Shown one piece after another: positions 1 through 64,000 of a stretch of 64,000 bases of DNA (position 1 is the first letter of the stretch; each line of letters begins with the position of its first letter). The notes beneath the pieces are model-generated. The model did not search any database. It worked only from the letters and a program-made list of their open reading frames with translations, and was not told the DNA's origin. Source of the stretch: Muricea muricata (Eukaryota; Cnidaria; Anthozoa; Malacalcyonacea; Plexauridae); NCBI GenBank assembly GCA_963855995.1, contig OY979726.1, positions 4,431,501 through 4,495,500 on the forward strand, written 5' to 3'. Both the position numbers and the translations under genes were made by a program.

Positions 1-499
1 AATCTCGAAGGTCATTAGCCCACATACGACACGTTCTTAATAAGCGTCAAAATTTCATGTTTTTATTATTTCGTCATGCTTTTAACGAAAATGGACAAAC
101 AGTAATGGCTCAAACATAAAAGACTAAATTTTAAATTATTTTTTTTAAATGTATATATAGCACAGGCGAATAAATGACCGAGGCAAATAATGTACGAAAC
201 GCTCGTATGTTACTCTACTCGGGCAGCATATTTTTAAGTCAAAGTTCACGTGTCTTACACAAGGTTAATAGTACCTTAAGTACCTTCAGTTGTTTTTGAT
301 ATTAAACACTTTAATGACTGAGAGAACTTTTACAAAATATGCAGGCAACATATAAGAATCAGACTGATTTAGAGAAAAACATCAAAGCACGATGATATTT
401 TGACAGCGTCGTTGACCTGGTCGAGTTGTACTTCTCGATTATCTCTGATGAAGCGAAAGCTACTTCAGAAAGTTTCCAATATAATATAAGAGTAATATG
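1..499. other. No gene seen
   Basis: AT-rich sequence with stops in all frames. I see no coding stretch, RNA gene or clear repeat here. Confidence 0.5.
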
Positions 500-1700
500 T
501 AATTCTTTGTGATATCCAATTAAAGCGCCCATCTTTTTCCGAAAATATTGCCCAGCTTTGGAATCCGCGCGGATACGGTAAAACCAACGTATTTACCTCC
601 TTATTTAGATGCATATATACTGGTACATACTACCGCCTATATCTTTACCCTCTGAAAGAAAAGAAACATTCTTTTCTGGTACTATTCGATGAAATGCGCA
701 GTTGAGTGATGACTCCGGAATGAGATGTTTGTATAGTACGTCATTTTGTACACAAAAATTCATAATTAGTAATAGTTTTAACATTTCATTGAATTCCGGA
801 CTTTACAAAGTACAGTATAAAGCGAATATCAGCCAGTGTCACAGTCTATGCCGGATGCTACAGGCTGAAACAATTTTTAAGCAAGATTTGTTTTCTTCCA
901 ATATCCACGCATTTTCAGCTTCACGACTCGTGCCGGATACGGTACAACCATGTTTTCCTCCATATTTAGGCGAATATATGCTGTTAGATACTGCCGCCTA
1001 TCTGGTGTATTCTTTGAAGGAAAATCAGCATCTTATTCTAGTATCATTCGAGGAAATTTGGAGACAGTGCAGTTAACAAAGTTCAGTACAGAAAATAGCG
1101 ATAGATATTGCTAGTTATCGACTAATCTCTAAAAGACAATCAGCATATTTTATTCTAGCATCAATCTGCTGTTAATTAAGTACGCATCAGAAATGCGACG
1201 CTTGTATGCATGTAGCATTTCACCACCCAAAAGTTATTATTAGTATAGCAATTTATAATTGTGTGTATGATTGTAAATATTGCCACTCATCTGGTATACT
1301 CTCTCAAGAAAAATCAACACTCTTATATCAATGATCTGCTGTTAAGTACGCGTCAGGAATGAGACGTTTGCATGAAGAGTGAATCAGTTTACACACCAAA
1401 ACGTCTAATTTTTATAGTAATTTTTAATTGCTGTATGTTTAATTATGACAGTGATTTATATTTTATTAAATTCTCGAGTTTACAAACCGCACAAGCAATG
1501 AAAATATCGACAAGTTTTAAAGCAATTGTAGCGGACATAATTAAACAATTTCTTAGCAAGATTTTATTTCGTTCCAATATCGCCCACGAGATAGTCATTT
1601 AAAAGAAAACCGTTTTCGCCTCCATACTGAAAAAATATTGCTTCGCTTACTGGTACTCTCTGAAGGAAAATGAATATGCTATTCTGGTATCATTACTTAA
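500..1700. repeat. Degenerate tandem repeat, period about 300-360 bp, about four copies
   Basis: A block reading roughly 'ctctgaaggaaaatca' followed by 'attctggtatcatt' recurs near 651, 1005, 1303 and 1660. It is preceded by related blocks ('tccaatatc', 'cctccatattta', 'ctgccgcctatctgg') and followed by 'aatgagacgtttg'-like blocks. The spacing is 300-360 bp and the copies are well diverged. The 124-codon ORF at 702-1076 is one open frame through this repeat and has no recognisable domain, so I do not call it a gene. Confidence 0.55.
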
Positions 1701-2033
1701 TTCTCAAATATATACGTAAGGAAGACCTAGCTTCCCGACCTCCTAACCGATGCGTCCCACGCATCAAGAAATTCATTCTGACACTTAAACCGGTTTCGTG
1801 GGCGTTTTGAGAGAGTGGGATCAATTTCGGACAAGGCCCATATTTTCTTTGCACCTTTAAGTACCAAACAGCCACGTTGATTTCTAGACATGACAGTACA
1901 AAGAAGAACTAAATGACAGGTCGTTGATTCGAGCAAGCTTTTGCGCGTTTTTGTTGAATGGAGAAAGTTTGTTTGATGAATAAACGATATAGAGCGCGTT
2001 ATTTGTGGGATGTGCTCTTTGCATTTTCCGCTT
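1701..2033. other. No gene seen
   Basis: Unique-looking sequence. Overlapping ORFs on the minus strand have no domain or splice support. Confidence 0.4.
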
Positions 2034-2223
2034 GACGTAATTTCCGACTCAACTTCCAAATGAATTTGATTTTAGATCGATTGGTAAGTATATAAAGCCC
2101 ACAAGAATTAGCAACCACTATCTGATTGATACAAGGTCAAAGCATAAGCTAGTATAAAGGCCCGGTGGATAGTTTTGATTTCATCTGTTTAATAGGAATA
2201 TGTCCGACATCGTAAAATATTTG
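2034..2223 (+). other. Possible promoter and 8-codon first exon of an unknown gene
   Basis: TGACGTAA (a CRE-like motif) near 2034 is followed by TATATAAAG at about 2088. Then comes an ATG at 2200 with eight open codons (M-S-D-I-V-K-Y-L) ending at 2223, directly before a near-perfect donor, TTG|gtaagt. The layout (TATA box, short leader, 8-codon phase-0 first exon) is like that of the IL-17-like genes downstream, but I could not find a matching second exon. The 78-codon ORF at 2733-2969 does not join it convincingly. This rests on motifs only. Confidence 0.25.
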
Positions 2224-3456
2224 GTAAGTTAACTACAAGTTGCAATTTTATTGTATACGCGTGTTTTTTACGCATGGCATAATGTATAGTAATTGCATGG
2301 GACACTTGTTAAGCTTTGCTTTAAAGTGCAGTTATTAAAAAGGGAAGCGGGAAGAGAATTTTTAATTGAGCATTGGAAAATAATTTCCCGAGGCGCAAAA
2401 ACTCGGATATAGCCTGCTAAGTACAGTAATTCCTCGCCATTAAATGTTTGATTAAAATTTTCTTTGATCTACAATCAGCATGTAATGCGTATGTCAACAT
2501 ATAGGACAATAATACGACCATGCAGAAGTATGCTTTTAGTAATGAGACACGAACTATGGCAGATCTGTTCGATGATCTATACTGTTATATTAATTTATTA
2601 TCATAGGACTGATAATTACAATATTAGGTAATTATTAAAGTAATCAGCTTAACATGCATAGTAATCTAAAACCACTATCTACTAACGGCATACTTAGTAA
2701 GAACTTTTCCGCAATAGAACAGTCTTGTCGATGTGCTCTATGTGTTGTGTGTCGATTGTTTTTCACCGCTAGAAGATGAGATTCATATCTTCGCGGTGGC
2801 GCAGTCAACCAGGCAACTTATGCAAATTTCAAGTTATTTTCAAGTTTATTCAATCCGCCCTGCATGCGGGCATCCTGAATTGATGCAATGTCTCGTTTTT
2901 TCAACTTTCACTGCATGTCAACACGGAAAATTTTATAAAAAGTATTTCCTCTACACTGAGCACCCTTAAAATAGCATAAGTTTTGACAAAAAGAGGATTG
3001 GTTATTTTTTTGCATGCTCACGGAAACATGCATGCACGCGTGAGAACTGCTGGGCAAACGGGAACATACTGTGGGAAAACGAGCCCCTCTCGACTTAGGC
3101 CATACGTGTAGGCCGAGGTTTGAACTTGGTTGCGAAGTTAAAAATTTTTTTGGACTTCGCAAGCAGGTGTCCTTTGCCTGAATGCAAATAATTGTTTTTT
3201 CATAAATTACAAAGATTGTAAATTTGTAATTACGCAAACAATTTGTCTTAACATGTTATATCCTCGTAATGTTTAAAACGTGATTAGTTTTGTGAAACCA
3301 TTTTGCCTACATGGACAGAGGGAAGTTATAGCTACGTCCGTCATTTATGTGCAATAAAATTAACTTTCAAAATGTAAGAAAACCCACGAGGGTGATTTGT
3401 AAAAGGGTAATAATTCATAAGTTACAGCACAAACGTACGTAACAAGAGCTTTTAAA
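2224..3456. other. No gene seen
   Basis: Non-coding sequence by eye. The short ORFs at 2733-2969 (+) and 2908-3237 (-) overlap each other and show no domain. Confidence 0.4.
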
Positions 3457-3468
3457 GGGGGGGGGGGG
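3457..3468. repeat. Poly-G tract (12 G)
   Basis: Uninterrupted run of 12 G. Confidence 0.9.
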
Positions 3469-3579
3469 CTCGGTGGAAACTAATAATTATGACAGCAGAG
3501 GAGTCTGAATTGGCCATTCCCGAATAGCCATATGGGTGTCAATGACGAGGTAAGAATGGCTTGAATATTCAAATATGGA

Positions 3580-3760
3580 GGCGCCGCAAATTTCGATTCC
3601 GTAGACGGTCGGACACCTCCGAGATGGTCGAGCACCTCATTGATCTCGTTTCCAAGCCTAAGTATCTGATGAAACTTAGATTTTGCTTTTCGAACCCCCG
3701 CCTGCCCCACTAGAAATCATACGCCAAGGCGACTGAGCTAACAACGAGCTGCCTGGAGAC
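3580..3760 (-). mobile_element. tRNA-derived SINE, head plus body
   Basis: Read on the minus strand, 3753 to 3684 looks like a decayed tRNA head: an A-box-like TTAGCTCAGTCGCC is followed about 35 bases later by a B-box-like GGGGGTTCGAAAAGC. The body then runs to about 3580. The body is repeated in the opposite orientation at 3812-3894, so the two form a large inverted pair. tRNA heads with internal promoter boxes are the hallmark of tRNA-type SINEs. There is no tail evidence. Confidence 0.5.
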
Positions 3761-3811
3761 CATCGAAACAATTTGTATTTCTAATACAACTTCGTCTAAA
3801 TGGGCCAGAGC

Positions 3812-3894
3812 AGCCTGGGAACGAGATCAATGAGGTGGTCCACCATTTCGGAGGTGTCCGGCAGTCTACGGAATCGAAATTAGTGGCGTCGCCC
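3812..3894 (+). repeat. Second SINE body, inverted relative to 3580-3663
   Basis: About 80 bases matching the reverse complement of 3580-3663 with few mismatches; the shared core reads 'gagatcaatgaggtg'. No tRNA-like head is visible on this copy. Confidence 0.6.
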
Positions 3895-5082
3895 ACGGCA
3901 TTTCCACGTCGTTCTTACATCGTCTTTGGCGTCGCATCATCTTTGATGAACCTCACTATTTTAAATGTAGGGAGGTAGCCGCGGCTCTCTTGACTCTCCC
4001 CGGGCAACGTTCCTGTTTAACAGGGACCATAATTGTTTTTGGAGTCGTAATTTTCCGATCCCAAAGCTTTCAAAAATTAAACATCGTAAAATCATTGTGT
4101 TATAGTTAATAGTGGCAATGAATGCATAATTATTTAATATATAGTTTCGCACTTCAGGACACTTCAGATGCAAATAGGTCTTAGTTACGCAATGTGTTTG
4201 ATTTTGTTCACTCGTATACCAATATATCACTAATAATGCAATAAAGCAGTAGATGACCCCATTGGTACCTGAATTAATATAAGTATAATTAATACAGGCA
4301 CTCTAAAAGCCTAGATGTAAGTAGGTCCTGTTACGCAATGGGTTTGATTTTGTTCATAGAAGGAGAATTCACGTCAATTTTTTCTTATCATGCATCCAGC
4401 ATACATTATATTGGTCTTCGGGTGATGTTTGTTCAGAAATAATGGAATTAATATTAATTTATAGAATTTATTCATAGAAGGGGGATTTTTGTCTATTTTG
4501 CTTATCATGCATCAGCCAGGTTTCAGCTAGATCCAGCATACACTATATTGGCCTTCGGATGATGTTTGTTCAAAAAATGGAAATTCTAACTAATACGTAC
4601 AGTAAGTTGGGTTAGTGCTAGTACTGATCATAGAAAATGACTAATGGCTATATTAAAACACATGTCCTCGTCTTTATGGCCCTGCAGAGTTTCCAACGTA
4701 CACTCTTTGCTTGTTCATTTGTTACATTCCCATGGCAACATACGAGGGTGGATAGCAGTGATATGGTACTGTTTGCCAAATATATTCTTACGTCTGGACG
4801 TCAACAGGTAACAGTGTTTTTGCTCTTGGCAAAAATCACTGTGTCATGCACTAAGGCATAATGACTATACTTGCTCTTCATATGAGTCAAGACATTACGT
4901 AATACTTTTACCCACATTTTTCATAGATAATCAAAGGTATATTCTAATTAGGCATATCAGTCGTGCTGTCGTGTCAACTTTTATGGGGCAACTCAGTTAT
5001 TTGCATGCAGACAAGGTCAAGGACAAGGAACTCTGTGGACTGGAAAAATCGCAGACATAGTTAAACTAGCTTCCGTATCAAT

Positions 5083-5353
5083 AATTTTGTGGAAACACCA
5101 CGTAAATTTAGCATTGAAAAGCTTTCGATCAGTTAGTTCTGATCATCAGTGCTAATGCTGTGACTAATTTAAATTCACCTGTCCGTTGCGATGAATCTTT
5201 CGAACATATATAGGACGTAAGTTTGGCAATCTGGGTGGAACGTGCAGTTTGTTGAATTTGATAATCTGAGTGAAATTTTGTTGAAAGTTTCAAAAGAAGA
5301 AGCGGAAATCATTCTTTTAGCCGATAATAAACTTACGTGAAGTTTCCCAAAAT
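5083..5353. mobile_element. Foldback (MITE-like) upstream of gene A promoter
   Basis: The left arm 'attttgtggaaacaccacg' pairs with a right arm that reads almost the same when reverse-complemented; each arm is about 27 bases. The element lies about 230 bp upstream of the TATA box. Equivalent copies sit in units 2 and 3. Confidence 0.65.
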
Positions 5354-5554
5354 ATATGCTTTGATTTATAACCACCATGCACAGAAACAAGAAACGTATG
5401 TGCCAGGAATTTTTTGCTGAAATTTGTATGAGTGGGAACGGAATCTCATTGAACTTCTGCCGGCACGTTTGCTGTTCGTTACCGTGTGCGTAAGGGGCAT
5501 CAGGAAATTTTTTAAAAATAATTTTTCGCGTCATCCGTAAAGGTGATATCATTC

Positions 5555-5689
5555 CAAAGTTCCCAGGAAAACTACTAATAATCCGATATATATATAAGCA
5601 CGTAAGGGCGTCTTATTCATTAGCTCGTCGAATTGGTGGAGACATACTGAGCTGTACATATTGCAGATTTATAGTTTTCTTAGTCGGTT
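5555..5689 (+). promoter_or_regulatory. Promoter and 5' UTR of IL-17-like gene A
   Basis: TATATATATAAG lies at 5587-5598, about 100 bp upstream of the start codon. Initiation about 30 bp downstream of it (near 5615-5622) would leave a leader of about 70 bases. The block TTCCCAGGAAAAC at about 5560-5572 is kept in all three units. It resembles STAT- or NFAT-type sites, but that is inference only. Confidence 0.6.
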
Positions 5690-7960
5690 ATGAAGAAGGA
5701 CATTTTATTCATGGTAATTTGATTTATAATCACATTCTATAACCTGTTGACATCAATATTATATTTCTTACATTATAAATTTCTGTTTTAAGTTTAAGTA
5801 GTCAATCACAGTATCAATTGAATCCTCTCAAATTATGCCTTAAATGAAAGATGGAGTATGCTTCAGGCCCTCCTCAATAAATATAACGTTCGACAGTATA
5901 TCGGTCGAAAGTATCTTGTGCTGACCAAAGACAGTTATCAGAACTTTGCTGATGATGTAAGCAGGGCCGTAGCTGGTGCCGTAATTGGGGTTGGGGAGGG
6001 GAGGGGGAGCAGGAATTATTTTAAAATTAGTTCTGTCAAGAAAGCAAATAAAACAAAAGCAAAATACGGGTAATATGCCAGCCCTGAGGTAAAACAAGGG
6101 CCCACATGGTGGATGATTGTGCCTCTTTAAGGTCGTTTTAGTCCTGGTATTTGTTTCCGCGATTTTAATCTGTCGCATTTCAAATGAAATCTTCACATCT
6201 TACTAATGGATCGAAGATAATGTTTTCAACAAGAATTATAGTTCTAGACCCGGCATTTGATTCAAATTTCCAATCAGTATAAGGCATGTACATTCGATGG
6301 AAATGCGATGACAAAAACACATCTAACAATGACTGACTCGAATGATGATCACTATTTTAAATACTCAAGCTACGTTTCACTGCTCATGCATTTTCCTCTA
6401 CTCAAATGGTAGTAATCTGTTATAAAGTTACTTTTTCAGGTTTTTGTTTTCATTTGAGTTACAATATTATTATAACTAGGGTTATAGCCAGGCTATCACT
6501 TATATTCAAATATTTAATATTCACAGAACTTTTACAATCTTTTTGCGACAAGCGAGATTATCTTAACTGCCACTGGGGAAGGTAGTCCACGTAAAAGATT
6601 CCTGCAAACGTAGCAGTTTAATTGAATTGTACACGAATGACGTATATGTACAACTTCCTTAGTTCAAATTATTTCCGGGCTCACTTTACAATTAAATGGT
6701 AAACCTTACAGCTAATCAGTTAAGGTTGACATCGACAACTGTAAAAATGTGCAATATAAGCGCCAAAAGAATGATCGGAAGCATCACAGTTTTACATGCA
6801 AATGTAACGATATGATATTAAATATTATAATTGTAATCTCGCAATGTCACTGATGTGCTGAACCTACTTAAAACTATAATATCCTCATAATTTTTTGGTC
6901 GCTCTCATTGCACGTTTAATTGACCATTGTCAATGTCAACAATAAGCAGCATGTGCGCAAAACGCGTTTAATTTTCTACTTTAGTTAGAATTTGTGTTAA
7001 CGTATAGTTCTAATACTCGCAATACTTTGTTGGTAGTTTCACTATTCTTAATTGACGTTTTTGTGTTCCTGTTTGTTTTAGACATTAATTAAACTTCCAG
7101 AGGTATAACAACACACGTTTAACAGAAAATAAAGCGATTTTTATAAGAAAATTTTTTGCGACACCTTATAAGAAAAACACATTATACTGCAGATACCCGT
7201 AAACATATATCTTAGTTAAATATACTACGTTGCTTGAGCTGCGAAAATCTCGCAAAATGCAAACTTATGCCAGCAAAGATAAATATTTTGTTATAATGTT
7301 ATCAACGATTTATAAAATACATGACATTTTAATTAAAGTATTATTTTGTGGGAACACCAAGTAAACTTATTATCGCCAAGCTTTCCTAAATTTTTTCTCT
7401 AGTCCTATAATTGAAGACTTGGTAGCAACCATTTATGGCTTGACGATGATAAATTTACGCGGTGTTTCCTCAGAATTATAGCTACTTTGATTAATTAATA
7501 ATCACCATGCAAACATACAAAGAGCTTATTACATGACATTTTCTCTTCTTCGCAGGCCTATTTTATGTTGCTGTGTGCATTGATACACATTGAAGGCAAA
7601 CCAGTCGGAAAATGCAAGAGTTCTCCCCCAAAAGGTGGAAAAGTGGCAACATACAGAAAAAAGTTCTTGTTTGTGAACGACACTCAACCACCTCCAACTC
7701 AAAACGGTGGAGCGACGCGACCGAACGCAGGAAATTCAAATTGTCCTTGGGAGTGGGATACTAGCTTTGATACAGCAAGAAAACCTATGGTCATCGCAAA
7801 AGCAAAATGTACACTTGACCTGAAATGTGACGCGAAGAGGTGCCGAGAGATCGTCTACCACCACCAGGTTTTGCGACAACATAAAGATTGCGAAACTGGA
7901 GAGTTGGTTTGGAAGTGGGAATTTGAACCATTACCAATAGCATACGTCTACGATGTATAA
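5690..7960 (+). CDS. IL-17-like secreted cytokine, copy A (two exons)
   Basis: Exon 1 is 5690-5713 (M-K-K-D-I-L-F-M) with donor gtaatt. The intron is 5714-7555 (1842 bp, phase 0), with acceptor ttctcttcttcgcag. Exon 2 is 7556-7960. The joined protein has 142 residues. Residues 1-22 form a signal peptide (KK, then a hydrophobic stretch to about 20; cleavage near G22). The mature part has six cysteines: 28, 71, 93, 99, 104 and 120. Its second half fits the IL-17 family: CPWEWD at 71-76, R83-P85, IAKAKC at 88-93, VLR at 113-115, C120, and a C-terminal strand PIAYVYDV. In vertebrate IL-17s that last strand carries a CxC pair; here both positions are Tyr. By family it should be a secreted signalling ligand. 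The short start is chosen because it completes the signal peptide and keeps frame in all copies. Confidence 0.78.
7341..7480. mobile_element. Foldback at the 3' end of the gene A intron
   Basis: The arms 'ttttgtgggaacacc' and, reverse-complemented, a near match including 'ggaaacaccgcgtaaattta' enclose about 75 bases. The arms are related to those of the promoter-proximal foldback, and both copies are followed by a 'tttgatt...taatcaccatgca' block, so the two are paralogous insertions. This one ends about 75 bp before the splice acceptor. Confidence 0.6.
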
Positions 7961-8345
7961 AAGAAAAGATATGGGACTATTTTATTGTTACGTATTTATA
8001 GAAAACATATAAGGGCGGGAAGATTCAAATTAGCTAGAGAAGTTTTAAAATACATTCCTATATGCATACGAAATATTGTAAATATATACCTTTGGGAGTT
8101 TTAAAAAACATTTCCACGCTACATAATATTTGTCATACATATAGTATCGTTATTTATTTAGTTTTCGTGTTGTAGTATTTAAAGTTAGATATTTAGTTTT
8201 ATTTATTCTACAAAATATTTCAAAAGGAGCTAGATTAGCGTCATTGATATATAATATCGTTCTAAATGGAAAGTTAGATTTTTTATCTGATATCAAAGAT
8301 TTTTAGAGATTGATATATTTTAAGAAATTTACAAATAAAAGATTT
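7961..8345 (+). promoter_or_regulatory. 3' UTR of gene A: AU-rich elements and poly(A) signal
   Basis: Overlapping ATTTA pentamers include TTATTTATTTA at 8150-8160 and TTATTTATT at 8199-8207. AATAAA at 8334-8339 is the likely polyadenylation signal. UUAUUUAUU nonamers are classic mRNA-instability elements in animal cytokine transcripts. The element is seen directly; its function is inferred. Confidence 0.6.
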
Positions 8346-9176
8346 TATATAATGAACGAGTGAATTATCTTTTTGCATGCTGGGCTAACTTTGTTACAAA
8401 GTGAAAACAAGTTGTTATAAATTGTCAAAATTCATCATACGTTGTTATCAAGTTCTGTGCGCGCTGTAAGCTAATTCTAGTTTTCACTGTGACAAGTTTT
8501 ACGCAAGCCGATAACCTCAAATAATTAATAGTTATTCTACGAACTCGAGTCGTATATGAGCTATATACGACGAGAGTGAGTAGAATATATAACTGTTTTA
8601 TTATATAGACAACAACTGCTACCAAAAAAATAAAATATACTTATTAGTCAGTTTAGAAATGTAAACAACTTCAGCTAATACCGCATAAAACACTACTTAT
8701 CGTTATTTAAAATTATGTTTCAAACAAACACACACCTTGTTGATCTCAAAATTGAGCACAGTGTTTGTTGTTATATAGCAATTCAAAACAATTATAATCT
8801 TTTCGAGCTTTCGGAAGACTTATTCAGTATTAATTGGTAAAAAACTGTATTTTACACTTGTTCAGGTGACAATCAGATATTACAGAATAATTAGTATTCG
8901 ATGGCAGTCTATACAACTACTACAACACTGCAGACCGCATGACAACTGCATGTTTAAAGAGTGAGAAATGGTTCGAATGAAGCGGAAAGCAAATGTTTTA
9001 ATACTTTGACCTTTATTTTAATTGTGGCCCAACTATATTATTATTGGTCAAATTAAAAATCCTCGGCCTGATTCACCGAACAATTTTAGACATGAGTCAG
9101 GGAAATGTATTTTCTTAAATCACGCATTACGATACGCAAATAACGCTAATCACAGGCTACGAAAATACTATTGTCA

Positions 9177-9194
9177 CCCCCCCCCCCCCCCCCC
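9177..9194. repeat. Poly-C tract (18 C)
   Basis: Uninterrupted C run in the spacer of unit 1. The matching place in unit 2 has 15 C (16543-16557) and in unit 3 a broken C-rich stretch near 22288-22315. Confidence 0.9.
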
Positions 9195-10145
9195 ATAAAC
9201 GTTTGGGGATAGGAATTACATATTTTGGTACAGTCTCGATGTCTTTCAAGGTCCAGTTAACTACACTTATTTTATTTATGTTAAAAACTTACAAATGTCA
9301 AGCTCATTGCTTAATTGATAAGTCGATAACAATAAAACCAATTTACAGGCTCCAATATTTATTACTATTTGAAAGCAGAAGTATAGCAGATACAAATTCG
9401 TAGCATCCAAATCGCAATTAAATAAGTTCCAACACTGACGCCATGCAGCCACACTTATTCTAGCGTTTTCTTTTTGGCGACTATACTGAGATCGATTCTC
9501 TCAGCAGAATTAATATTGTTTTTAAAAAAACTACGTACTAACCGTCATTTTTATACAACTAATTCATGTTGTCAAGACAAAACGCTAAGCCATAGCGTAA
9601 CCATAGCGAAGCCAGCCAGACAATTTTAACCAAAACGCAAATCGTTTTCGTGGCTATAAAGACGGAATTAAATATTTGCACAGCATGACCACATTGTCCG
9701 GCTGGCTCATCGCCATTGGCAACAAACATATATTTCAACAGGGTATAGCTTAAATTTTAGAGGACCTCACTATTACAAAAGGGAGAGGAAGCCACGGCTC
9801 TCTTGGCACGCCCCTGGAAATTTTCCTGTTTAACAGATTCCTTAATTGTTTTGGAATCGTAATTTTCCGGTTCCAAAGCTGTCGAAAAAATTGTAAAATC
9901 ACTGTTATGCCAATGAATGGATAATTATGAGTTACATATTATGTCTCAATATAAAACTCGTATACCGGTATATCACTCATAATGCCATAAAGGGGTAGAT
10001 TACAATATTTGTACTTGAATATGGGAAATTTTTGTCTGTTTTTGCTTATCATGCATCAGCTAGGTTACAGCTAGATCCAGCATACACTATATTGGCCTTC
10101 GGGTGATGTTTGTAAAAAAATTGGAAATTCTAACTATGTGTGTTA

Positions 10146-11256
10146 TTTAAGAAATATAAAAAATTTTCCGTGTTGATATACAGTTATATCAACACGGGTG
10201 GAAATTGGAAAAACGAGAAATTGTGTGGAAACACGACGCCCGCAGGGCGGAGTGTTTTCACACAATTTCGAGTTTTTCCAATTTTCACGAGTGTTGATAT
10301 AACTTTCTCACACATCATTACATATTCATAGCAATTCGGCCAATGATGCTTCCTCATTCACATCACGTGTCTGTACATGAAAACCCAGTCTAGGTCAGTC
10401 TCCTAATATATTCAAGTGGGCAGGGCTTTGAAGCTGAGGGAAATTGAGGGGTAAACAAAAGATTATGCAATTAAACTTAATTGCTGTATTTAGAAATAAA
10501 TTCTAAATACATTAAACTGTATTTAGAAATAAATTCTAAATACAGTTTACTGTATTTAGAATTTTGTTCTAAATACACTTTACTGTTTTTCGAGAATATC
10601 TCCTGGATAAAAAACTTTGGACGGTGTTAGCATCTCGCAATTTAACTAATTTATAACACAAATACACACTGTAAACACGCTTTAAATATACAATTGATCT
10701 ATTCACGACGAACCTAAGCCGAAGTGAACACTTCGTTTCACTTCATGCATGCAAAATTTCATGCAAATGTCATTGGTAAATTTGTTTTTCACCTCAACCA
10801 TATCGTAACGTATCCTAGCATTTTCTTTTGTATTGAACTCATTAGTTCCACTTTAGTGTGCACTCTTTATTGTCCCAGATCTATTTTTTATCAATATCTA
10901 ATCGTCATAATTCCATGCCTCATTGCTATGAATATGTACTGATGTGTGAGAAGCCATATCCAATCCTCGTTGGTGTTTTTGACTTGGCTTCCAACTCCCT
11001 AGTGCCATGAACAATGGCTCGGCTGCGCCTCGCCATTGTTCATGGCACTCGGAGTTAGAAACCACGTCTAAAACACCAACTCGGATTGGATATATTACGT
11101 ATATCAATACGGAAAAATGTTTTATATTTCTTTTATAATATAGCACAAAGAACTTTAACGGAAGAGTGGCGGGAAATTTTCCGTGTTGACATAGAGTTAT
11201 ATCAACACGACTCAGCCAATCAGCGTTCAGAATTTACAAATGCTATATTATAAATA
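10146..11256. mobile_element. Hairpin-rich non-autonomous DNA element (long form)
   Basis: Inserted in unit 2 relative to unit 3. It begins TTTAAGAAATATAAAA and ends near ATTATAAATA. Hairpins include 'ccgtgttgata'/'tatcaacacgg' near both ends, a roughly 100-bp palindrome at about 10190-10310, and another around 10970-11085 centred on 'ggctcggctgcgcctcgcc'. Short palindromic repeats based on 'ctgtatttagaa' lie at about 10483-10585. There is no transposase ORF. A 202-bp deletion form with the same ends is at 63199-63400. Confidence 0.65.
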
Positions 11257-12462
11257 TATATCTATCTCAATATGCGTATACGACTCATACCGCCATAAAA
11301 CAGTAATTAGTACCTTAATATAAATATATCTGATACATACCTGAATATAAACATATCTGATACACTCAGCTGGATTAGTGCTAAAACAGATCTTAAATAA
11401 TCATAAACTTAACTTTTATGGTCCAGTCTCACACTGTAACTCTTCATGCTACTAAAATACTGATCATGTATATACAAAATGACTAATGGCTACTGGTTCA
11501 AATTTTGTGAATTTTTTTTCGTATCTGCTTTTTTAGTATACTAGTGTACGTCAAATTTCAGGCAATTTTGCTCCTTCAAACATTCACACGTTCAAAGTCA
11601 TACAATAGGCCATATAAATTAATAAATTACTCGATTCTCATCATTTAAAAATGAAATTTGAATGATGTTTACTGTTGAACTTTTTAAATTTAAATTTAAA
11701 AAGTTCAATTGATTCGTACAATTCACAACGCGAGTTCGACTTACCTCGCGTCGTATACAGGCATACAAGTTATCACAACCACTCAACTCAACCTAGGAAT
11801 TACTCCCTACACTATTATATTGGTAAATTCCATAAAAAACTGCACTATTTTCAAAACGCTCTGTGGTGTGCAGTTATAATTACTATATAAAATTTCCGCC
11901 CACTTAGTCATGTTTCCCTAGTCCTAATTTAACACTTGGTAGCAACAATTTATGCAATTTATGATACAGATCACATTATGTCTCTGCACATGTCCTCGTC
12001 TTTACGACCCCCAAAGTTTTGAGCTTGCATTCTTCCAAGGCCTCGTCATATGATAACTCAGCAAGCATTCGGCTACGCTCAGTTTAACTTGTGTCTTCAT
12101 ATGCATTTGTTACATTCCCATGGCAACATACGAAGGTGGGTAGCAGTGATATGGTAATGTTTGCCAAATATATTCTTACGTCTGGACGTCAACAGGTAAC
12201 AGTGTTTTTGCTCTTTGGCAAAAATCACTGTATCATGCACTAAGGCATAATGGCTATACTTGCTTTTCATATACGTCAAGACATTACGTAATACTTTTAC
12301 CCATATTTTTCATAGATAATCAAATGTACATTCTAAGGCATATCAGTCGTGCTGTCGTGGCAACTTTTATGGGGCAACTCAGTTATTTGCGTGCAGACAT
12401 AGTCAAGGAACTCTGTGGACTGGAAAAATCGCAGACATAGTAAAACTAGCTTCCGTATCAAT

Positions 12463-12732
12463 AATTTTGTGGAAACACCACGTAAATTTAGCATTGAAAA
12501 GCTTTCGATCCGTTAGTTCCGATCATCAGTGCTAATGCTGCGACTAATTTAAATTCACATGTCCCTTGCAATGAATCTTTCAAACATATAGGACTAAGCT
12601 TGGCAATCTGGGTGGAACGTGCAATTTTTTGAATTTGATAATCTGAGTGGAATTTTGTTGAAAGTTTCAAACGAAGATGCGGAAATCATTCTTTTAGCCA
12701 ATAATAAACTTACGTGGAGTTTCCACAAAATT
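12463..12732. mobile_element. Foldback upstream of gene B promoter
   Basis: Unit 2 counterpart of 5083-5353. The arms 'aattttgtggaaacaccacg' and 'cgtggagtttccacaaaatt' are better matched here than in unit 1. Confidence 0.65.
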
Positions 12733-12929
12733 ATACTTTGATTTATAATCACTATGCACAAAAACGAGAAACGTATGTGCCAGGAATTTTTTGCTGAAAT
12801 TTGTATGAGTGGGAATGGAATGTCATTGAGCTTCTGCCGGCACGTTTGCTGTTCGTTACGCATGTGCGTAAGGGGTATCAGGAAATTTTTTAAAAATAAC
12901 TTCTCGCGTCATCTGAATAGGTGATATCA

Positions 12930-13065
12930 TTCCAAAATTCCCAGGAAAACTACTAATGATCTGATATATAAGGACGTAAGGGCGTCTTATTTCATTACCT
13001 CGTTCGAATTGGTGGAGACATACTGAGCTGTATATATTGCAGATTTATAGTTTTCCAAGTCGGTT
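12930..13065 (+). promoter_or_regulatory. Promoter and 5' UTR of IL-17-like gene B
   Basis: TATATAAGG at 12965-12973 lies about 100 bp before the start codon. The upstream TTCCCAGGAAAAC block and the downstream 'gacgtaagggcgtcttatt' stretch are shared with the other units. Confidence 0.6.
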
Positions 13066-15332
13066 ATGAAGAAGGACATTTTATTAACGGTAATTTGATT
13101 TATAATCACATTCTATAACCTGTTGACGTTGATATTATATTTCCTACATCATAAATTTCTGTTTTAAGTTTAGTAGTCAATTTCTGTTTTAAGTTAAGTA
13201 GTCAATCACAGTATCAAATGAATCCTCTAATCTTATGTATTGAATGAAAAATGGAATATGCTTCAGGCCCTCCACAATAAATATAACGTTCGATAGTATA
13301 TCAGTCGAAATTGTCCTTTGCTGACACGAGACAGTTATCCGAACTTTGCTGATGATGTCAGCAGGACCGTAGCTTGAGGCGTAATTGGGGTTGGGGAGCG
13401 GAGGGGGAGCAGGAATTATTTCAAAATTAGTTCTGTCAAGAAAACAAAGGCCCACATTGCATGGTGGTTACTTGTGCCTCTTTACGACAGTTTTAGTCGT
13501 GCAATTCCTTCCGCGAATTTATAATCCGTCGCATTTCAAATAGAAATTTCTATTTGACGTGAATTGGATATCTTATTAATGGATCCAAGATAACATTTTC
13601 AACCAGAATTATAGTTCTAGACCCGGCTTTTGATTCCAATTTCCAACCAGTATAAGGCATGTACATTCGATGGAAATGTGATGACAAAAACACATCTAAC
13701 AATGACTGACTTAAATGATGATCACTATTTTAAATACTCAAGCAACGTTTCACAGCTCATGCATTTTCCTCTACTCAAATAGTAGTAATCTGTTATAAAG
13801 TTACTTTTTCAGGTTTTTGTTTTCATTTCAGTTATAATATTATAACTAGGGTTATAGCCAGGCTATCACTTATATTTAAATATTTAATTAATATTTACAG
13901 AACTCTTACAATCTTATTGCGACAAGTGAGATTATTTTAGCTGCTACTTGGGAAGGTAGTTCCTGTAAAAGATTCCTGTAAACGTAGCAGTTTAATTGAA
14001 TTGTACACGAATGACGTATATGTACAACTTCCTTAGTTCAAGTGATTTCCGCGCTCACTTTACAATTAAATGGTGAACCTTACAGCTAATCAGTCAAAGT
14101 TGGCATCGACAACTGTAAAAATGTGCAATACGAGCCTCAAAACAATGATCGGAAGAATCACAGTTTTACATGCAAATGTAAAGATATGATACTAAATATT
14201 ATAATTGTAATCCCGCAATGTAACTGATGTGCTGAACCCATTTAAAACTATAATATCCTCATAATTTTTTGGTCGCTCTTATTGCACGTTTCATTGACCA
14301 TTGTCAATGTCAACAATAAGCTGCATGTGTGCTAAACGCGTTTTCTACTTTAGTTAGAATTTGTGTTAACGTATAGATGTTATAGTTCTAATACTCGCAA
14401 TACTTTGTAGGCAGTTTCACTATTCTTAATTGACGTTTTTGTGCTCCTGTTTGTTTTAGACATTAATTAAACTTCCAGAGGTATAACAACACACGTTTAA
14501 CAGAAAATAAAGCGATTTTTATAAGAAAATTTTTTGCGACACCTTATAAGAAAAACACATTATACTGCAGATACCCGTAAACATATATCTTAGTTAAATA
14601 TACTACGTTGCTTGAGCTGCGAAAATCTCGCAAAATGCAAACTTATGCCAGCAAAGATAAATATTTTGTTATAATGTTATCAACGATTTATAAAATACAT
14701 GACATTATAATTAAAGTATAATTTTGTGGGAACACCACGTAATCTTATTATCGCCAAGCTTTCCTAAATTTTTTCTCTAGTTCTAATTGAAGGCTTGGTA
14801 GCAACCATTTATAGCTTGACGATGATAAATTTACGCGGTGTTTCCTCAGAATTATACTTTGATTAATTAATAATCACCATGCAAACATACAAAGAGCTTA
14901 TTACATAACATTTTCTCTTCTTCGCAGGCCTATTTTATGTTGCTGTGTGCATTGATACACATTGAAGGCAAACCAGTCGGAAAATGCAAGAGTTCTCCCC
15001 CAAAAGGTGGAAAAGTTGCAACATACAGAAAAAAGTTCTTGTTTGTGAACGACACTCAACCACCTCCAATTCAAAACGGTGGAGCGACGCGACCGAACGC
15101 AGGAAATTCAAATTGTCCTTGGGAGTGGGATACTAGCTTTGATACAGCAAGAAAACCTATGGTCATCGCAAAAGCAAAATGTACACCTGACCTGAAATGT
15201 GACGCGAAGAGGTGCCGAGAGATCGTCTACCACCACCAGGTTTTGCGACAACATAAAGATTGCGACACTGGAGAGTTGGTTTGGAAGTGGGAATTTGAAC
15301 CATTGCCAATAGCATACGTCTTCGATGTATAA
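13066..15332 (+). CDS. IL-17-like secreted cytokine, copy B (two exons)
   Basis: Exon 1 is 13066-13089 (M-K-K-D-I-L-L-T), intron 13090-14927 (1838 bp, phase 0), exon 2 14928-15332. The protein has 142 residues with the same signal peptide, six mature cysteines and CPWEWD core as copy A. By eye, exon 2 differs from copy A at six bases; four change the residue (T to I in the proline-rich loop, L to P after AKC, E to D after C120, Y to F near the C-terminus). There are no stops, and the splice sites are intact. Copies A and B are the closest pair. Confidence 0.78.
14718..14855. mobile_element. Foldback at the 3' end of the gene B intron
   Basis: Counterpart of 7341-7480 with the same arms and the same distance to the acceptor. 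Confidence 0.6.
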
Positions 15333-15715
15333 AAGAAAAGATATGGGACTATTTTATTGTTAGGTATTTATAGAAAACATATAAGGGCGGGAAGATTCAA
15401 ATTAGTTAGAGAAGTTCTGAAATACATTCCTATGCATACGAAATATTGTAAATATATACCTTTGGGAGTTTTAAAAAACATTTCCACACTGCATAATATT
15501 TGTCATACATATAGTATCGTTATTTATTTAGTTTTCGTGTTGTAGTATTTATAGTTAGATATTTAGTTTTATTTATTCTACAAAATATTTAACAAGGAGC
15601 TAGATTAGCGTCATTGATATATAATATCGTTCTAAAAGGAAAGTCAGATTTTTCATCTGATATCAAAGAATTTTAGAGATTAATATATTTTAAGAAATTT
15701 ACAAATAAAAGATTT
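15333..15715 (+). promoter_or_regulatory. 3' UTR of gene B: AU-rich elements and poly(A) signal
   Basis: TTATTTATTTA at 15520-15530, TTATTTATT at 15569-15577 and AATAAA at 15704-15709, in the same order and spacing as in gene A. Confidence 0.6.
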
Positions 15716-16542
15716 TATCTAATGAATGAGTGAATTATCTTTTCGTTGGGCTAACTTGTTATAAATTGTCAAAATTCATCATACGTAATTGTTATCAACT
15801 CCTGTGCGCGCTTGAAGCTAATTCTAGTTTTCACTGCGACAAGTATTACGCAAACCGATAACCTCATATAATTAATAGTTATTCTACGAACTCGAGTCGT
15901 ATATGAGCTATATACGACGAAAGTGAGTATAGAATAACTGTTTTATTATATAGACAACAACTGCTACCAAAAAAACTTCCCAGTTAGATTTTAATAAAAT
16001 ATACTTATTAGTCAGTTTAGCAATGTAAACAACTTCAGCTAATACCGCATAACACACTACATATCGTTTGATTTAAAATTGTGTTTCAAACAAACACACA
16101 ACTTGTTGATCTCAAAATTGAGCACAGTGTTTGTTATTATATAGCAACTCAAAACAATTATAATCTTTTCCAGCTTTCAGGAGACTTATTCAGTGTTAAT
16201 TGGTAAAAAAACTGTATTTTATACTTGTTCAAGTGTCAATCAGATTACAAAATAATTAATATTCGATGGCAGTCTGTACAACTACTATAACACTGCAAAC
16301 TGCATGACAACTGCATGTTTAAAGAGTGGGAAATGGTTCGAATGAAGCGGAACGCAAATGTTTTAATACTTTGACCTTTATTTTAATTGTGGCCCAACTA
16401 TATTATTATTGGTCAAATTAAAAATCCTCGGCCTGATTCACCGAACACATTTTAGACACGATTCAGGGGAATGTATTTTCTTAAATCACGCGTTACGATA
16501 CGCAAATAACGCTAATCACGGGCTACGAAAATACCATTGTCT

Positions 16543-16557
16543 CCCCCCCCCCCCCCC
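16543..16557. repeat. Poly-C tract (15 C)
   Basis: Unit 2 counterpart of the run at 9177-9194; length differs between units. Confidence 0.9.
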
Positions 16558-18374
16558 AATAAACGTTTGGGGATAGGAATTACATATTTGGGTACAGTCT
16601 CGATGTCTTTCAAGATCCAGTTAACTACACTTATTTGATTTATGTTAAAAACTTACAAATGTCAAACTCATTGCTTAATTGATAAGTCGATAACAATAAA
16701 ACCAATTTACAGGCTCCAATATTTATCACTATTTGAAAACTGAAGTATAGCAGATACAAATTCGTAGCATCCAAATCGCAATTAAATAAGTTTCAACACT
16801 GACGCCATGCAGCCACACTTATTCTAGCGTTTTCTTTTTGGTGACTATACTGAGATCGATTCTCTCAGCGAAATTAATATTGTTTTTCAAAAAACTACGT
16901 ACTAACCGTCATTATTATCCAACTAATTCATGTTGTAAAGACAAAGCGCTAAGCCATAGCGTAACCATAGCGAAGCCAGCCAGACAATTTTACCCAAAAC
17001 GCAAATTTTAAATCGTTAACATAATTCATTTCTTTAAAAGAAATCGTTTTCGTGGCTATAAAGACGGAATTAAATATTTGCACAGCATCACCACATTGTC
17101 CAGCTAGCTCATCGCCATTGGCAACAAACACATATTTCAACAGCGTAGCTTAAATTTTAGAGAACCTCACTATTGCAAAACAGAGAGGAAGCCACGGCTC
17201 TCTTGGCCCTCCTCTTGTAATTTTCCTGTTTAACAGGGACCTTAATTGTTTTGGAATCGTAATTTTATTTTTCCGGTATCAAAGCTGTCGAAAAAATTGT
17301 AAAATCATTGTGTTCTGCCAATGAATGGATCATTATGAGTTACATATTATGTCTCAATATAAGACTCGTATACCGCTATATCACTCATAATGCCATAAAG
17401 CAGTAGATGACTCCATTGGTGCCTGAATATGGGGGATTTTTGTCCATTTTTGCTTATCATGCACCAGCCAGGTTTCAGCTAGATCCAGCATACGCTATAT
17501 ATTGGCCTTCGGGTGATGTTTGTTTAAAAAAAAAGGAAATTCTAACTATGTGTGTTATATATGCGTATATGACTCATAACGCCATAAAACAGTAATTAGT
17601 ACCTGAATATAAATATTTCTGATACATACCTGAATATAAATATATCTGATACATTAAGCTGGATTAGTGCTAAAACAGATCTTAAATAATCATAAACTTA
17701 ACTTTTATGGTCCGGTCTCATACTGTAACTCTTCATGCTACTAAAATACTGATCATATACCCAAAATGACCAATGGCTACTGGTTCAAATTTTGTGGGGG
17801 TTTTTTTCGTATCTGCTTTTTTAGTATACTAGTGTACGTCAAATTTCAGACAATTTTGCTCCTTCAAACATTCGCACGTTCAAAGTCATACAATAGGCCA
17901 TATAAATTAACAAATTACTCGATTCTCGTCATTTAAAAATGAAATTTGAATGATGTTTACTGTTGAACTTTTTAAATTTAAATTTAAAAAGTTCAGTTGA
18001 TTTAAATAATGTGTTCATTTGTTACATTCCCATGGCAACATACGAGGGTGGATAGCAGTGATATAGTAAAGTTTGCCAAATATGTTCTTACGTCTGGAGG
18101 TCAACAGGTAACAGTGTTTTTGTTCTTTGGCAAAAATCACTGTGTCATGCACTAAGGCATAATGGCTATACTTGCTCTTCATATACGTCAAAATATTACA
18201 TAATACTTTTACCCACATTTTTCATAGATAATCAAACGTACATTCGAAAGCATATCAGTCGTGCTATCGTGTCAACTTTTATGGGGCAACTCAGTTGTTT
18301 GCGTGCAGAGAAAGTCAAGGAACTCTGTGGACTGGAAAAATCGCAGACATAGTAAAACTAGCTTCCGTATCAAT

Positions 18375-18658
18375 AATTTTGTGGAAACACCACGTAAATT
18401 TAGTATTGAAAAGCTTTCCATCGGTTAGTTCCGATCTTCGTCAGTGCTAATACTGCGACTAATTTAAATTCACATGTCCCTTGCAATGAATCTTTCGAAC
18501 ATATAGAACGGAAGCTTGGCAATCTGGGTGGAACGTGCAATTTGTTGAATTTGATAATCTGAGTGGAATTTTGTTGAAAGTTTCAATAGAAGATGCGGAA
18601 ATCATTCTCTTAGCCGATAATAAATTTACGTGGAGTACCCACAAAATTATACTTTGAT
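18375..18658. mobile_element. Foldback upstream of gene C promoter
   Basis: Unit 3 counterpart of 5083-5353; arms 'aattttgtggaaacaccacg' and 'cgtggagtacccacaaaatt'. Confidence 0.65.
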
Positions 18659-18849
18659 TTATAATCACCATGCCAAAGTACGAGAAAGGTAGGTGCCAGG
18701 AACTTTTTGCTGAAGTTTGTATAAGTGGCAACGAAATCTAATTGAACTTCTGCCGGTACGTTTGCTGTTTGTTACGCATGTGCGTATAAGGGGGTATCAG
18801 GAAATTTTTTAAAAATAACTTTTCGCGTCATCTGAACAGGTGATATCAT

Positions 18850-18986
18850 TTCAAAATTCCCAGGAAAACTACTTATGATCTGATATATACAAGGACGTAA
18901 GGGCGTCTTATTTCATTACCTCGTTCGAATTGGTGGAGACATACTGAGCTGTATATATTGCAGATTTATAGTTTTCCAAGTCGGTT
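18850..18986 (+). promoter_or_regulatory. Promoter and 5' UTR of IL-17-like gene C
   Basis: A TATATAC box at 18884-18890 has one change from the A and B boxes. The TTCCCAGGAAAAC block lies just upstream at about 18857-18869, and the leader is well conserved. Confidence 0.55.
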
Positions 18987-21259
18987 ATGGAGAAGGACAT
19001 TTTATTAATGGTAATTTGATTTATAATCACATTCTATAACCTGTTGACGTCGATATTATATTTCCTACATCATAAATTTCTGTTTTAAGTTTAGTAGTCA
19101 ATTTCTGTTTTAAGTTAAGTAGTCAATCACAGTATTAAATGAATCCTCTCAAATTATGCCTTGAATGAAAGATGGAATATGCTTTAGGCCCTCCACAATT
19201 AATATAACGTTCGATAGTATATCGGTCGGAAGTGTCTTGTGCTGACACGAGACAGTTATCCGAACTTTGCTGATGATGTCAGCAGGACCGTAGCTTGAGG
19301 CGTAATTGGAGTTGGGGAGCGGAGGGGGAGCAGGAATTATTTCAAAATTAGTTCTGTCAAGAAACAAAGGCCCACATTGCATGTTGGTTACTTGTGCCTC
19401 TTTAAGACAGTTTTAGTCGTGGCATTTCCTTCCGCGAATTTATAATCCGTCGCATTTCAAATAAAGATTTCTATTTACGTGAATTGGATATCTTATTAAT
19501 GGATCCAAGATAACATTTTCAACCAGAATTATAGTTCTAGACCCGGCTTTTGATTCCAATTTCCAACCAGTATAAGGCATGCATGTACATTCGATGGAAA
19601 TGCGATGACAAAAACACATCTAACAATGACTGACTTAAATGATGATCACTATTTTAAATACTCAAGCAACGTTTCACAGCTCATGCATTTTCCTCTACTC
19701 AAATAGTAGTAATCTGTTATTAAATTACTTTTTCAGGTTTTTGTTTTCATTTCAGTTATAATATTATAACTAGGGTTATAGCCAGGCTATCACTTGCATT
19801 TAAATATTTAATATTTACAGAACTTTTGCAATCTTTTTGCTACAAGCGAGATTATTTTAACTGCCACTTGGGAAGGTAGTTCCTGTAAAAGATTCCTGTA
19901 AACGTAGCAGTTTAATTGAATTGTACACGAATGACGTATATGTACAACTTCCTTAGTTCAAATAATTTCCGCGCTCATTTTACAATTAAATGATAAACCT
20001 TACAGCTAATCAGTTAAGGTTGACATCGACAACTGTAAAAATGTGCAATATAAGCGCCAAAAGAATGATCGGAAGAATCACAGTTTTACATGCAAATGTA
20101 AAGATATGATACTAAATGTTATAATTGTAATCCCGCATGACACTGATGTGCTGAACCTATTTAAAACTATAGTATCCCCATAATTTTTCGGTCGCTCTTA
20201 TTGCATTTTAATTGAATTTTGTCAATGTCGCTAGAATAGGCTCCATGTGTCCTAAACGCGTTTCCACTTTAGTTAGAATTTGTGTTAACGTATAGATGTT
20301 AGTTCTAATACTCGACATACTCTGTAGGCAGTTTCCCTATTCTTAATTGACGTTTTGTGGTCCTATTTGTTTTAGACGTTAATTAAACTTCCAGACGAAT
20401 AACAACACACGTTTAACAGAAAATAAAGCGATTTTTATAAGGGAATTTTTTGGAGACACCTCATAAGCAAAACACATTATACTGCAGATACCCGTAAACA
20501 TATATCTTAGTTAAATATACTACGTTGCTTGAGCTGCGAAGTGCGAAAATCTCGCAAAATGCAAACTTATGCCAGCAAAGATAAATATTTTGTTATAGTG
20601 TTATCAACGATTTATTAAATACATGACATTTTAATTAAAGTATAATTTTGTGGGAACACAACGTAAACTTATTATCGCCAAGCTTTCCTAATTTTTTTCT
20701 CTAGTTCTAATTGAAGACTTGGTAGCAACCATTCATGGCTTGGCGATGATAACTTTACGCGGTGTTTCCTCAGAATTATACTTTGACTTTAAATTAATAA
20801 TCACCATGAAAACATACAAGGAACTTACTACATAACATTTTCTCTTTTTCGTAGGCCTGTTTGATGTTGCTGTGTGCATTGATACACATTGAAGGCAAAC
20901 CAGTCGGAAAATGCAAGAGTTCTCCCCCAAAAGGTGGAAAAGTTGTCACATACAGAAAAAAGTTCTTGTTTGTGAACGACACTCAACCACCTCCAATTCA
21001 AAACGGTGGAGCGACGCGACCAAACGCAGGAAATTCGAATTGTCCTTGGGAGTGGGATACTAGCATTGATTCCGCAAGAAAACCTATGGTCATCGCAAAA
21101 GCAAAATGTACACCTGACCTGAAATGTGACGCGAAGAAGTGCCGAGAGATCGTCTACAACCACAAGGTTTTGCGAAAACATAAAGATTGCGACACTGGAG
21201 AGTTGGTTTGGAAGTGGGAATTTGAACCATTGCCAATAGCATATGTCTACCATGTATAA
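18987..21259 (+). CDS. IL-17-like secreted cytokine, copy C (two exons)
   Basis: Exon 1 is 18987-19010 (M-E-K-D-I-L-L-M), intron 19011-20854 (1844 bp, phase 0; acceptor tctttttcgtag), exon 2 20855-21259. The protein has 142 residues with an intact signal peptide, six mature cysteines and CPWEWD. By eye it differs from copy B in exon 2 at about 11 residues, including F to I and T to S just after CPWEWD, two Q to K changes around VLR, and Y-H-V at the C-terminus. Residue-changing differences clearly outnumber silent ones. A long minus-strand ORF across this exon is a shadow. Confidence 0.78.
20641..20779. mobile_element. Foldback at the 3' end of the gene C intron
   Basis: Counterpart of 7341-7480 and 14718-14855. 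Confidence 0.6.
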
Positions 21260-21635
21260 AAGATGGGACTATTTTATTGTTAACTATTTATAAAAAACAT
21301 GTATGGGCGGGAAGATTTTCAGACTTTCAAATTAGCTAGAGAAGTTTTAAAATACATTCGTATGCATACGAAATATTGTAAATATATACCTTTAGGAGTT
21401 TTAAAAACATTTCCATGCTGCATAATATTACGTTATCTATTTAGTTTTCGTGTTGTAGTATTTATAGTTAGATATGATATTTAGTTTTATTTATTCTACA
21501 AAATATTTAACAAGGAGCTATATTAGCGTAATTGATATATAATATCGTTCTAAAAGGAAAGTTAGATTTTTCATCTGATATCAAAGATGTTTAGAGATTA
21601 ATATATTTTAAGAAATTTACAAATAAAAGATTTTA
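21260..21635 (+). promoter_or_regulatory. 3' UTR of gene C: AU-rich element and poly(A) signal
   Basis: The first nonamer seen in A and B is broken by one change (TTATCTATT), but TTATTTATT at 21487-21495 and AATAAA at 21622-21627 are kept. Confidence 0.55.
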
Positions 21636-22837
21636 TATAATGAATGAGTGAATTATCTTTTTGTTGGGCTAACTTGTTGCAAATTAGTGAAAATAAGTCG
21701 TTATAAATTGTCAAAATTCATTATACGTTGTTATCAACTTCTGTGCGCACTGTAAGCTAATTCTAGTTTTCACTGCGACAAGTTTTAAGCAAACCGATAA
21801 CCTCATATAATTAATACTTATTCTACGAACTCGTGTCGTATATGAGCTATATACGACAAAAGTGAGTATAGAATAACTGTTTTATTATATAGACAACAAC
21901 TGCTACCAAAAAAACTTCCCAGTTAGATTTTAATAAAATATATTTATTAGTCAGTTTAGCAATGTAAACAACTTCAGCTAATACCGCATAAAACACTACT
22001 TATCGTTATTTAAAATTATGTTTCAAACAAACACACAACTTGTTGATCTCAAAATTGAGCACAGTGTTTGTTATTATAGCAATTCAAAACAATTATAATC
22101 TTTTCCAGCTTTCGGGAGACTTATTCAGCATTAATTGGTAAAAAACTGTATTTTATACTTGTTCAGGTGACAATCAGATTAGAATAATCAATATTCGATG
22201 GCAGTCTATACAACTACTATAACTACCATATCACGCATTACGATACGCAAATAACGCTAATCACGGGCTACGAAAACACCATTGTTTCCCTCCCCTCCCC
22301 CCTCCCCGGCCCTCCTAAACCTTTGGGGATAGGAATTACATATTTTGGTACAGTCTCGATGTCTTTCAGGATCCAGTCAACTACACTTATTTTATTTATG
22401 TTAAAAACTTACAAATGTCAAACTCATTGCTTAATTGATAAGTCGATAACAATAAAACCAATTTACAGGCTCCAATATTTATTACTATTTGAAAACTGAA
22501 GTATAGCAGATACAAATTCGTAGCATCCAAATCGCAATTAAATAAGTTTCAACAGCGACGCTATGCAGCCACACTTATTCTAGCGTTTTCTTTTTGGCGA
22601 CTACACTGAGATCTATTCTCTCAGCAAAATTTTTTTTTTTAAAACTTAACGTACTAACCTTCATGATTATAGAGCTAACTCATGTTCTCAAGACAAAACG
22701 CTAAGAGGAAACCATACAACAAACAGTAGCGAAGCCGGCCAGACATTTTTGCCCAAACCGCAAACTTTAAATGGTTAACATAATTCATTTCCGTTGGCAG
22801 CAAACATATATTTCAACAGCGTAGGCTAAATTTTAGA

Positions 22838-23339
22838 ATTGAATGAACAGATTTCTCTGCGAAGACTCTATATAGAAATATACACATTTACCCCCATCTG
22901 TACAGCATGATTTGGAGGAAAACGGTTTGCAAAATCAACATGCAGCCACTATTTTGTACGTAATTTGCAGGTACATAAGCACAACTCTTATTCACAGGAC
23001 AAAGTCGTGAGGTATTGTATTATAATAAATTTAAAATAGCAAAAAATACCTTATCATTTGCTAATCCGAACGTTATAGCCCAGTAAGATTATTGTCAGAT
23101 TATTGTATCCAATAAATTATTTGTATTATCACGGTTAGGGTTGAGGTTTGGATCATAGTTAAATTTATATGCGTGAAAATAGAAATGACAATTCCAAAAA
23201 GTATTGGAATTATCAAACGTTGTAACCAGTAAATTAATTGGGTTACAACTTACAACATTCGGATCGGCTGACACAAAGCCGCTGTGTATTGGTTCTATAC
23301 GACACGGTTGAGTTTGTTTAAAGAAAAGTTGTTTTTCAA
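22838..23339. other. No gene seen
   Basis: Spacer after the last full unit. It shows no coding signal or repeat that I recognise. Confidence 0.4.
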
Positions 23340-23800
23340 GTTTGCCTTATCAGTATTCAGCATGCTTCCCGTTAAATTCCATATTCAAATCTTCCTCGTG
23401 ATGATAGTGCGAAAAAACTAGCATTTGTTTTACATAATACTCATGTTTCATAACTGATTAACCAAGGAAAATTCCTAGCTACCTAAATTGTGGAACAATC
23501 TACCTGCGGAAATACGAAACAAAAAGACTATAAGCTCATTTAAATCGTTACTTAAAACTTTTCTTTTCAAGAGTGGTTCTTAGATGAGATTTTAGTGATG
23601 CACTGTAGCTAAATAGGACTATATCTCTGTTAGTTATAAGTATATTTATTTATTATACTATAGTAACCGTCGTAATGCGCGTTTGAAAACCATTCTTCAA
23701 GTTGATATTTGCACAACATAAATCAATAAATTATTATAATTATATAACCGCAGCATTAATTATATAACCGCATTATTAATTACATACGACGTGATTTAAC
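23340..23800 (+). mobile_element. 5'-truncated LINE relic (reverse transcriptase C-terminus and 3' UTR)
   Basis: From 23479 to the TAG at 23581-23583 one frame reads LPKLWNNLPAEIRNKK and ends KTFLFKSGS. This is the typical C-terminal end of CR1/L2/Jockey-type reverse transcriptase ORFs. Upstream pieces ('SRDDSAKKLAFVLHN') are broken by stops. Only the tail is present; it is a dead fragment. Confidence 0.6.
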
Positions 23801-24059
23801 GGCGGAATAGAGCTGATCGCGGAAATAATCATGCCAGGTACTGCAGAAATACTGATAGGACAAAATCAATATTATTCATTAAGATTCTCCCCAAAATAAA
23901 TGTTATTCGGTTCTCACCTTTCACATTGTTTGTTGCACGTCTGTTAAAGTTGCTGAATGTGAACGTTTTATAAATTTTTGTTCTCTCAACATTGCAATAT
24001 TAAAAATCACACACTATTTCATACTCGAATCATGGCTTCAATATATCATACAGTTTTTA

Positions 24060-24230
24060 ACTAGATCCTCGCCAATAATGTAATTATTGTAAATAAAAAA
24101 AGTATATATTTATAAATATATTATATATTTATAAATATATTTCTATGATATATTATAAATATATTATGTGCAAATAGACTATATTATTCTTTACAAAATC
24201 ATATATATTTTAATGTGTATATATTGGTGA
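24060..24230. repeat. AT-rich low-complexity stretch
   Basis: Repeated 'tatatttataaatatat' blocks, nearly free of G and C. Confidence 0.7.
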
Positions 24231-24573
24231 CAAATTGTAGTATAGAAGCACGACGTCATTGAAGGAAAGGTGCAATTAGAACCCTGTCTGTTGCAAAATT
24301 TTAAAACGGACATAGCATGTGGGTGTCATGCTGTGAAAAGTGAAACTAGCTAAAAATTGCCTTTGTCATGATATTGAGGAAAAGGTAAGATCCCTTCCTA
24401 CATGGTGATTTCCCCTAGTTTTTAATATCTCTTATAGGACGGTTCTGTTGTGCTGAACAAAATGGACAAATTCTGCTTCACTCTGCTTCTCTCGTGGTGG
24501 TGGAAACATCATATAGAAATCTATAATAGTATTAATATTCGTATACATTATGAATTGGTCTTGGAAATACATT

Positions 24574-27500
24574 ATGAAGAGGAATACTTTGTTCACGGTA
24601 AATTTGATTTATATTCATATTTAGTTCCTTTTAAATATAGAGTTATGTTTCTAAAATCATTAATTTCAGTTTTAAATATAATTAGTCTCTATATAAGTTT
24701 TAATTCAAATCCAACTTGTGTAAAGAAAAACAGAAAGGTAATCGGATACAGGGTATGAAACAGGTAAAGGGAATGCAATTAGGTACCTCGAAATATTATT
24801 TAAGATATACTGTATGGTGGGTATCAAACGGGTATAACTGAAGTTTATAGAGTGCTCTAGCGCACTCGATATATTTAACAGAAATTAATGATTCATTTAC
24901 AGTCTGAGGACCCGCAAAGTTTTTAGCTTTCGAATAACAGCATTTAGAAAACCTGAACAAAGTTGAAACAAATTCGAATTAAACTTAATTTATGAAATTA
25001 TTTTAACTTTGGGGAACTCCCGACAGACCAAATTTTAGCTTGGATAGCAACATTATACAAGCGCATTGTTCAAGTTGAAATGGAATTTATTTTTCTTTTT
25101 GCTGCCTTAATAAATTGCTAATCAAGTGGTGGAAATATGCAATTCGTCTATAGAAATTTTTATTTGCTTCGTATATTTAACTTTCTATAAATCCTTATCC
25201 TTCCTGATGATATATTCGAAATTATAAGCCTGCATGATCTTTCCAACTGTGAAGGAAATATTTCTTTTCAGTATAATTTTAGTAAATAATGGTTTTCAAG
25301 CATTTTGATTGGTTGCCTGACCCGTAAATATGAGGACATTATTTACTAGTTTGCCTTTTTTTTCAAAATGGCCGCCAATGAAAGTCGTTTTAATATTTTA
25401 TACTTTTGCCAAAATTAACAAATGGAGAAAAATTGCATTAATACAAAGTCAAGAAATATTAATAAACTTTGATGTTAAATAAATCGTCTGCAAATAACTT
25501 ATTAAATACTCTTTTCACTATTCAAAACTTTGGGAAGAATTTTTCGAAGTAAACTGTATTCTTAAAAGAAGCGCGTTTTATACATGTTTTACTAAAGAAA
25601 TTATACTAAAACAATTATTCGTCTCGGTGAATATTCACCAACAATCACTTCGCCTTCGGCGAATAATTGTTAAATATTAAATATTTAACGCGTTAGAGCG
25701 CTATGTAGATCTATCGAGCGCCGACAGTATTTTCATTCAAAATAAATTGCGCGTGCATTTTGATTATGATAAATTTAACATATTCATGGCACTTAAACGT
25801 TGAAAAGAAGATTTGGTGCTTGAAGGTTGAATGTAATGTGCTCAAGACTATAAGATGAATAAAAATGAATTATTTTTAGCAATCGACAGCTTTAAATTGA
25901 TATTCTGTTCTTAATTGTAATTGTAAGTACAATCAATTATATATTTAATGAACTGTGACGATACCAATATTTGAAGTTTATAACTAATAAAGGCTTTTAA
26001 TCTCGTTGAGAAAAGGCGCGATTATCTATAACTTCTCTTTGGGAAGCCAATTCCTGAAAACGAGATCATTGTGAATTCTCAAATTAGGGCATTTCACGTA
26101 GCAGGGTGGTTCAAATGAAGAGTCTGATTCTGCCCGGCTAATTTCATTTGAATCAACTTTAATAACAATTGATTTGAAAAGAAATTCGTCGGGCAGAACT
26201 GAAATAATGAATATACACTCGCTATTTACCATTCTAGCCCCGATAACGAGTTCCAGTAGTTTGTAACAAAGCGTCAAAAGCATGAATATTCTATTTAGTT
26301 TGTTTTGATATTCATTTAGTTTGTTTTGATATTTATACTCGGTCTTTACGATAAAATATTAAACCGAGGTCTTGAGGTTGAGGTTAATAAGTTTGTTTAT
26401 TATACAGAGTGTTCCAGAAACAAGTAACACTATAGAAATTAACCTATTGTTATAATCTGAATGCCTGAGCACTATACTAAACCCACAGGTGCATAACATT
26501 TGTTTTGCTTGACTCGCGGGCGCTAAAATATTTGGACGAGGCGAAAACGATTTAAAATGCTTAAATGTAAATACAATTTCATTAAATTCCCAGATGTGTA
26601 ATCACGCCCGTTTAAGAACAATGAGATAATTTCTATAGTGTCACTTTTTTCTGGGACACTCTGTATGGCATTTTGAAATTTTTGAATTTTGAGTTTTCAT
26701 TTTAAAACTAAACAGATGATGTAATCTTTTACTTGTTGTCTTTTTTACGGTGTTTTCACTCTTTTGGGCATTCACGAAACTGTCTATATAGCCTCCATCG
26801 GTATAATTGTTGTTATTAAAAACTTCGCTTGCTTCAAAAACTTCGCTTGCTTCAAATTTTTCACTTTGCAAACTTACATTTAAATTGCCTTCCTCAGAGC
26901 AATAAAACTCACTCTCTGAGTGTTCGTCGTCTCTCATTCCCCTGCTCTTTCTTACAGCAATTTACATGTTTTATAAAAAATACTAGTCTACTGTTTTTAC
27001 TGTTTTGGTTGATATGGAAAGAAATTTGTCTGTCACAACCCAAATGCATGCATATTCATCCCTTCCCTTTCTAGTTATATAGCCGTCCTGGTTGTGTAAG
27101 CTGAGAAAATCAAAGCTAAAGTTTATATAAATTGAGCTGAAGACATAATTTGAACTTTGTCATGACGATTCTTGTGATTTCTTTTTTGTTTCCTAATGCA
27201 TTATTGGAATAGTATTGGAATAACCACAGAGGGTCATAAAAACAACTTTATTGTTCGTAACGTTTCGGGGCATTACTCCATCTTCAAGTACTACAAACAC
27301 AGATTGCTTTTTGTATCACCTGAAGAAGAAACAATGCTCCGAAACGTTGTAAACAATGCTGTTATTTGATTTGTTTTTAATTCCAATATTCTATTTTGAA
27401 AATAGGCTTAGAGAAAATTCGATAATAAATGATGATGAACGTTTTCTTGTATAAATGATGATGAACGTTGTCTTGAATTTGATGAACGTTTTCTTGAAAA

Positions 27501-27905
27501 TCTTTGCAGATTTTCTGCTGTGCCTGTATATGCATTGAAGGCAAGCCTGTAAGAAAATGTAAGAAGTCTCCCCCGAAACGTGGAAAGGTCACCAGGTACA
27601 GAACTATGTTCTTGTTTATAAATGATAGCCTACAACCTCCAATTCAAAACAGTGGAATAATGCGGGTGAATCCAGGAACAACAAACTGTCCTTGGGAGTG
27701 GGATACTAGCATTGATTCAGCAAGAAAACCCATGGTCATCGCAAAAGCAAAATGTACACCTGACTTGAAATGTGACGCGAAGAAGTGTCGAGAGATCGTC
27801 TACAACCACCAGGTTTTGCGACAGCACAAAGATTGCAAAACTGGAGAGTTGGTTTGGAAGTGGGAATTTGAACCATTGCCAATAGCATACGTGTACGATG
27901 TATAA
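24574..27905 (+). CDS. IL-17-like secreted cytokine, copy D (two exons, divergent)
   Basis: Exon 1 is 24574-24597 (M-K-R-N-T-L-F-T), intron 24598-27509 (2912 bp, phase 0; acceptor aaaatctttgcag), exon 2 27510-27905. The protein has 139 residues. The intron start still aligns with A-C ('gatttata..tcat', then 'tttcagttttaaatataatta'), which supports the exon 1 call. The N-terminal half differs strongly from A-C (KPVRKCKKSPPKRGK; proline loop LQPPIQNSG), while from CPWEWD onward it is almost the same as copy C and so is the 3' UTR. All six mature cysteines are kept. The intron has gained a TA-flanked MITE (26405-26663) and a foldback (27232-27371). No clear TATA box is seen upstream, and an earlier out-of-frame ATG occurs at 24462, so transcription is less certain than for A-C. 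Confidence 0.7.
24847..25704. mobile_element. Possible TIR element in the gene D intron
   Basis: The left end 'atagagtgctctagcgcact' and the right end (reverse complement 'atagcgctctaacgcgttaa') are similar, each followed by an AT-rich 'atatttaa' block. There is no transposase ORF and the target duplication is unclear. Confidence 0.35.
26026..26283 (-). other. Unassigned 85-codon ORF inside the gene D intron
   Basis: Open frame with a protein-like composition (VLPDEFLFKSIVIKVDSNEI) but no domain I recognise, and no splice or promoter support. It could be a chance ORF or a fragment of a decayed element. Confidence 0.15.
26405..26663. mobile_element. Tc1/mariner-type MITE with 42-bp TIRs
   Basis: CAGAGTGTTCCAGAAA...at the left and TTCTGGGACACTCTG at the right form inverted repeats of about 40 bases with few mismatches, flanked on both sides by TA. 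The element is 259 bp with no ORF. TA target duplication and CAGRGTG ends are typical of Tc1/mariner non-autonomous elements. Confidence 0.75.
26666..26937 (-). other. Unassigned acidic ORF fragment
   Basis: A minus-strand open frame starts at 26937 with an acidic serine-rich N-terminus (MRDDEHSESEFYCSEE) and contains a perfect 18-bp tandem duplication (about 26821-26857) that doubles the residues E-A-S-E-V-F. It runs into the MITE at 26663. It could be the N-terminus of a transposase-like protein, but I cannot assign it. Confidence 0.2.
27232..27371. mobile_element. Foldback element near the 3' end of the gene D intron
   Basis: 'gtaacgtttcggggcattac' at about 27258 pairs with the reverse complement of 'aatgctccgaaacgttgtaa' near 27332-27355. 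The arms extend outward with mismatches. The 'GAAGAAG...CGAAACGTT' motif is common in metazoan repeats. Confidence 0.5.
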
Positions 27906-28300
27906 AAGAGAACAACTAGGACTATTTTATTGTTAACTATTTATAGAAAACATATAAGTGCGGGAAGATTTTAAGACTTTCAAATTAGCTAGAGAAGTTT
28001 TAAAATACATTCCTATGCATACGAAACATTGTAAATATATACCTTAGGGAGCTTTATAAAACATGACCACAATGCATAATATCTGTCATACATATAGTAT
28101 CGTTATTTATTTAGTTTTCGTGTTGGAGCATTTATATAGTTAGAAATTTAGTTTTATTTATTGCACAAAGTATTTCAAAAGGAGATTAGCGTCATTGATA
28201 TATAATATCATTCTAAAAGGAAAGTTAGATTTTTCATCTGATATCAAACATTTTTAGAGATTCATATATTTTAAGAAATTCACAAATAAAAGATTTTATA
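27906..28300 (+). promoter_or_regulatory. 3' UTR of gene D: AU-rich elements and poly(A) signal
   Basis: TTATTTATTTA at 28103-28113, TTATTTATT at 28154-28162 and AATAAA at 28285-28290. The whole segment matches the A-C 3' UTRs closely, unlike the gene's 5' half. Confidence 0.6.
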
Positions 28301-28311
28301 TAATGAATGAG

Positions 28312-28350
28312 TATACGTGTACGATGTGATGAAGCAAAGAAACTAGCACT
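28312..28350 (+). pseudogene. Relic of the C-terminal end of a fifth IL-17-like copy
   Basis: 'atacgtgtacgatgt' followed by 'gatgaagcaaagaaactag' matches the end of gene D exon 2 (coding Y-V-Y-D-V) and the first bases of its 3' UTR, with small changes. About 40 bases only, so chance or a local slip cannot be excluded. Confidence 0.4.
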
Positions 28351-29150
28351 ACTTTTGCGGTTAACTAATAATTTTAAACAGGGTGTTTTTATAATACTAT
28401 TTTTTATACCTCTACTTTCGTTAACCACAGTAGAATGCATGGCGTGGAGTTTCGAGGAAACACAGTGAAGCTCGTCGAATCTATGTTAGGGTAGGTTTAT
28501 GAAAAAAAATATGGGTCCTGTTTCGTCACGTGTGTGCAGTGAGTTTAACATTCAACTACTCGTTTTTTACACAGAAATCCAATAAGCTCGCGATGAGATA
28601 GGTACAGTTCAGTTTGCCTAAACGTGAGGCCAGTTGTTCAAAGCTGGTTTACCGTTAACCAGGAATCAAAATTTACCCACAGTTTTAGTTTGTTTAATTT
28701 AATACATCCATTTCTTTTAAAAATTGCAACAAGAAAACTTCATGCGTCCAGGCAAGTTTTATAAAAGAAAATATTTCCAAATTTGAGCAAGTTAGGCTTT
28801 AAAAAAATTGCTTTGAATTTTTAGTTAACCAAGTGTTAAGCTAATAAAACTGTGAACAACCGAGCCCTGAAAATAACATAAATGATGACTTATTGTTTTG
28901 TAAGAAAGCCTCCAAACAACAGTATAGCAAGTAAACAGTAGGGCCACTTAGCAGTGCAACATGTCCCCGTTTTTTAGGAAATTGGCTGGCCAAAATAATA
29001 GCGGAACAGCCAGTCCGCGTCTCGGCTATTGGCCAGAAAAGGCAATTGACTGGCTAGAACCTGCATAATGAACATGCGTGATGCGACATTAACGTGGACA
29101 CAAACTTCAAAGGTTCCGACTCGAGTGGCCTTCTGTTCAGTTCCTAATGT
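28351..29150. other. No gene seen
   Basis: Spacer downstream of the IL-17-like array with only short ORFs lacking domains. Confidence 0.4.
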
Positions 29151-29158
29151 GTCCAAAC

Positions 29159-29504
29159 CATAGATATCTCATATACACTAGATGGCGCATCCCACTCTGT
29201 GGGCAGGCGAAAATTGAAGCTGGATCGCAGGCGCTGGTCGTTCCCACAGAGTTGACACGGAGCACGATAATTTGTGTATTTTTTATTGCGGAAATGGACC
29301 AAGTTGATAATAAGTCCTCTTTTATGCAGCAAAAAATATTTAATGCACAAATGCAGAACAGTGTAGTGTTTTCTGTAGCATTTTTTTGATGAGTGGGAAC
29401 GACCAATATGGCCGCCGTCTATTGTTATGATGGGATAGCGCTGAGATTTTTGGCTTCACTTTTGATATACAGATGCGCTATCTAGTGTATATGAGATATC
29501 TATG
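29159..29504. mobile_element. hAT-like MITE with about 33-bp TIRs and 8-bp target duplication
   Basis: The ends CATAGATATCTCATATACAC and, reverse-complemented, the same sequence form TIRs extending through 'tagatggcgcat' with one mismatch. The flanks GTCCAAAC (29151-29158) and GTTCAAAC (29505-29512) make an 8-bp duplication with one mismatch. Overlapping small ORFs inside are shadows. Confidence 0.65.
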
Positions 29505-29644
29505 GTTCAAACCATGAAACAAGTGGTCATCCTTATTCGTGGAGGCTCAAAGGCTGCAAGCTACTCTGGTATTAAATTCTCACGTCATATTTCTGACGCT
29601 ATATGTGCTATTCCGTGCAAAATTCGAGTGATTTCAGAGACATA

Positions 29645-30678
29645 CAGTGGGTGGACAAAAAAAGTGCCCCCCCCCCCCATTATAATACGTTTGTTGTGTA
29701 TAAAAGACAAAAAGTTCCAAAACAATTCAGAAATATGCACGGTGCCATCCAGATAAATAGCAAATAACATTATGTAAGTGTTAATTTTACTACTTAGCAT
29801 TCAAAAATGTATTAATCGGTTAAATACTGAACTTGTTTCAAAGTTGTTTTCAATGTATGGGGGTATTTTTCGTGGAATGGTGTTGGTGTATCAGGTAAAG
29901 GGTATTTTGACTGGGCCAGAATATCGGAAAATTTTGATTCATCTTGTGGTTCCATCAGCCAATCGATTAAACCCTGAAGGCTTTATCTTCCAACAAGATA
30001 ACGACCCTAAACACACTAGTAACGTTGCTAAAAAATACCTTCAAATTAAGAAGATAGAAGTGATGAATTGGCCACCCCAATCACCGGATTTAAATCCGAT
30101 TGAAAATTTATGTGGTCAACTCAATCGCTTAACTCAAGATCGCAATCCACAAAACGAAGATGAGCTTTTTGACATTCTGAAACATGCTTGGTACTCCATG
30201 CCTGATGAATACTTGCATAACCTTGTTGAAAGCATGCCGAGTAGGGGCAAAGCAGTTATTAAATCTAAGGGATGGCCAACCAAATATTAACAAACGTTTT
30301 TGACAATGTGAGAAATGCATAGACATCTTGTAGTTGGTGAAGTGTTCGTGTTATGTAAGATTTTAACACACTGTCCATAATTGAAATATCATTGACTACA
30401 TTTTAAAAAATGTGTCCAGTTTCTTTATGCTTCCAATGATTGCTTTGTTGTGTAATTCTCACATAAAATTAACGCTTAAATGATGTTGATTTGCCACATA
30501 TCTGTTTAGTACCATGACTATTTATGAATTGTTTGTTATCCTTCATTGTTTCTTATACATCATATATACCAATACCGTATTTATGAATTGTTTGTTACCT
30601 TTATTGTTTGTTTTACATCATATATACCAATACCAGTATTATAATTCGAGGGGGCCACTTTTTTTTGTCCACCCATTG
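29645..30678 (+). mobile_element. Tc1/mariner element, internally deleted
   Basis: Left end CAGTGGGTGGACAAAAAAAG and right end CTTTTTTTTGTCCACCCATTG are inverted repeats, and TA flanks both ends. The 1034-bp element carries a 5'-truncated transposase (29778-30290). Confidence 0.8.
29778..30290 (+). pseudogene. Tc1/mariner transposase, C-terminal catalytic half
   Basis: About 170 open codons; recognisable homology starts near 29840. The DDE-superfamily signature is clear: FIFQQDNDPKHTSN holds the second Asp, and WPPQSPDLNPIENL holds the final acidic residue, followed by C where Trp is usual. The N-terminal helix-turn-helix DNA-binding domains and the first catalytic Asp are missing, so this copy cannot encode a working transposase. 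A poly-C run (29667-29677) lies just inside the left TIR. Confidence 0.8.
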
Positions 30679-31370
30679 TATACCTATGCATACTGAAGTA
30701 CGTACTAAACTTTTTTGTGACACATCATTTTTGAGAATTATTTATTTAGCTATTGCAACTTTCATCTATTTATTGGACAAAGATATCTGAAAATATTTTA
30801 AAAGGCTATTGTCTATTCTTGTAAAGATATTTATGAATATTTGTGAAAAAAGAATTTTATGAGTATTTTGTTTTACAATAAGAACAGTAGTTGGTTCAGT
30901 TGGCTAGGTTTATTTAATACTATACATAATTGAACGATATATTTAAAAGAATGGCACCAACTATGCAACTCGATGACATCAACAAATGACTCTATTTGGT
31001 TTACATACAAATGCATACATGTGACCGAAAAACCGTAATGTGATTGCTAGATAGGCTCATGAACTAAGGAGTAGTTAGAAGATTGCTTAAAAGTTCTTAG
31101 AATATACCGATGCAATACTCTATTTAGTGCAATCCATCTCCTGCATTCCAAGCAAAGTTCAATACCTTTTTCCCATTGTTGTTGGAGCAAATCAGTTTTA
31201 AAGAGGCACGATCAACTTGCTGTATTATATGCGTTTGTTTATGTCAGTATATATTCAAGTTTGGGTTTCAGACGTAGTTTATAAATCAAGTGCCACGCAT
31301 AGTGGCAAGGCACAGTATTACTGTTCGTGGCACTTTGGGATTAGTGGCCATATGTCTAAAACACTGGGGC
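30679..31370. other. No gene seen; small palindrome
   Basis: Non-coding. A hairpin around 31290-31335 ('gtgccacgcatagtggca' ... 'tgttcgtggcac') is the only structure I notice. Confidence 0.4.
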
Positions 31371-31979
31371 GAGATTATCTAAACTGCCAATTGGGAAGGT
31401 ATAGTTCCTGTAAAAGATTCCTGTAAACGTAGGAGTTTATTGAATTGTACAAGAATGACGTATATGTACGACTTCCTTATTCCAAATAATTTCAGCGCTC
31501 ATTTTTCTATTAAATGGTGAACCTTACAGCAAATCAGTTAAGGTTGGCATCGTGAACTGTAAAAAGGTGCAATATGAGCGTCAAATGAATTATCGGAAGA
31601 ACCACATGCAAATGTCAAGGATATCATACTATAGAAATATCATAATTGTAATTCCGCAATGTCACTGATGTGCTGAACTTTTTTAAAACTATATTATCTT
31701 CATAATTTTTGATAGCTTTTATTACACAATTAATTTACTATTGTCAATGTCAAGAATCAGCTGCATGAGTGATAAACGCGTTTTCTACATTAGTTAGAAT
31801 TTGTGTTTATAGATGTTAGTTCTAATACTCGCAATACTCAGTAGTCAGTTTCACTATTCTTAATTGACATTTTTATGTTCCTGTTTGTTTTAGACGTTAA
31901 TTAAACCTCCAGAAGTATAACAACACACGTTTAACAAAAATAAAGCGATTTTTATAAAGGAATTGTTTTGAGACACCCT
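31371..31979 (+). repeat. Copy of the IL-17 intron segment, outside the array
   Basis: From 'gagattatct' to 'gagacacc' this matches, with scattered changes, the intron block at about 6550-7165 in gene A and its partners in B and C. It ends at 'gacaccctgta', which looks like a Tc1-type element end. It is either a relic of another gene copy or a transposable element that also sits in the three introns. Confidence 0.6.
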
Positions 31980-32380
31980 GTATGCAGGAATGAGAAGGAG
32001 TGTATGTAAATATTTTCAAGCAAGTTTATTATTTGGATCATTTTGGTCAATTGTCGCTATAGTAGTGGTGCCCCCTAGGGGAGAACTCAGCTAGGTTGAC
32101 TACAGAAACTGTAGGTCGGCAGGTAAATTTTATTTCAACACGTCAGCCACTTCAAGTAATAGTTGGTTCTCAACTGGGACGTGCTTAAAAAATAATACAT
32201 ATTCACATGGAGGAAAAATAAGTAGTAACACACTATATATAAGAATATATTACATAAAAAACAACGATACTGTAAATTAATGGATTATTAATTACCAGTC
32301 AGGCTAACATGAGTAGCCTTAGTATTAAATATGGACAGAAAATTTTTTTAGCTTCTCCATGCAGACAATAAATTCTATAT
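31980..32380. other. No gene seen
   Basis: Non-coding by eye. Confidence 0.4.
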
Positions 32381-32735
32381 TTTACGTTCTCTAAAACTAA
32401 TACTTTTGTTAAGATATTCCGTTTTCGGACTTGGAAGGAAAAGACTTGTACCGCAAAGTATAGTGGCCAACGATATTTGACATGTTAAAAATCTCATTGA
32501 GTTTAATCGGTGCCATATTGTGTAAAACCTTGTACATGAGCCTGGCTGTGGTTTGAGCCTTCTGTTCTTCCAGTGGTTTCCATCCAAGACGACCAAAGGC
32601 TCTTGCCCATGCTCATTTTTTACAATTCGTTATAATTCTAGCACTTCCATTGTGAAGCTTTTGTAGTCGATTTGAAAAGGTGGTATAAATTAAATCCCAA
32701 ACTTCACAACAATAATCGAAATAATAGTGAAAACT
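32381..32735 (-). mobile_element. LINE relic, reverse transcriptase C-terminal piece
   Basis: On the minus strand one frame reads YFDYCCEVWDLIYTTF then RLQKLHNGSARIITNC and, after a stop, RAFGRLGWKPLEEQKAQ. This is the region after the RT domain in CR1/Jockey-type LINEs. It is broken by stops and truncated at both ends. Confidence 0.6.
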
Positions 32736-33196
32736 TTAATTAATTTTTCTAAGCATTTACAACATTAAATCTCTCTTTAAAAAGGCAATTTACAGTCGGC
32801 TACATGATATATCAGGTAAAATAGCAATTATAAAAAAAACACATAATATACATTACAATACAATACATTCCACGACTAAATACAAATATATCCAACGGTA
32901 AGCTCAATGGATAAGAAATTTATGAATCTGACGCAAGTAAGATTATGAAACTATTAATCCGTCTTTAAGTTTTGAAAAAGACATTTATAAATACCTAACC
33001 CGAAAGGAAGGAAGACTAGAGACATTTCTAATATTAGAATCAAGAGTGTTGCATTCTGATGATGCTAAGAATGCGAACCTGCTCTGTCCCGACTTACTTG
33101 ATACTTTAGGTAATTGCAAGCTATCTTTTTACCGAGCCTATTGCCTTAAAACTATGTATACATGATGAAAAAGTCTAACTAACCTAGAAATGTATG
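32736..33196. other. No gene seen
   Basis: AT-rich non-coding sequence. Confidence 0.4.
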
Positions 33197-33200
33197 ATTG

Positions 33201-33360
33201 AATCATAGGCGGCCCAATTCAGTGTGTAGTTTCATATAGAGATCAGTGCGCACATAAACACACTTCGTAGTTTGTTAACTATATCATAAACTACGAAGTG
33301 TGTTTACGTGCGCACTGATCTCTATATGAAACTACACACTGAATTGGGCCGCCTATGATT
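33201..33360. repeat. Near-perfect 160-bp palindrome
   Basis: 73-base arms (33201-33273 and 33288-33360) match with one mismatch around a 14-base loop. Flanking bases are weakly similar for a few more positions. It is a foldback element or a recently formed inverted duplication. Confidence 0.9.
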
Positions 33361-33419
33361 GAACTAGAGTATGCAAAGCTTTATAGGCAGTTAAGGAGAA
33401 TGACGTGACGTGCTCTTGC

Positions 33420-33903
33420 ACGGCGGGCACGCGCGAGTGGACTCCGTTAAAATCCTAAGGATTTTGCCCTTTTTATTTAGATTTTTTAAAAAATACAATA
33501 AAAAATCCGTGTGTAACGTTATTCAGATCGAACATATAAGCTGTTTGTGGATAAAGTGTTGTAACTACCTGTAATTGGTGTCAAATTGGTCTTGGTTTTC
33601 GTGTATTGGATAATTAAAAAATCAGTCAAAGAAAGTCGTTAACATTGCGCACGCAAATGCGCGCGTGCTGTTGTGTGTCATCGTGACTTGAATCCTCAAC
33701 AGTCTCGTAAGGAATTTCGCGCAACTTAAACTTTCGCGGAATTTTCGACATTATCCGCGTGCTTTGAACAAAATGGTTTTAATCTATCGTAAATCAAACA
33801 GGAAGTTGCTCAAAACAATTCCTCTCTGCATCCTGGCTTTGGCTGTATTTTGGATATCTACAAGACCCGATCTTCACCGCCATGAGCTTCCAATCGAAAG
33901 CAG
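33420..33903 (+). mobile_element. LINE 5' fragment (5' UTR and first codons), cut by the LINE at 33904
   Basis: A GC-richer leader is followed by an ATG at 33773 and about 45 open codons with a hydrophobic stretch (KTIPLCILALAVFWIS). A similarly placed start is at 37937 (MGKIYLKTKQ...FFLLIITLWLSI), so this is probably the N-terminus of the same LINE group. The frame runs into the tail of the minus-strand LINE. Confidence 0.45.
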
Positions 33904-36900
33904 TTTATTTATTTATTTATTTATTTACAAGCCTTGTCAAATCTGACGGGTGATCCCTACAGAGCTCATTGCTCCATTAACAGGGTACCTAGATTTAAAT
34001 TTAACAATATTTACAAGGTTATTCGTTGTCCTCAGAAAGATAATCGGATAATAAGTGAAAATACGAAACTGCATGTTCAAGAGATCGTTTCTTAACCTAT
34101 ATTTCGAGGCTTAATTTCTATCAACGAAAGCCAAAAAAGTAAAATTTAGCAAAAATCTGAGCAATCTGAGGTCAGCGGATGAACCGGATTATCTACTTAC
34201 AACACATTTTATCTGCAAGACTGGACAACGGACGACAGGAATGACATTTAACACAGACAGTTTTGAAAGTTTGGGGAACTTCAAAGTCATATACTAGTTC
34301 AGTCATCTTATGATAATATTTCAACAAGTATGACTTAAATTGCCCAATTGTAACATCCGATCCACGGATATTTGGTGGTAGACTGTTGAATATTCTAGGA
34401 GTCCTGTTATAATAGCTGTTCTGATAAGTTAAGGTGTTTACACTAGGTATCTTTATACTAATGCCATTATTTATCTCGCTTCTAGTGACACGATTACGTA
34501 ATTTAGTTGTAATGTTTTGATCATTTCTCAATATTGCTTTAAAGAAGTACATTAAGTCTAAGTACTCATGCCAGTAATTCAAAGGGAGTAACCCTGTTTT
34601 TAGCAGTCGGTCTTTGTAGCAGGTTTCGGATTGATAGGGCAGCGACATGATAAACCTTGTTGCTCGTTTTTGGACCTTTTCCATATCAAGGATTAGCGAA
34701 ACATACTGTGGTGACCAGACTTGACAGCTGTATGCGAAGTGGCTGCGTACCAACGTCTTGTATAGTGTACAACGGATACGAGAGTTGGTCATGTTGACGG
34801 TAGACCTTTTTACAAATCCCAGCATTTTGTTGGCTTTAGTACACACTGCAGATATTTGGTGGTTCCATTTGAGATCTGTGGTGATAAGAACTCCGAGATC
34901 TTTTTGGGCGGTTCGTTTGTTGATAATTGAGGTGTTGGTGGGGTCATCATTGGTCAGGTGGTAGCTTGACAGAACTTGTTTTCGATTTCTTGTCACACTG
35001 AGAAGACCACATTTTGACTGGTTGAGGTTCATACGCCACGTCTGACACCACTTGTTAATTCCATCAAGATCACATCGAAGATGTTTAACGTCCTCTGTTG
35101 TTCGTATGGCACGATAACACTTGGTATCATCAGCAAATAGTGCTACGGACGATGATGTGGTGATTTGGGGTATATCGTTCACATAAACGAGGAATAGTAG
35201 TGAACCAAGGATTGAACCTTGAGGAACACCTGACAGGACTGGTATTGATTGCGATGTCTTACCTAGGACTGTGACCTGTTGATGGCGGTCAGTGAGATAG
35301 TTTTCAAACCAGGCAAGCAGGTTTCCGCCAACTCCGACTCTACGTAATTTCTTGATTAGCAGCTGATGGTCCACTTTGTCGAAGGCTTTAGCAAAATCCA
35401 AGTAAAGAATGTCAGTTTGAATTCTTTTATCGAGCGACTCGCCAATCTCATGAAGAACTTGAAGTAACTGTGATGTTGTAGACTTTCCCTTGAGGAATCC
35501 GAATTGGAGGTTGTGTAGTTGACACGATATATGGTTGATTAGTTGATTGTAGATACAACGGTCCAAGATTTTTGATACAATGGAGAGTAGAGAGATGGGC
35601 CGATAATTTGAGGCTTCGTTCTTTTGACCACTTTTAGGAATTGGTGTAATATTTGAGGTCTTCCATTCTTTTGGTATTTTCCCGGTATTCAGACTTTTAT
35701 TGAAGAGATCACTTAACGATGACGAGATATAGGGTGCACAGCATCTGAGTAGCCTTGCTGGAATTTTGTCTGGACCCATGGCTTTGTTTACATCTAGCGA
35801 GGAAAGAATACGTCTAACATCATCACAGGTAACATGGATATCTGTAAGCATATCATAGGACGAGGTGGTCGAAGATGGATGATTATCATACTCTTTTTGG
35901 GACAAGGGAGGATTAAACATGGATTGGAAGTAGTTATTTAAAAAGTTTGCAACGTCCTCTGGGTTTTCAGCAGTAGCATTACCTTCTTTACGCTTCCAGG
36001 TCATTTTGCTCGGCACACTGGACGTATTTGACACGGATTTAAACAACGACCAAAATCTTTTTGGGTTAGCTTTAGGTAAGTTCTGAAAGAATTCTTTACG
36101 TTTTTGTGACAGAAGGGATTTACAAGCCCGGCGAAGATCTCGGAATGTTTCTCAAGTGTTCGTTTTAGGGTTTCTTCTTGCTCTTCGTCTGTTCTTGCTC
36201 TTAGCTGTTTCCTTTTTGTTCAACAGATGCCTGACCTCGCTGTCAAACCAAGGTAGAGATTTGCGTTTCTTGATGACTTTTTTTGGAATATGACGATGCA
36301 CAGCATCCATAAAACAGTCACACCAACGTTGCCAATTATTGTCAATATCACCCGAGTTGGTATTTGGGTTGTGGGAGTTGTGAGTAGGTTTGTTGGGATT
36401 GTTGTCAGGTTCATCTGAGGATATAAACGAAGAAAGGTTAATTGATGTAAGAGTCTCGAATAGACCCTCCCAATCTGCCGAACGATAATCTAGAACTGTT
36501 CGCGTGTCACAGGACGATAACTTGGCGGACACGTTATATTCAAAGAACAAAAGATTATGGTCGCTGAAGATGTCCATTGACTTTGATGGTATACATGCCA
36601 CATCAGTAACAGCCTCTGGGGTGTTGGTAAAGATTAGGTCAAGGATGTTGTTTTTCCGCGTGGGAAATGGGTTAACTTGTTCAAGGAAAAAGTCACTAAC
36701 GAGATCTCGGAATTGCACAGAGTTTGCTGAAACATTTTGGCTGGAGGAAGTATTAGAGTTCCAATCTAATTCAGGAAAATTGAAGTCTCCAGTTATGATG
36801 ATCTTTTCATATTTTTCAGCAACTTGCAAGAATGATTCAAACAGGCTACGCCATTCGTCATGATCACAATTCGGCGGCTTATAGCAAACACACAGAATAC

Positions 36901-37440
36901 ACTTCTCCTTTACTCGAGTGATAAGTTCAGCAGCTACAATTTCTAACTGTTCAGTCCCCAAGGTAACTTTCTCGAACTCGATTCCTTCACGTAATGCTAA
37001 GAGTACTCCGCCCCCGCGTTTATTGGATGGCCGATCCTTTCTAATGATGTTGTAATCAGTTGGTAATATTTCATGATCATTCACACTGTCGTTAAGCCAT
37101 GTTTCGGTTACTGATACGACATCGAGATTTTCTGAGTAGACAAGGTCTTGAAATGACGCTAGGTTATTTGAGAATGTTCCATCTTTTTTCTTATTAAAGC
37201 TTCGAAGACTTTGTGCGTTAAATGATAACCAACGTTGAGCTTTCGATTGAGGTCCCGGATTGGTGGCAATATCGCCGGCGAGTAGAATGAGAAGCATACT
37301 GTGTAATAACTTTTGATTGGATTTGAATTGTAAGCTATAGCGGAGATTGATAGCACGAGTTGATTTCCGCATCTTGTTATCCCGAGTTGCGTCATCACGT
37401 TTGTGCGTGCAAACACGCGCACGACGCTCCGTAAAATTGT
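33904..37440 (-). mobile_element. APE-type non-LTR retrotransposon (CR1/L2-like), nearly complete
   Basis: Minus-strand LINE with a 5' leader, one endonuclease-RT frame (37372 down to 34193), a 3' UTR of about 290 bp, and a 3' tail of (TAAA)n visible on the plus strand as repeated TTTA at about 33904-33925. Microsatellite tails of this kind fit the CR1/L2 group. The 5' boundary is approximate. Confidence 0.8.
34193..37372 (-). pseudogene. LINE endonuclease-reverse transcriptase with one in-frame stop
   Basis: The first part (37372-36152, 406 codons) has a hydrophobic start, a 2A-like GDIATNPGP near residue 33-41, then APE endonuclease motifs in order: NAQSLR, TETW, GDFNFPE, FSDHN. A TGA at 36152-36154 interrupts the frame; the same frame continues open (RDLRRACKSLL, PKRFWSLFKSV) into the RT part (617 codons from 36046). 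RT motifs: NYRPISLLS at 147-155, DFAKAFD at 217-223, GVPQGS at 273-278, FADD at 304-307. The C-terminus has a Cys/His-rich end (CVKCHSC). Apart from the one stop the gene looks whole, so the insertion is fairly young. Confidence 0.85.
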
Positions 37441-37936
37441 TTAAAATTTACATTAAAACTAAACAGTAAAGTTTCAACTTCATCGGAAAGCTGTGGATAA
37501 GGAAATTGTCTTGGGGAAGATCAAGTTTGTCTAACCTTCTGAATAATTGTATCAAGAAAAAGTGCTGGTATATTGTGTTGTCAATTTAAAACTAGGTGAG
37601 CTCAGTGGCAGTGCTCCGCATCAAACGCAAATTTATACGCATTTGCTTTCAGTTTTTTGTTGCTGTCATTGTGAAAACTGTTAATTAAAGAGGTTGTGTT
37701 GCTGAATTGCGAGAAAACGTGAAGTATTTTTAAAAGATAAGTGGGTTTTTTAATCGTAAAATTTCTTGTAAGCGGATATTTTGGAAATTTAAATTGGGAG
37801 CGCAAGCTAAAAACGGTTGATTCTTGCGCGAGCCAACGATCAACGAACATCACGTCAACATACGCGCTATAACGGTTGTTCAATTAGAACAATTTGGAGC
37901 CAATTTGAAACTTATTAGAACTAATTCCAAACAAGA
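37441..37936. other. Probable leader of the + strand LINE
   Basis: No gene seen. GC content rises near 37790-37860 before the LINE start at 37937, as in the leader of the 33.8-kb fragment, so it may be LINE 5' UTR. Confidence 0.3.
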
Positions 37937-40900
37937 ATGGGTAAAATCTATTTAAAAACGAAACAAAACACGGGTAATGGATGGTTTTTCTTGCTTATCA
38001 TAACCCTCTGGCTATCTATACGATTGAGACCTGAATTGGTTCATCTCAACACCAAGACAGCTCCTCAAAACATCTGTATTTCTTCGCAACTTACAAACCT
38101 ACCGGACAGATTATGTTTTCTATGGACTTCAACTTCAGTTGCTGTTCATGGCCAATTAAACGGATCAACAAAACAATCATTTCGCCTTGTTGCCTGTGTT
38201 GGTTCTTCGACTACGTAAGTTCAACAAACGTATAATTGCTCCGCTCCACCATTCACAGACTACATGGAACAAACACGGCTATCTATGTTTATCGCCACCA
38301 GATTTCGATCCAGATATTGATATCACTATCTACATGGATATTGCCACAAACCCTGGTCCAGTTAATACTACTAGTAGGTCTGCTAAGAACAGTCTGAAAG
38401 TGCTTTATCTAAACGCCCGTAGTGTGAAATCGTTTGTTTCTATCGACAATTACAAACCTTCCAACAAAGTTTGTAAAATAGCTTTACTTCAAGAGTTGGT
38501 CTATGGAGGCAATTACGAAGTCGTCTGTATCTGCGAGACATGGTTGAACAATACGGTTTATGACTCGGAACTTCTGCCAGGCTTCAACGTATTCCGCCAA
38601 GACAGAATTGGTAAAATCGGTGGTGGAGTGCTCATCGGAGTAAAAGAAGGCTTGCAAGTTACTCGACGCGTGCTGACCTCGAAAGAGATGGTGTTGAGTT
38701 ATTAGCTGCTCAACTCGACAAAGCGAACATCAAACCTGTTATTCTTTACGTATATTATCGTCCTCCTGGTTCTTCTTCTGATGGTCTTAATCTTTTGAAC
38801 AACTCGTTACTTAGTAACCCAGAATCAAGCTGTATATTGTGTTGGTTGGTGATTTCAGTATTCCTTCGACCTCCTGGTCGGACAATGATTCAACTCCTAT
38901 TACCTAAGGTGGGTGCCCAAACGGTGAAATCCTTTGTGAACTTATCGGTGACAATTTTTTGCAACAATTCGTGATTGGTCCAAGTCACAGCGCAGGAAAC
39001 GAGCTCGACTTGCTATTTTGTAATCGTGCAGAAATGTACTAACATCTTCTGCAGATGAGCACAACTTCCCCACCGATCACTATGTCATTGAGTTCAGCAT
39101 TTGTACCAAGTTTTCAAGAGCGAAACCTGTGGGACGCGTCATTTACGACTATAACCACACTGACTTCCCTGCTCTGCGTAAAGCATTGTCAGAAACATCT
39201 TTAAACATTTCCCTAACGGACGGTATCGACGATTGCTGGAAACAATGGAAAGACAAGTTTTTGTCTATCGTGACCAGCTTGTTCCCACTAAAACTATACA
39301 GGACATCAATTCTCCTCCCTGGATCGACGGTGAAGTTCGCCATCTCATTCGCAAGAAATACACTGCGTTACGAAAATACCGAAATAATAAAACAGCTGAC
39401 CGTAAACTCAAATTGCGTTCTTTATGTCAGCAAATCAAATACGCAATCAGAGCTAAACATAAAATTTATCCCGCGAAAATCGAAGCTTCACTGAAAGATA
39501 ACCCGAAGATGTTCTGAAAATACCACAAATCTATTCTCCACCACCGTTCATCTTTAAATCCTATCATAACCTTCAATAACTGTACAGCGAAGTCTCCAAA
39601 AGAGGAAGCAGAACTATTTAACACCTATTTCTGTTCTGTCTTTCGTGCTGCTCAAACCGCGATGAACCCTGACGCGTCCATCTCCTTAATAACTTCCTCT
39701 TCCCAACTGTCCGACATAACCATCTCAGAAGAAGAAGTTGCTACGCATCTATGTAACTTAGATATATCTAAAGCTACTGGTCCTGATGGTATTCCTAATC
39801 GGATTCTAAAAGAATGCAGTGCCGTTATCGCTCCAAGTCTATGCTCACTTTTCAACCACTCCCTTCACTCTGGTACTGTTCCATTTGATTGGAAATCCGC
39901 TGATGTCACACCTGTACATAAGAAAGAGAAAAAGGAACTTGCCTCCAACTACCGACCAATATCCCTTCTATCTATTATTAGCAAAGTCTTGGAACGATGT
40001 GTTGGTAATCGATTTTATGATCATGTTCGGGGGATGATTAATCACGCTCAGCATGGATTCCTTCATGGTCGCTCGTGTGTCACCCAACTTCTGACCACTT
40101 TTCATCGCATCGGACAGCTACTCGACAATAACATTCAGACGGACGTTATTTTCATTGACTTCGCGAAGGCCTTCGATTCTGTTGATCATAACATTCTTTC
40201 AACAAAACTCAGTAGATATGGAATCTCTAGAAATCTTTACAGCTGGTTCAGTAGCTTCCTGCGTGGGCGTAAACAACGTGTTGTTAGGGAGCTTTAGATT
40301 TGACTACGGCTACGGCTACGACTACGAGATTTGATGGCATGCGCAGAAGTCGTAGTCGTTCTCGTTTCTGTTCGAACTTTATTTAGAAGAAAAACAAGCA
40401 ACGAGAAATGAAGTTTCCGTAAATTAATTTTTATTTAGTCCATAACTCTCTCTACAAGGTTAGCTCTTTATGCGAAGAACAGTGCACGAACTAAGTGCAA
40501 GTAAGTGTAGAATAAAAAAACAAACAAGTAAGTGTTGAATAAAAAAACAAACCAGATAATATTTACAACGAGGTTGCAACTACAATTATATTTCAAAGTT
40601 TTAGGACTACTAGGACTATATATTCAAGAATATATTGTTAAGAACATAAAAAATCACAAATCTATATATGACACATAAGTACAAAAATTGCTAGCTAGAA
40701 TTTCGCGGTGTAGTTCGCTCATGTTTGTTTATGGTTTGTTCATATATCATGTATTTTTGATAGCTAATTAAGCAACAAAGTGCACCTCAAAATTTCCCGT
40801 TATAATTACGCTACTGCTTGAAAAAAGACTTCGCATAAACGCTAAGAATATGTCGAATATTTCTACAGATAATTTTTGAAGAAAAGCAAACGTAAACTAA

Positions 40901-42240
40901 CTTTCAATACTATTTAAAAAGTCGTAGTGAGGACTACGAAATTTCTGCAAAATGTCGTACTCAGATGAGCGACGGCTACGACTTTTTCTCGTTAGTACGA
41001 GATGGCGTCAGCATATGGCGTGCGCTTGGCGCAAAATGACGAATTTCGTAGTCGTAGCCGTAGCCGCAGTCAAATCTAAAGTTCTCTAATGTCGAAGGTA
41101 TAGCTTCAGAATGGTCCCCTGTAACCTCTGGCGTCCCTCAAGGAAGCATTTAGGTCCTATGCTGTTCCTTCTGTTCATTAATGATCTCCCAGACGTTATC
41201 CCTCAAGCTGCATCAACAGGTTTGTACGCTGACGACGCGAAGCTATACAGAGCTATAACATCTAACGAGGATAGCGCTTGCCTGCAGACCGCCTTGACTT
41301 GCGCTGAAGTTTGGAGCGCTGATTCAAACATCACATTCAACACATCCAAGTGCAAAATTATGACAATCTCACGTCGCAGAAATCCACTCATCGCCAATTA
41401 CCATCTTGGTTCTGCAGATTTAAATCGTGTGGACAGTGAAGTTGATCTTGGGATCACTTTGACAAGCAACCTCTGTTGGAACGCGCATATATCGCAGATT
41501 GTTAGCAAAGCCAACAAAACGCTGTGTCTACTAAGAAGAACATGCTACATCCTAACGGTTTGTGACGTTCGGCGCACGTTATATCTTTCTCTGATAAAAT
41601 CTCAGCTATAATTACGCCACAGAAATATGGTCGCCGTCCCAGTACACCAACAAAATAAAGTTAGAGAGAGTTCAAAGGCGCGCCACAAGATGGATCCTCC
41701 AAACGCGGGACCTTTCATATAAAGACTGTTTAAAGATGCTAAACCTCTTACCGTTGTCTCACGACAGAGAGATGAACGATTTAACTTATTTCTTTTAAAC
41801 TGTGAACGGTTTTTACGATTTAAATATATATGTCTAACTTTGTGTCATTTGTTAGTCATAACCGTACTCGTAACTGTAAAAATCCTTCTCTTGTACTTAA
41901 AGTGCCGTCGTGTAAAACAAGTTCTTTTCAGTCGTCGTTCGATTCTTTAACCGTATTGTCCCTCTTTGGAATTATGTGTGTAAAATAGCTTGTCCTGCAG
42001 ATCTTCGAAGTCTTGCTATAAATCCTTTCTGTTAAAAACATACGTACAGTTATTAGTGTCTAGTTTTAATGTAGATATGCCATGTACTTGGTCTTTATAT
42101 CGAAGTTGTTCGTGTCACAGATCATAGTAGGTAAACATATGCCCTTTGCTTGTGAGCGGATTTTTCTGACATGGTTTCTGTTTTTCGAGCTAGCTTTAGG
42201 CTGTTCTAAGACCTAGTATGATCTATTTAGTAGAAGTAAT
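37937..42240 (+). pseudogene. Decayed LINE endonuclease-reverse transcriptase (+ strand)
   Basis: The frame starts at 37937 (MGKIYLKTKQ, then a hydrophobic segment), shifts near 38190, and then shows a 2A-like MDIATNPGP followed by endonuclease motifs LYLNARSVKS, CETWLN and GGGVLIGV. Frames break repeatedly from 38700 to 39660. RT part 1 (39662-40282) has NYRPISLLS and DFAKAFDSVDH. A TIR element (40287-41086) is inserted here. RT part 2 follows with GVPQGS (then a small deletion shifting the frame), FINDLPD and LYADDAK, and C-terminal pieces run to about 41800. It is the same group as the LINE at 33904 but older, with many breaks. Confidence 0.8.
40287..41086. mobile_element. 800-bp TIR element with hexamer-repeat ends
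   Basis: The ends GGGAGCTTTAGATTTGACT and, reverse-complemented, GAGAACTTTAGATTTGACT continue into repeated 'ggctac' and 'gactac' hexamers on both sides. TA flanks both ends (40285-40286 and 41087-41088). There is no ORF. It was inserted inside the RT domain of the + strand LINE, so it is younger than that copy. Confidence 0.8.
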
Positions 42241-42530
42241 TTATATATTGTGTGTAAAAAGGTAAAGTGCCTCGCATGGGACTTCGAGTCCCGTTTGCAC
42301 TCGTGCCGTTTGGGTTTAATTCTCCAATAAAGTCTATTGTAATATGAGGCACAAAAATTCTTTATTCGCTCGAAAATTGGGAGCCAATCTAGCTGCAAAA
42401 ACAATGGTAATGACGGAGCCTTGTCATCAGTGTCTAGGATCTTGCAGCTCTTTTTGTGTAAACGATATGGCCTATCCAGATTTTGTTGCGATGTGTTTCC
42501 CCTAACTACGCAACAATAGTCCATCAACGA
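42241..42530 (-). mobile_element. LINE relic, reverse transcriptase C-terminal piece
   Basis: The minus-strand frame 42527-42213 reads DYCCVVRGNTSQQNLDR, SCKILD and LPLFLQLDWLPIFERIK, which is the post-RT region of CR1/Jockey-type LINEs. It is only the 3' part, abutting the end of the + strand LINE. Confidence 0.55.
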
Positions 42531-42599
42531 TAAAGTCAGACAATTTCAAAAAACAACACGAACTTTATATGCAAGGTAGTGTCTAAATACTAGTGTCCA

Positions 42600-44020
42600 A
42601 TTTACTTTATATATCATTTCATTAAGTTAAAAAACCTATACCTTTCCTGTACGATGTTTACACAGATAATAAAATTATTATACGCATAACATGAAACTAT
42701 ATACTATGTCTCTGTATAAAATATTATAATAATAGTAACTGGGAAAGTTTTAAAGCAATGATATAACTTCATGCTAGCAGCTCTTCCTGATTTACTGTGA
42801 CTTTCCCATACACTGGTAATGAAGTTGACACGGCATACGCTACCTTCTCATATATGGTAATCATTACATATATGGCAAATCAGACCACTAGTGCCAGCGT
42901 TGACAAGCTGCTGACTCAGCAAAACAACGCAATAACATTAACTGCGAAATTCAATGTGTCTTTATATAGTAGTTGTGAATTAATTTAAGAGTCAGTTGCA
43001 TTTTTCATCGCCGATGATTGCTGATGACTACGTTATTGGTGACCAACAACATCTAGAGATCAACAAGTTCAACGCTCGTATTGGAAATGCAATTGACTGA
43101 CTGGGATAATGGCAATGACATTTGTAATGTGGCATTCTTGGACCTAATATGGTCGCACGCATGTATATGAACAAGCGCTGTGGTTGGTTGATAAACACAA
43201 TTAAAAGCGCTAAAACCATAGAAATTATGTTTCTGAAGTACGAACGTGCCAATGGCACAATATTGGGTAATAATTCCGTGTTCCCAGTACGCGAAACTAA
43301 ATTTTAATCCAAGCCCTAAATCTAATCAAAAACATGACAAATAAAACGCTGGTTAGGATTAGGGTTTGGGTTAGGCCTTAGGGCTTGGATTAAGATTTAT
43401 ATGAGAACACGGAATTATTACCAATTGTTCATATAATTAAGGCACCCAAGTATTCAACACGAAACTAAACGCACATGCATGTGTCAAACCTACCAGTATA
43501 AACTCTATGGATTGTTGTAGCATCAGATTTTTTACACAGGAATCGTCATGAGGATACACAACATGAAGACATGTCGATTGGCAATATCACAACAGTTTAA
43601 TATTGGCCGATTTCAATCGGCTAAGAAAGTCTAATAATTAATGTCGCACTGGTAGAATCGCCTCGGTTTAACAAAATACGTACAAACTTTGCACTTTGCA
43701 ACATTTCTCTGTCAATCACTGATTCAGAGATAATTTAGGCCTGATTTTACGAAATCCAAGAAAATAACCCTAAAATATGGAATACCCTTTTAGCTAGGTA
43801 GTTATCAAAGCAACTCATTCACATCAAATATGCAGTACTAATAAACCGGAAGTCAGTGTACACGTATTAATCTTGAGATCAATCGTCTTCCAGTCAGTTG
43901 ATATTACCGTCCTAGCAATGCACAGGCGACGTTCTATTTCTTGATAAAGGAAATCAAGAGCCAATACATTTGATCAGCTTTGTACTAAAGAATTATACAT
44001 TGATACATACTCGTGTAGTG
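42600..44020 (+). repeat. Flanking repeat R1, upstream of the BH3-only-like gene
   Basis: Blocks from 'cctttcctgtacgat' through 'cttcctgatttactgtgac', 'ccatatatggtaatcattac' and 'caatgcacaggcgacgttct' recur in the same order at 46520-48075 (R2) and in part at 48088-48860 (R3). R1 is the copy next to the gene. Confidence 0.7.
43266..43422. mobile_element. 157-bp MITE inside R1
   Basis: Ends GGTAATAATTCCGTGTTC and its inverted copy, with inner arms 'ttaatccaagccctaa'. The core contains telomere-like 'ggattagggtttgggttagg'. It is absent from the matching place in R3. Confidence 0.6.
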
Positions 44021-44055
44021 GCAAGAGCTGCTGAATTGCATGTCTGCAAACTTTG
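43940..44055 (+). other. Likely non-coding first exon of the BH3-only-like gene
   Basis: The sequence ends at a strong donor, AACTTTG|gtgagt (44055/44056). The intron 44056-44233 is 178 bp, ending in the pyrimidine-rich acceptor ctctctccctctcttccctag. The 5' end is not defined. An ATG at 44040 would, after splicing, open a short frame that overlaps the main start codon. Confidence 0.45.
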
Positions 44056-44248
44056 GTGAGTATTACTGTATGATTTTGTGAAATGTCTATGTACATGGTA
44101 CTTACGGAGCAGAAGCTATTAAATTCTAGGGTATACGTACATACTTGATATATATGTGACGTGTTATCATAGAATAATACGGCTGCTTAATCGCGACACA
44201 ATTTAATCACCCCTCTCTCCCTCTCTTCCCTAGGGAACATTACCAACC

Positions 44249-44512
44249 ATGTCTTCAGATAGAAAACATGACAGACAACGAGAGCTTCCTAGCGAAGAAA
44301 ATAACCATCAGAATCGTAACGACCATTTACTGCATGAAAGACAAATCATAAATGCAATCAGCGCCAATTTAAGAAATATTGGAGATAACTTTAACAAAAG
44401 ATACGGAGCGCACAACAAGCATGGTGGAGAAAGGTTCGCGCAAGAAATTTACATTGAAGAAATTGTTCATCATTGTGTTGCCGGCAATCTTCATTCCGGC
44501 AATCTTCATTAA
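44249..44512 (+). CDS. BH3-only-like apoptosis regulator (87 codons)
   Basis: The ATG is 15 bases into an exon that starts at 44234 after a good acceptor. The protein is hydrophilic at the start (MSSDRKHDRQRELPSEENN), then holds a near-ideal BH3 helix at about residues 34-53: INAISANLRNIGDNFNKRYG. This has the four spaced hydrophobic residues (I, L, I, F), the invariant G-D, and an Asn as in BIM. BH3-only proteins bind the groove of anti-apoptotic BCL-2 proteins or activate BAX/BAK at mitochondria; Hydra is known to have several. No BH1 or BH2 region is present. The frame ends EEIVHHCVAGNLH without a membrane anchor, but a hydrophobic segment typical of tail anchors (KKLFIIVLPAIFIPAIFI) is encoded in the +1 frame over the same bases. 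Poly(A) signals AATAAATAAA lie at 44810-44819. Confidence 0.65.
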   Translation: MSSDRKHDRQRELPSEENNHQNRNDHLLHERQIINAISANLRNIGDNFNKRYGAHNKHGGERFAQEIYIEEIVHHCVAGNLHSGNLH

Positions 44513-44819
44513 TCCTCGACCGAAATCAATTCAACCAGGAATCACTGGAGCGAATTCAACAACAAGTGGATTAACATACCATAATGCTAGGAAAAACAAT
44601 TCGTACTGTCAATTTTTTCTTGTTTTATATAACAAAACCAGTTTAACTGAGATATATACCCATAGGATGTATGTGATGTTTATACTATATAGTTACGGAA
44701 CAGTCATGGTCTATATAATATTGTTATGATATTGTAATATTGTATATATATAATTATATATATATAAGTTTTTTTATTAATATACATTGCTTGGGTAGTT
44801 ACGGTGTAGAATAAATAAA

Positions 44820-45750
44820 GATATTCTGAATAATTAAATGTATGCAAATTAAGTAAATACATAAATTAATTTTGCTAAAAATATGGAAGGTCGCGCGGCT
44901 TTTTGAACAGCTTAGACTCGAGCAAATTGTCTGAAATTTTGTACAGCAATACAACACCCGACAAATTGTCCACCTACCAAGTCAAAATTACTTTTAAGCA
45001 TTTACGTTTGGCGCGCAAGGCGTATTTAACTGGTCGTGAAAGACACAACCCCTACCAATTTTGGTAGGAGATGAGATGGTATCTTCGCCTATTTTAATTT
45101 CGTTAATGGAAAATCCCCTTGTCCACCTCCAAGAATATTGTTTACATTCCACCAAGGTTGGTTTTCCGCATGGGAATATTAACATCATTCCTATAGGATT
45201 TATACCGCTCCCAGTAAACATTAGAATTAGTTCATATTGCTTGTTTTTTAACTCTCTATTTATCATTTTGTTTCTGATCTTTCTCGTCACTACCTATGTT
45301 TCTCATTCTTTTGGACATAGTAGGAGCATGCTTGTCAGGTATGTCTAAACATAATTTCTTCCATAGATTCCATTGATTATCTACATTCGGTTGAGTATCA
45401 ATAGTGCACCATGGCTGACGAAATGCAATGATATACGATGGCTACGTTACTAAATATTGCTCTTTGTTGACATCCTCAATCGGATTTGTAAACAGGGATC
45501 ACATTAGCCTCTCTAAATCATTTATATACATTATATACATATGATCCAAAGGATAAATTAAATATATGATTGAAAAATGGAGCAATTAAATCTTCTGTCA
45601 CTTCATAATTTTAGCAGTATTCGGTCCAATCCAGGTTACAGCTCGTGCTGTTTGTTACTCAACTGATGGGTACTCTCACAGCAGCATAACAGACGACGCC
45701 TAATCATCATTTTTATTTAATCTTGGTCTTGGTGTAGTGTACTCAGGGAA
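44820..45750. other. Unassigned stretch with overlapping ORFs
   Basis: Opposed ORFs at 45061-45348 (+) and 44994-45290 (-) cover the same bases. Neither has a domain I recognise or splice support, so neither is called. Confidence 0.3.
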
Positions 45751-45756
45751 AAATGG

Positions 45757-46008
45757 CGTTTATACGTTACTCTAAGTCTATATCCACACGAGGAAAGCTG
45801 AAATATATGTCAAGCCACGGCGCAGTGGGAATCGAACCTACGACCTTCGGAATGCTAGCCTACAATAGGTCAATAAGTACTCTGTCAATTGATTCAAACA
45901 GAGCTGACAGCGTCCATCCTGGGCCAGCATCCATATCCTAGGTTACAGGTCCGATTCCCACTGTATTGTTCAGCCTTCAGATGTGGACATCGACTGAGAG
46001 TAACACCA
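45757..46008. mobile_element. SINE-like foldback with tRNA B-box motifs in both arms
   Basis: The left arm (minus) contains GTAGGTTCGATTCCCACTG and the right arm (plus) contains ACAGGTCCGATTCCCACTG; both resemble a tRNA B box and T arm. The outer ends 'gttactctaagtctatatcc' and its inverted partner near 45985-46005 also pair. Two tRNA-derived SINE ends in head-to-head orientation are the simplest reading. Confidence 0.5.
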
Positions 46009-46515
46009 CAAACACTTAATCACTTATAGTATTTTAATCATTTTTATAAAATATTAATCCCTTTATGGTATCTACATATTACTCGTTATCAATCGTCATC
46101 AAATTCATCATGAAATTTCAATCCCACATTTACACGCTACCACTAACTGTAAAAACATGCTTGATTATTTTATTTTCCGTGCATGTATGATCTAGAATTA
46201 AAAGAGGGCATGAACACGAGCATTAGTACGATACATTATTAAACATAATGAAAGAAACATACGAATTAGTTGTGTGTGTGTGTATGTGTGAGGAATACAT
46301 TATGAGGACTTCCACGGATTATGCACATACACTGTGTGTGTGTGATTTATGTAACATTGATCAGAGTGAATAAAACTGTGAAGCACTGAGTTTTTCGTGA
46401 GAACTTCTATTTAGTTGATTGGGGTGGCAAATAGCTACCCCCAGTTAGCCAGTATCTTACAACCACTTCCCACTGCTGACTTCCCCGACGAAGGTCCTTC
46501 GCTCGAAATGTCGAT
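46009..46515. other. No gene seen; short (TG)n runs
   Basis: Non-coding, with TG-rich microsatellites near 46269-46290 and 46330-46345. Confidence 0.4.
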
Positions 46516-46519
46516 CTTT

Positions 46520-48075
46520 ACTTTATGCATCATTTCATGAGGTTAAAGAACCTATGCCTTTCCTGTACGATCTTTACACAGATAACAAAATTATTATTAC
46601 GCACTATATACAACTACATTCCTTCTTATAATTAAAATGTGTGTAAATAGTAATAACGCAAAAATTTAAAGCGATGATATAGCTTGAGATATCGTCTCAG
46701 GTAGTGAAAGAACCAATACCAGAATACCTTTCCTGTCACGATGCTTACACATTTAACAAAATTATTATACGCACTATATGGAACTACATACTAAGTCTGT
46801 GCATAAAATTTTATACCGGCAAAGTCTTAAAGCAATGATTGTACTTCATGTTAACAGCACTTCCTGATTTACTGTGACTTTCCCTTACACTACTAGCAAT
46901 GAATTTGAGAAGTTACCTTTCCATATATGGTAATCATTACATATATGGCAAATCAGAGCACTAGTGCCAGTGGTGTCAGTGTAGACAAATTGCTGACCCA
47001 GCGAAACAAATACCAGATTAGCACTGATACAATAACATTAATTTGTTTTCCTGCATGTTTAACCATCTGCGAAATTCAATGATGTCTTTATATGGTAGCT
47101 TTGAATTAATTTAAGAGTCAGTTGCATTTTTCATCACTGATGATTGCTGATGAACACGTTATTCGTGATGAATAGTGGCCAACAAGTTCAACGTCCGTAT
47201 TGGAAATGCAATTGACTGCTTGGGATAAGGACAATGACATTTGTCATGCGGCATTCTTGGACCGACACAAACTTTACTACAGTGGTCCCCATATGATTTT
47301 TGCACAGATCTGTACAGTCGGCTAAAAATTCTAATAATTAATGTCGCACTGGTAGAATGGCCTCGGTTTTACAAAATACGTACAAACTTTGCACTTTGCA
47401 ACATTTTCTCTGTCAATCACTGATGCAGAGATAATTGTCATCCACCATATGACCAGGTTTTTTAGGCCTGGTAAACTTTTAATTTGTTCAAATTTTGCTA
47501 CCAAATATTATGTTACAGTTTCACCCAATGGCTTTGGCGGGATATCCTAACCGCATCGTTGGTGGTCTTACTGCATCGTTTAGTTTAGTATCAAAATGTT
47601 TTAGACCTAAGTTCTTTCGATAAAATCACTGGAAATCAGGCCTAAAACTTTAGTGAACCATAGGGACATGCTTTTGAGTAATATTCAGACTTGCCTTGAT
47701 TACTCATGATGTCTTGCTTCACCAACTTCGAACTTTTAGTCACCACATTTCTGCAAAAACCTCTCTATATGCTAAATTTTCTCGATAACTGGTGAAGTGT
47801 TGGACCAATATTGAAAATTTTACGAAATCCGGGGGAAAACCCTAAAATATGGCATACCCTTTGAGCTAGGTAATTATCAAAGCAACTCATTCATATGACA
47901 AATATGCAGTTCCTAATAAATAGTGAAGTCAGTGTACATATATTAGTCTTGGGATCAATAGTCTTTCAGTCAGTTGACATTACTGTCCTAGCAATGCACA
48001 GGCGACGTTCTATTACTTTGTAAAGGAAATCAAGAGCCAATACATTTGATCAGCTTTGTACTAAGGAATTATACA
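46520..48075 (+). repeat. Flanking repeat R2
   Basis: Copy of R1 with an extra block of about 375 bp (about 47440-47815) and a second partial copy of the 'cctttcctgt' block. It ends at 'attatacattgataca', where R3 begins shortly after. It contains no copy of the BH3-only-like exon. Confidence 0.65.
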
Positions 48076-48087
48076 TTGATACAATTA

Positions 48088-48860
48088 TACATCGAGAAGC
48101 TACCTTTCCATATATGGTAATCATTACATATATGGCAAATCAGGGCACTAGTGTCAGTGTAGACAAATTGCTGACCCAGCGACACAAATACCAGATTAGC
48201 ACTGACACAATGACATTAATTTGTTTTCCTGCATGTTTAACCATCTGTGAAATTCAATGATGTCTTTATATGGTATAGTAGCTTTGAATTAATTTAAGAG
48301 TCAGTTGCATTTTTCATCACTGATGATTGCTGATGAACACGTTATTGGTGATGAATAGTGGCCAACAAGTTAAACGTCCGTATTGGAAATGCAATTGACT
48401 GTTTGGGACAAGGGCAATGACATTTGTCATGCGGCATTCTTGGACCGACACAAACTTTACTACAGTGGTCCCCATATGATATTTGTACAGATCTGTGGAG
48501 TCGGGGAAATGAAGTACAGTGTATTTACCTTTCACTGATTGCTAAATATTTTTGTGCGGTATCCGCTGTAAACTAAGAGCTCGAACGAGTGGAGAAGCTT
48601 CCAGCGTGAGCAAGAACTATTTCTGATCTAATATGGTCGCACGTTGTATATGAACAAGCACTGTGGTTGGTTGATAAAGACAGTTAAAAGCGATAAACGC
48701 TGAAGTACGAACGTGCCAATGGCACAAAATTGTACATACCTACATAAGGCAGGTAGGTATTCAACACAAAACTAAAAGCACATGTCAACCCTAGTATAAA
48801 CTCTTTTTACACAGGAATCGTCATAAAGATACGCAACTCGAAGACGTCTCGCACGAGTCA
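48088..48860 (+). repeat. Flanking repeat R3 (partial)
   Basis: Starts at 'gagaagctacctttccatatatgg' as in R2 and later follows R1 ('acgaacgtgccaatggcaca', 'tacacaggaatcgtcat'). No coding exon. Confidence 0.65.
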
Positions 48861-49622
48861 TGCATAAGTTCGTGTTCCAGGTTACCAAGGAAAGTCGAAC
48901 GAAGTTTTTGATTTTATGTTTGCATGAAAAGTATTCCCTTATGTGATCCTATACGCGGTACAATTTCCGTATTTTCATTTTGTGCATTAGGGAAAATACC
49001 TTAGCCAAATTTGCATAGTGATTATATTTTCAACTAGGCTTCACAAGCCCATTTATGGGCATAGAAAGCAATGAAATTTTACGCTGTACGATCATGAAAA
49101 TTCTGATGAGCTGTATTTAAAATAGTCGTCTTATAAATTATCAGTATCACACAAATCGTTGCGTTAGCATGAGGAAAAAAGTAAGGAAATTGTCAAACAT
49201 ACCTGATTGATGTGCTAAAATTACGAAGAATCCATGATCGGTAAACAAGCTTCTCAGCAAAGGCCTCTCAACACCGAAACTTTGCTGACTTCAGTTATGA
49301 ATGTTGTGCAACGTCTGCGTTGTTACGCTAGGAATTCACATCGGCAAATCTGTACAAAATCATAATAGAATTTACCATCGATTACTTATTTACCATATTA
49401 TGAAGTCATCACACAAGTTTGATAGTTTAAAGATAATTTTGTGTTAGGCAATTGTGGTGAAGGAATTATCCTATACCTTTTGACTGCACGACCTAACATG
49501 GCAACGTTAATTGCGGCTGTAAAAAATAGCATGTACCGTACATTACTTATGTGAAGGACTGGTATAACTTCTCTTGAATCTCGCTGATTAGCCACAGGCC
49601 TAGGCCACTCACTGATCACATA
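48861..49622. other. No gene seen
   Basis: Non-coding by eye; the minus ORF at 49398-49619 has no domain. Confidence 0.4.
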
Positions 49623-50016
49623 TTAATGATCCAAGCTGTTGAATAAAAAATAACACTTGAAAAATGCAAAGTTTATGTGGGAGAAGGGGTTCTGGGGTAA
49701 GAAGACTCCAATTGTATAATGCGTGGCTTCATCCCTACTCATGTCACATCCTATGCTGCACTGATTCTAAACTGAAAATGCTCTGTAATAGAGCCTTGCC
49801 AGGGGTGGCCAATCCCTGACGAAACCTGACCAAGATAACAACACTTGGACAGTCCTTAGGCCCCAACCTGTCCAGGGAGCATAAAAACTCCAATGAACAG
49901 TCCTTAACCTGACCAAGGGGCGCTAGGCCCCTATGGACAGTCCTCAGGTAGATATTGTATATATGTGACGTATTGAGTCTATGGGGCTGAAGTTGACATT
50001 TTAGAGACTTCATCCC
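49623..50016. repeat. Direct repeat X (394 bp), copy 1
   Basis: Identical by eye to 50788-51181. Starts TTAATGATCCAAGC and ends GACTTCATCCC. The 89-codon minus ORF inside is the same in both copies and shows no domain. Confidence 0.9.
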
Positions 50017-50241
50017 GAACCACGTAATTTATTAACGAAACAAACAAAATAACTTTCTTTTGTTTTTACACGATTCTATATAGTATGTATTATCTAATTA
50101 TGATAATGTTAGTCAGTAAATACTAGAAAATTAATCAATGAGTTAACGACATTCGACCGTTCCTTTGCACGTGCCTTCGTGCATTTATCTACTCTTAAAA
50201 CAGTGTTTTCGTTGAAGGTATCGATATTACATTTCCGTATA

Positions 50242-50273
<32 letters not shown>

Positions 50274-50434
50274 GGCTTAAGTAATTTTTTGTAATAACGT
50301 TATATGAAGTATATCTACAGTAATGATACTATCAAAAGTTTTCTAATTTAAGTGATATGAGGCATTTGAACGCATTGAAGGTAAACGTAAAAATCGCAAG
50401 GCATTGGAAAAACAGTGGTGGGTGGGTGGGAAAA
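50017..50434. other. No gene seen
   Basis: AT-rich filler between repeats X and Y, with a 'ttttcttttcttttc' run near 50245. Confidence 0.4.
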
Positions 50435-50788
50435 ATTTTCTTAAACAAGTTTACTGCGCGAGTGCTAACTGTGAATGGTGGTCCTATGATGTGATCCGCA
50501 TAATATGCACAAGTACGCTGTGCTGGAACAAGCCTTATCATTGGTTAATTCCCGTCCACACCACAGGAGGTTTTACATGCCTATGCAATAACACGAGCAT
50601 TTCACGTGAAAGGCATGCAGCTAGACCGAAGTTTTGGCTTTCGGCCATTATTATAACTCGATAAGATAAGACGGGATTATCTCATTGACGTAGTCGGAAG
50701 GAATTATCTTTTCGCACCTTTTACATAAAAGCTCACCTTCAACGCGTTGCCTCATTAACTTAAATTTATATAAGCTATAAATTTGCTT
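50435..50788. repeat. Direct repeat Y (354 bp), copy 1
   Basis: Identical by eye to 52920-53273. Starts ATTTTCTTAAACAAG and ends AAATTTGCTT. It abuts repeat X copy 2 directly. Confidence 0.9.
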
Positions 50789-51181
50789 TAATGATCCAAG
50801 CTGTTGAATAAAAAATAACACTTGAAAAATGCAAAGTTTATGTGGGAGAAGGGGTTCTGGGGTAAGAAGACTCCAATTGTATAATGCGTGGCTTCATCCC
50901 TACTCATGTCACATCCTATGCTGCACTGATTCTAAACTGAAAATGCTCTGTAATAGAGCCTTGCCAGGGGTGGCCAATCCCTGACGAAACCTGACCAAGA
51001 TAACAACACTTGGACAGTCCTTAGGCCCCAACCTGTCCAGGGAGCATAAAAACTCCAATGAACAGTCCTTAACCTGACCAAGGGGCGCTAGGCCCCTATG
51101 GACAGTCCTCAGGTAGATATTGTATATATGTGACGTATTGAGTCTATGGGGCTGAAGTTGACATTTTAGAGACTTCATCCC
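50788..51181. repeat. Direct repeat X (394 bp), copy 2
   Basis: Second, identical copy of 49623-50016, immediately after repeat Y copy 1. Confidence 0.9.
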
Positions 51182-51529
51182 CACAAATGCACAAATGTGC
51201 ATTCCCCATAGACGAATGGACCCAACTCCCACAACAGCTGTAGTCATATAGAAGACAGCTTTTGCCAGGAAATGGTAAGACTTGCTGTTTAGGCATTACC
51301 ATTGGTTTTATTACGGCTGGATCATCAGGGTGGCCAGGAAAAACCTGGTCTTACAGGAAACCTGGATGGGGCCAGACAAATACCAGCAGCTTCCCCACAA
51401 AGCTTCTATAGTACAACTAAATGATTAAACCATTGGTAATACGGAAAACAGAGCTGACCATTCTAACCATTTTGAAATATTTGTTCATCGCTATTTAATC
51501 AGTTCCGCATGCTTTCAGCATGCAGTTTA

Positions 51530-51531
<2 letters not shown>
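51182..51531. other. No gene seen
   Basis: Non-coding; small inverted repeats around 'ccaggaaaaacctgg' near 51337. Confidence 0.4.

Positions 51532-51570
<39 letters not shown>
51532..51570. repeat. (AT)n microsatellite
   Basis: 39 bases of perfect AT dinucleotide, followed by a further AT and T-rich stretch. Confidence 0.95.
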
Positions 51571-51576
<6 letters not shown>

Positions 51577-52028
51577 TATTTTTTTTTTTATTTGTTTATT
51601 CCGTTTTAATCACGTTCACACGACTGCATGTGAGTTGTGTTTTTTGGCAAGATAACTTGGCATATTAAAAAACATTTTTTTTTTGCCCTTGTCTTCATTT
51701 TCAATATTTTTGGAAACTTTTATCGTTAATTTTTACAAATCAACTGCGCTTTAATCGATATATTGAATCTTATACTTTGCAATTCCGAGCGGCGAACGCA
51801 GACTGACAGCTAGCTATGCTTAACTCACTGTGCAAGCCGCTATGCTTCCCGAGTCAGTATAGTGTTTGATTATGCGACTCAAGCAGAAACCAATTTGAAA
51901 CAAATAAACTGTGTCAAAATTTAGCTCTAATAAGATGCCGAATGCCGCTAGAAAAAATGTTAATTTATTTTGAAGCAAAGATTGAAATTTGAGTACAGTT
52001 TGAAGAAATAGATTGTCACTTGTGTAAG

Positions 52029-52032
<4 letters not shown>

Positions 52033-52059
<27 letters not shown>
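52033..52059. repeat. Poly-T tract (27 T)
   Basis: Uninterrupted run. Confidence 0.95.
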
Positions 52060-52060
<1 letters not shown>

Positions 52061-52423
52061 CTGGTCGTAATACCGGGATAGAATTTCTTGATATGTGTCA
52101 AATACAGATCTTGTGCTCAGTATTTCTCAAGATATCTCATGTGGGAAAGCAATCATATTTGTATCGCGTGTCTAAAACCGTGTTAAAATAGATTCAGCTG
52201 ATTAGATCAGGTAAGATTACACATTAATAATCTCTCTTGGCAAGCCTTATTTATGCCCGTGTCCTACCACAAATGCACTGTGTGCATTTTGATTAGATTT
52301 TAAACGAAATATGCAATACAAATTTTGGAATGTCCGGAATACTTACGATACCATACACAGCTAGCGCGCATCATGATAAATGTAATATCTGGTGCGACAC
52401 TCAACTAGGTGCCACAATCCTCT

Positions 52424-52908
52424 TCAGATCAACGTTGGTGTTGTTGTAATATCTGCTGTACCATACTCGCTAGAGCGCAGGGAAGAAACCACGTTAACAG
52501 CAAGTATGCATGCTTGAAACGGTGTTGGCGACACTATACAAGTTCGTTCTTCTACAGACTGAGACGCGACGCTCGACGTTTGGTTTGGTACGAGGAACAA
52601 TTGATCATATCTTATTTGCGCCAAGTGGTCCTCGGTAAATAACGTAGATTGTGGGGTTTCACGTTCAGGAGATGTCGACGTAGGCAGCAAATTTGTGTTC
52701 CCTGTGGCATCTACCGTTGGCCTCGAAGACGAAGTGGTTGCGTGCTGTTGTAGCCAAGAGATTGAAGCATTCTTTTGTCCATGGTTAGGTAGCCTCTCTC
52801 AGTACATTGGCGTTGTAAACTCTCCGTATCACTATTGGCCGCCGTTGATTGAGATCGATTACTGCGGTTAGAAATCCCTTTGACGTTTTTACGACGAACA
52901 GGAGGCAT
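52424..52908 (-). pseudogene. Frameshifted ORF with SAP-like motif, possible retroelement gag piece
   Basis: The minus frame from 52908 reads MPPVRRKNVKGISNRSNRSQ then LQRQCTERGYLTMDKRMLQSLGYN, and after a frame change near 52712 continues TVDATGNTNLLPTSTSPERE. A basic, serine-rich N-terminus followed by an 'L...C..RG..T..KR..L...L' pattern resembles SAP-type motifs seen at the start of some metazoan retroelement ORFs. It starts 11 bp from repeat Y copy 2. The assignment is weak. Confidence 0.35.
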
Positions 52909-52919
52909 TTCGATGAATC

Positions 52920-53273
52920 ATTTTCTTAAACAAGTTTACTGCGCGAGTGCTAACTGTGAATGGTGGTCCTATGATGTGATCCGCATAATATGCACAAGTA
53001 CGCTGTGCTGGAACAAGCCTTATCATTGGTTAATTCCCGTCCACACCACAGGAGGTTTTACATGCCTATGCAATAACACGAGCATTTCACGTGAAAGGCA
53101 TGCAGCTAGACCGAAGTTTTGGCTTTCGGCCATTATTATAACTCGATAAGATAAGACGGGATTATCTCATTGACGTAGTCGGAAGGAATTATCTTTTCGC
53201 ACCTTTTACATAAAAGCTCACCTTCAACGCGTTGCCTCATTAACTTAAATTTATATAAGCTATAAATTTGCTT
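52920..53273. repeat. Direct repeat Y (354 bp), copy 2
   Basis: Identical by eye to 50435-50788. Confidence 0.9.
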
Positions 53274-53302
53274 CAAGCTGATCGCTTGCACGTTCTACAG
53301 TA

Positions 53303-53571
53303 CAGGGTGTTCTACAAAAAGCGGACGCTATTGAATTCAGCTATTGTTAGAATTTATTCAACTAGCCGTATAATTGCTCCAGAGTACCCCTAAAAATGTT
53401 GAAATCACTTTTTGTTAGAAGTTAGTACTACAGACCACTAAAGTTCTAACAATAAGTGATTTCAACAGAATCATTTTTCAGGGTCACTCTGGAGCAATTA
53501 TACTGCTAGACCATTCAAATCTTAACAATAGTTGAATTCAATAGCGTCCGCTTTTTGTGAGGGACACCCTG
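53303..53571. mobile_element. Palindromic Tc1/mariner-type MITE (269 bp)
   Basis: CAGGGTGTTCTACAAAAAGC at the left pairs with GCTTTTTGTGAGGGACACCCTG at the right, and the arms extend far into the element ('gcggacgctattgaattcag' on both sides). TA lies on each side. The right TA (53572-53573) is directly followed by CAGGGTGAGT, which looks like the end of another element. Confidence 0.75.
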
Positions 53572-53679
53572 TACAGGGTGAGTAAAAAAACTGGTGCCTT
53601 TCAAATTCAAATTAGCCACGAATTTCATTACGGTTTATTCCAATAGGTCTACAGAGACAGATCGTTACCTCTGTTCAAT

Positions 53680-53856
53680 TATAGTTCAATCCCAGGTAGC
53701 CCACTAATTGATGGCATATTTTTGGTTCAAAAAATGTGTATTTATTCTTGTGTTACTCTGACAACTTTATTGATGCGCGCGGTCCAGTTCAATGCGCGGT
53801 AAGCTTGTGTTGCATCATATATATATATCATTGAACTATAATAGATCTGGAACGAT
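53680..53856 (-). repeat. Dispersed repeat, inverted copy of 63119-63572
   Basis: Shares 'gttccagatctattatagtt', 'gcgcattgaactggacc' and 'caattagtgggctacct' (minus strand) with the 63.1-63.6 kb copy, in which a 202-bp element has inserted. Confidence 0.65.
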
Positions 53857-53863
53857 AAGTCAA

Positions 53864-53876
53864 GGGGGGGGGGGGG
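53864..53876. repeat. Poly-G tract (13 G)
   Basis: Uninterrupted run of 13 G. Confidence 0.9.
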
Positions 53877-54316
53877 AATTGAAGCCGACTTTGTGTTCAC
53901 TTTGCAGGTAGACCCAGTCCTTTTTAAGAATTTCGTGAAAAAAATATCATTTTTGTATCCGTAAAATTCTTTATTTAAATCTACTAACAGATCTCTAAGA
54001 TTCAGAAATATTTAAACAATGACAGTTGAATTTATATAATATGTTATAAAATTTGACAAAAATCGTTCTATCACGGAAAAATGTTGAAGCAAAGGCGAAA
54101 ATTACGAAAAATCCGCCAGATTTTGGCTACTTTTTCTGAGTTTTTGAAAGTTCAAGTAAGAACTAAGACGTGAAACCACATGAAATATTTAACTCCATGC
54201 AAAATACATCCGTATGCGAAGTTTTAGGAAGATTGAAAGTTTTAGAGTCGAAAAAAATGCATTTAAAAATATTGTTTACGAAAAATACATGAAAAACGTC
54301 AATTTCTCCATGTTTT
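53877..54316. other. No gene seen
   Basis: AT-rich sequence between the poly-G tract and the copia LTR. Confidence 0.4.
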
Positions 54317-54422
54317 TGTTAAACTTAATTGGAATTACGACCACAAACGCGAAAAGAAACAAAGAACGACTACATTTTGTGTGTATTTATTAAAGCGAAC
54401 CAAAAATATAAAAACATGTGTT
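54317..54422 (-). repeat. 3' LTR of the copia element (106 bp)
   Basis: Identical by eye to 61307-61412; TG at the plus-strand left end (CA end on the coding strand). Identity of the two LTRs points to recent insertion. Confidence 0.8.
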
Positions 54423-57400
54423 TGCTTTGCTTTGCGTTGTTTGCAACTTTGCTTCTTACTTGCCCAACTGATCACTCCTCCGCATACTGTGAACAAATAT
54501 CCTGAATGTGATTTACGACCATTTGGATTACTTCCCCAATCAGCATCAACATAGCCTTTTAACTCGACATCGGTTTCTTTGTTTCCATCGAATGTGATGC
54601 CATAATCGATTGTTCCTTTGATGTATCGCAGGATACGTTTTGCCGCTTTCCAGTGTTCTTCTCCTGGGTTTGAACAAAATTGATTCACTGTTCCTAACGC
54701 TTGTGCAAGGTCAGGTCTTGTTGCAGTTACCGCGTATGTCAGTCCTCCAATTAAAGCTTGATAGTTCTCTTTATCAATAGGTTCTCCTTCGTTTGGTAGT
54801 AACTTCGTGCTTTGATCAACTGGTGTCGCAGCCGGTTTACAATCTTGCATACCAAACTTCTCTAACAAGTTTTCGAGGTATTGCGCTTGGTGTAATCTCA
54901 TTCGCTTGTTATCTTTGTCTCGTTCCACCTGAATCCCTAGGCAGTAATGAACTTCCCCGAGGTCTTTCATCTCAAATCGTTGTCGCAAAGCTGCCTTTTC
55001 TCTAAGTAACATACTCTTGCTGTTACTTGCTGGTATCAAATCATCCACATACAAGGCAATGAGCATAATGTCCTCTCCCTCTCGTTTGATGTAGATACAA
55101 GGGTCTGAGCTCGATTTCGTATAACCTGAATTCTCCAAGAATTCATCGATAGTGTTGAACCAGCATCGTGACGACTGTTTCAGTCCGTAGATACTTTTGT
55201 TTAGTTTGCAGACCAACTCTTCTTCTCCTTCTTTCACGTATCCTTCAGGTTGAGACATGTATATCTCTTCTTCTAATTTGCCGTTCAAGAATGCTGTAGA
55301 AACATCCATTTGATGTACTTCTAGGTTTACTGGTTTGCGATTGCCAACAATGTACGAATTGATGTATACTTTGCCACTGGTGAAAAGGTTTCTTCGTAAT
55401 CTAAACCGGGCTTTTGTGAACAGCCTTTCGCCACCAAACGAGCTTTATGTCGTTCTACCGATCCATCTGCTTTGTATTTAACTTTGAATACCCATCTGCA
55501 ATCTATAGCTTTACGGCCTTTGGGCAAATTGGTCAATGTCCACGTATTATTCTTGATATGAGCGGAGTACTCGTTGTCCAACGCACGTTTCCACTGTTCG
55601 TTATCTGGACCGTTCAGAGCTTCGTTTACGGTTGTAGGCTCTTCAAAACTGTACTCGCCATCACTACATGCGACATTATTTTCCCACCAATTGCCAGTAA
55701 TAACTACGCCATGTCTATCTGGAGGTTCCCGCTTGCGCGTTGATCGTCGTGGTTGTTGTTGCTGTATAACATCCGTTTCTTCACTGGTACTTTCCTCGTT
55801 ATCAATGTTATCATGGTCTTCTTGAGTTGCTTGCGGCATAGGTTCGTTGATCTCTTGTATTTCTTCTTCATTTTCAGAATCACCTGTGTCGAAAACTTGG
55901 ATCTCTTTCTTCCGTTGGATAAATTCATCTTCGTCGAATAAAACATCTCTGGATACACATATCTTTCTACTTACGGGATCATATAGTCTATATCCTTTAC
56001 TTGTAATACTATAACCAACGAATATGCATTTCTTCGTCTTCGAATCCCATTTCTTTCGATTTTCTTTAGGAACGTGCATATACGCTTTACATCCAAACAC
56101 CTTGAAATGCGACACGTCTGGTTTGCTTCCATAAAAACATTCATATGGAGTCATATTGTCCACCGCAACTGTAGGACTTCGATTTCTAATTATAACTGCC
56201 GTGCAAACTGCCTCAGCCCAAAACTTCTTATCCTGTCCTGCATTATACATCATAGACCGTGCAGTTTCCTGAATTGTTCTGTTCATTCTCTCTGCAACTC
56301 CATTCTGCTGAGGTGTTCGGGGTACACTAAGCTGATGCTGAATTCCCTTTTCTTTAAGATAATTGGAAAATTCTTTAGATGTGTACTCACCACCGTTGTC
56401 TGATCGAAGAATCTTTATCTTCTTCTCTGTCATGTTTGTAACCATTGCTTCGTATTCTTTGAATTTCTCAAGTACTTGATCCTTTGTTTTCATGAAGTAA
56501 ACAGCCGTGAATCTGGATTTGTCGTCAATAAAGGTTACAAAGTAACGATTGCCACCGAGACTGTTCTCTTGCATTGGTCCACAAACATCACTGTGTACAA
56601 TTTCTATAATTTCACTTGCTCGAGTAGCCTGTCCTTTTGGAAATGATGCTCGTTTCTGCTTGCCATGTGCACAGCCTTCACAAAACTCTGATTCTTTAGC
56701 AGGTTGGAAGTCCATTCCAGTTACTAATTTCTGATCTCGTAACAGACGCAAATTGTTTTTACTCAAATGTCCGAATCTTTGATGCCATAACTCTTCAGGA
56801 TGCTCATTGGAAGCAATATTAACATCATGAAATCCCACATTCTTTTCATTAACATCAAGGACATACAAGTTATTTTGCAGTTTACCAGATCCAGATATTT
56901 TCTGAAACTTGTCAAGGATCACACATCCACTTTGGTGGAGCTCAATAGAATATCCTCGCTTAGCAGCAGCACTTACTGAGAAAAGATTCTTTGCTAAGTC
57001 TGGGACATATAGAACATCTACCAATCTAGCAGGTTTGTACTCATTTCCGGTTTTAACATCAAGCCAAATATTTCCTTTGCCAAATGCTTGAACTACTCGA
57101 TTATCACCCAAACATACCTTTTGAGGATTTTCAAAGTGAACATAGTCTACCATCATTTCCTTATCATATGACATATGCTGTGAAGCACCTGAGTCAATAT
57201 ACCATGTCAAATCCTTTCGATTCACAGGTTTCGATGACCAAAATGACGCATGTGAACATGATGCCTTGTATGATGCACCATCTTGTTTCTCTTTGTCTTC
57301 CTTTGGTTTTTCTTTCTTGGGTTTACGACATTCCCTTGCCCAATGTCCTGGTATTCCACAGTTGTGACATTTGCCTTTTCTTTTAGGTTTCAAACTTCTC

Positions 57401-57595
57401 TGATTTGGTCGATCATGCTTGGACAATAAAGCTTTCTCTCCAGCATCTGGGGTTAATAAATTTTCCTTACGCTTGTGTTCCTCATGAAGTAATCTTGCAG
57501 TAACAAATTCTAATTTTAAATCATCAGCACGGGATTCTAAAGCTGTGATTAAACCATTATACGATTCAGGGAGACTACATAAGAGCGTTGCAACT
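54335..57595 (-). pseudogene. Copia gag C-terminus and pol, frameshifted and truncated
   Basis: From 57595 the frame continues gag and reaches a zinc knuckle [14 protein letters not shown], then protease [11 protein letters not shown], the pre-integrase [11 protein letters not shown]...CEGCAHGK, integrase D-D-E residues ([26 protein letters not shown]) and the start of RT ([17 protein letters not shown]). A small deletion near 55325 shifts the frame. RT resumes with MDVSTAFLNGKLEEE and the YVDD box. RNase H begins (GYVDADWGSNPNGRKSHSGY) but is cut after SWASKKQ, running straight into the polypurine tract and LTR. The copy is therefore defective in at least three ways, counting the gag insertion. 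Confidence 0.85.
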
Positions 57596-60500
57596 CACGC
57601 CTGGCATTTTGCATGCAAAATCGGTCATTTCGCCTGTATTCAAATACAGCGGTTGTTCCACAAAAAGTATTCGATATAGTTATCTTACACGAAGTACGCA
57701 ACATCATTGATGCAGAATGGCGGACAAATTTTTATTTACACAAATCACAATAAGGACAACAAGAAGCAAAACTGGTAGGGAAAATGAGGAGATTTAAGTT
57801 TTTGAGGGATGCTTGTGCAAGATTCTAACCTGGACATTGTACTACGCAACGTTTTGCTTTTGGTAAAGGCTGGTTCGATTGCATTAAACTGAAGTGAGTT
57901 GGACAGTTGCAGTGAATATTTGCGAATATTGGCAAAGTCTGCTTGTCAAGCTACGGTATACAAACGGAAATGTGTTGTTTACAAGGTTTATGTGTCGGGA
58001 AGTCATGACAAGAAACTATGAAAACAAATTTCTTGCTATAAAATGCATTGAAGACATAAAACCAAATTGAAATTACATGTATGAATTTGTAAACAATATT
58101 TGTCAATAATTGCCTTAAAGGGCATTCAGACAATAAGGCACAAAGATTTTAGAAAATAGATGTGTACAACAAGACATTCTCGATATGTAGTTTTCAACAG
58201 TTTGGTCATCCAACAACTGATGCAGTAATGCTTTGTTAATTAGGGTATTAAAATTGTAGTGTAAATTACACTAGCCAAAGATGAAATTTCTATCAAATTA
58301 TGTAAAGCAAAAAGAGGGTTGTAGGGAACATAAACCTGAGTGAATGGGATTTCAAACTCACTCGCTTAATTTCTGTTCGTCACAACAAGGGTCGGGGACC
58401 AAGCTGCTATGTAATTCTGGTTCTTAGCATTCCTTATGTATTCTAAGCTTTCAAAAATTATCCTACCACCCCAACCATTGTCAGCAGGAACAAATGTATG
58501 TAGAAAATTTTATTATAGTTTATTAATGTAAATATTTACACAGTGGTTATAATTTTTGTATAATTAAAATTACTGAATATATTTTCTTTTATTGTTATAT
58601 TTTTTGGGGGGCTCTTGATGGTACCATGGTCTTCCCTTGACAATTAAAGTTAACTGTCTATAATAAATTCATTATGTGTAGAACATAGTGGGAACAGGTG
58701 TACTGTAGTATACCTATTATGATGCCAATTTTACTTGCTAAGGGGAGTTTGTTGCTAGATGGTTACACTAGGTAAATAAAAGTTGGACCTGAACTAATGC
58801 AATATATTAACACATGTATACAGTCTAATTAACCCACTGATGTGCAAGACCTTGATCTTCCTGTGGCAACTCAACTTGTTTTGTGTAATGAACCTAAAAT
58901 AAAAAGGTAGGCATTACTTCACCATTTACTACCAAAAATATGCTTGGGTGAAGACTACACAAAGCTTGCCCTAAAGTCTGGGTAGCTGATATGGGCATGT
59001 GGAGATAATGTGAAGAACACAAGCACAATCTCAGTTTGGTCTGATCATGAATATTTATAGCATATATTTGACATGCTAATATGTAAAAAAAACCTATCAA
59101 TATATCCATCCTGTTTTTGAGGTTTGATTCAACTCGATGGTTGAAGAAGACAAGACAGATAAACCAATAGCCATATCAATGCTCATGATCAGCAATTAAA
59201 ATTGTTTTTTGAACATGTCAACAATATCTGCACTACTAATGCCAAACTCTATTATATATTTGGGATGTAGTTTGCAGTTACAATTCCTCTTGAATATTAG
59301 TTGGTAAGGTGACACCTATTAATAGCAATGTAATGCATGATTTCTTTATAAATAATGACATACAAAACAACAACACATGATGGTGCAAGCATAGTTGAAG
59401 TCAAATATACTTTATACCATCTCATTAGGCATTAAGGCAGCCTTAATTGCTAGATGGATAGAAAACTTTTTTAGCATGGTAGCTCAATCAGCACAAAGGC
59501 TGGTATCCTTAGGGCCCCTGCATAATGAATATGAAAAGGTGATTTATGTAGGGTTGTGTCAAAACAAGTGTACTATATTGACTATATATAATAGCCCATA
59601 CCAATCACTATAGACAACATTAACCCTCCCAGGCCATCATCAAGTATCATTTTCTCCCAGGCAATAATCAAGTACCAATTTTTAAAAAATTCATTGCTTT
59701 GGGTTGGGGTTTCTTCAAACTACAATTATTGCTTGACTGTTAACTAGTGACAAGTGCAAAATGTTTAAGCCGTAAACATTACTACCAGCAGTTGGCAAGC
59801 ATATTCATAAACTGGTACCACATGGCTTTTCATGGTGCTTTGTAGGTGTTCATTAAGTACTTGTCTGCAAGAATTTTTTAATGAGTACTGATCTTGGCCA
59901 TTTGGGCTAACTTAGTGTAGTGCATTGATAAACATGAGTGAATAAATGAGCAATATATAAAATACGATATTAAATCTGGGATAGTATATTTGCAAAACTG
60001 TAAACAAACATAGGCACTTTATAATTGATCATCACAAAATGACAAAAATAAACGTGAGTTCTTGTTGCATCATGGTGGTTAAGTTGATATATACAAAATT
60101 TGAAACAGTGCAAAGTATGAATCAGAAACGCGATCACAAGAAACACAAAGTCAATAATAGGTTTCCTACCTTCTAGTCCGATCCATCAGGCTTTTGAGTT
60201 GCATTTTTTGCTTTTGGCCGTTGTCTTCAACCGCTAACGTGTCGAACCTTGTTTTCTTTCGCGTATACTCAAAAACTTCGGATATCTCAGGTTCTCGCCT
60301 TTTTTAAAGGAACAATTTGATCCTTTATACCACATTTTTTAAAAAACAAAAAACATACGAACTTTAACACATGTCTGAACTTCTATAGGAACCAAAAATT
60401 AAATGAAAAGAAGCCTGAACGAAGGAACCTATACAAGCCGAAGTTGTCACATTTTAACAACTTCGAACAAAAATACGCCATTGCGCGAAATGCCTCGAAG

Positions 60501-60754
60501 AAGAAGCTTTGCAATGGAAAAACTTTGCGCGTAACCATGGCGATATTGATATCATTTTAATCCTCGAGAAACCCTCTTTCTCCCTATTGCCCTCAAATAC
60601 CCACCAAGGAAAACGCGCAGCAGAAATAGCTTGACGAATTTAAGGAATTTTTCAATAATCAAATTCCCTACCAGGCTCCAAAATTATACGCGCGGTTGCG
60701 AAAAAAATTGTCTCACTTCGAATGATCGTTTTCGCGTGCAAAATGCCAGGCGTG
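57596..60754. mobile_element. 3.2-kb DNA transposon inserted in copia gag (CMC/CACTA-like ends)
   Basis: Both ends begin CACGCCTGGCATTTTGCA with further similarity inward. The 3-bp ACT repeats at 57593-57595 and 60755-60757 are an exact target duplication, and the gag frame reads across if the insert is ignored. CAC-type ends plus a 3-bp duplication fit the CMC (CACTA/Mirage/Chapaev) group. I see no transposase ORF, so it is non-autonomous. Most of the interior (57.7-60.1 kb) shows no gene. Confidence 0.75.
60170..60305 (-). other. Possible captured exon inside the nested transposon
   Basis: The minus strand has about 42 open codons of protein-like composition (EPEISEVFEYTRKKTRFD, then QKQKMQLKSLMDRTR) ending at a donor-like GAAG|gtagga. 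There is no ATG in frame and no clear acceptor. Transposons of the CMC group can carry host gene pieces, so this may be one; I do not recognise the protein. Confidence 0.25.
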
Positions 60755-61221
60755 ACTTGGTCATCCTCAGTAATAGATGCACCAACTGCTTCCAGTTGAC
60801 TTGCCAGCTCTTTCATTTTGTTGATGTGCTCACTCATCGAATCATCAACTGCCATAGACATAGTAAAATACTTCTTACGCAGAAACAGTTTATTTGCTAA
60901 GGACTTTACCTCGTAATGACTTTCAAGTTTCGACCATGCTTGTTTTGCTGTTGTAGCCGTACGAACAAGAGACAATTGTTCATCCCCCAAAGACAGACAA
61001 ATTGTAGCGAGAGCTTTTCTTTCCCGTTTTTGAAATTGCCGACGCTGAGTTTCAGTAGTTCCTTCTTCTGCAGGTTCTACCTCATCGCCCTTAACAATGT
61101 TCCAAAGATCCTTTTCCTCCAGAACCATTTGCATTTTAAATTTCCATAAGTGAAAGTTCTCTCCTTTAAACTTTTCGATACGCAACAGCGATCCATATTC
61201 GTCGTTTCCCGAGGTCGCCAT
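60755..61221 (-). pseudogene. Copia gag N-terminal part
   Basis: The start is chosen at the ATG 61221 (MATSGNDEYGSLLRIEKF). It has the copia-type gag (UBN2-like) pattern: FKGENFHLWKFKMQMVL, then AKQAWSKLESHY, FTMSMAVDDSMSEHINKMK and ELASQLEAVGASITEDDQV. The frame is cut by the nested transposon at 60754 and resumes at 57595. Confidence 0.8.
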
Positions 61222-61306
61222 ACACAAGCTCCAAATCGTTAATTTCGCGTTTATTTCTTATAATATATACATCAGAAGCCGAACTAGCGCTCCTGGGCTC
61301 ATAACC

Positions 61307-61412
61307 TGTTAAACTTAATTGGAATTACGACCACAAACGCGAAAAGAAACAAAGAACGACTACATTTTGTGTGTATTTATTAAAGCGAACCAAAAATATA
61401 AAAACATGTGTT
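61307..61412 (-). repeat. 5' LTR of the copia element (106 bp)
   Basis: Identical partner of 54317-54422. Confidence 0.8.
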
Positions 61413-61951
61413 GCCAAAAAGGAGCACGTGACCTATACACTGATCTATTATGATATCTGGATAGTTCGATGTTTTCGTTGACTGATCTATAACTCTGATC
61501 TATAATTAAATATTCTTAACAGTTTTGAAAGGGTTAAAGCAAGGATTAAAAGTTCAGGATAAAGAGGAGTACCTGGCGTTCACTGCAAAATAAGTTTGGG
61601 ACTGTATAAAGGTTTCATTATATATTTTTTATTAGCTCAAGAGCAAAGTTTTCTATGACACGCGTTCCTGAGCGTACAGACATTTGTAATTTTTTAAAAA
61701 TATTAAAGTCAAAATGCTCACTTTTTGCTGCAGATAGGTGTAAGACAGTAGGAACTAAACAGAAAACCTGGTCTGAATCCAAAACAATGATGTCTTTCGA
61801 CAAAAACAGTGTATTTCTTGCCAATTTTTGCTCGAAAAACAAAAATTCTCACTCCTCGAAAACCAAATCCGACCTCTCCCCAGTCTTTTTGAATGTTGAC
61901 TTTCCCATAGAGATTATAAAAGAATAGAGGGGGCATCGTAGGATAAATTCA
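61413..61951. other. No gene seen
   Basis: Overlapping ORFs on both strands at 61618-61936 share the same bases and have no domain. Confidence 0.4.
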
Positions 61952-61958
61952 GTCAAAC

Positions 61959-62292
61959 CATAGTTAATAGAGCAGATGGTTTGAAAACTCATTAAAATAA
62001 CAATATAACTCATTATCTATGTTGGTCAACGTTTATTCAAAAATATGGTTCTTCATCGTCACGTGTGTATTGTGTTTTCGCCAAACCCACCAATAGGAAT
62101 TCTTAAATTACCCTATTGTTCCAGTCGCGGATGGCTAATTCCTAAAACGTTGCTATGGTTAGTTAGGTGAAAATACAATACGCACGTGACGACGAAGGAC
62201 CTCATTCCTGCATAAACCAGAACAAAAACATAGATAATGACTTATATTGTAGTTATAATGAGTTTCCAAACCATCTAGCTCTATTAACTATG
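61959..62292. mobile_element. hAT-like foldback element with 7-bp target duplication
   Basis: CATAGTTAATAGAG at the left and CTCTATTAACTATG at the right. The arms stay similar for about 140 bases, including 'gtcacgtg' near the centre. GTCAAAC flanks both sides (61952-61958, 62293-62299). No ORF. Confidence 0.7.
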
Positions 62293-62303
62293 GTCAAACG
62301 AAA

Positions 62304-63027
62304 GGGACAAATTGAAGCTTGCTAATGGGGGCCAAATTTAAGACCCGGATGTATGGTTGTGCGCTTTTTGGCTGGTTATTGACTTTTCACAACAAGAGAT
62401 CGAGCAAGCTCAAGAAAAGTTTTTTTTCGATTTTTTCGCACTCAAAGTTTTTTATGTAAAACAAAGGCGAAAATGTTAAAGATTAGTGCGGGATTGCCTT
62501 GAACGTTTTGAATTTTGTGTGTTGAATACAGGATAAAGTTGGGTATGTTTCATATTGAGTATTTGTGAGCGAAAATGCAATTTTTGTATTCGAAAAATCA
62601 CATGAACACACTAGAAAAGTCCTTAAAGTTTAAATAAATCGCAGTACTGTGGTTGTACACCTTGTTGCACCTCTAAAACAATTTTGATAACTGTTTGAAG
62701 GCAAATAAGTTCAATTTGTGTCCAGATGTTGGATAATTTAGCAGATATTTTGCAAAACCTCGCTGCAAAAAGCCGGTCAAAAACTGGCTCCTATGCGTTG
62801 CTAAGGAGAACCTAAGGTTGAAAAACTTCAATATTTACACAAAAATCTGGCTGTCTGCACCTAAAATTACAAAAACTGGAAAGCTACAACATATTCTCTT
62901 ATTATAGCCAATATCTGCGTGCATCATGGTCATAAAGACAAGCAAAAATTGGCAAAAACTGTGTTTTTTCAGTATACCTCCGGGACTTAAATTCCGGGGC
63001 CCCCCTTAGATTTGTTCAATTTGTCCC
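62304..63027. mobile_element. 724-bp TIR element
   Basis: Ends GGGACAAATTGAA and TTCAATTTGTCCC; TIRs of about 50 bases include 'ggggggcc' and 'aatttaagtcccgga'. It abuts the previous element almost directly. No ORF or clear target duplication. Confidence 0.6.
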
Positions 63028-63118
63028 GCGATTCGTCATCCGATGCCGCCTCTATTCTTTTATAATCTCGATTTTCCAGCGCGCCGGCTTCAGCCAATCA
63101 TAGGTTCAAAACACTGAA

Positions 63119-63572
63119 GTTATCGTTCCAGATCTATTACAGTTCAATGATACGGTTATTATCAATGATACGGCTAATACGGTTCAAATATATACATATT
63201 TAAGAAATATAAAACATTTTCCGTGTTGATATACAGTTATATCAACACGAGTGGAAATTGGAAAAACGAGAAATTGTGTGGAAAGCACAAAGAACTTTAA
63301 CAGAAGAGTGGCGGGAAATTTTCCGTGTTGACATAGAGTTATATCAACACGGCTCTTAGCCAATCAGCGTTCAGAATTTACAAATGCAATATTATAAATA
63401 CTGTAATAAAATACATGATGTAAACATTGATGTTGTAAACATTGATCACAAGCTGACCGCGCATTGAACTGGACCACGCGCATCAATAAAGTTGTAGACA
63501 GATCGAGTAACACAAGAATAAATACACATTTTTTGAACCAAAAATTCACCATCAATTAGTGGGCTACCTAGG
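63119..63572 (+). repeat. Dispersed repeat, inverted copy of 53680-53856
   Basis: Split by the element at 63199-63400; the outer parts match the 53.7-kb copy in reverse orientation. Confidence 0.65.
63199..63400. mobile_element. Short deletion form (202 bp) of the element at 10146-11256
   Basis: Same first 85-90 and last about 110 bases as the long form, including both 'ccgtgttga...tatcaacacgg' hairpins; the middle 0.9 kb is missing. Confidence 0.7.
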
Positions 63573-64000
63573 GTTCAATGTCCAATGCTTTCAATGTGTT
63601 CCTCAGGCTACAGGTATTTACTACTGACCAACCGCGATCCGAGCTTTTAAAAAGACCTTCGTCCCCCTGGTTTTTGAAAAAAAAGTTTTATGGTTTATTA
63701 TTGGCTTGCTTGTTTTCGGGGAAAAAATAACAAAATCAAAGAAAAAATAGGCTTTTTTCGCTCGTGAACGCAAGGATTTGTAAAATAATGTCAAAACGTT
63801 TCGTCTAGCAGGTAAGAAACTTGAAACTTTTAATTTTATATCGTTTTGCATTTTAATTCCTAACGTTTACAGAAATGCGCAAAAAATGTCAAACACTGAT
63901 GCAAATTAAACAGTTCTGTCTTCTGCATCAGGCACTGACTTTTAATTTAATAGTGCTGTTTTTGATGTTAATCATATAGACAACAAGTTTTCCTTGATGA
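63573..64000. other. No gene seen
   Basis: Non-coding to the end of the window; the minus ORF at 63621-63851 has no domain. Confidence 0.4.

What the first reader, a model, noticed from the sequence alone, without database searches (positions are those of the whole stretch)
3951..28350. Tandem array of four IL-17-like cytokine genes in a basal-metazoan genome
Three 5.7-7.4 kb direct repeats each carry a two-exon gene for a secreted six-cysteine protein with IL-17 hallmarks (CPW, R-x-P, AKC, VLR, a later Cys and a final beta strand), and a fourth older copy follows. Seen: the repeats, exons, splice sites and signal peptides. Family assignment is by motif. A lineage-specific cytokine expansion of this kind suggests an immune or barrier function under change.
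Basis: partly seen in the sequence, partly recalled or inferred. Interest (0 to 1): 0.9.

Follow-up and report, generated by a model that had tools for sequence, protein, structure and literature searches.

The report
Octocoral IL-17-like gene array, altered cysteines
An octocoral (the soft coral and sea fan group) carries a large, recently duplicated family of genes for small secreted proteins that resemble the immune signal interleukin-17, and these proteins lack two cysteines that the family normally uses to hold its shape.

Summary
Three direct repeats (exon-2 spacing 7,372 and 5,927 bases) each carry a predicted two-exon gene for a secreted 142-residue protein; a fourth copy (139 residues) follows. 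Copies 1-3 pass the Pfam IL17 cut-off (25.2-26.9 bits, cut-off 24); copy 4 scores 23.1. A family profile finds IL-17F structures (E 1.2e-4).

The mitochondrial contig carries MutS, so the host is an octocoral. The four genes belong to a 10-locus, 127-kb cluster; 27 loci lie in three clusters. Three SEFIR genes near a transmembrane exon are candidate receptors.

(1) The two C-terminal knot cysteines (CTC) are replaced by aromatic residues: 28 of 28 aligned rows with a C-terminus lack the first, 27 of 28 the second. (2) Copy 4 has a sharply bounded tract, from the CPW motif to the expected poly(A) site, homogenised with the others.

Verdict: a real, expanded IL-17-like family with an altered cysteine pattern, a new variant of a known kind. 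Fold, expression and signalling are untested.

The parts
3948..10149 (+). Tandem unit 1 with its boundary sequence (boundary copies at 3948-4592, 9764-10136 and 17162-17548)
   Evidence: self-BLAST
5690..5713 (+). Copy 1, exon 1 coding part (MKKDILFM), donor GTAATT
7556..7960 (+). Copy 1, exon 2 coding part with IL-17-like domain and stop
   Evidence: (26.5 bits)
11270..17561 (+). Tandem unit 2 (self-BLAST pieces 11270-11714 and 12104-17561)
13066..13089 (+). Copy 2, exon 1 coding part
14928..15332 (+). Copy 2, exon 2 coding part with IL-17-like domain and stop
   Evidence: (25.2 bits)
17559..22791 (+). Tandem unit 3
18987..19010 (+). Copy 3, exon 1 coding part
20855..21259 (+). Copy 3, exon 2 coding part with IL-17-like domain and stop
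   Evidence: (26.9 bits)
24574..24597 (+). Copy 4, exon 1 coding part (least certain exon)
   Evidence: 6 mismatches in 24 to copy 1; 118-column match of 75%
27510..27905 (+). Copy 4, exon 2 coding part with IL-17-like domain and stop
   Evidence: (23.1 bits, cut-off 24)
27687..28312 (+). Tract of copy 4 homogenised with copies 1-3: second half of exon 2 and 3' untranslated region up to the expected poly(A) site
28285..28290 (+). AATAAA signal of copy 4; those of copies 1-3 start at 8334, 15704 and 21622

Best explanation
These are host genes of an octocoral for small secreted ligands of the IL-17 domain family. Shown: repeats and open two-exon gene models, IL-17 profile match, a 27-locus family in three clusters, and replacement of the two C-terminal knot cysteines by aromatic residues in the relatives examined. 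Inferred: the proteins fold like IL-17; the CPW cysteine and the cysteine nine residues before the VLR strand form the extra disulfide described for invertebrate IL-17s; the N-terminal cysteine and the KDC cysteine may link two chains (as I recall for IL-17F); and the two cysteines left without partners (AKC and the next one) pair with each other or stay free. Secreted by epithelium, dimers would act on transmembrane SEFIR receptors and drive NF-kB-type signalling at the body surface. The array grew by tandem duplication, probably unequal crossing-over, and at least one gene-conversion event carried the receptor-binding half into copy 4.
For: Pfam IL17 above cut-off for 3 of 4 window copies and 8 of 10 relatives tested singly; 29 of 29 A4 members match it at E up to 10. 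PDB profile hits: 25 distinct chains, all named interleukin-17F, 17A or 25. The closing strand aligns with the strand that carries GCTC in both alignments made, and 28 of 28 A4 rows with a C-terminus have Tyr or Phe at the first cysteine. C60, C82, C88 and C93 are invariant in A4. 27 loci counted. Three SEFIR genes with a transmembrane open frame just upstream. Conversion: 50-52 of 182 differences against 13 of 214 next to it; dS 0.73-0.82 against 0.19-0.25.
Against: One window protein alone finds nothing in the PDB. Copy 4 and two paralogues (L014, L042; about 15 bits) are below the Pfam cut-off. Two C2 genes (L007, L008) have a cysteine at the second position. The names of the public relatives' organisms are unknown and some come from the same or a near species. 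The break-point test was run on one pair only (copy 2 against copy 4).
Confidence: 0.7

Rival explanations
1. The genes are canonical IL-17s; the missing cysteines sit in an unseen third exon reached by alternative splicing.
For: No RNA data were available; the Pfam match stops before the end of the profile (1-63 of 81 in copies 1-3).
Against: A stop follows the closing strand within a few residues in paralogues and relatives with quite different ends, and the strand itself aligns with the cysteine-bearing strand.
Confidence: 0.07
2. The proteins keep the IL-17 domain but no longer act as cytokines: they serve as secreted antimicrobial, venom or structural proteins.
For: Small, basic (pI 9.2-9.6), secreted, cysteine-bearing, in large tandem families; loss of the knot pair suggests relaxed structural demands.
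Against: IL-17 core motifs are kept, with 7 invariant columns in A4, and candidate receptors exist in the genome; binding was not tested.
Confidence: 0.2
3. Copy 4's similarity to copies 1-3 comes from selection on the second half of the protein and the 3' untranslated region, not from gene conversion.
For: The tract ends at the expected poly(A) site, so it lies wholly in transcribed sequence.
Against: Synonymous divergence also drops, from 0.73-0.82 to 0.19-0.25, and the 3' UTR of copies 1-3 differs by 4.0-5.9%, close to their other non-coding DNA (4.6-8.7%), so it is not strongly constrained.
Confidence: 0.15
4. The three units are an assembly error such as retained haplotypes.
For: No reads were available; invertebrate heterozygosity can be high.
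Against: Non-coding differences of 4.6-8.7%, an insertion between units 1 and 2, a separate four-unit array of another subfamily nearby and similar clusters elsewhere in the genome.
Confidence: 0.05

Closest known systems
Sea urchin SpIL17 family (PMC5457136, passages seen)
   Same: Two-exon SpIL17-1 genes with almost nothing coded in exon 1, eight in a 59.8-kb tandem array, 35 genes with five broken or truncated, only two receptors; subfamilies 3 and 9 lack the C-terminal cysteine pair.
   Different: There the loss is in two of ten subfamilies and the authors leave truncation open; here none of the 24 own-genome loci read to the end keeps the pair.
Anthozoan IL-17 genes: 11 in Pocillopora damicornis, 3 in Nematostella vectensis, none found in Hydra (PMC8353272, passages seen)
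   Same: Phylum Cnidaria, IL-17 domain, CPW motif.
   Different: Those are hexacorals; here an octocoral with 27 loci. Their C-termini were not seen, so it is open whether they share the cysteine loss.
Invertebrate IL-17s in general (PMC4517768, section 12 and passages)
   Same: D..R.P..I..A.C motif, VLR motif with the preceding cysteine, CPW cysteine: the third disulfide of invertebrates.
   Different: The closing motif [VI][APT]V[GA]CTC[VA] has both cysteines replaced.
Human IL-17F and IL-17A (structures found)
   Same: xPW motif, D..R.P..I..A.C motif, VLR or VVR strand, closing strand.
   Different: GCTC is replaced by AYVY or AYVF; the invertebrate cysteine pair (Ser in chordates) is present; 19% identity over 116 columns.

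Membership tests
Interleukin-17 family | Match to the IL17 domain profile (PF06083) above its cut-off | tested here: met
   26.5, 25.2, 26.9 bits for copies 1-3, cut-off 24; copy 4 23.1, just below
Interleukin-17 family | Core motif D..R.P..I..A.C followed by a second cysteine | tested here: met
   R72, P74, C82 and C88 invariant in 29 of 29 rows; PDB profile hit covers this region
Interleukin-17 family | Extra cysteine pair of invertebrate members (CPW cysteine and the cysteine before the VLR strand) | tested here: met
   C60 and C93 invariant in 29 of 29 rows; their pairing is not shown
Interleukin-17 family | Two C-terminal knot cysteines (motif CTC) | tested here: not met
   0 of 28 A4 rows with a C-terminus have the first, 1 of 28 the second; register by two alignments; motif from PMC4517768
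Interleukin-17 family | Cystine-knot fold and dimer | not testable with these tools
   structure prediction switched off
Interleukin-17 family | Secreted, with signal peptide | tested here: inconclusive
   hydrophobic leader, best 12-residue mean hydropathy 2.4-3.0; no signal-peptide program or experiment
Interleukin-17 family | Signals through SEFIR-domain receptors | not testable with these tools
   candidate receptors exist in the genome; binding untested
Octocorallia (host) | MutS gene in the mitochondrial genome (hallmark recalled) | tested here: met
   985-residue open frame on C74 with MutS and HNH domains, on the contig that holds COX1

The most novel reading that the evidence does not exclude
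Octocorals possess a class of IL-17 ligands that has given up the two C-terminal disulfides of the cystine knot (GCTC changed to A[Y/F][V/I]Y) and holds the fold with a different cysteine set, while the family has grown to about 27 loci in one genome and passes its receptor-binding half between copies by gene conversion.
Probability: 0.55. Interest if true: 0.65.

Novelty: new variant of a known kind. Interest (0 to 1): 0.5.

Why it matters
[quoted passage not shown] A lineage that keeps the domain but not the C-terminal cysteines would show which parts of the fold are dispensable, would warn that cysteine-based surveys can miss members, and would give a non-bilaterian case of the ligand-rich, receptor-poor expansion known from sea urchins. 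Disease and symbiont control in octocorals are settings in which to test it.

Tried and rejected
NF-kB-like sites: 3 in the window against 1.68 expected, 23 of 100 shuffles with as many, so nothing beyond chance. Relatives in prokaryote genome contigs and viral contigs: none confirmed among 52 and 42 pattern matches (records near the window's own genome may be left out there). PDB search with one window protein: no hit; only the family profile reached IL-17. Considered and dropped: copy 4 as a retroposed copy (it has an intron and an exon 1 with homology; no poly(A) run follows the tract). A cDNA template for the tract remains possible only because it ends at the expected poly(A) site. Positive selection among copies 1-3: too few changes. 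Whether 31369-31977 is a mobile element or a relic unit: the genome search did not complete. Six-frame ORFs were collected for a wider neighbour scan that I did not carry out; 10 chosen ORFs were scanned. The tree leaves two C12 genes on long branches without a sure place. Literature: ten searches, none with the word octocoral; most hits were seen only as listings, six papers as passages and one section in full. I saw no report of an octocoral IL-17 family or of this cysteine change, which does not prove absence. Chen et al. 2024 (PNAS, on the origin of the IL-17 pathway) is not held and was not read.

Full report
What is there. The window holds three direct repeats with exon-2 start spacing of 7,372 and 5,927 bases, and a fourth, partial copy 6,646 bases further on. 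Self-BLAST shows units 1 and 2 alike at 90.1% over 5,571 columns and units 2 and 3 at 92.2% over 4,254. Each gene model has an exon 1 that codes for eight residues (24 bases), a GTAA donor, an intron of 1.8 kb (2.9 kb in copy 4) and an exon 2 that codes for the rest. The joined proteins are 142, 142, 142 and 139 residues long. Each begins with a hydrophobic leader; the mature part is taken as 120 residues with six cysteines and pI 9.2-9.6. AATAAA signals lie at 8334, 15704, 21622 and 28285. No RNA data were available.

Is it chance or artefact? Repeats of this length are far beyond chance. Non-coding differences between units are 4.6-8.7%, and units 1 and 2 are separated by an insertion (10144-11256, whose ends match 63197-63400). 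They are therefore unlikely to be retained haplotypes, but reads were not available to exclude it.

Which organism. The COX1 profile found a 19,292-base contig, C74. By my reading of its open frames under table 4, cox2, atp6 and cox3 lie on one strand and nad6, cob, nad1, cox1, nad4 and others on the other; a tRNA scan of its first 10 kb, the only part scanned, gave tRNA-Met alone. It carries a 985-residue MutS with an HNH domain. A mitochondrial MutS is, as I recall, a hallmark of octocorals, so the host is an octocoral; the species is unknown. The genome has 453 Mb in 74 contigs.

Is it IL-17? Pfam IL17 is the best family for all four copies: 26.5, 25.2, 26.9 and 23.1 bits against a cut-off of 24. 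At E up to 10, 29 of 29 members of alignment A4 match it, best E 8.9e-9; of ten members looked at singly, eight pass the cut-off and two score about 15. One window protein finds nothing in the PDB, but the profile of 14 relatives finds 25 distinct chains at E up to 10, all interleukin-17F, 17A or 25, best 1.2e-4.

The missing cysteines. In PMC4517768 (section 12) the closing motif of IL-17 is YExxxEx[VI][APT]V[GA]CTC[VA], with few exceptions among 89 proteins; four cysteines are named there as important for the knot. In both alignments the closing strand of the present family lies in register with that of the human chains, and the two cysteines are replaced: ITVAYVY or LPIAYVY. Of 29 rows of A4, 28 have a C-terminus: the first position is Tyr in 24 and Phe in 4, the second is Tyr in 26, Phe in 1 and Cys in 1, and no row has GCxC or ACxC there. 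A4 is a selection: it holds the 4 window copies, 17 public relatives and 8 of the other own-genome loci, with one pair identical over the rows compared (P0016 and L027). The public relatives have no organism names, and P0005 equals a C2 gene of this genome over the rows compared, so some come from the same or a near species. Of the 27 own-genome loci I read exon 2 to the end in 24 (8 on C11, 3 on C12, 13 on C2; counted by eye): 24 of 24 lack the first cysteine and 22 of 24 the second; L007 and L008, whose open frames are short (88 residues), have AYVC. AKC and the next cysteine, partners of the lost pair by what is known of IL-17, remain with 2, 3 or 5 residues between them, and C60 and C93, the extra pair of invertebrate IL-17s, are invariant. 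Sea urchin subfamilies 3 and 9 also lack the C-terminal pair, with truncation left open by the authors (PMC5457136, passages). The loss thus has a precedent, but not, in what I read, over a whole repertoire.

The wider family. A search of the genome with copy 2 gives 29 matches at E up to 10, from which I count 27 loci: 10 on C11, 3 on C12 and 14 on C2 (tallied). One weak match (E 3.8) is left out and one broken gene matches twice. Counts are lower bounds. On C11 the cluster spans 4332909-4459402 and the scan of 4321501-4495500 found no others: an inverted gene, four tandem units of about 8.7 kb (4342383-4376527, gene-bearing parts 88-96% alike), two broken copies (one within those units), and the window's four. 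The Pfam search of the genome gives 10 matches at E up to 0.001, nine in the C2 cluster and one in the C12 cluster, so no canonical copy was seen elsewhere; distant or split exons could be missed, as the C11 genes themselves are not among those 10. The tree groups the window genes with P0001-P0003 and the upstream C11 genes (93/93), and C2 with one C12 gene and P0004-P0017 (97/95); the other two C12 genes have long branches and no sure place.

Receptors. SEFIR gives 5 matches, which I read as 4 genes, all on C3. In L044, L045 and L046 an open frame with a strong transmembrane segment (best 19-residue mean hydropathy 2.4-2.9) lies just upstream on the same strand, and these SEFIR domains score 41-50 bits. 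The fourth gene was not resolved. Exon joining and ectodomains were not examined.

Copy 4 and gene conversion. Against copies 1-3, copy 4 differs at 50-52 of 182 bases in the first half of exon 2, at 13 of 214 in the second half and at 31-33 of 350-364 after the stop. For copy 2 against copy 4 the sharpest change falls at 27687; 0 of 2,000 shuffles were as strong (the other pairs were not tested). Synonymous divergence falls from 0.73-0.82 to 0.19-0.25. The 3' UTR of copy 4 differs by 8.1-9.2% from those of copies 1-3, which differ among themselves by 4.0-5.9%. Homology ends at 28312, 27 bases after the start of AATAAA, as in copy 1 (8334 to 8361); beyond it the flanks fall to background. I read this as conversion of the receptor-binding half. 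Its end at the expected poly(A) site allows, but does not show, a cDNA template.

How it may work. The most likely reading is a set of secreted, probably dimeric, IL-17-type ligands that act on SEFIR receptors at epithelia. Homology, clusters and the cysteine change are shown; fold, disulfides, dimers, receptor use and immune role are inferred. The dN/dS of copies 1-3 (0.54-0.78 on 8 to 22 changes) is too thin to claim selection.

Against what is known. Ordinary: IL-17 genes in Anthozoa (11 in Pocillopora, 3 in Nematostella; PMC8353272, passages) and two-exon, tandem, ligand-rich expansions (PMC5457136, passages; PMC8353272, passages). Less ordinary: an octocoral repertoire of 27 loci and the loss of the C-terminal knot pair in every locus read to its end. 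Because that defining feature was tested and not met, I file it as an IL-17-like family rather than as canonical cystine-knot IL-17, and as a new variant of a known kind. Whether hexacoral IL-17s share the loss could not be tested here.

Noticed in passing
window 10144-11256 and 63197-63400: An insertion between units 1 and 2 whose two ends match a short element at 63197-63400 at 96-98%: probably a mobile element and a shortened relative.
   Followed up: no
window 31369-31977: A 600-base stretch 83.5-85.6% like part of the intron of copies 1-3, without the rest of the unit: a relic unit or a dispersed element in the intron. The genome search did not complete.
   Followed up: partly
window 34193-37372 (-) and 38187-41611 (+): Two LINE-type elements with reverse transcriptase (and endonuclease in the first) and the 2A-like motif DIATNPGP near the start of a frame in each (the 2A reading is recalled).
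   Followed up: partly
window 54338-57426 and 60655-61227 (-): Copia-type retrotransposon parts: gag and pol domains, pol in two adjoining frames.
   Followed up: partly
window 29778-30290 (+): Transposase frame with a DDE_3 domain, 38.4 bits.
   Followed up: partly
C11:4380187-4387358 and 4399470-4406580: A 7.1-kb inverted repeat at 98.5% identity between the two IL-17-like sub-arrays.
   Followed up: no
L022, L023, L024, L025 (C2): Four loci 26-60 kb apart whose exon-2 proteins are identical while the 3.2-kb stretches differ at 23-37 bases: recent duplication, conversion, or an assembly question.
   Followed up: partly
C1:38414782-38416095 (L050): A second COX1 match, with one TAA, on the nuclear contig C1: probably a nuclear copy of mitochondrial DNA.
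   Followed up: no
L014, L042: Paralogues that keep the four core cysteines but score only about 15 bits with Pfam IL17, so Pfam-based counts in octocorals would be too low.
   Followed up: partly
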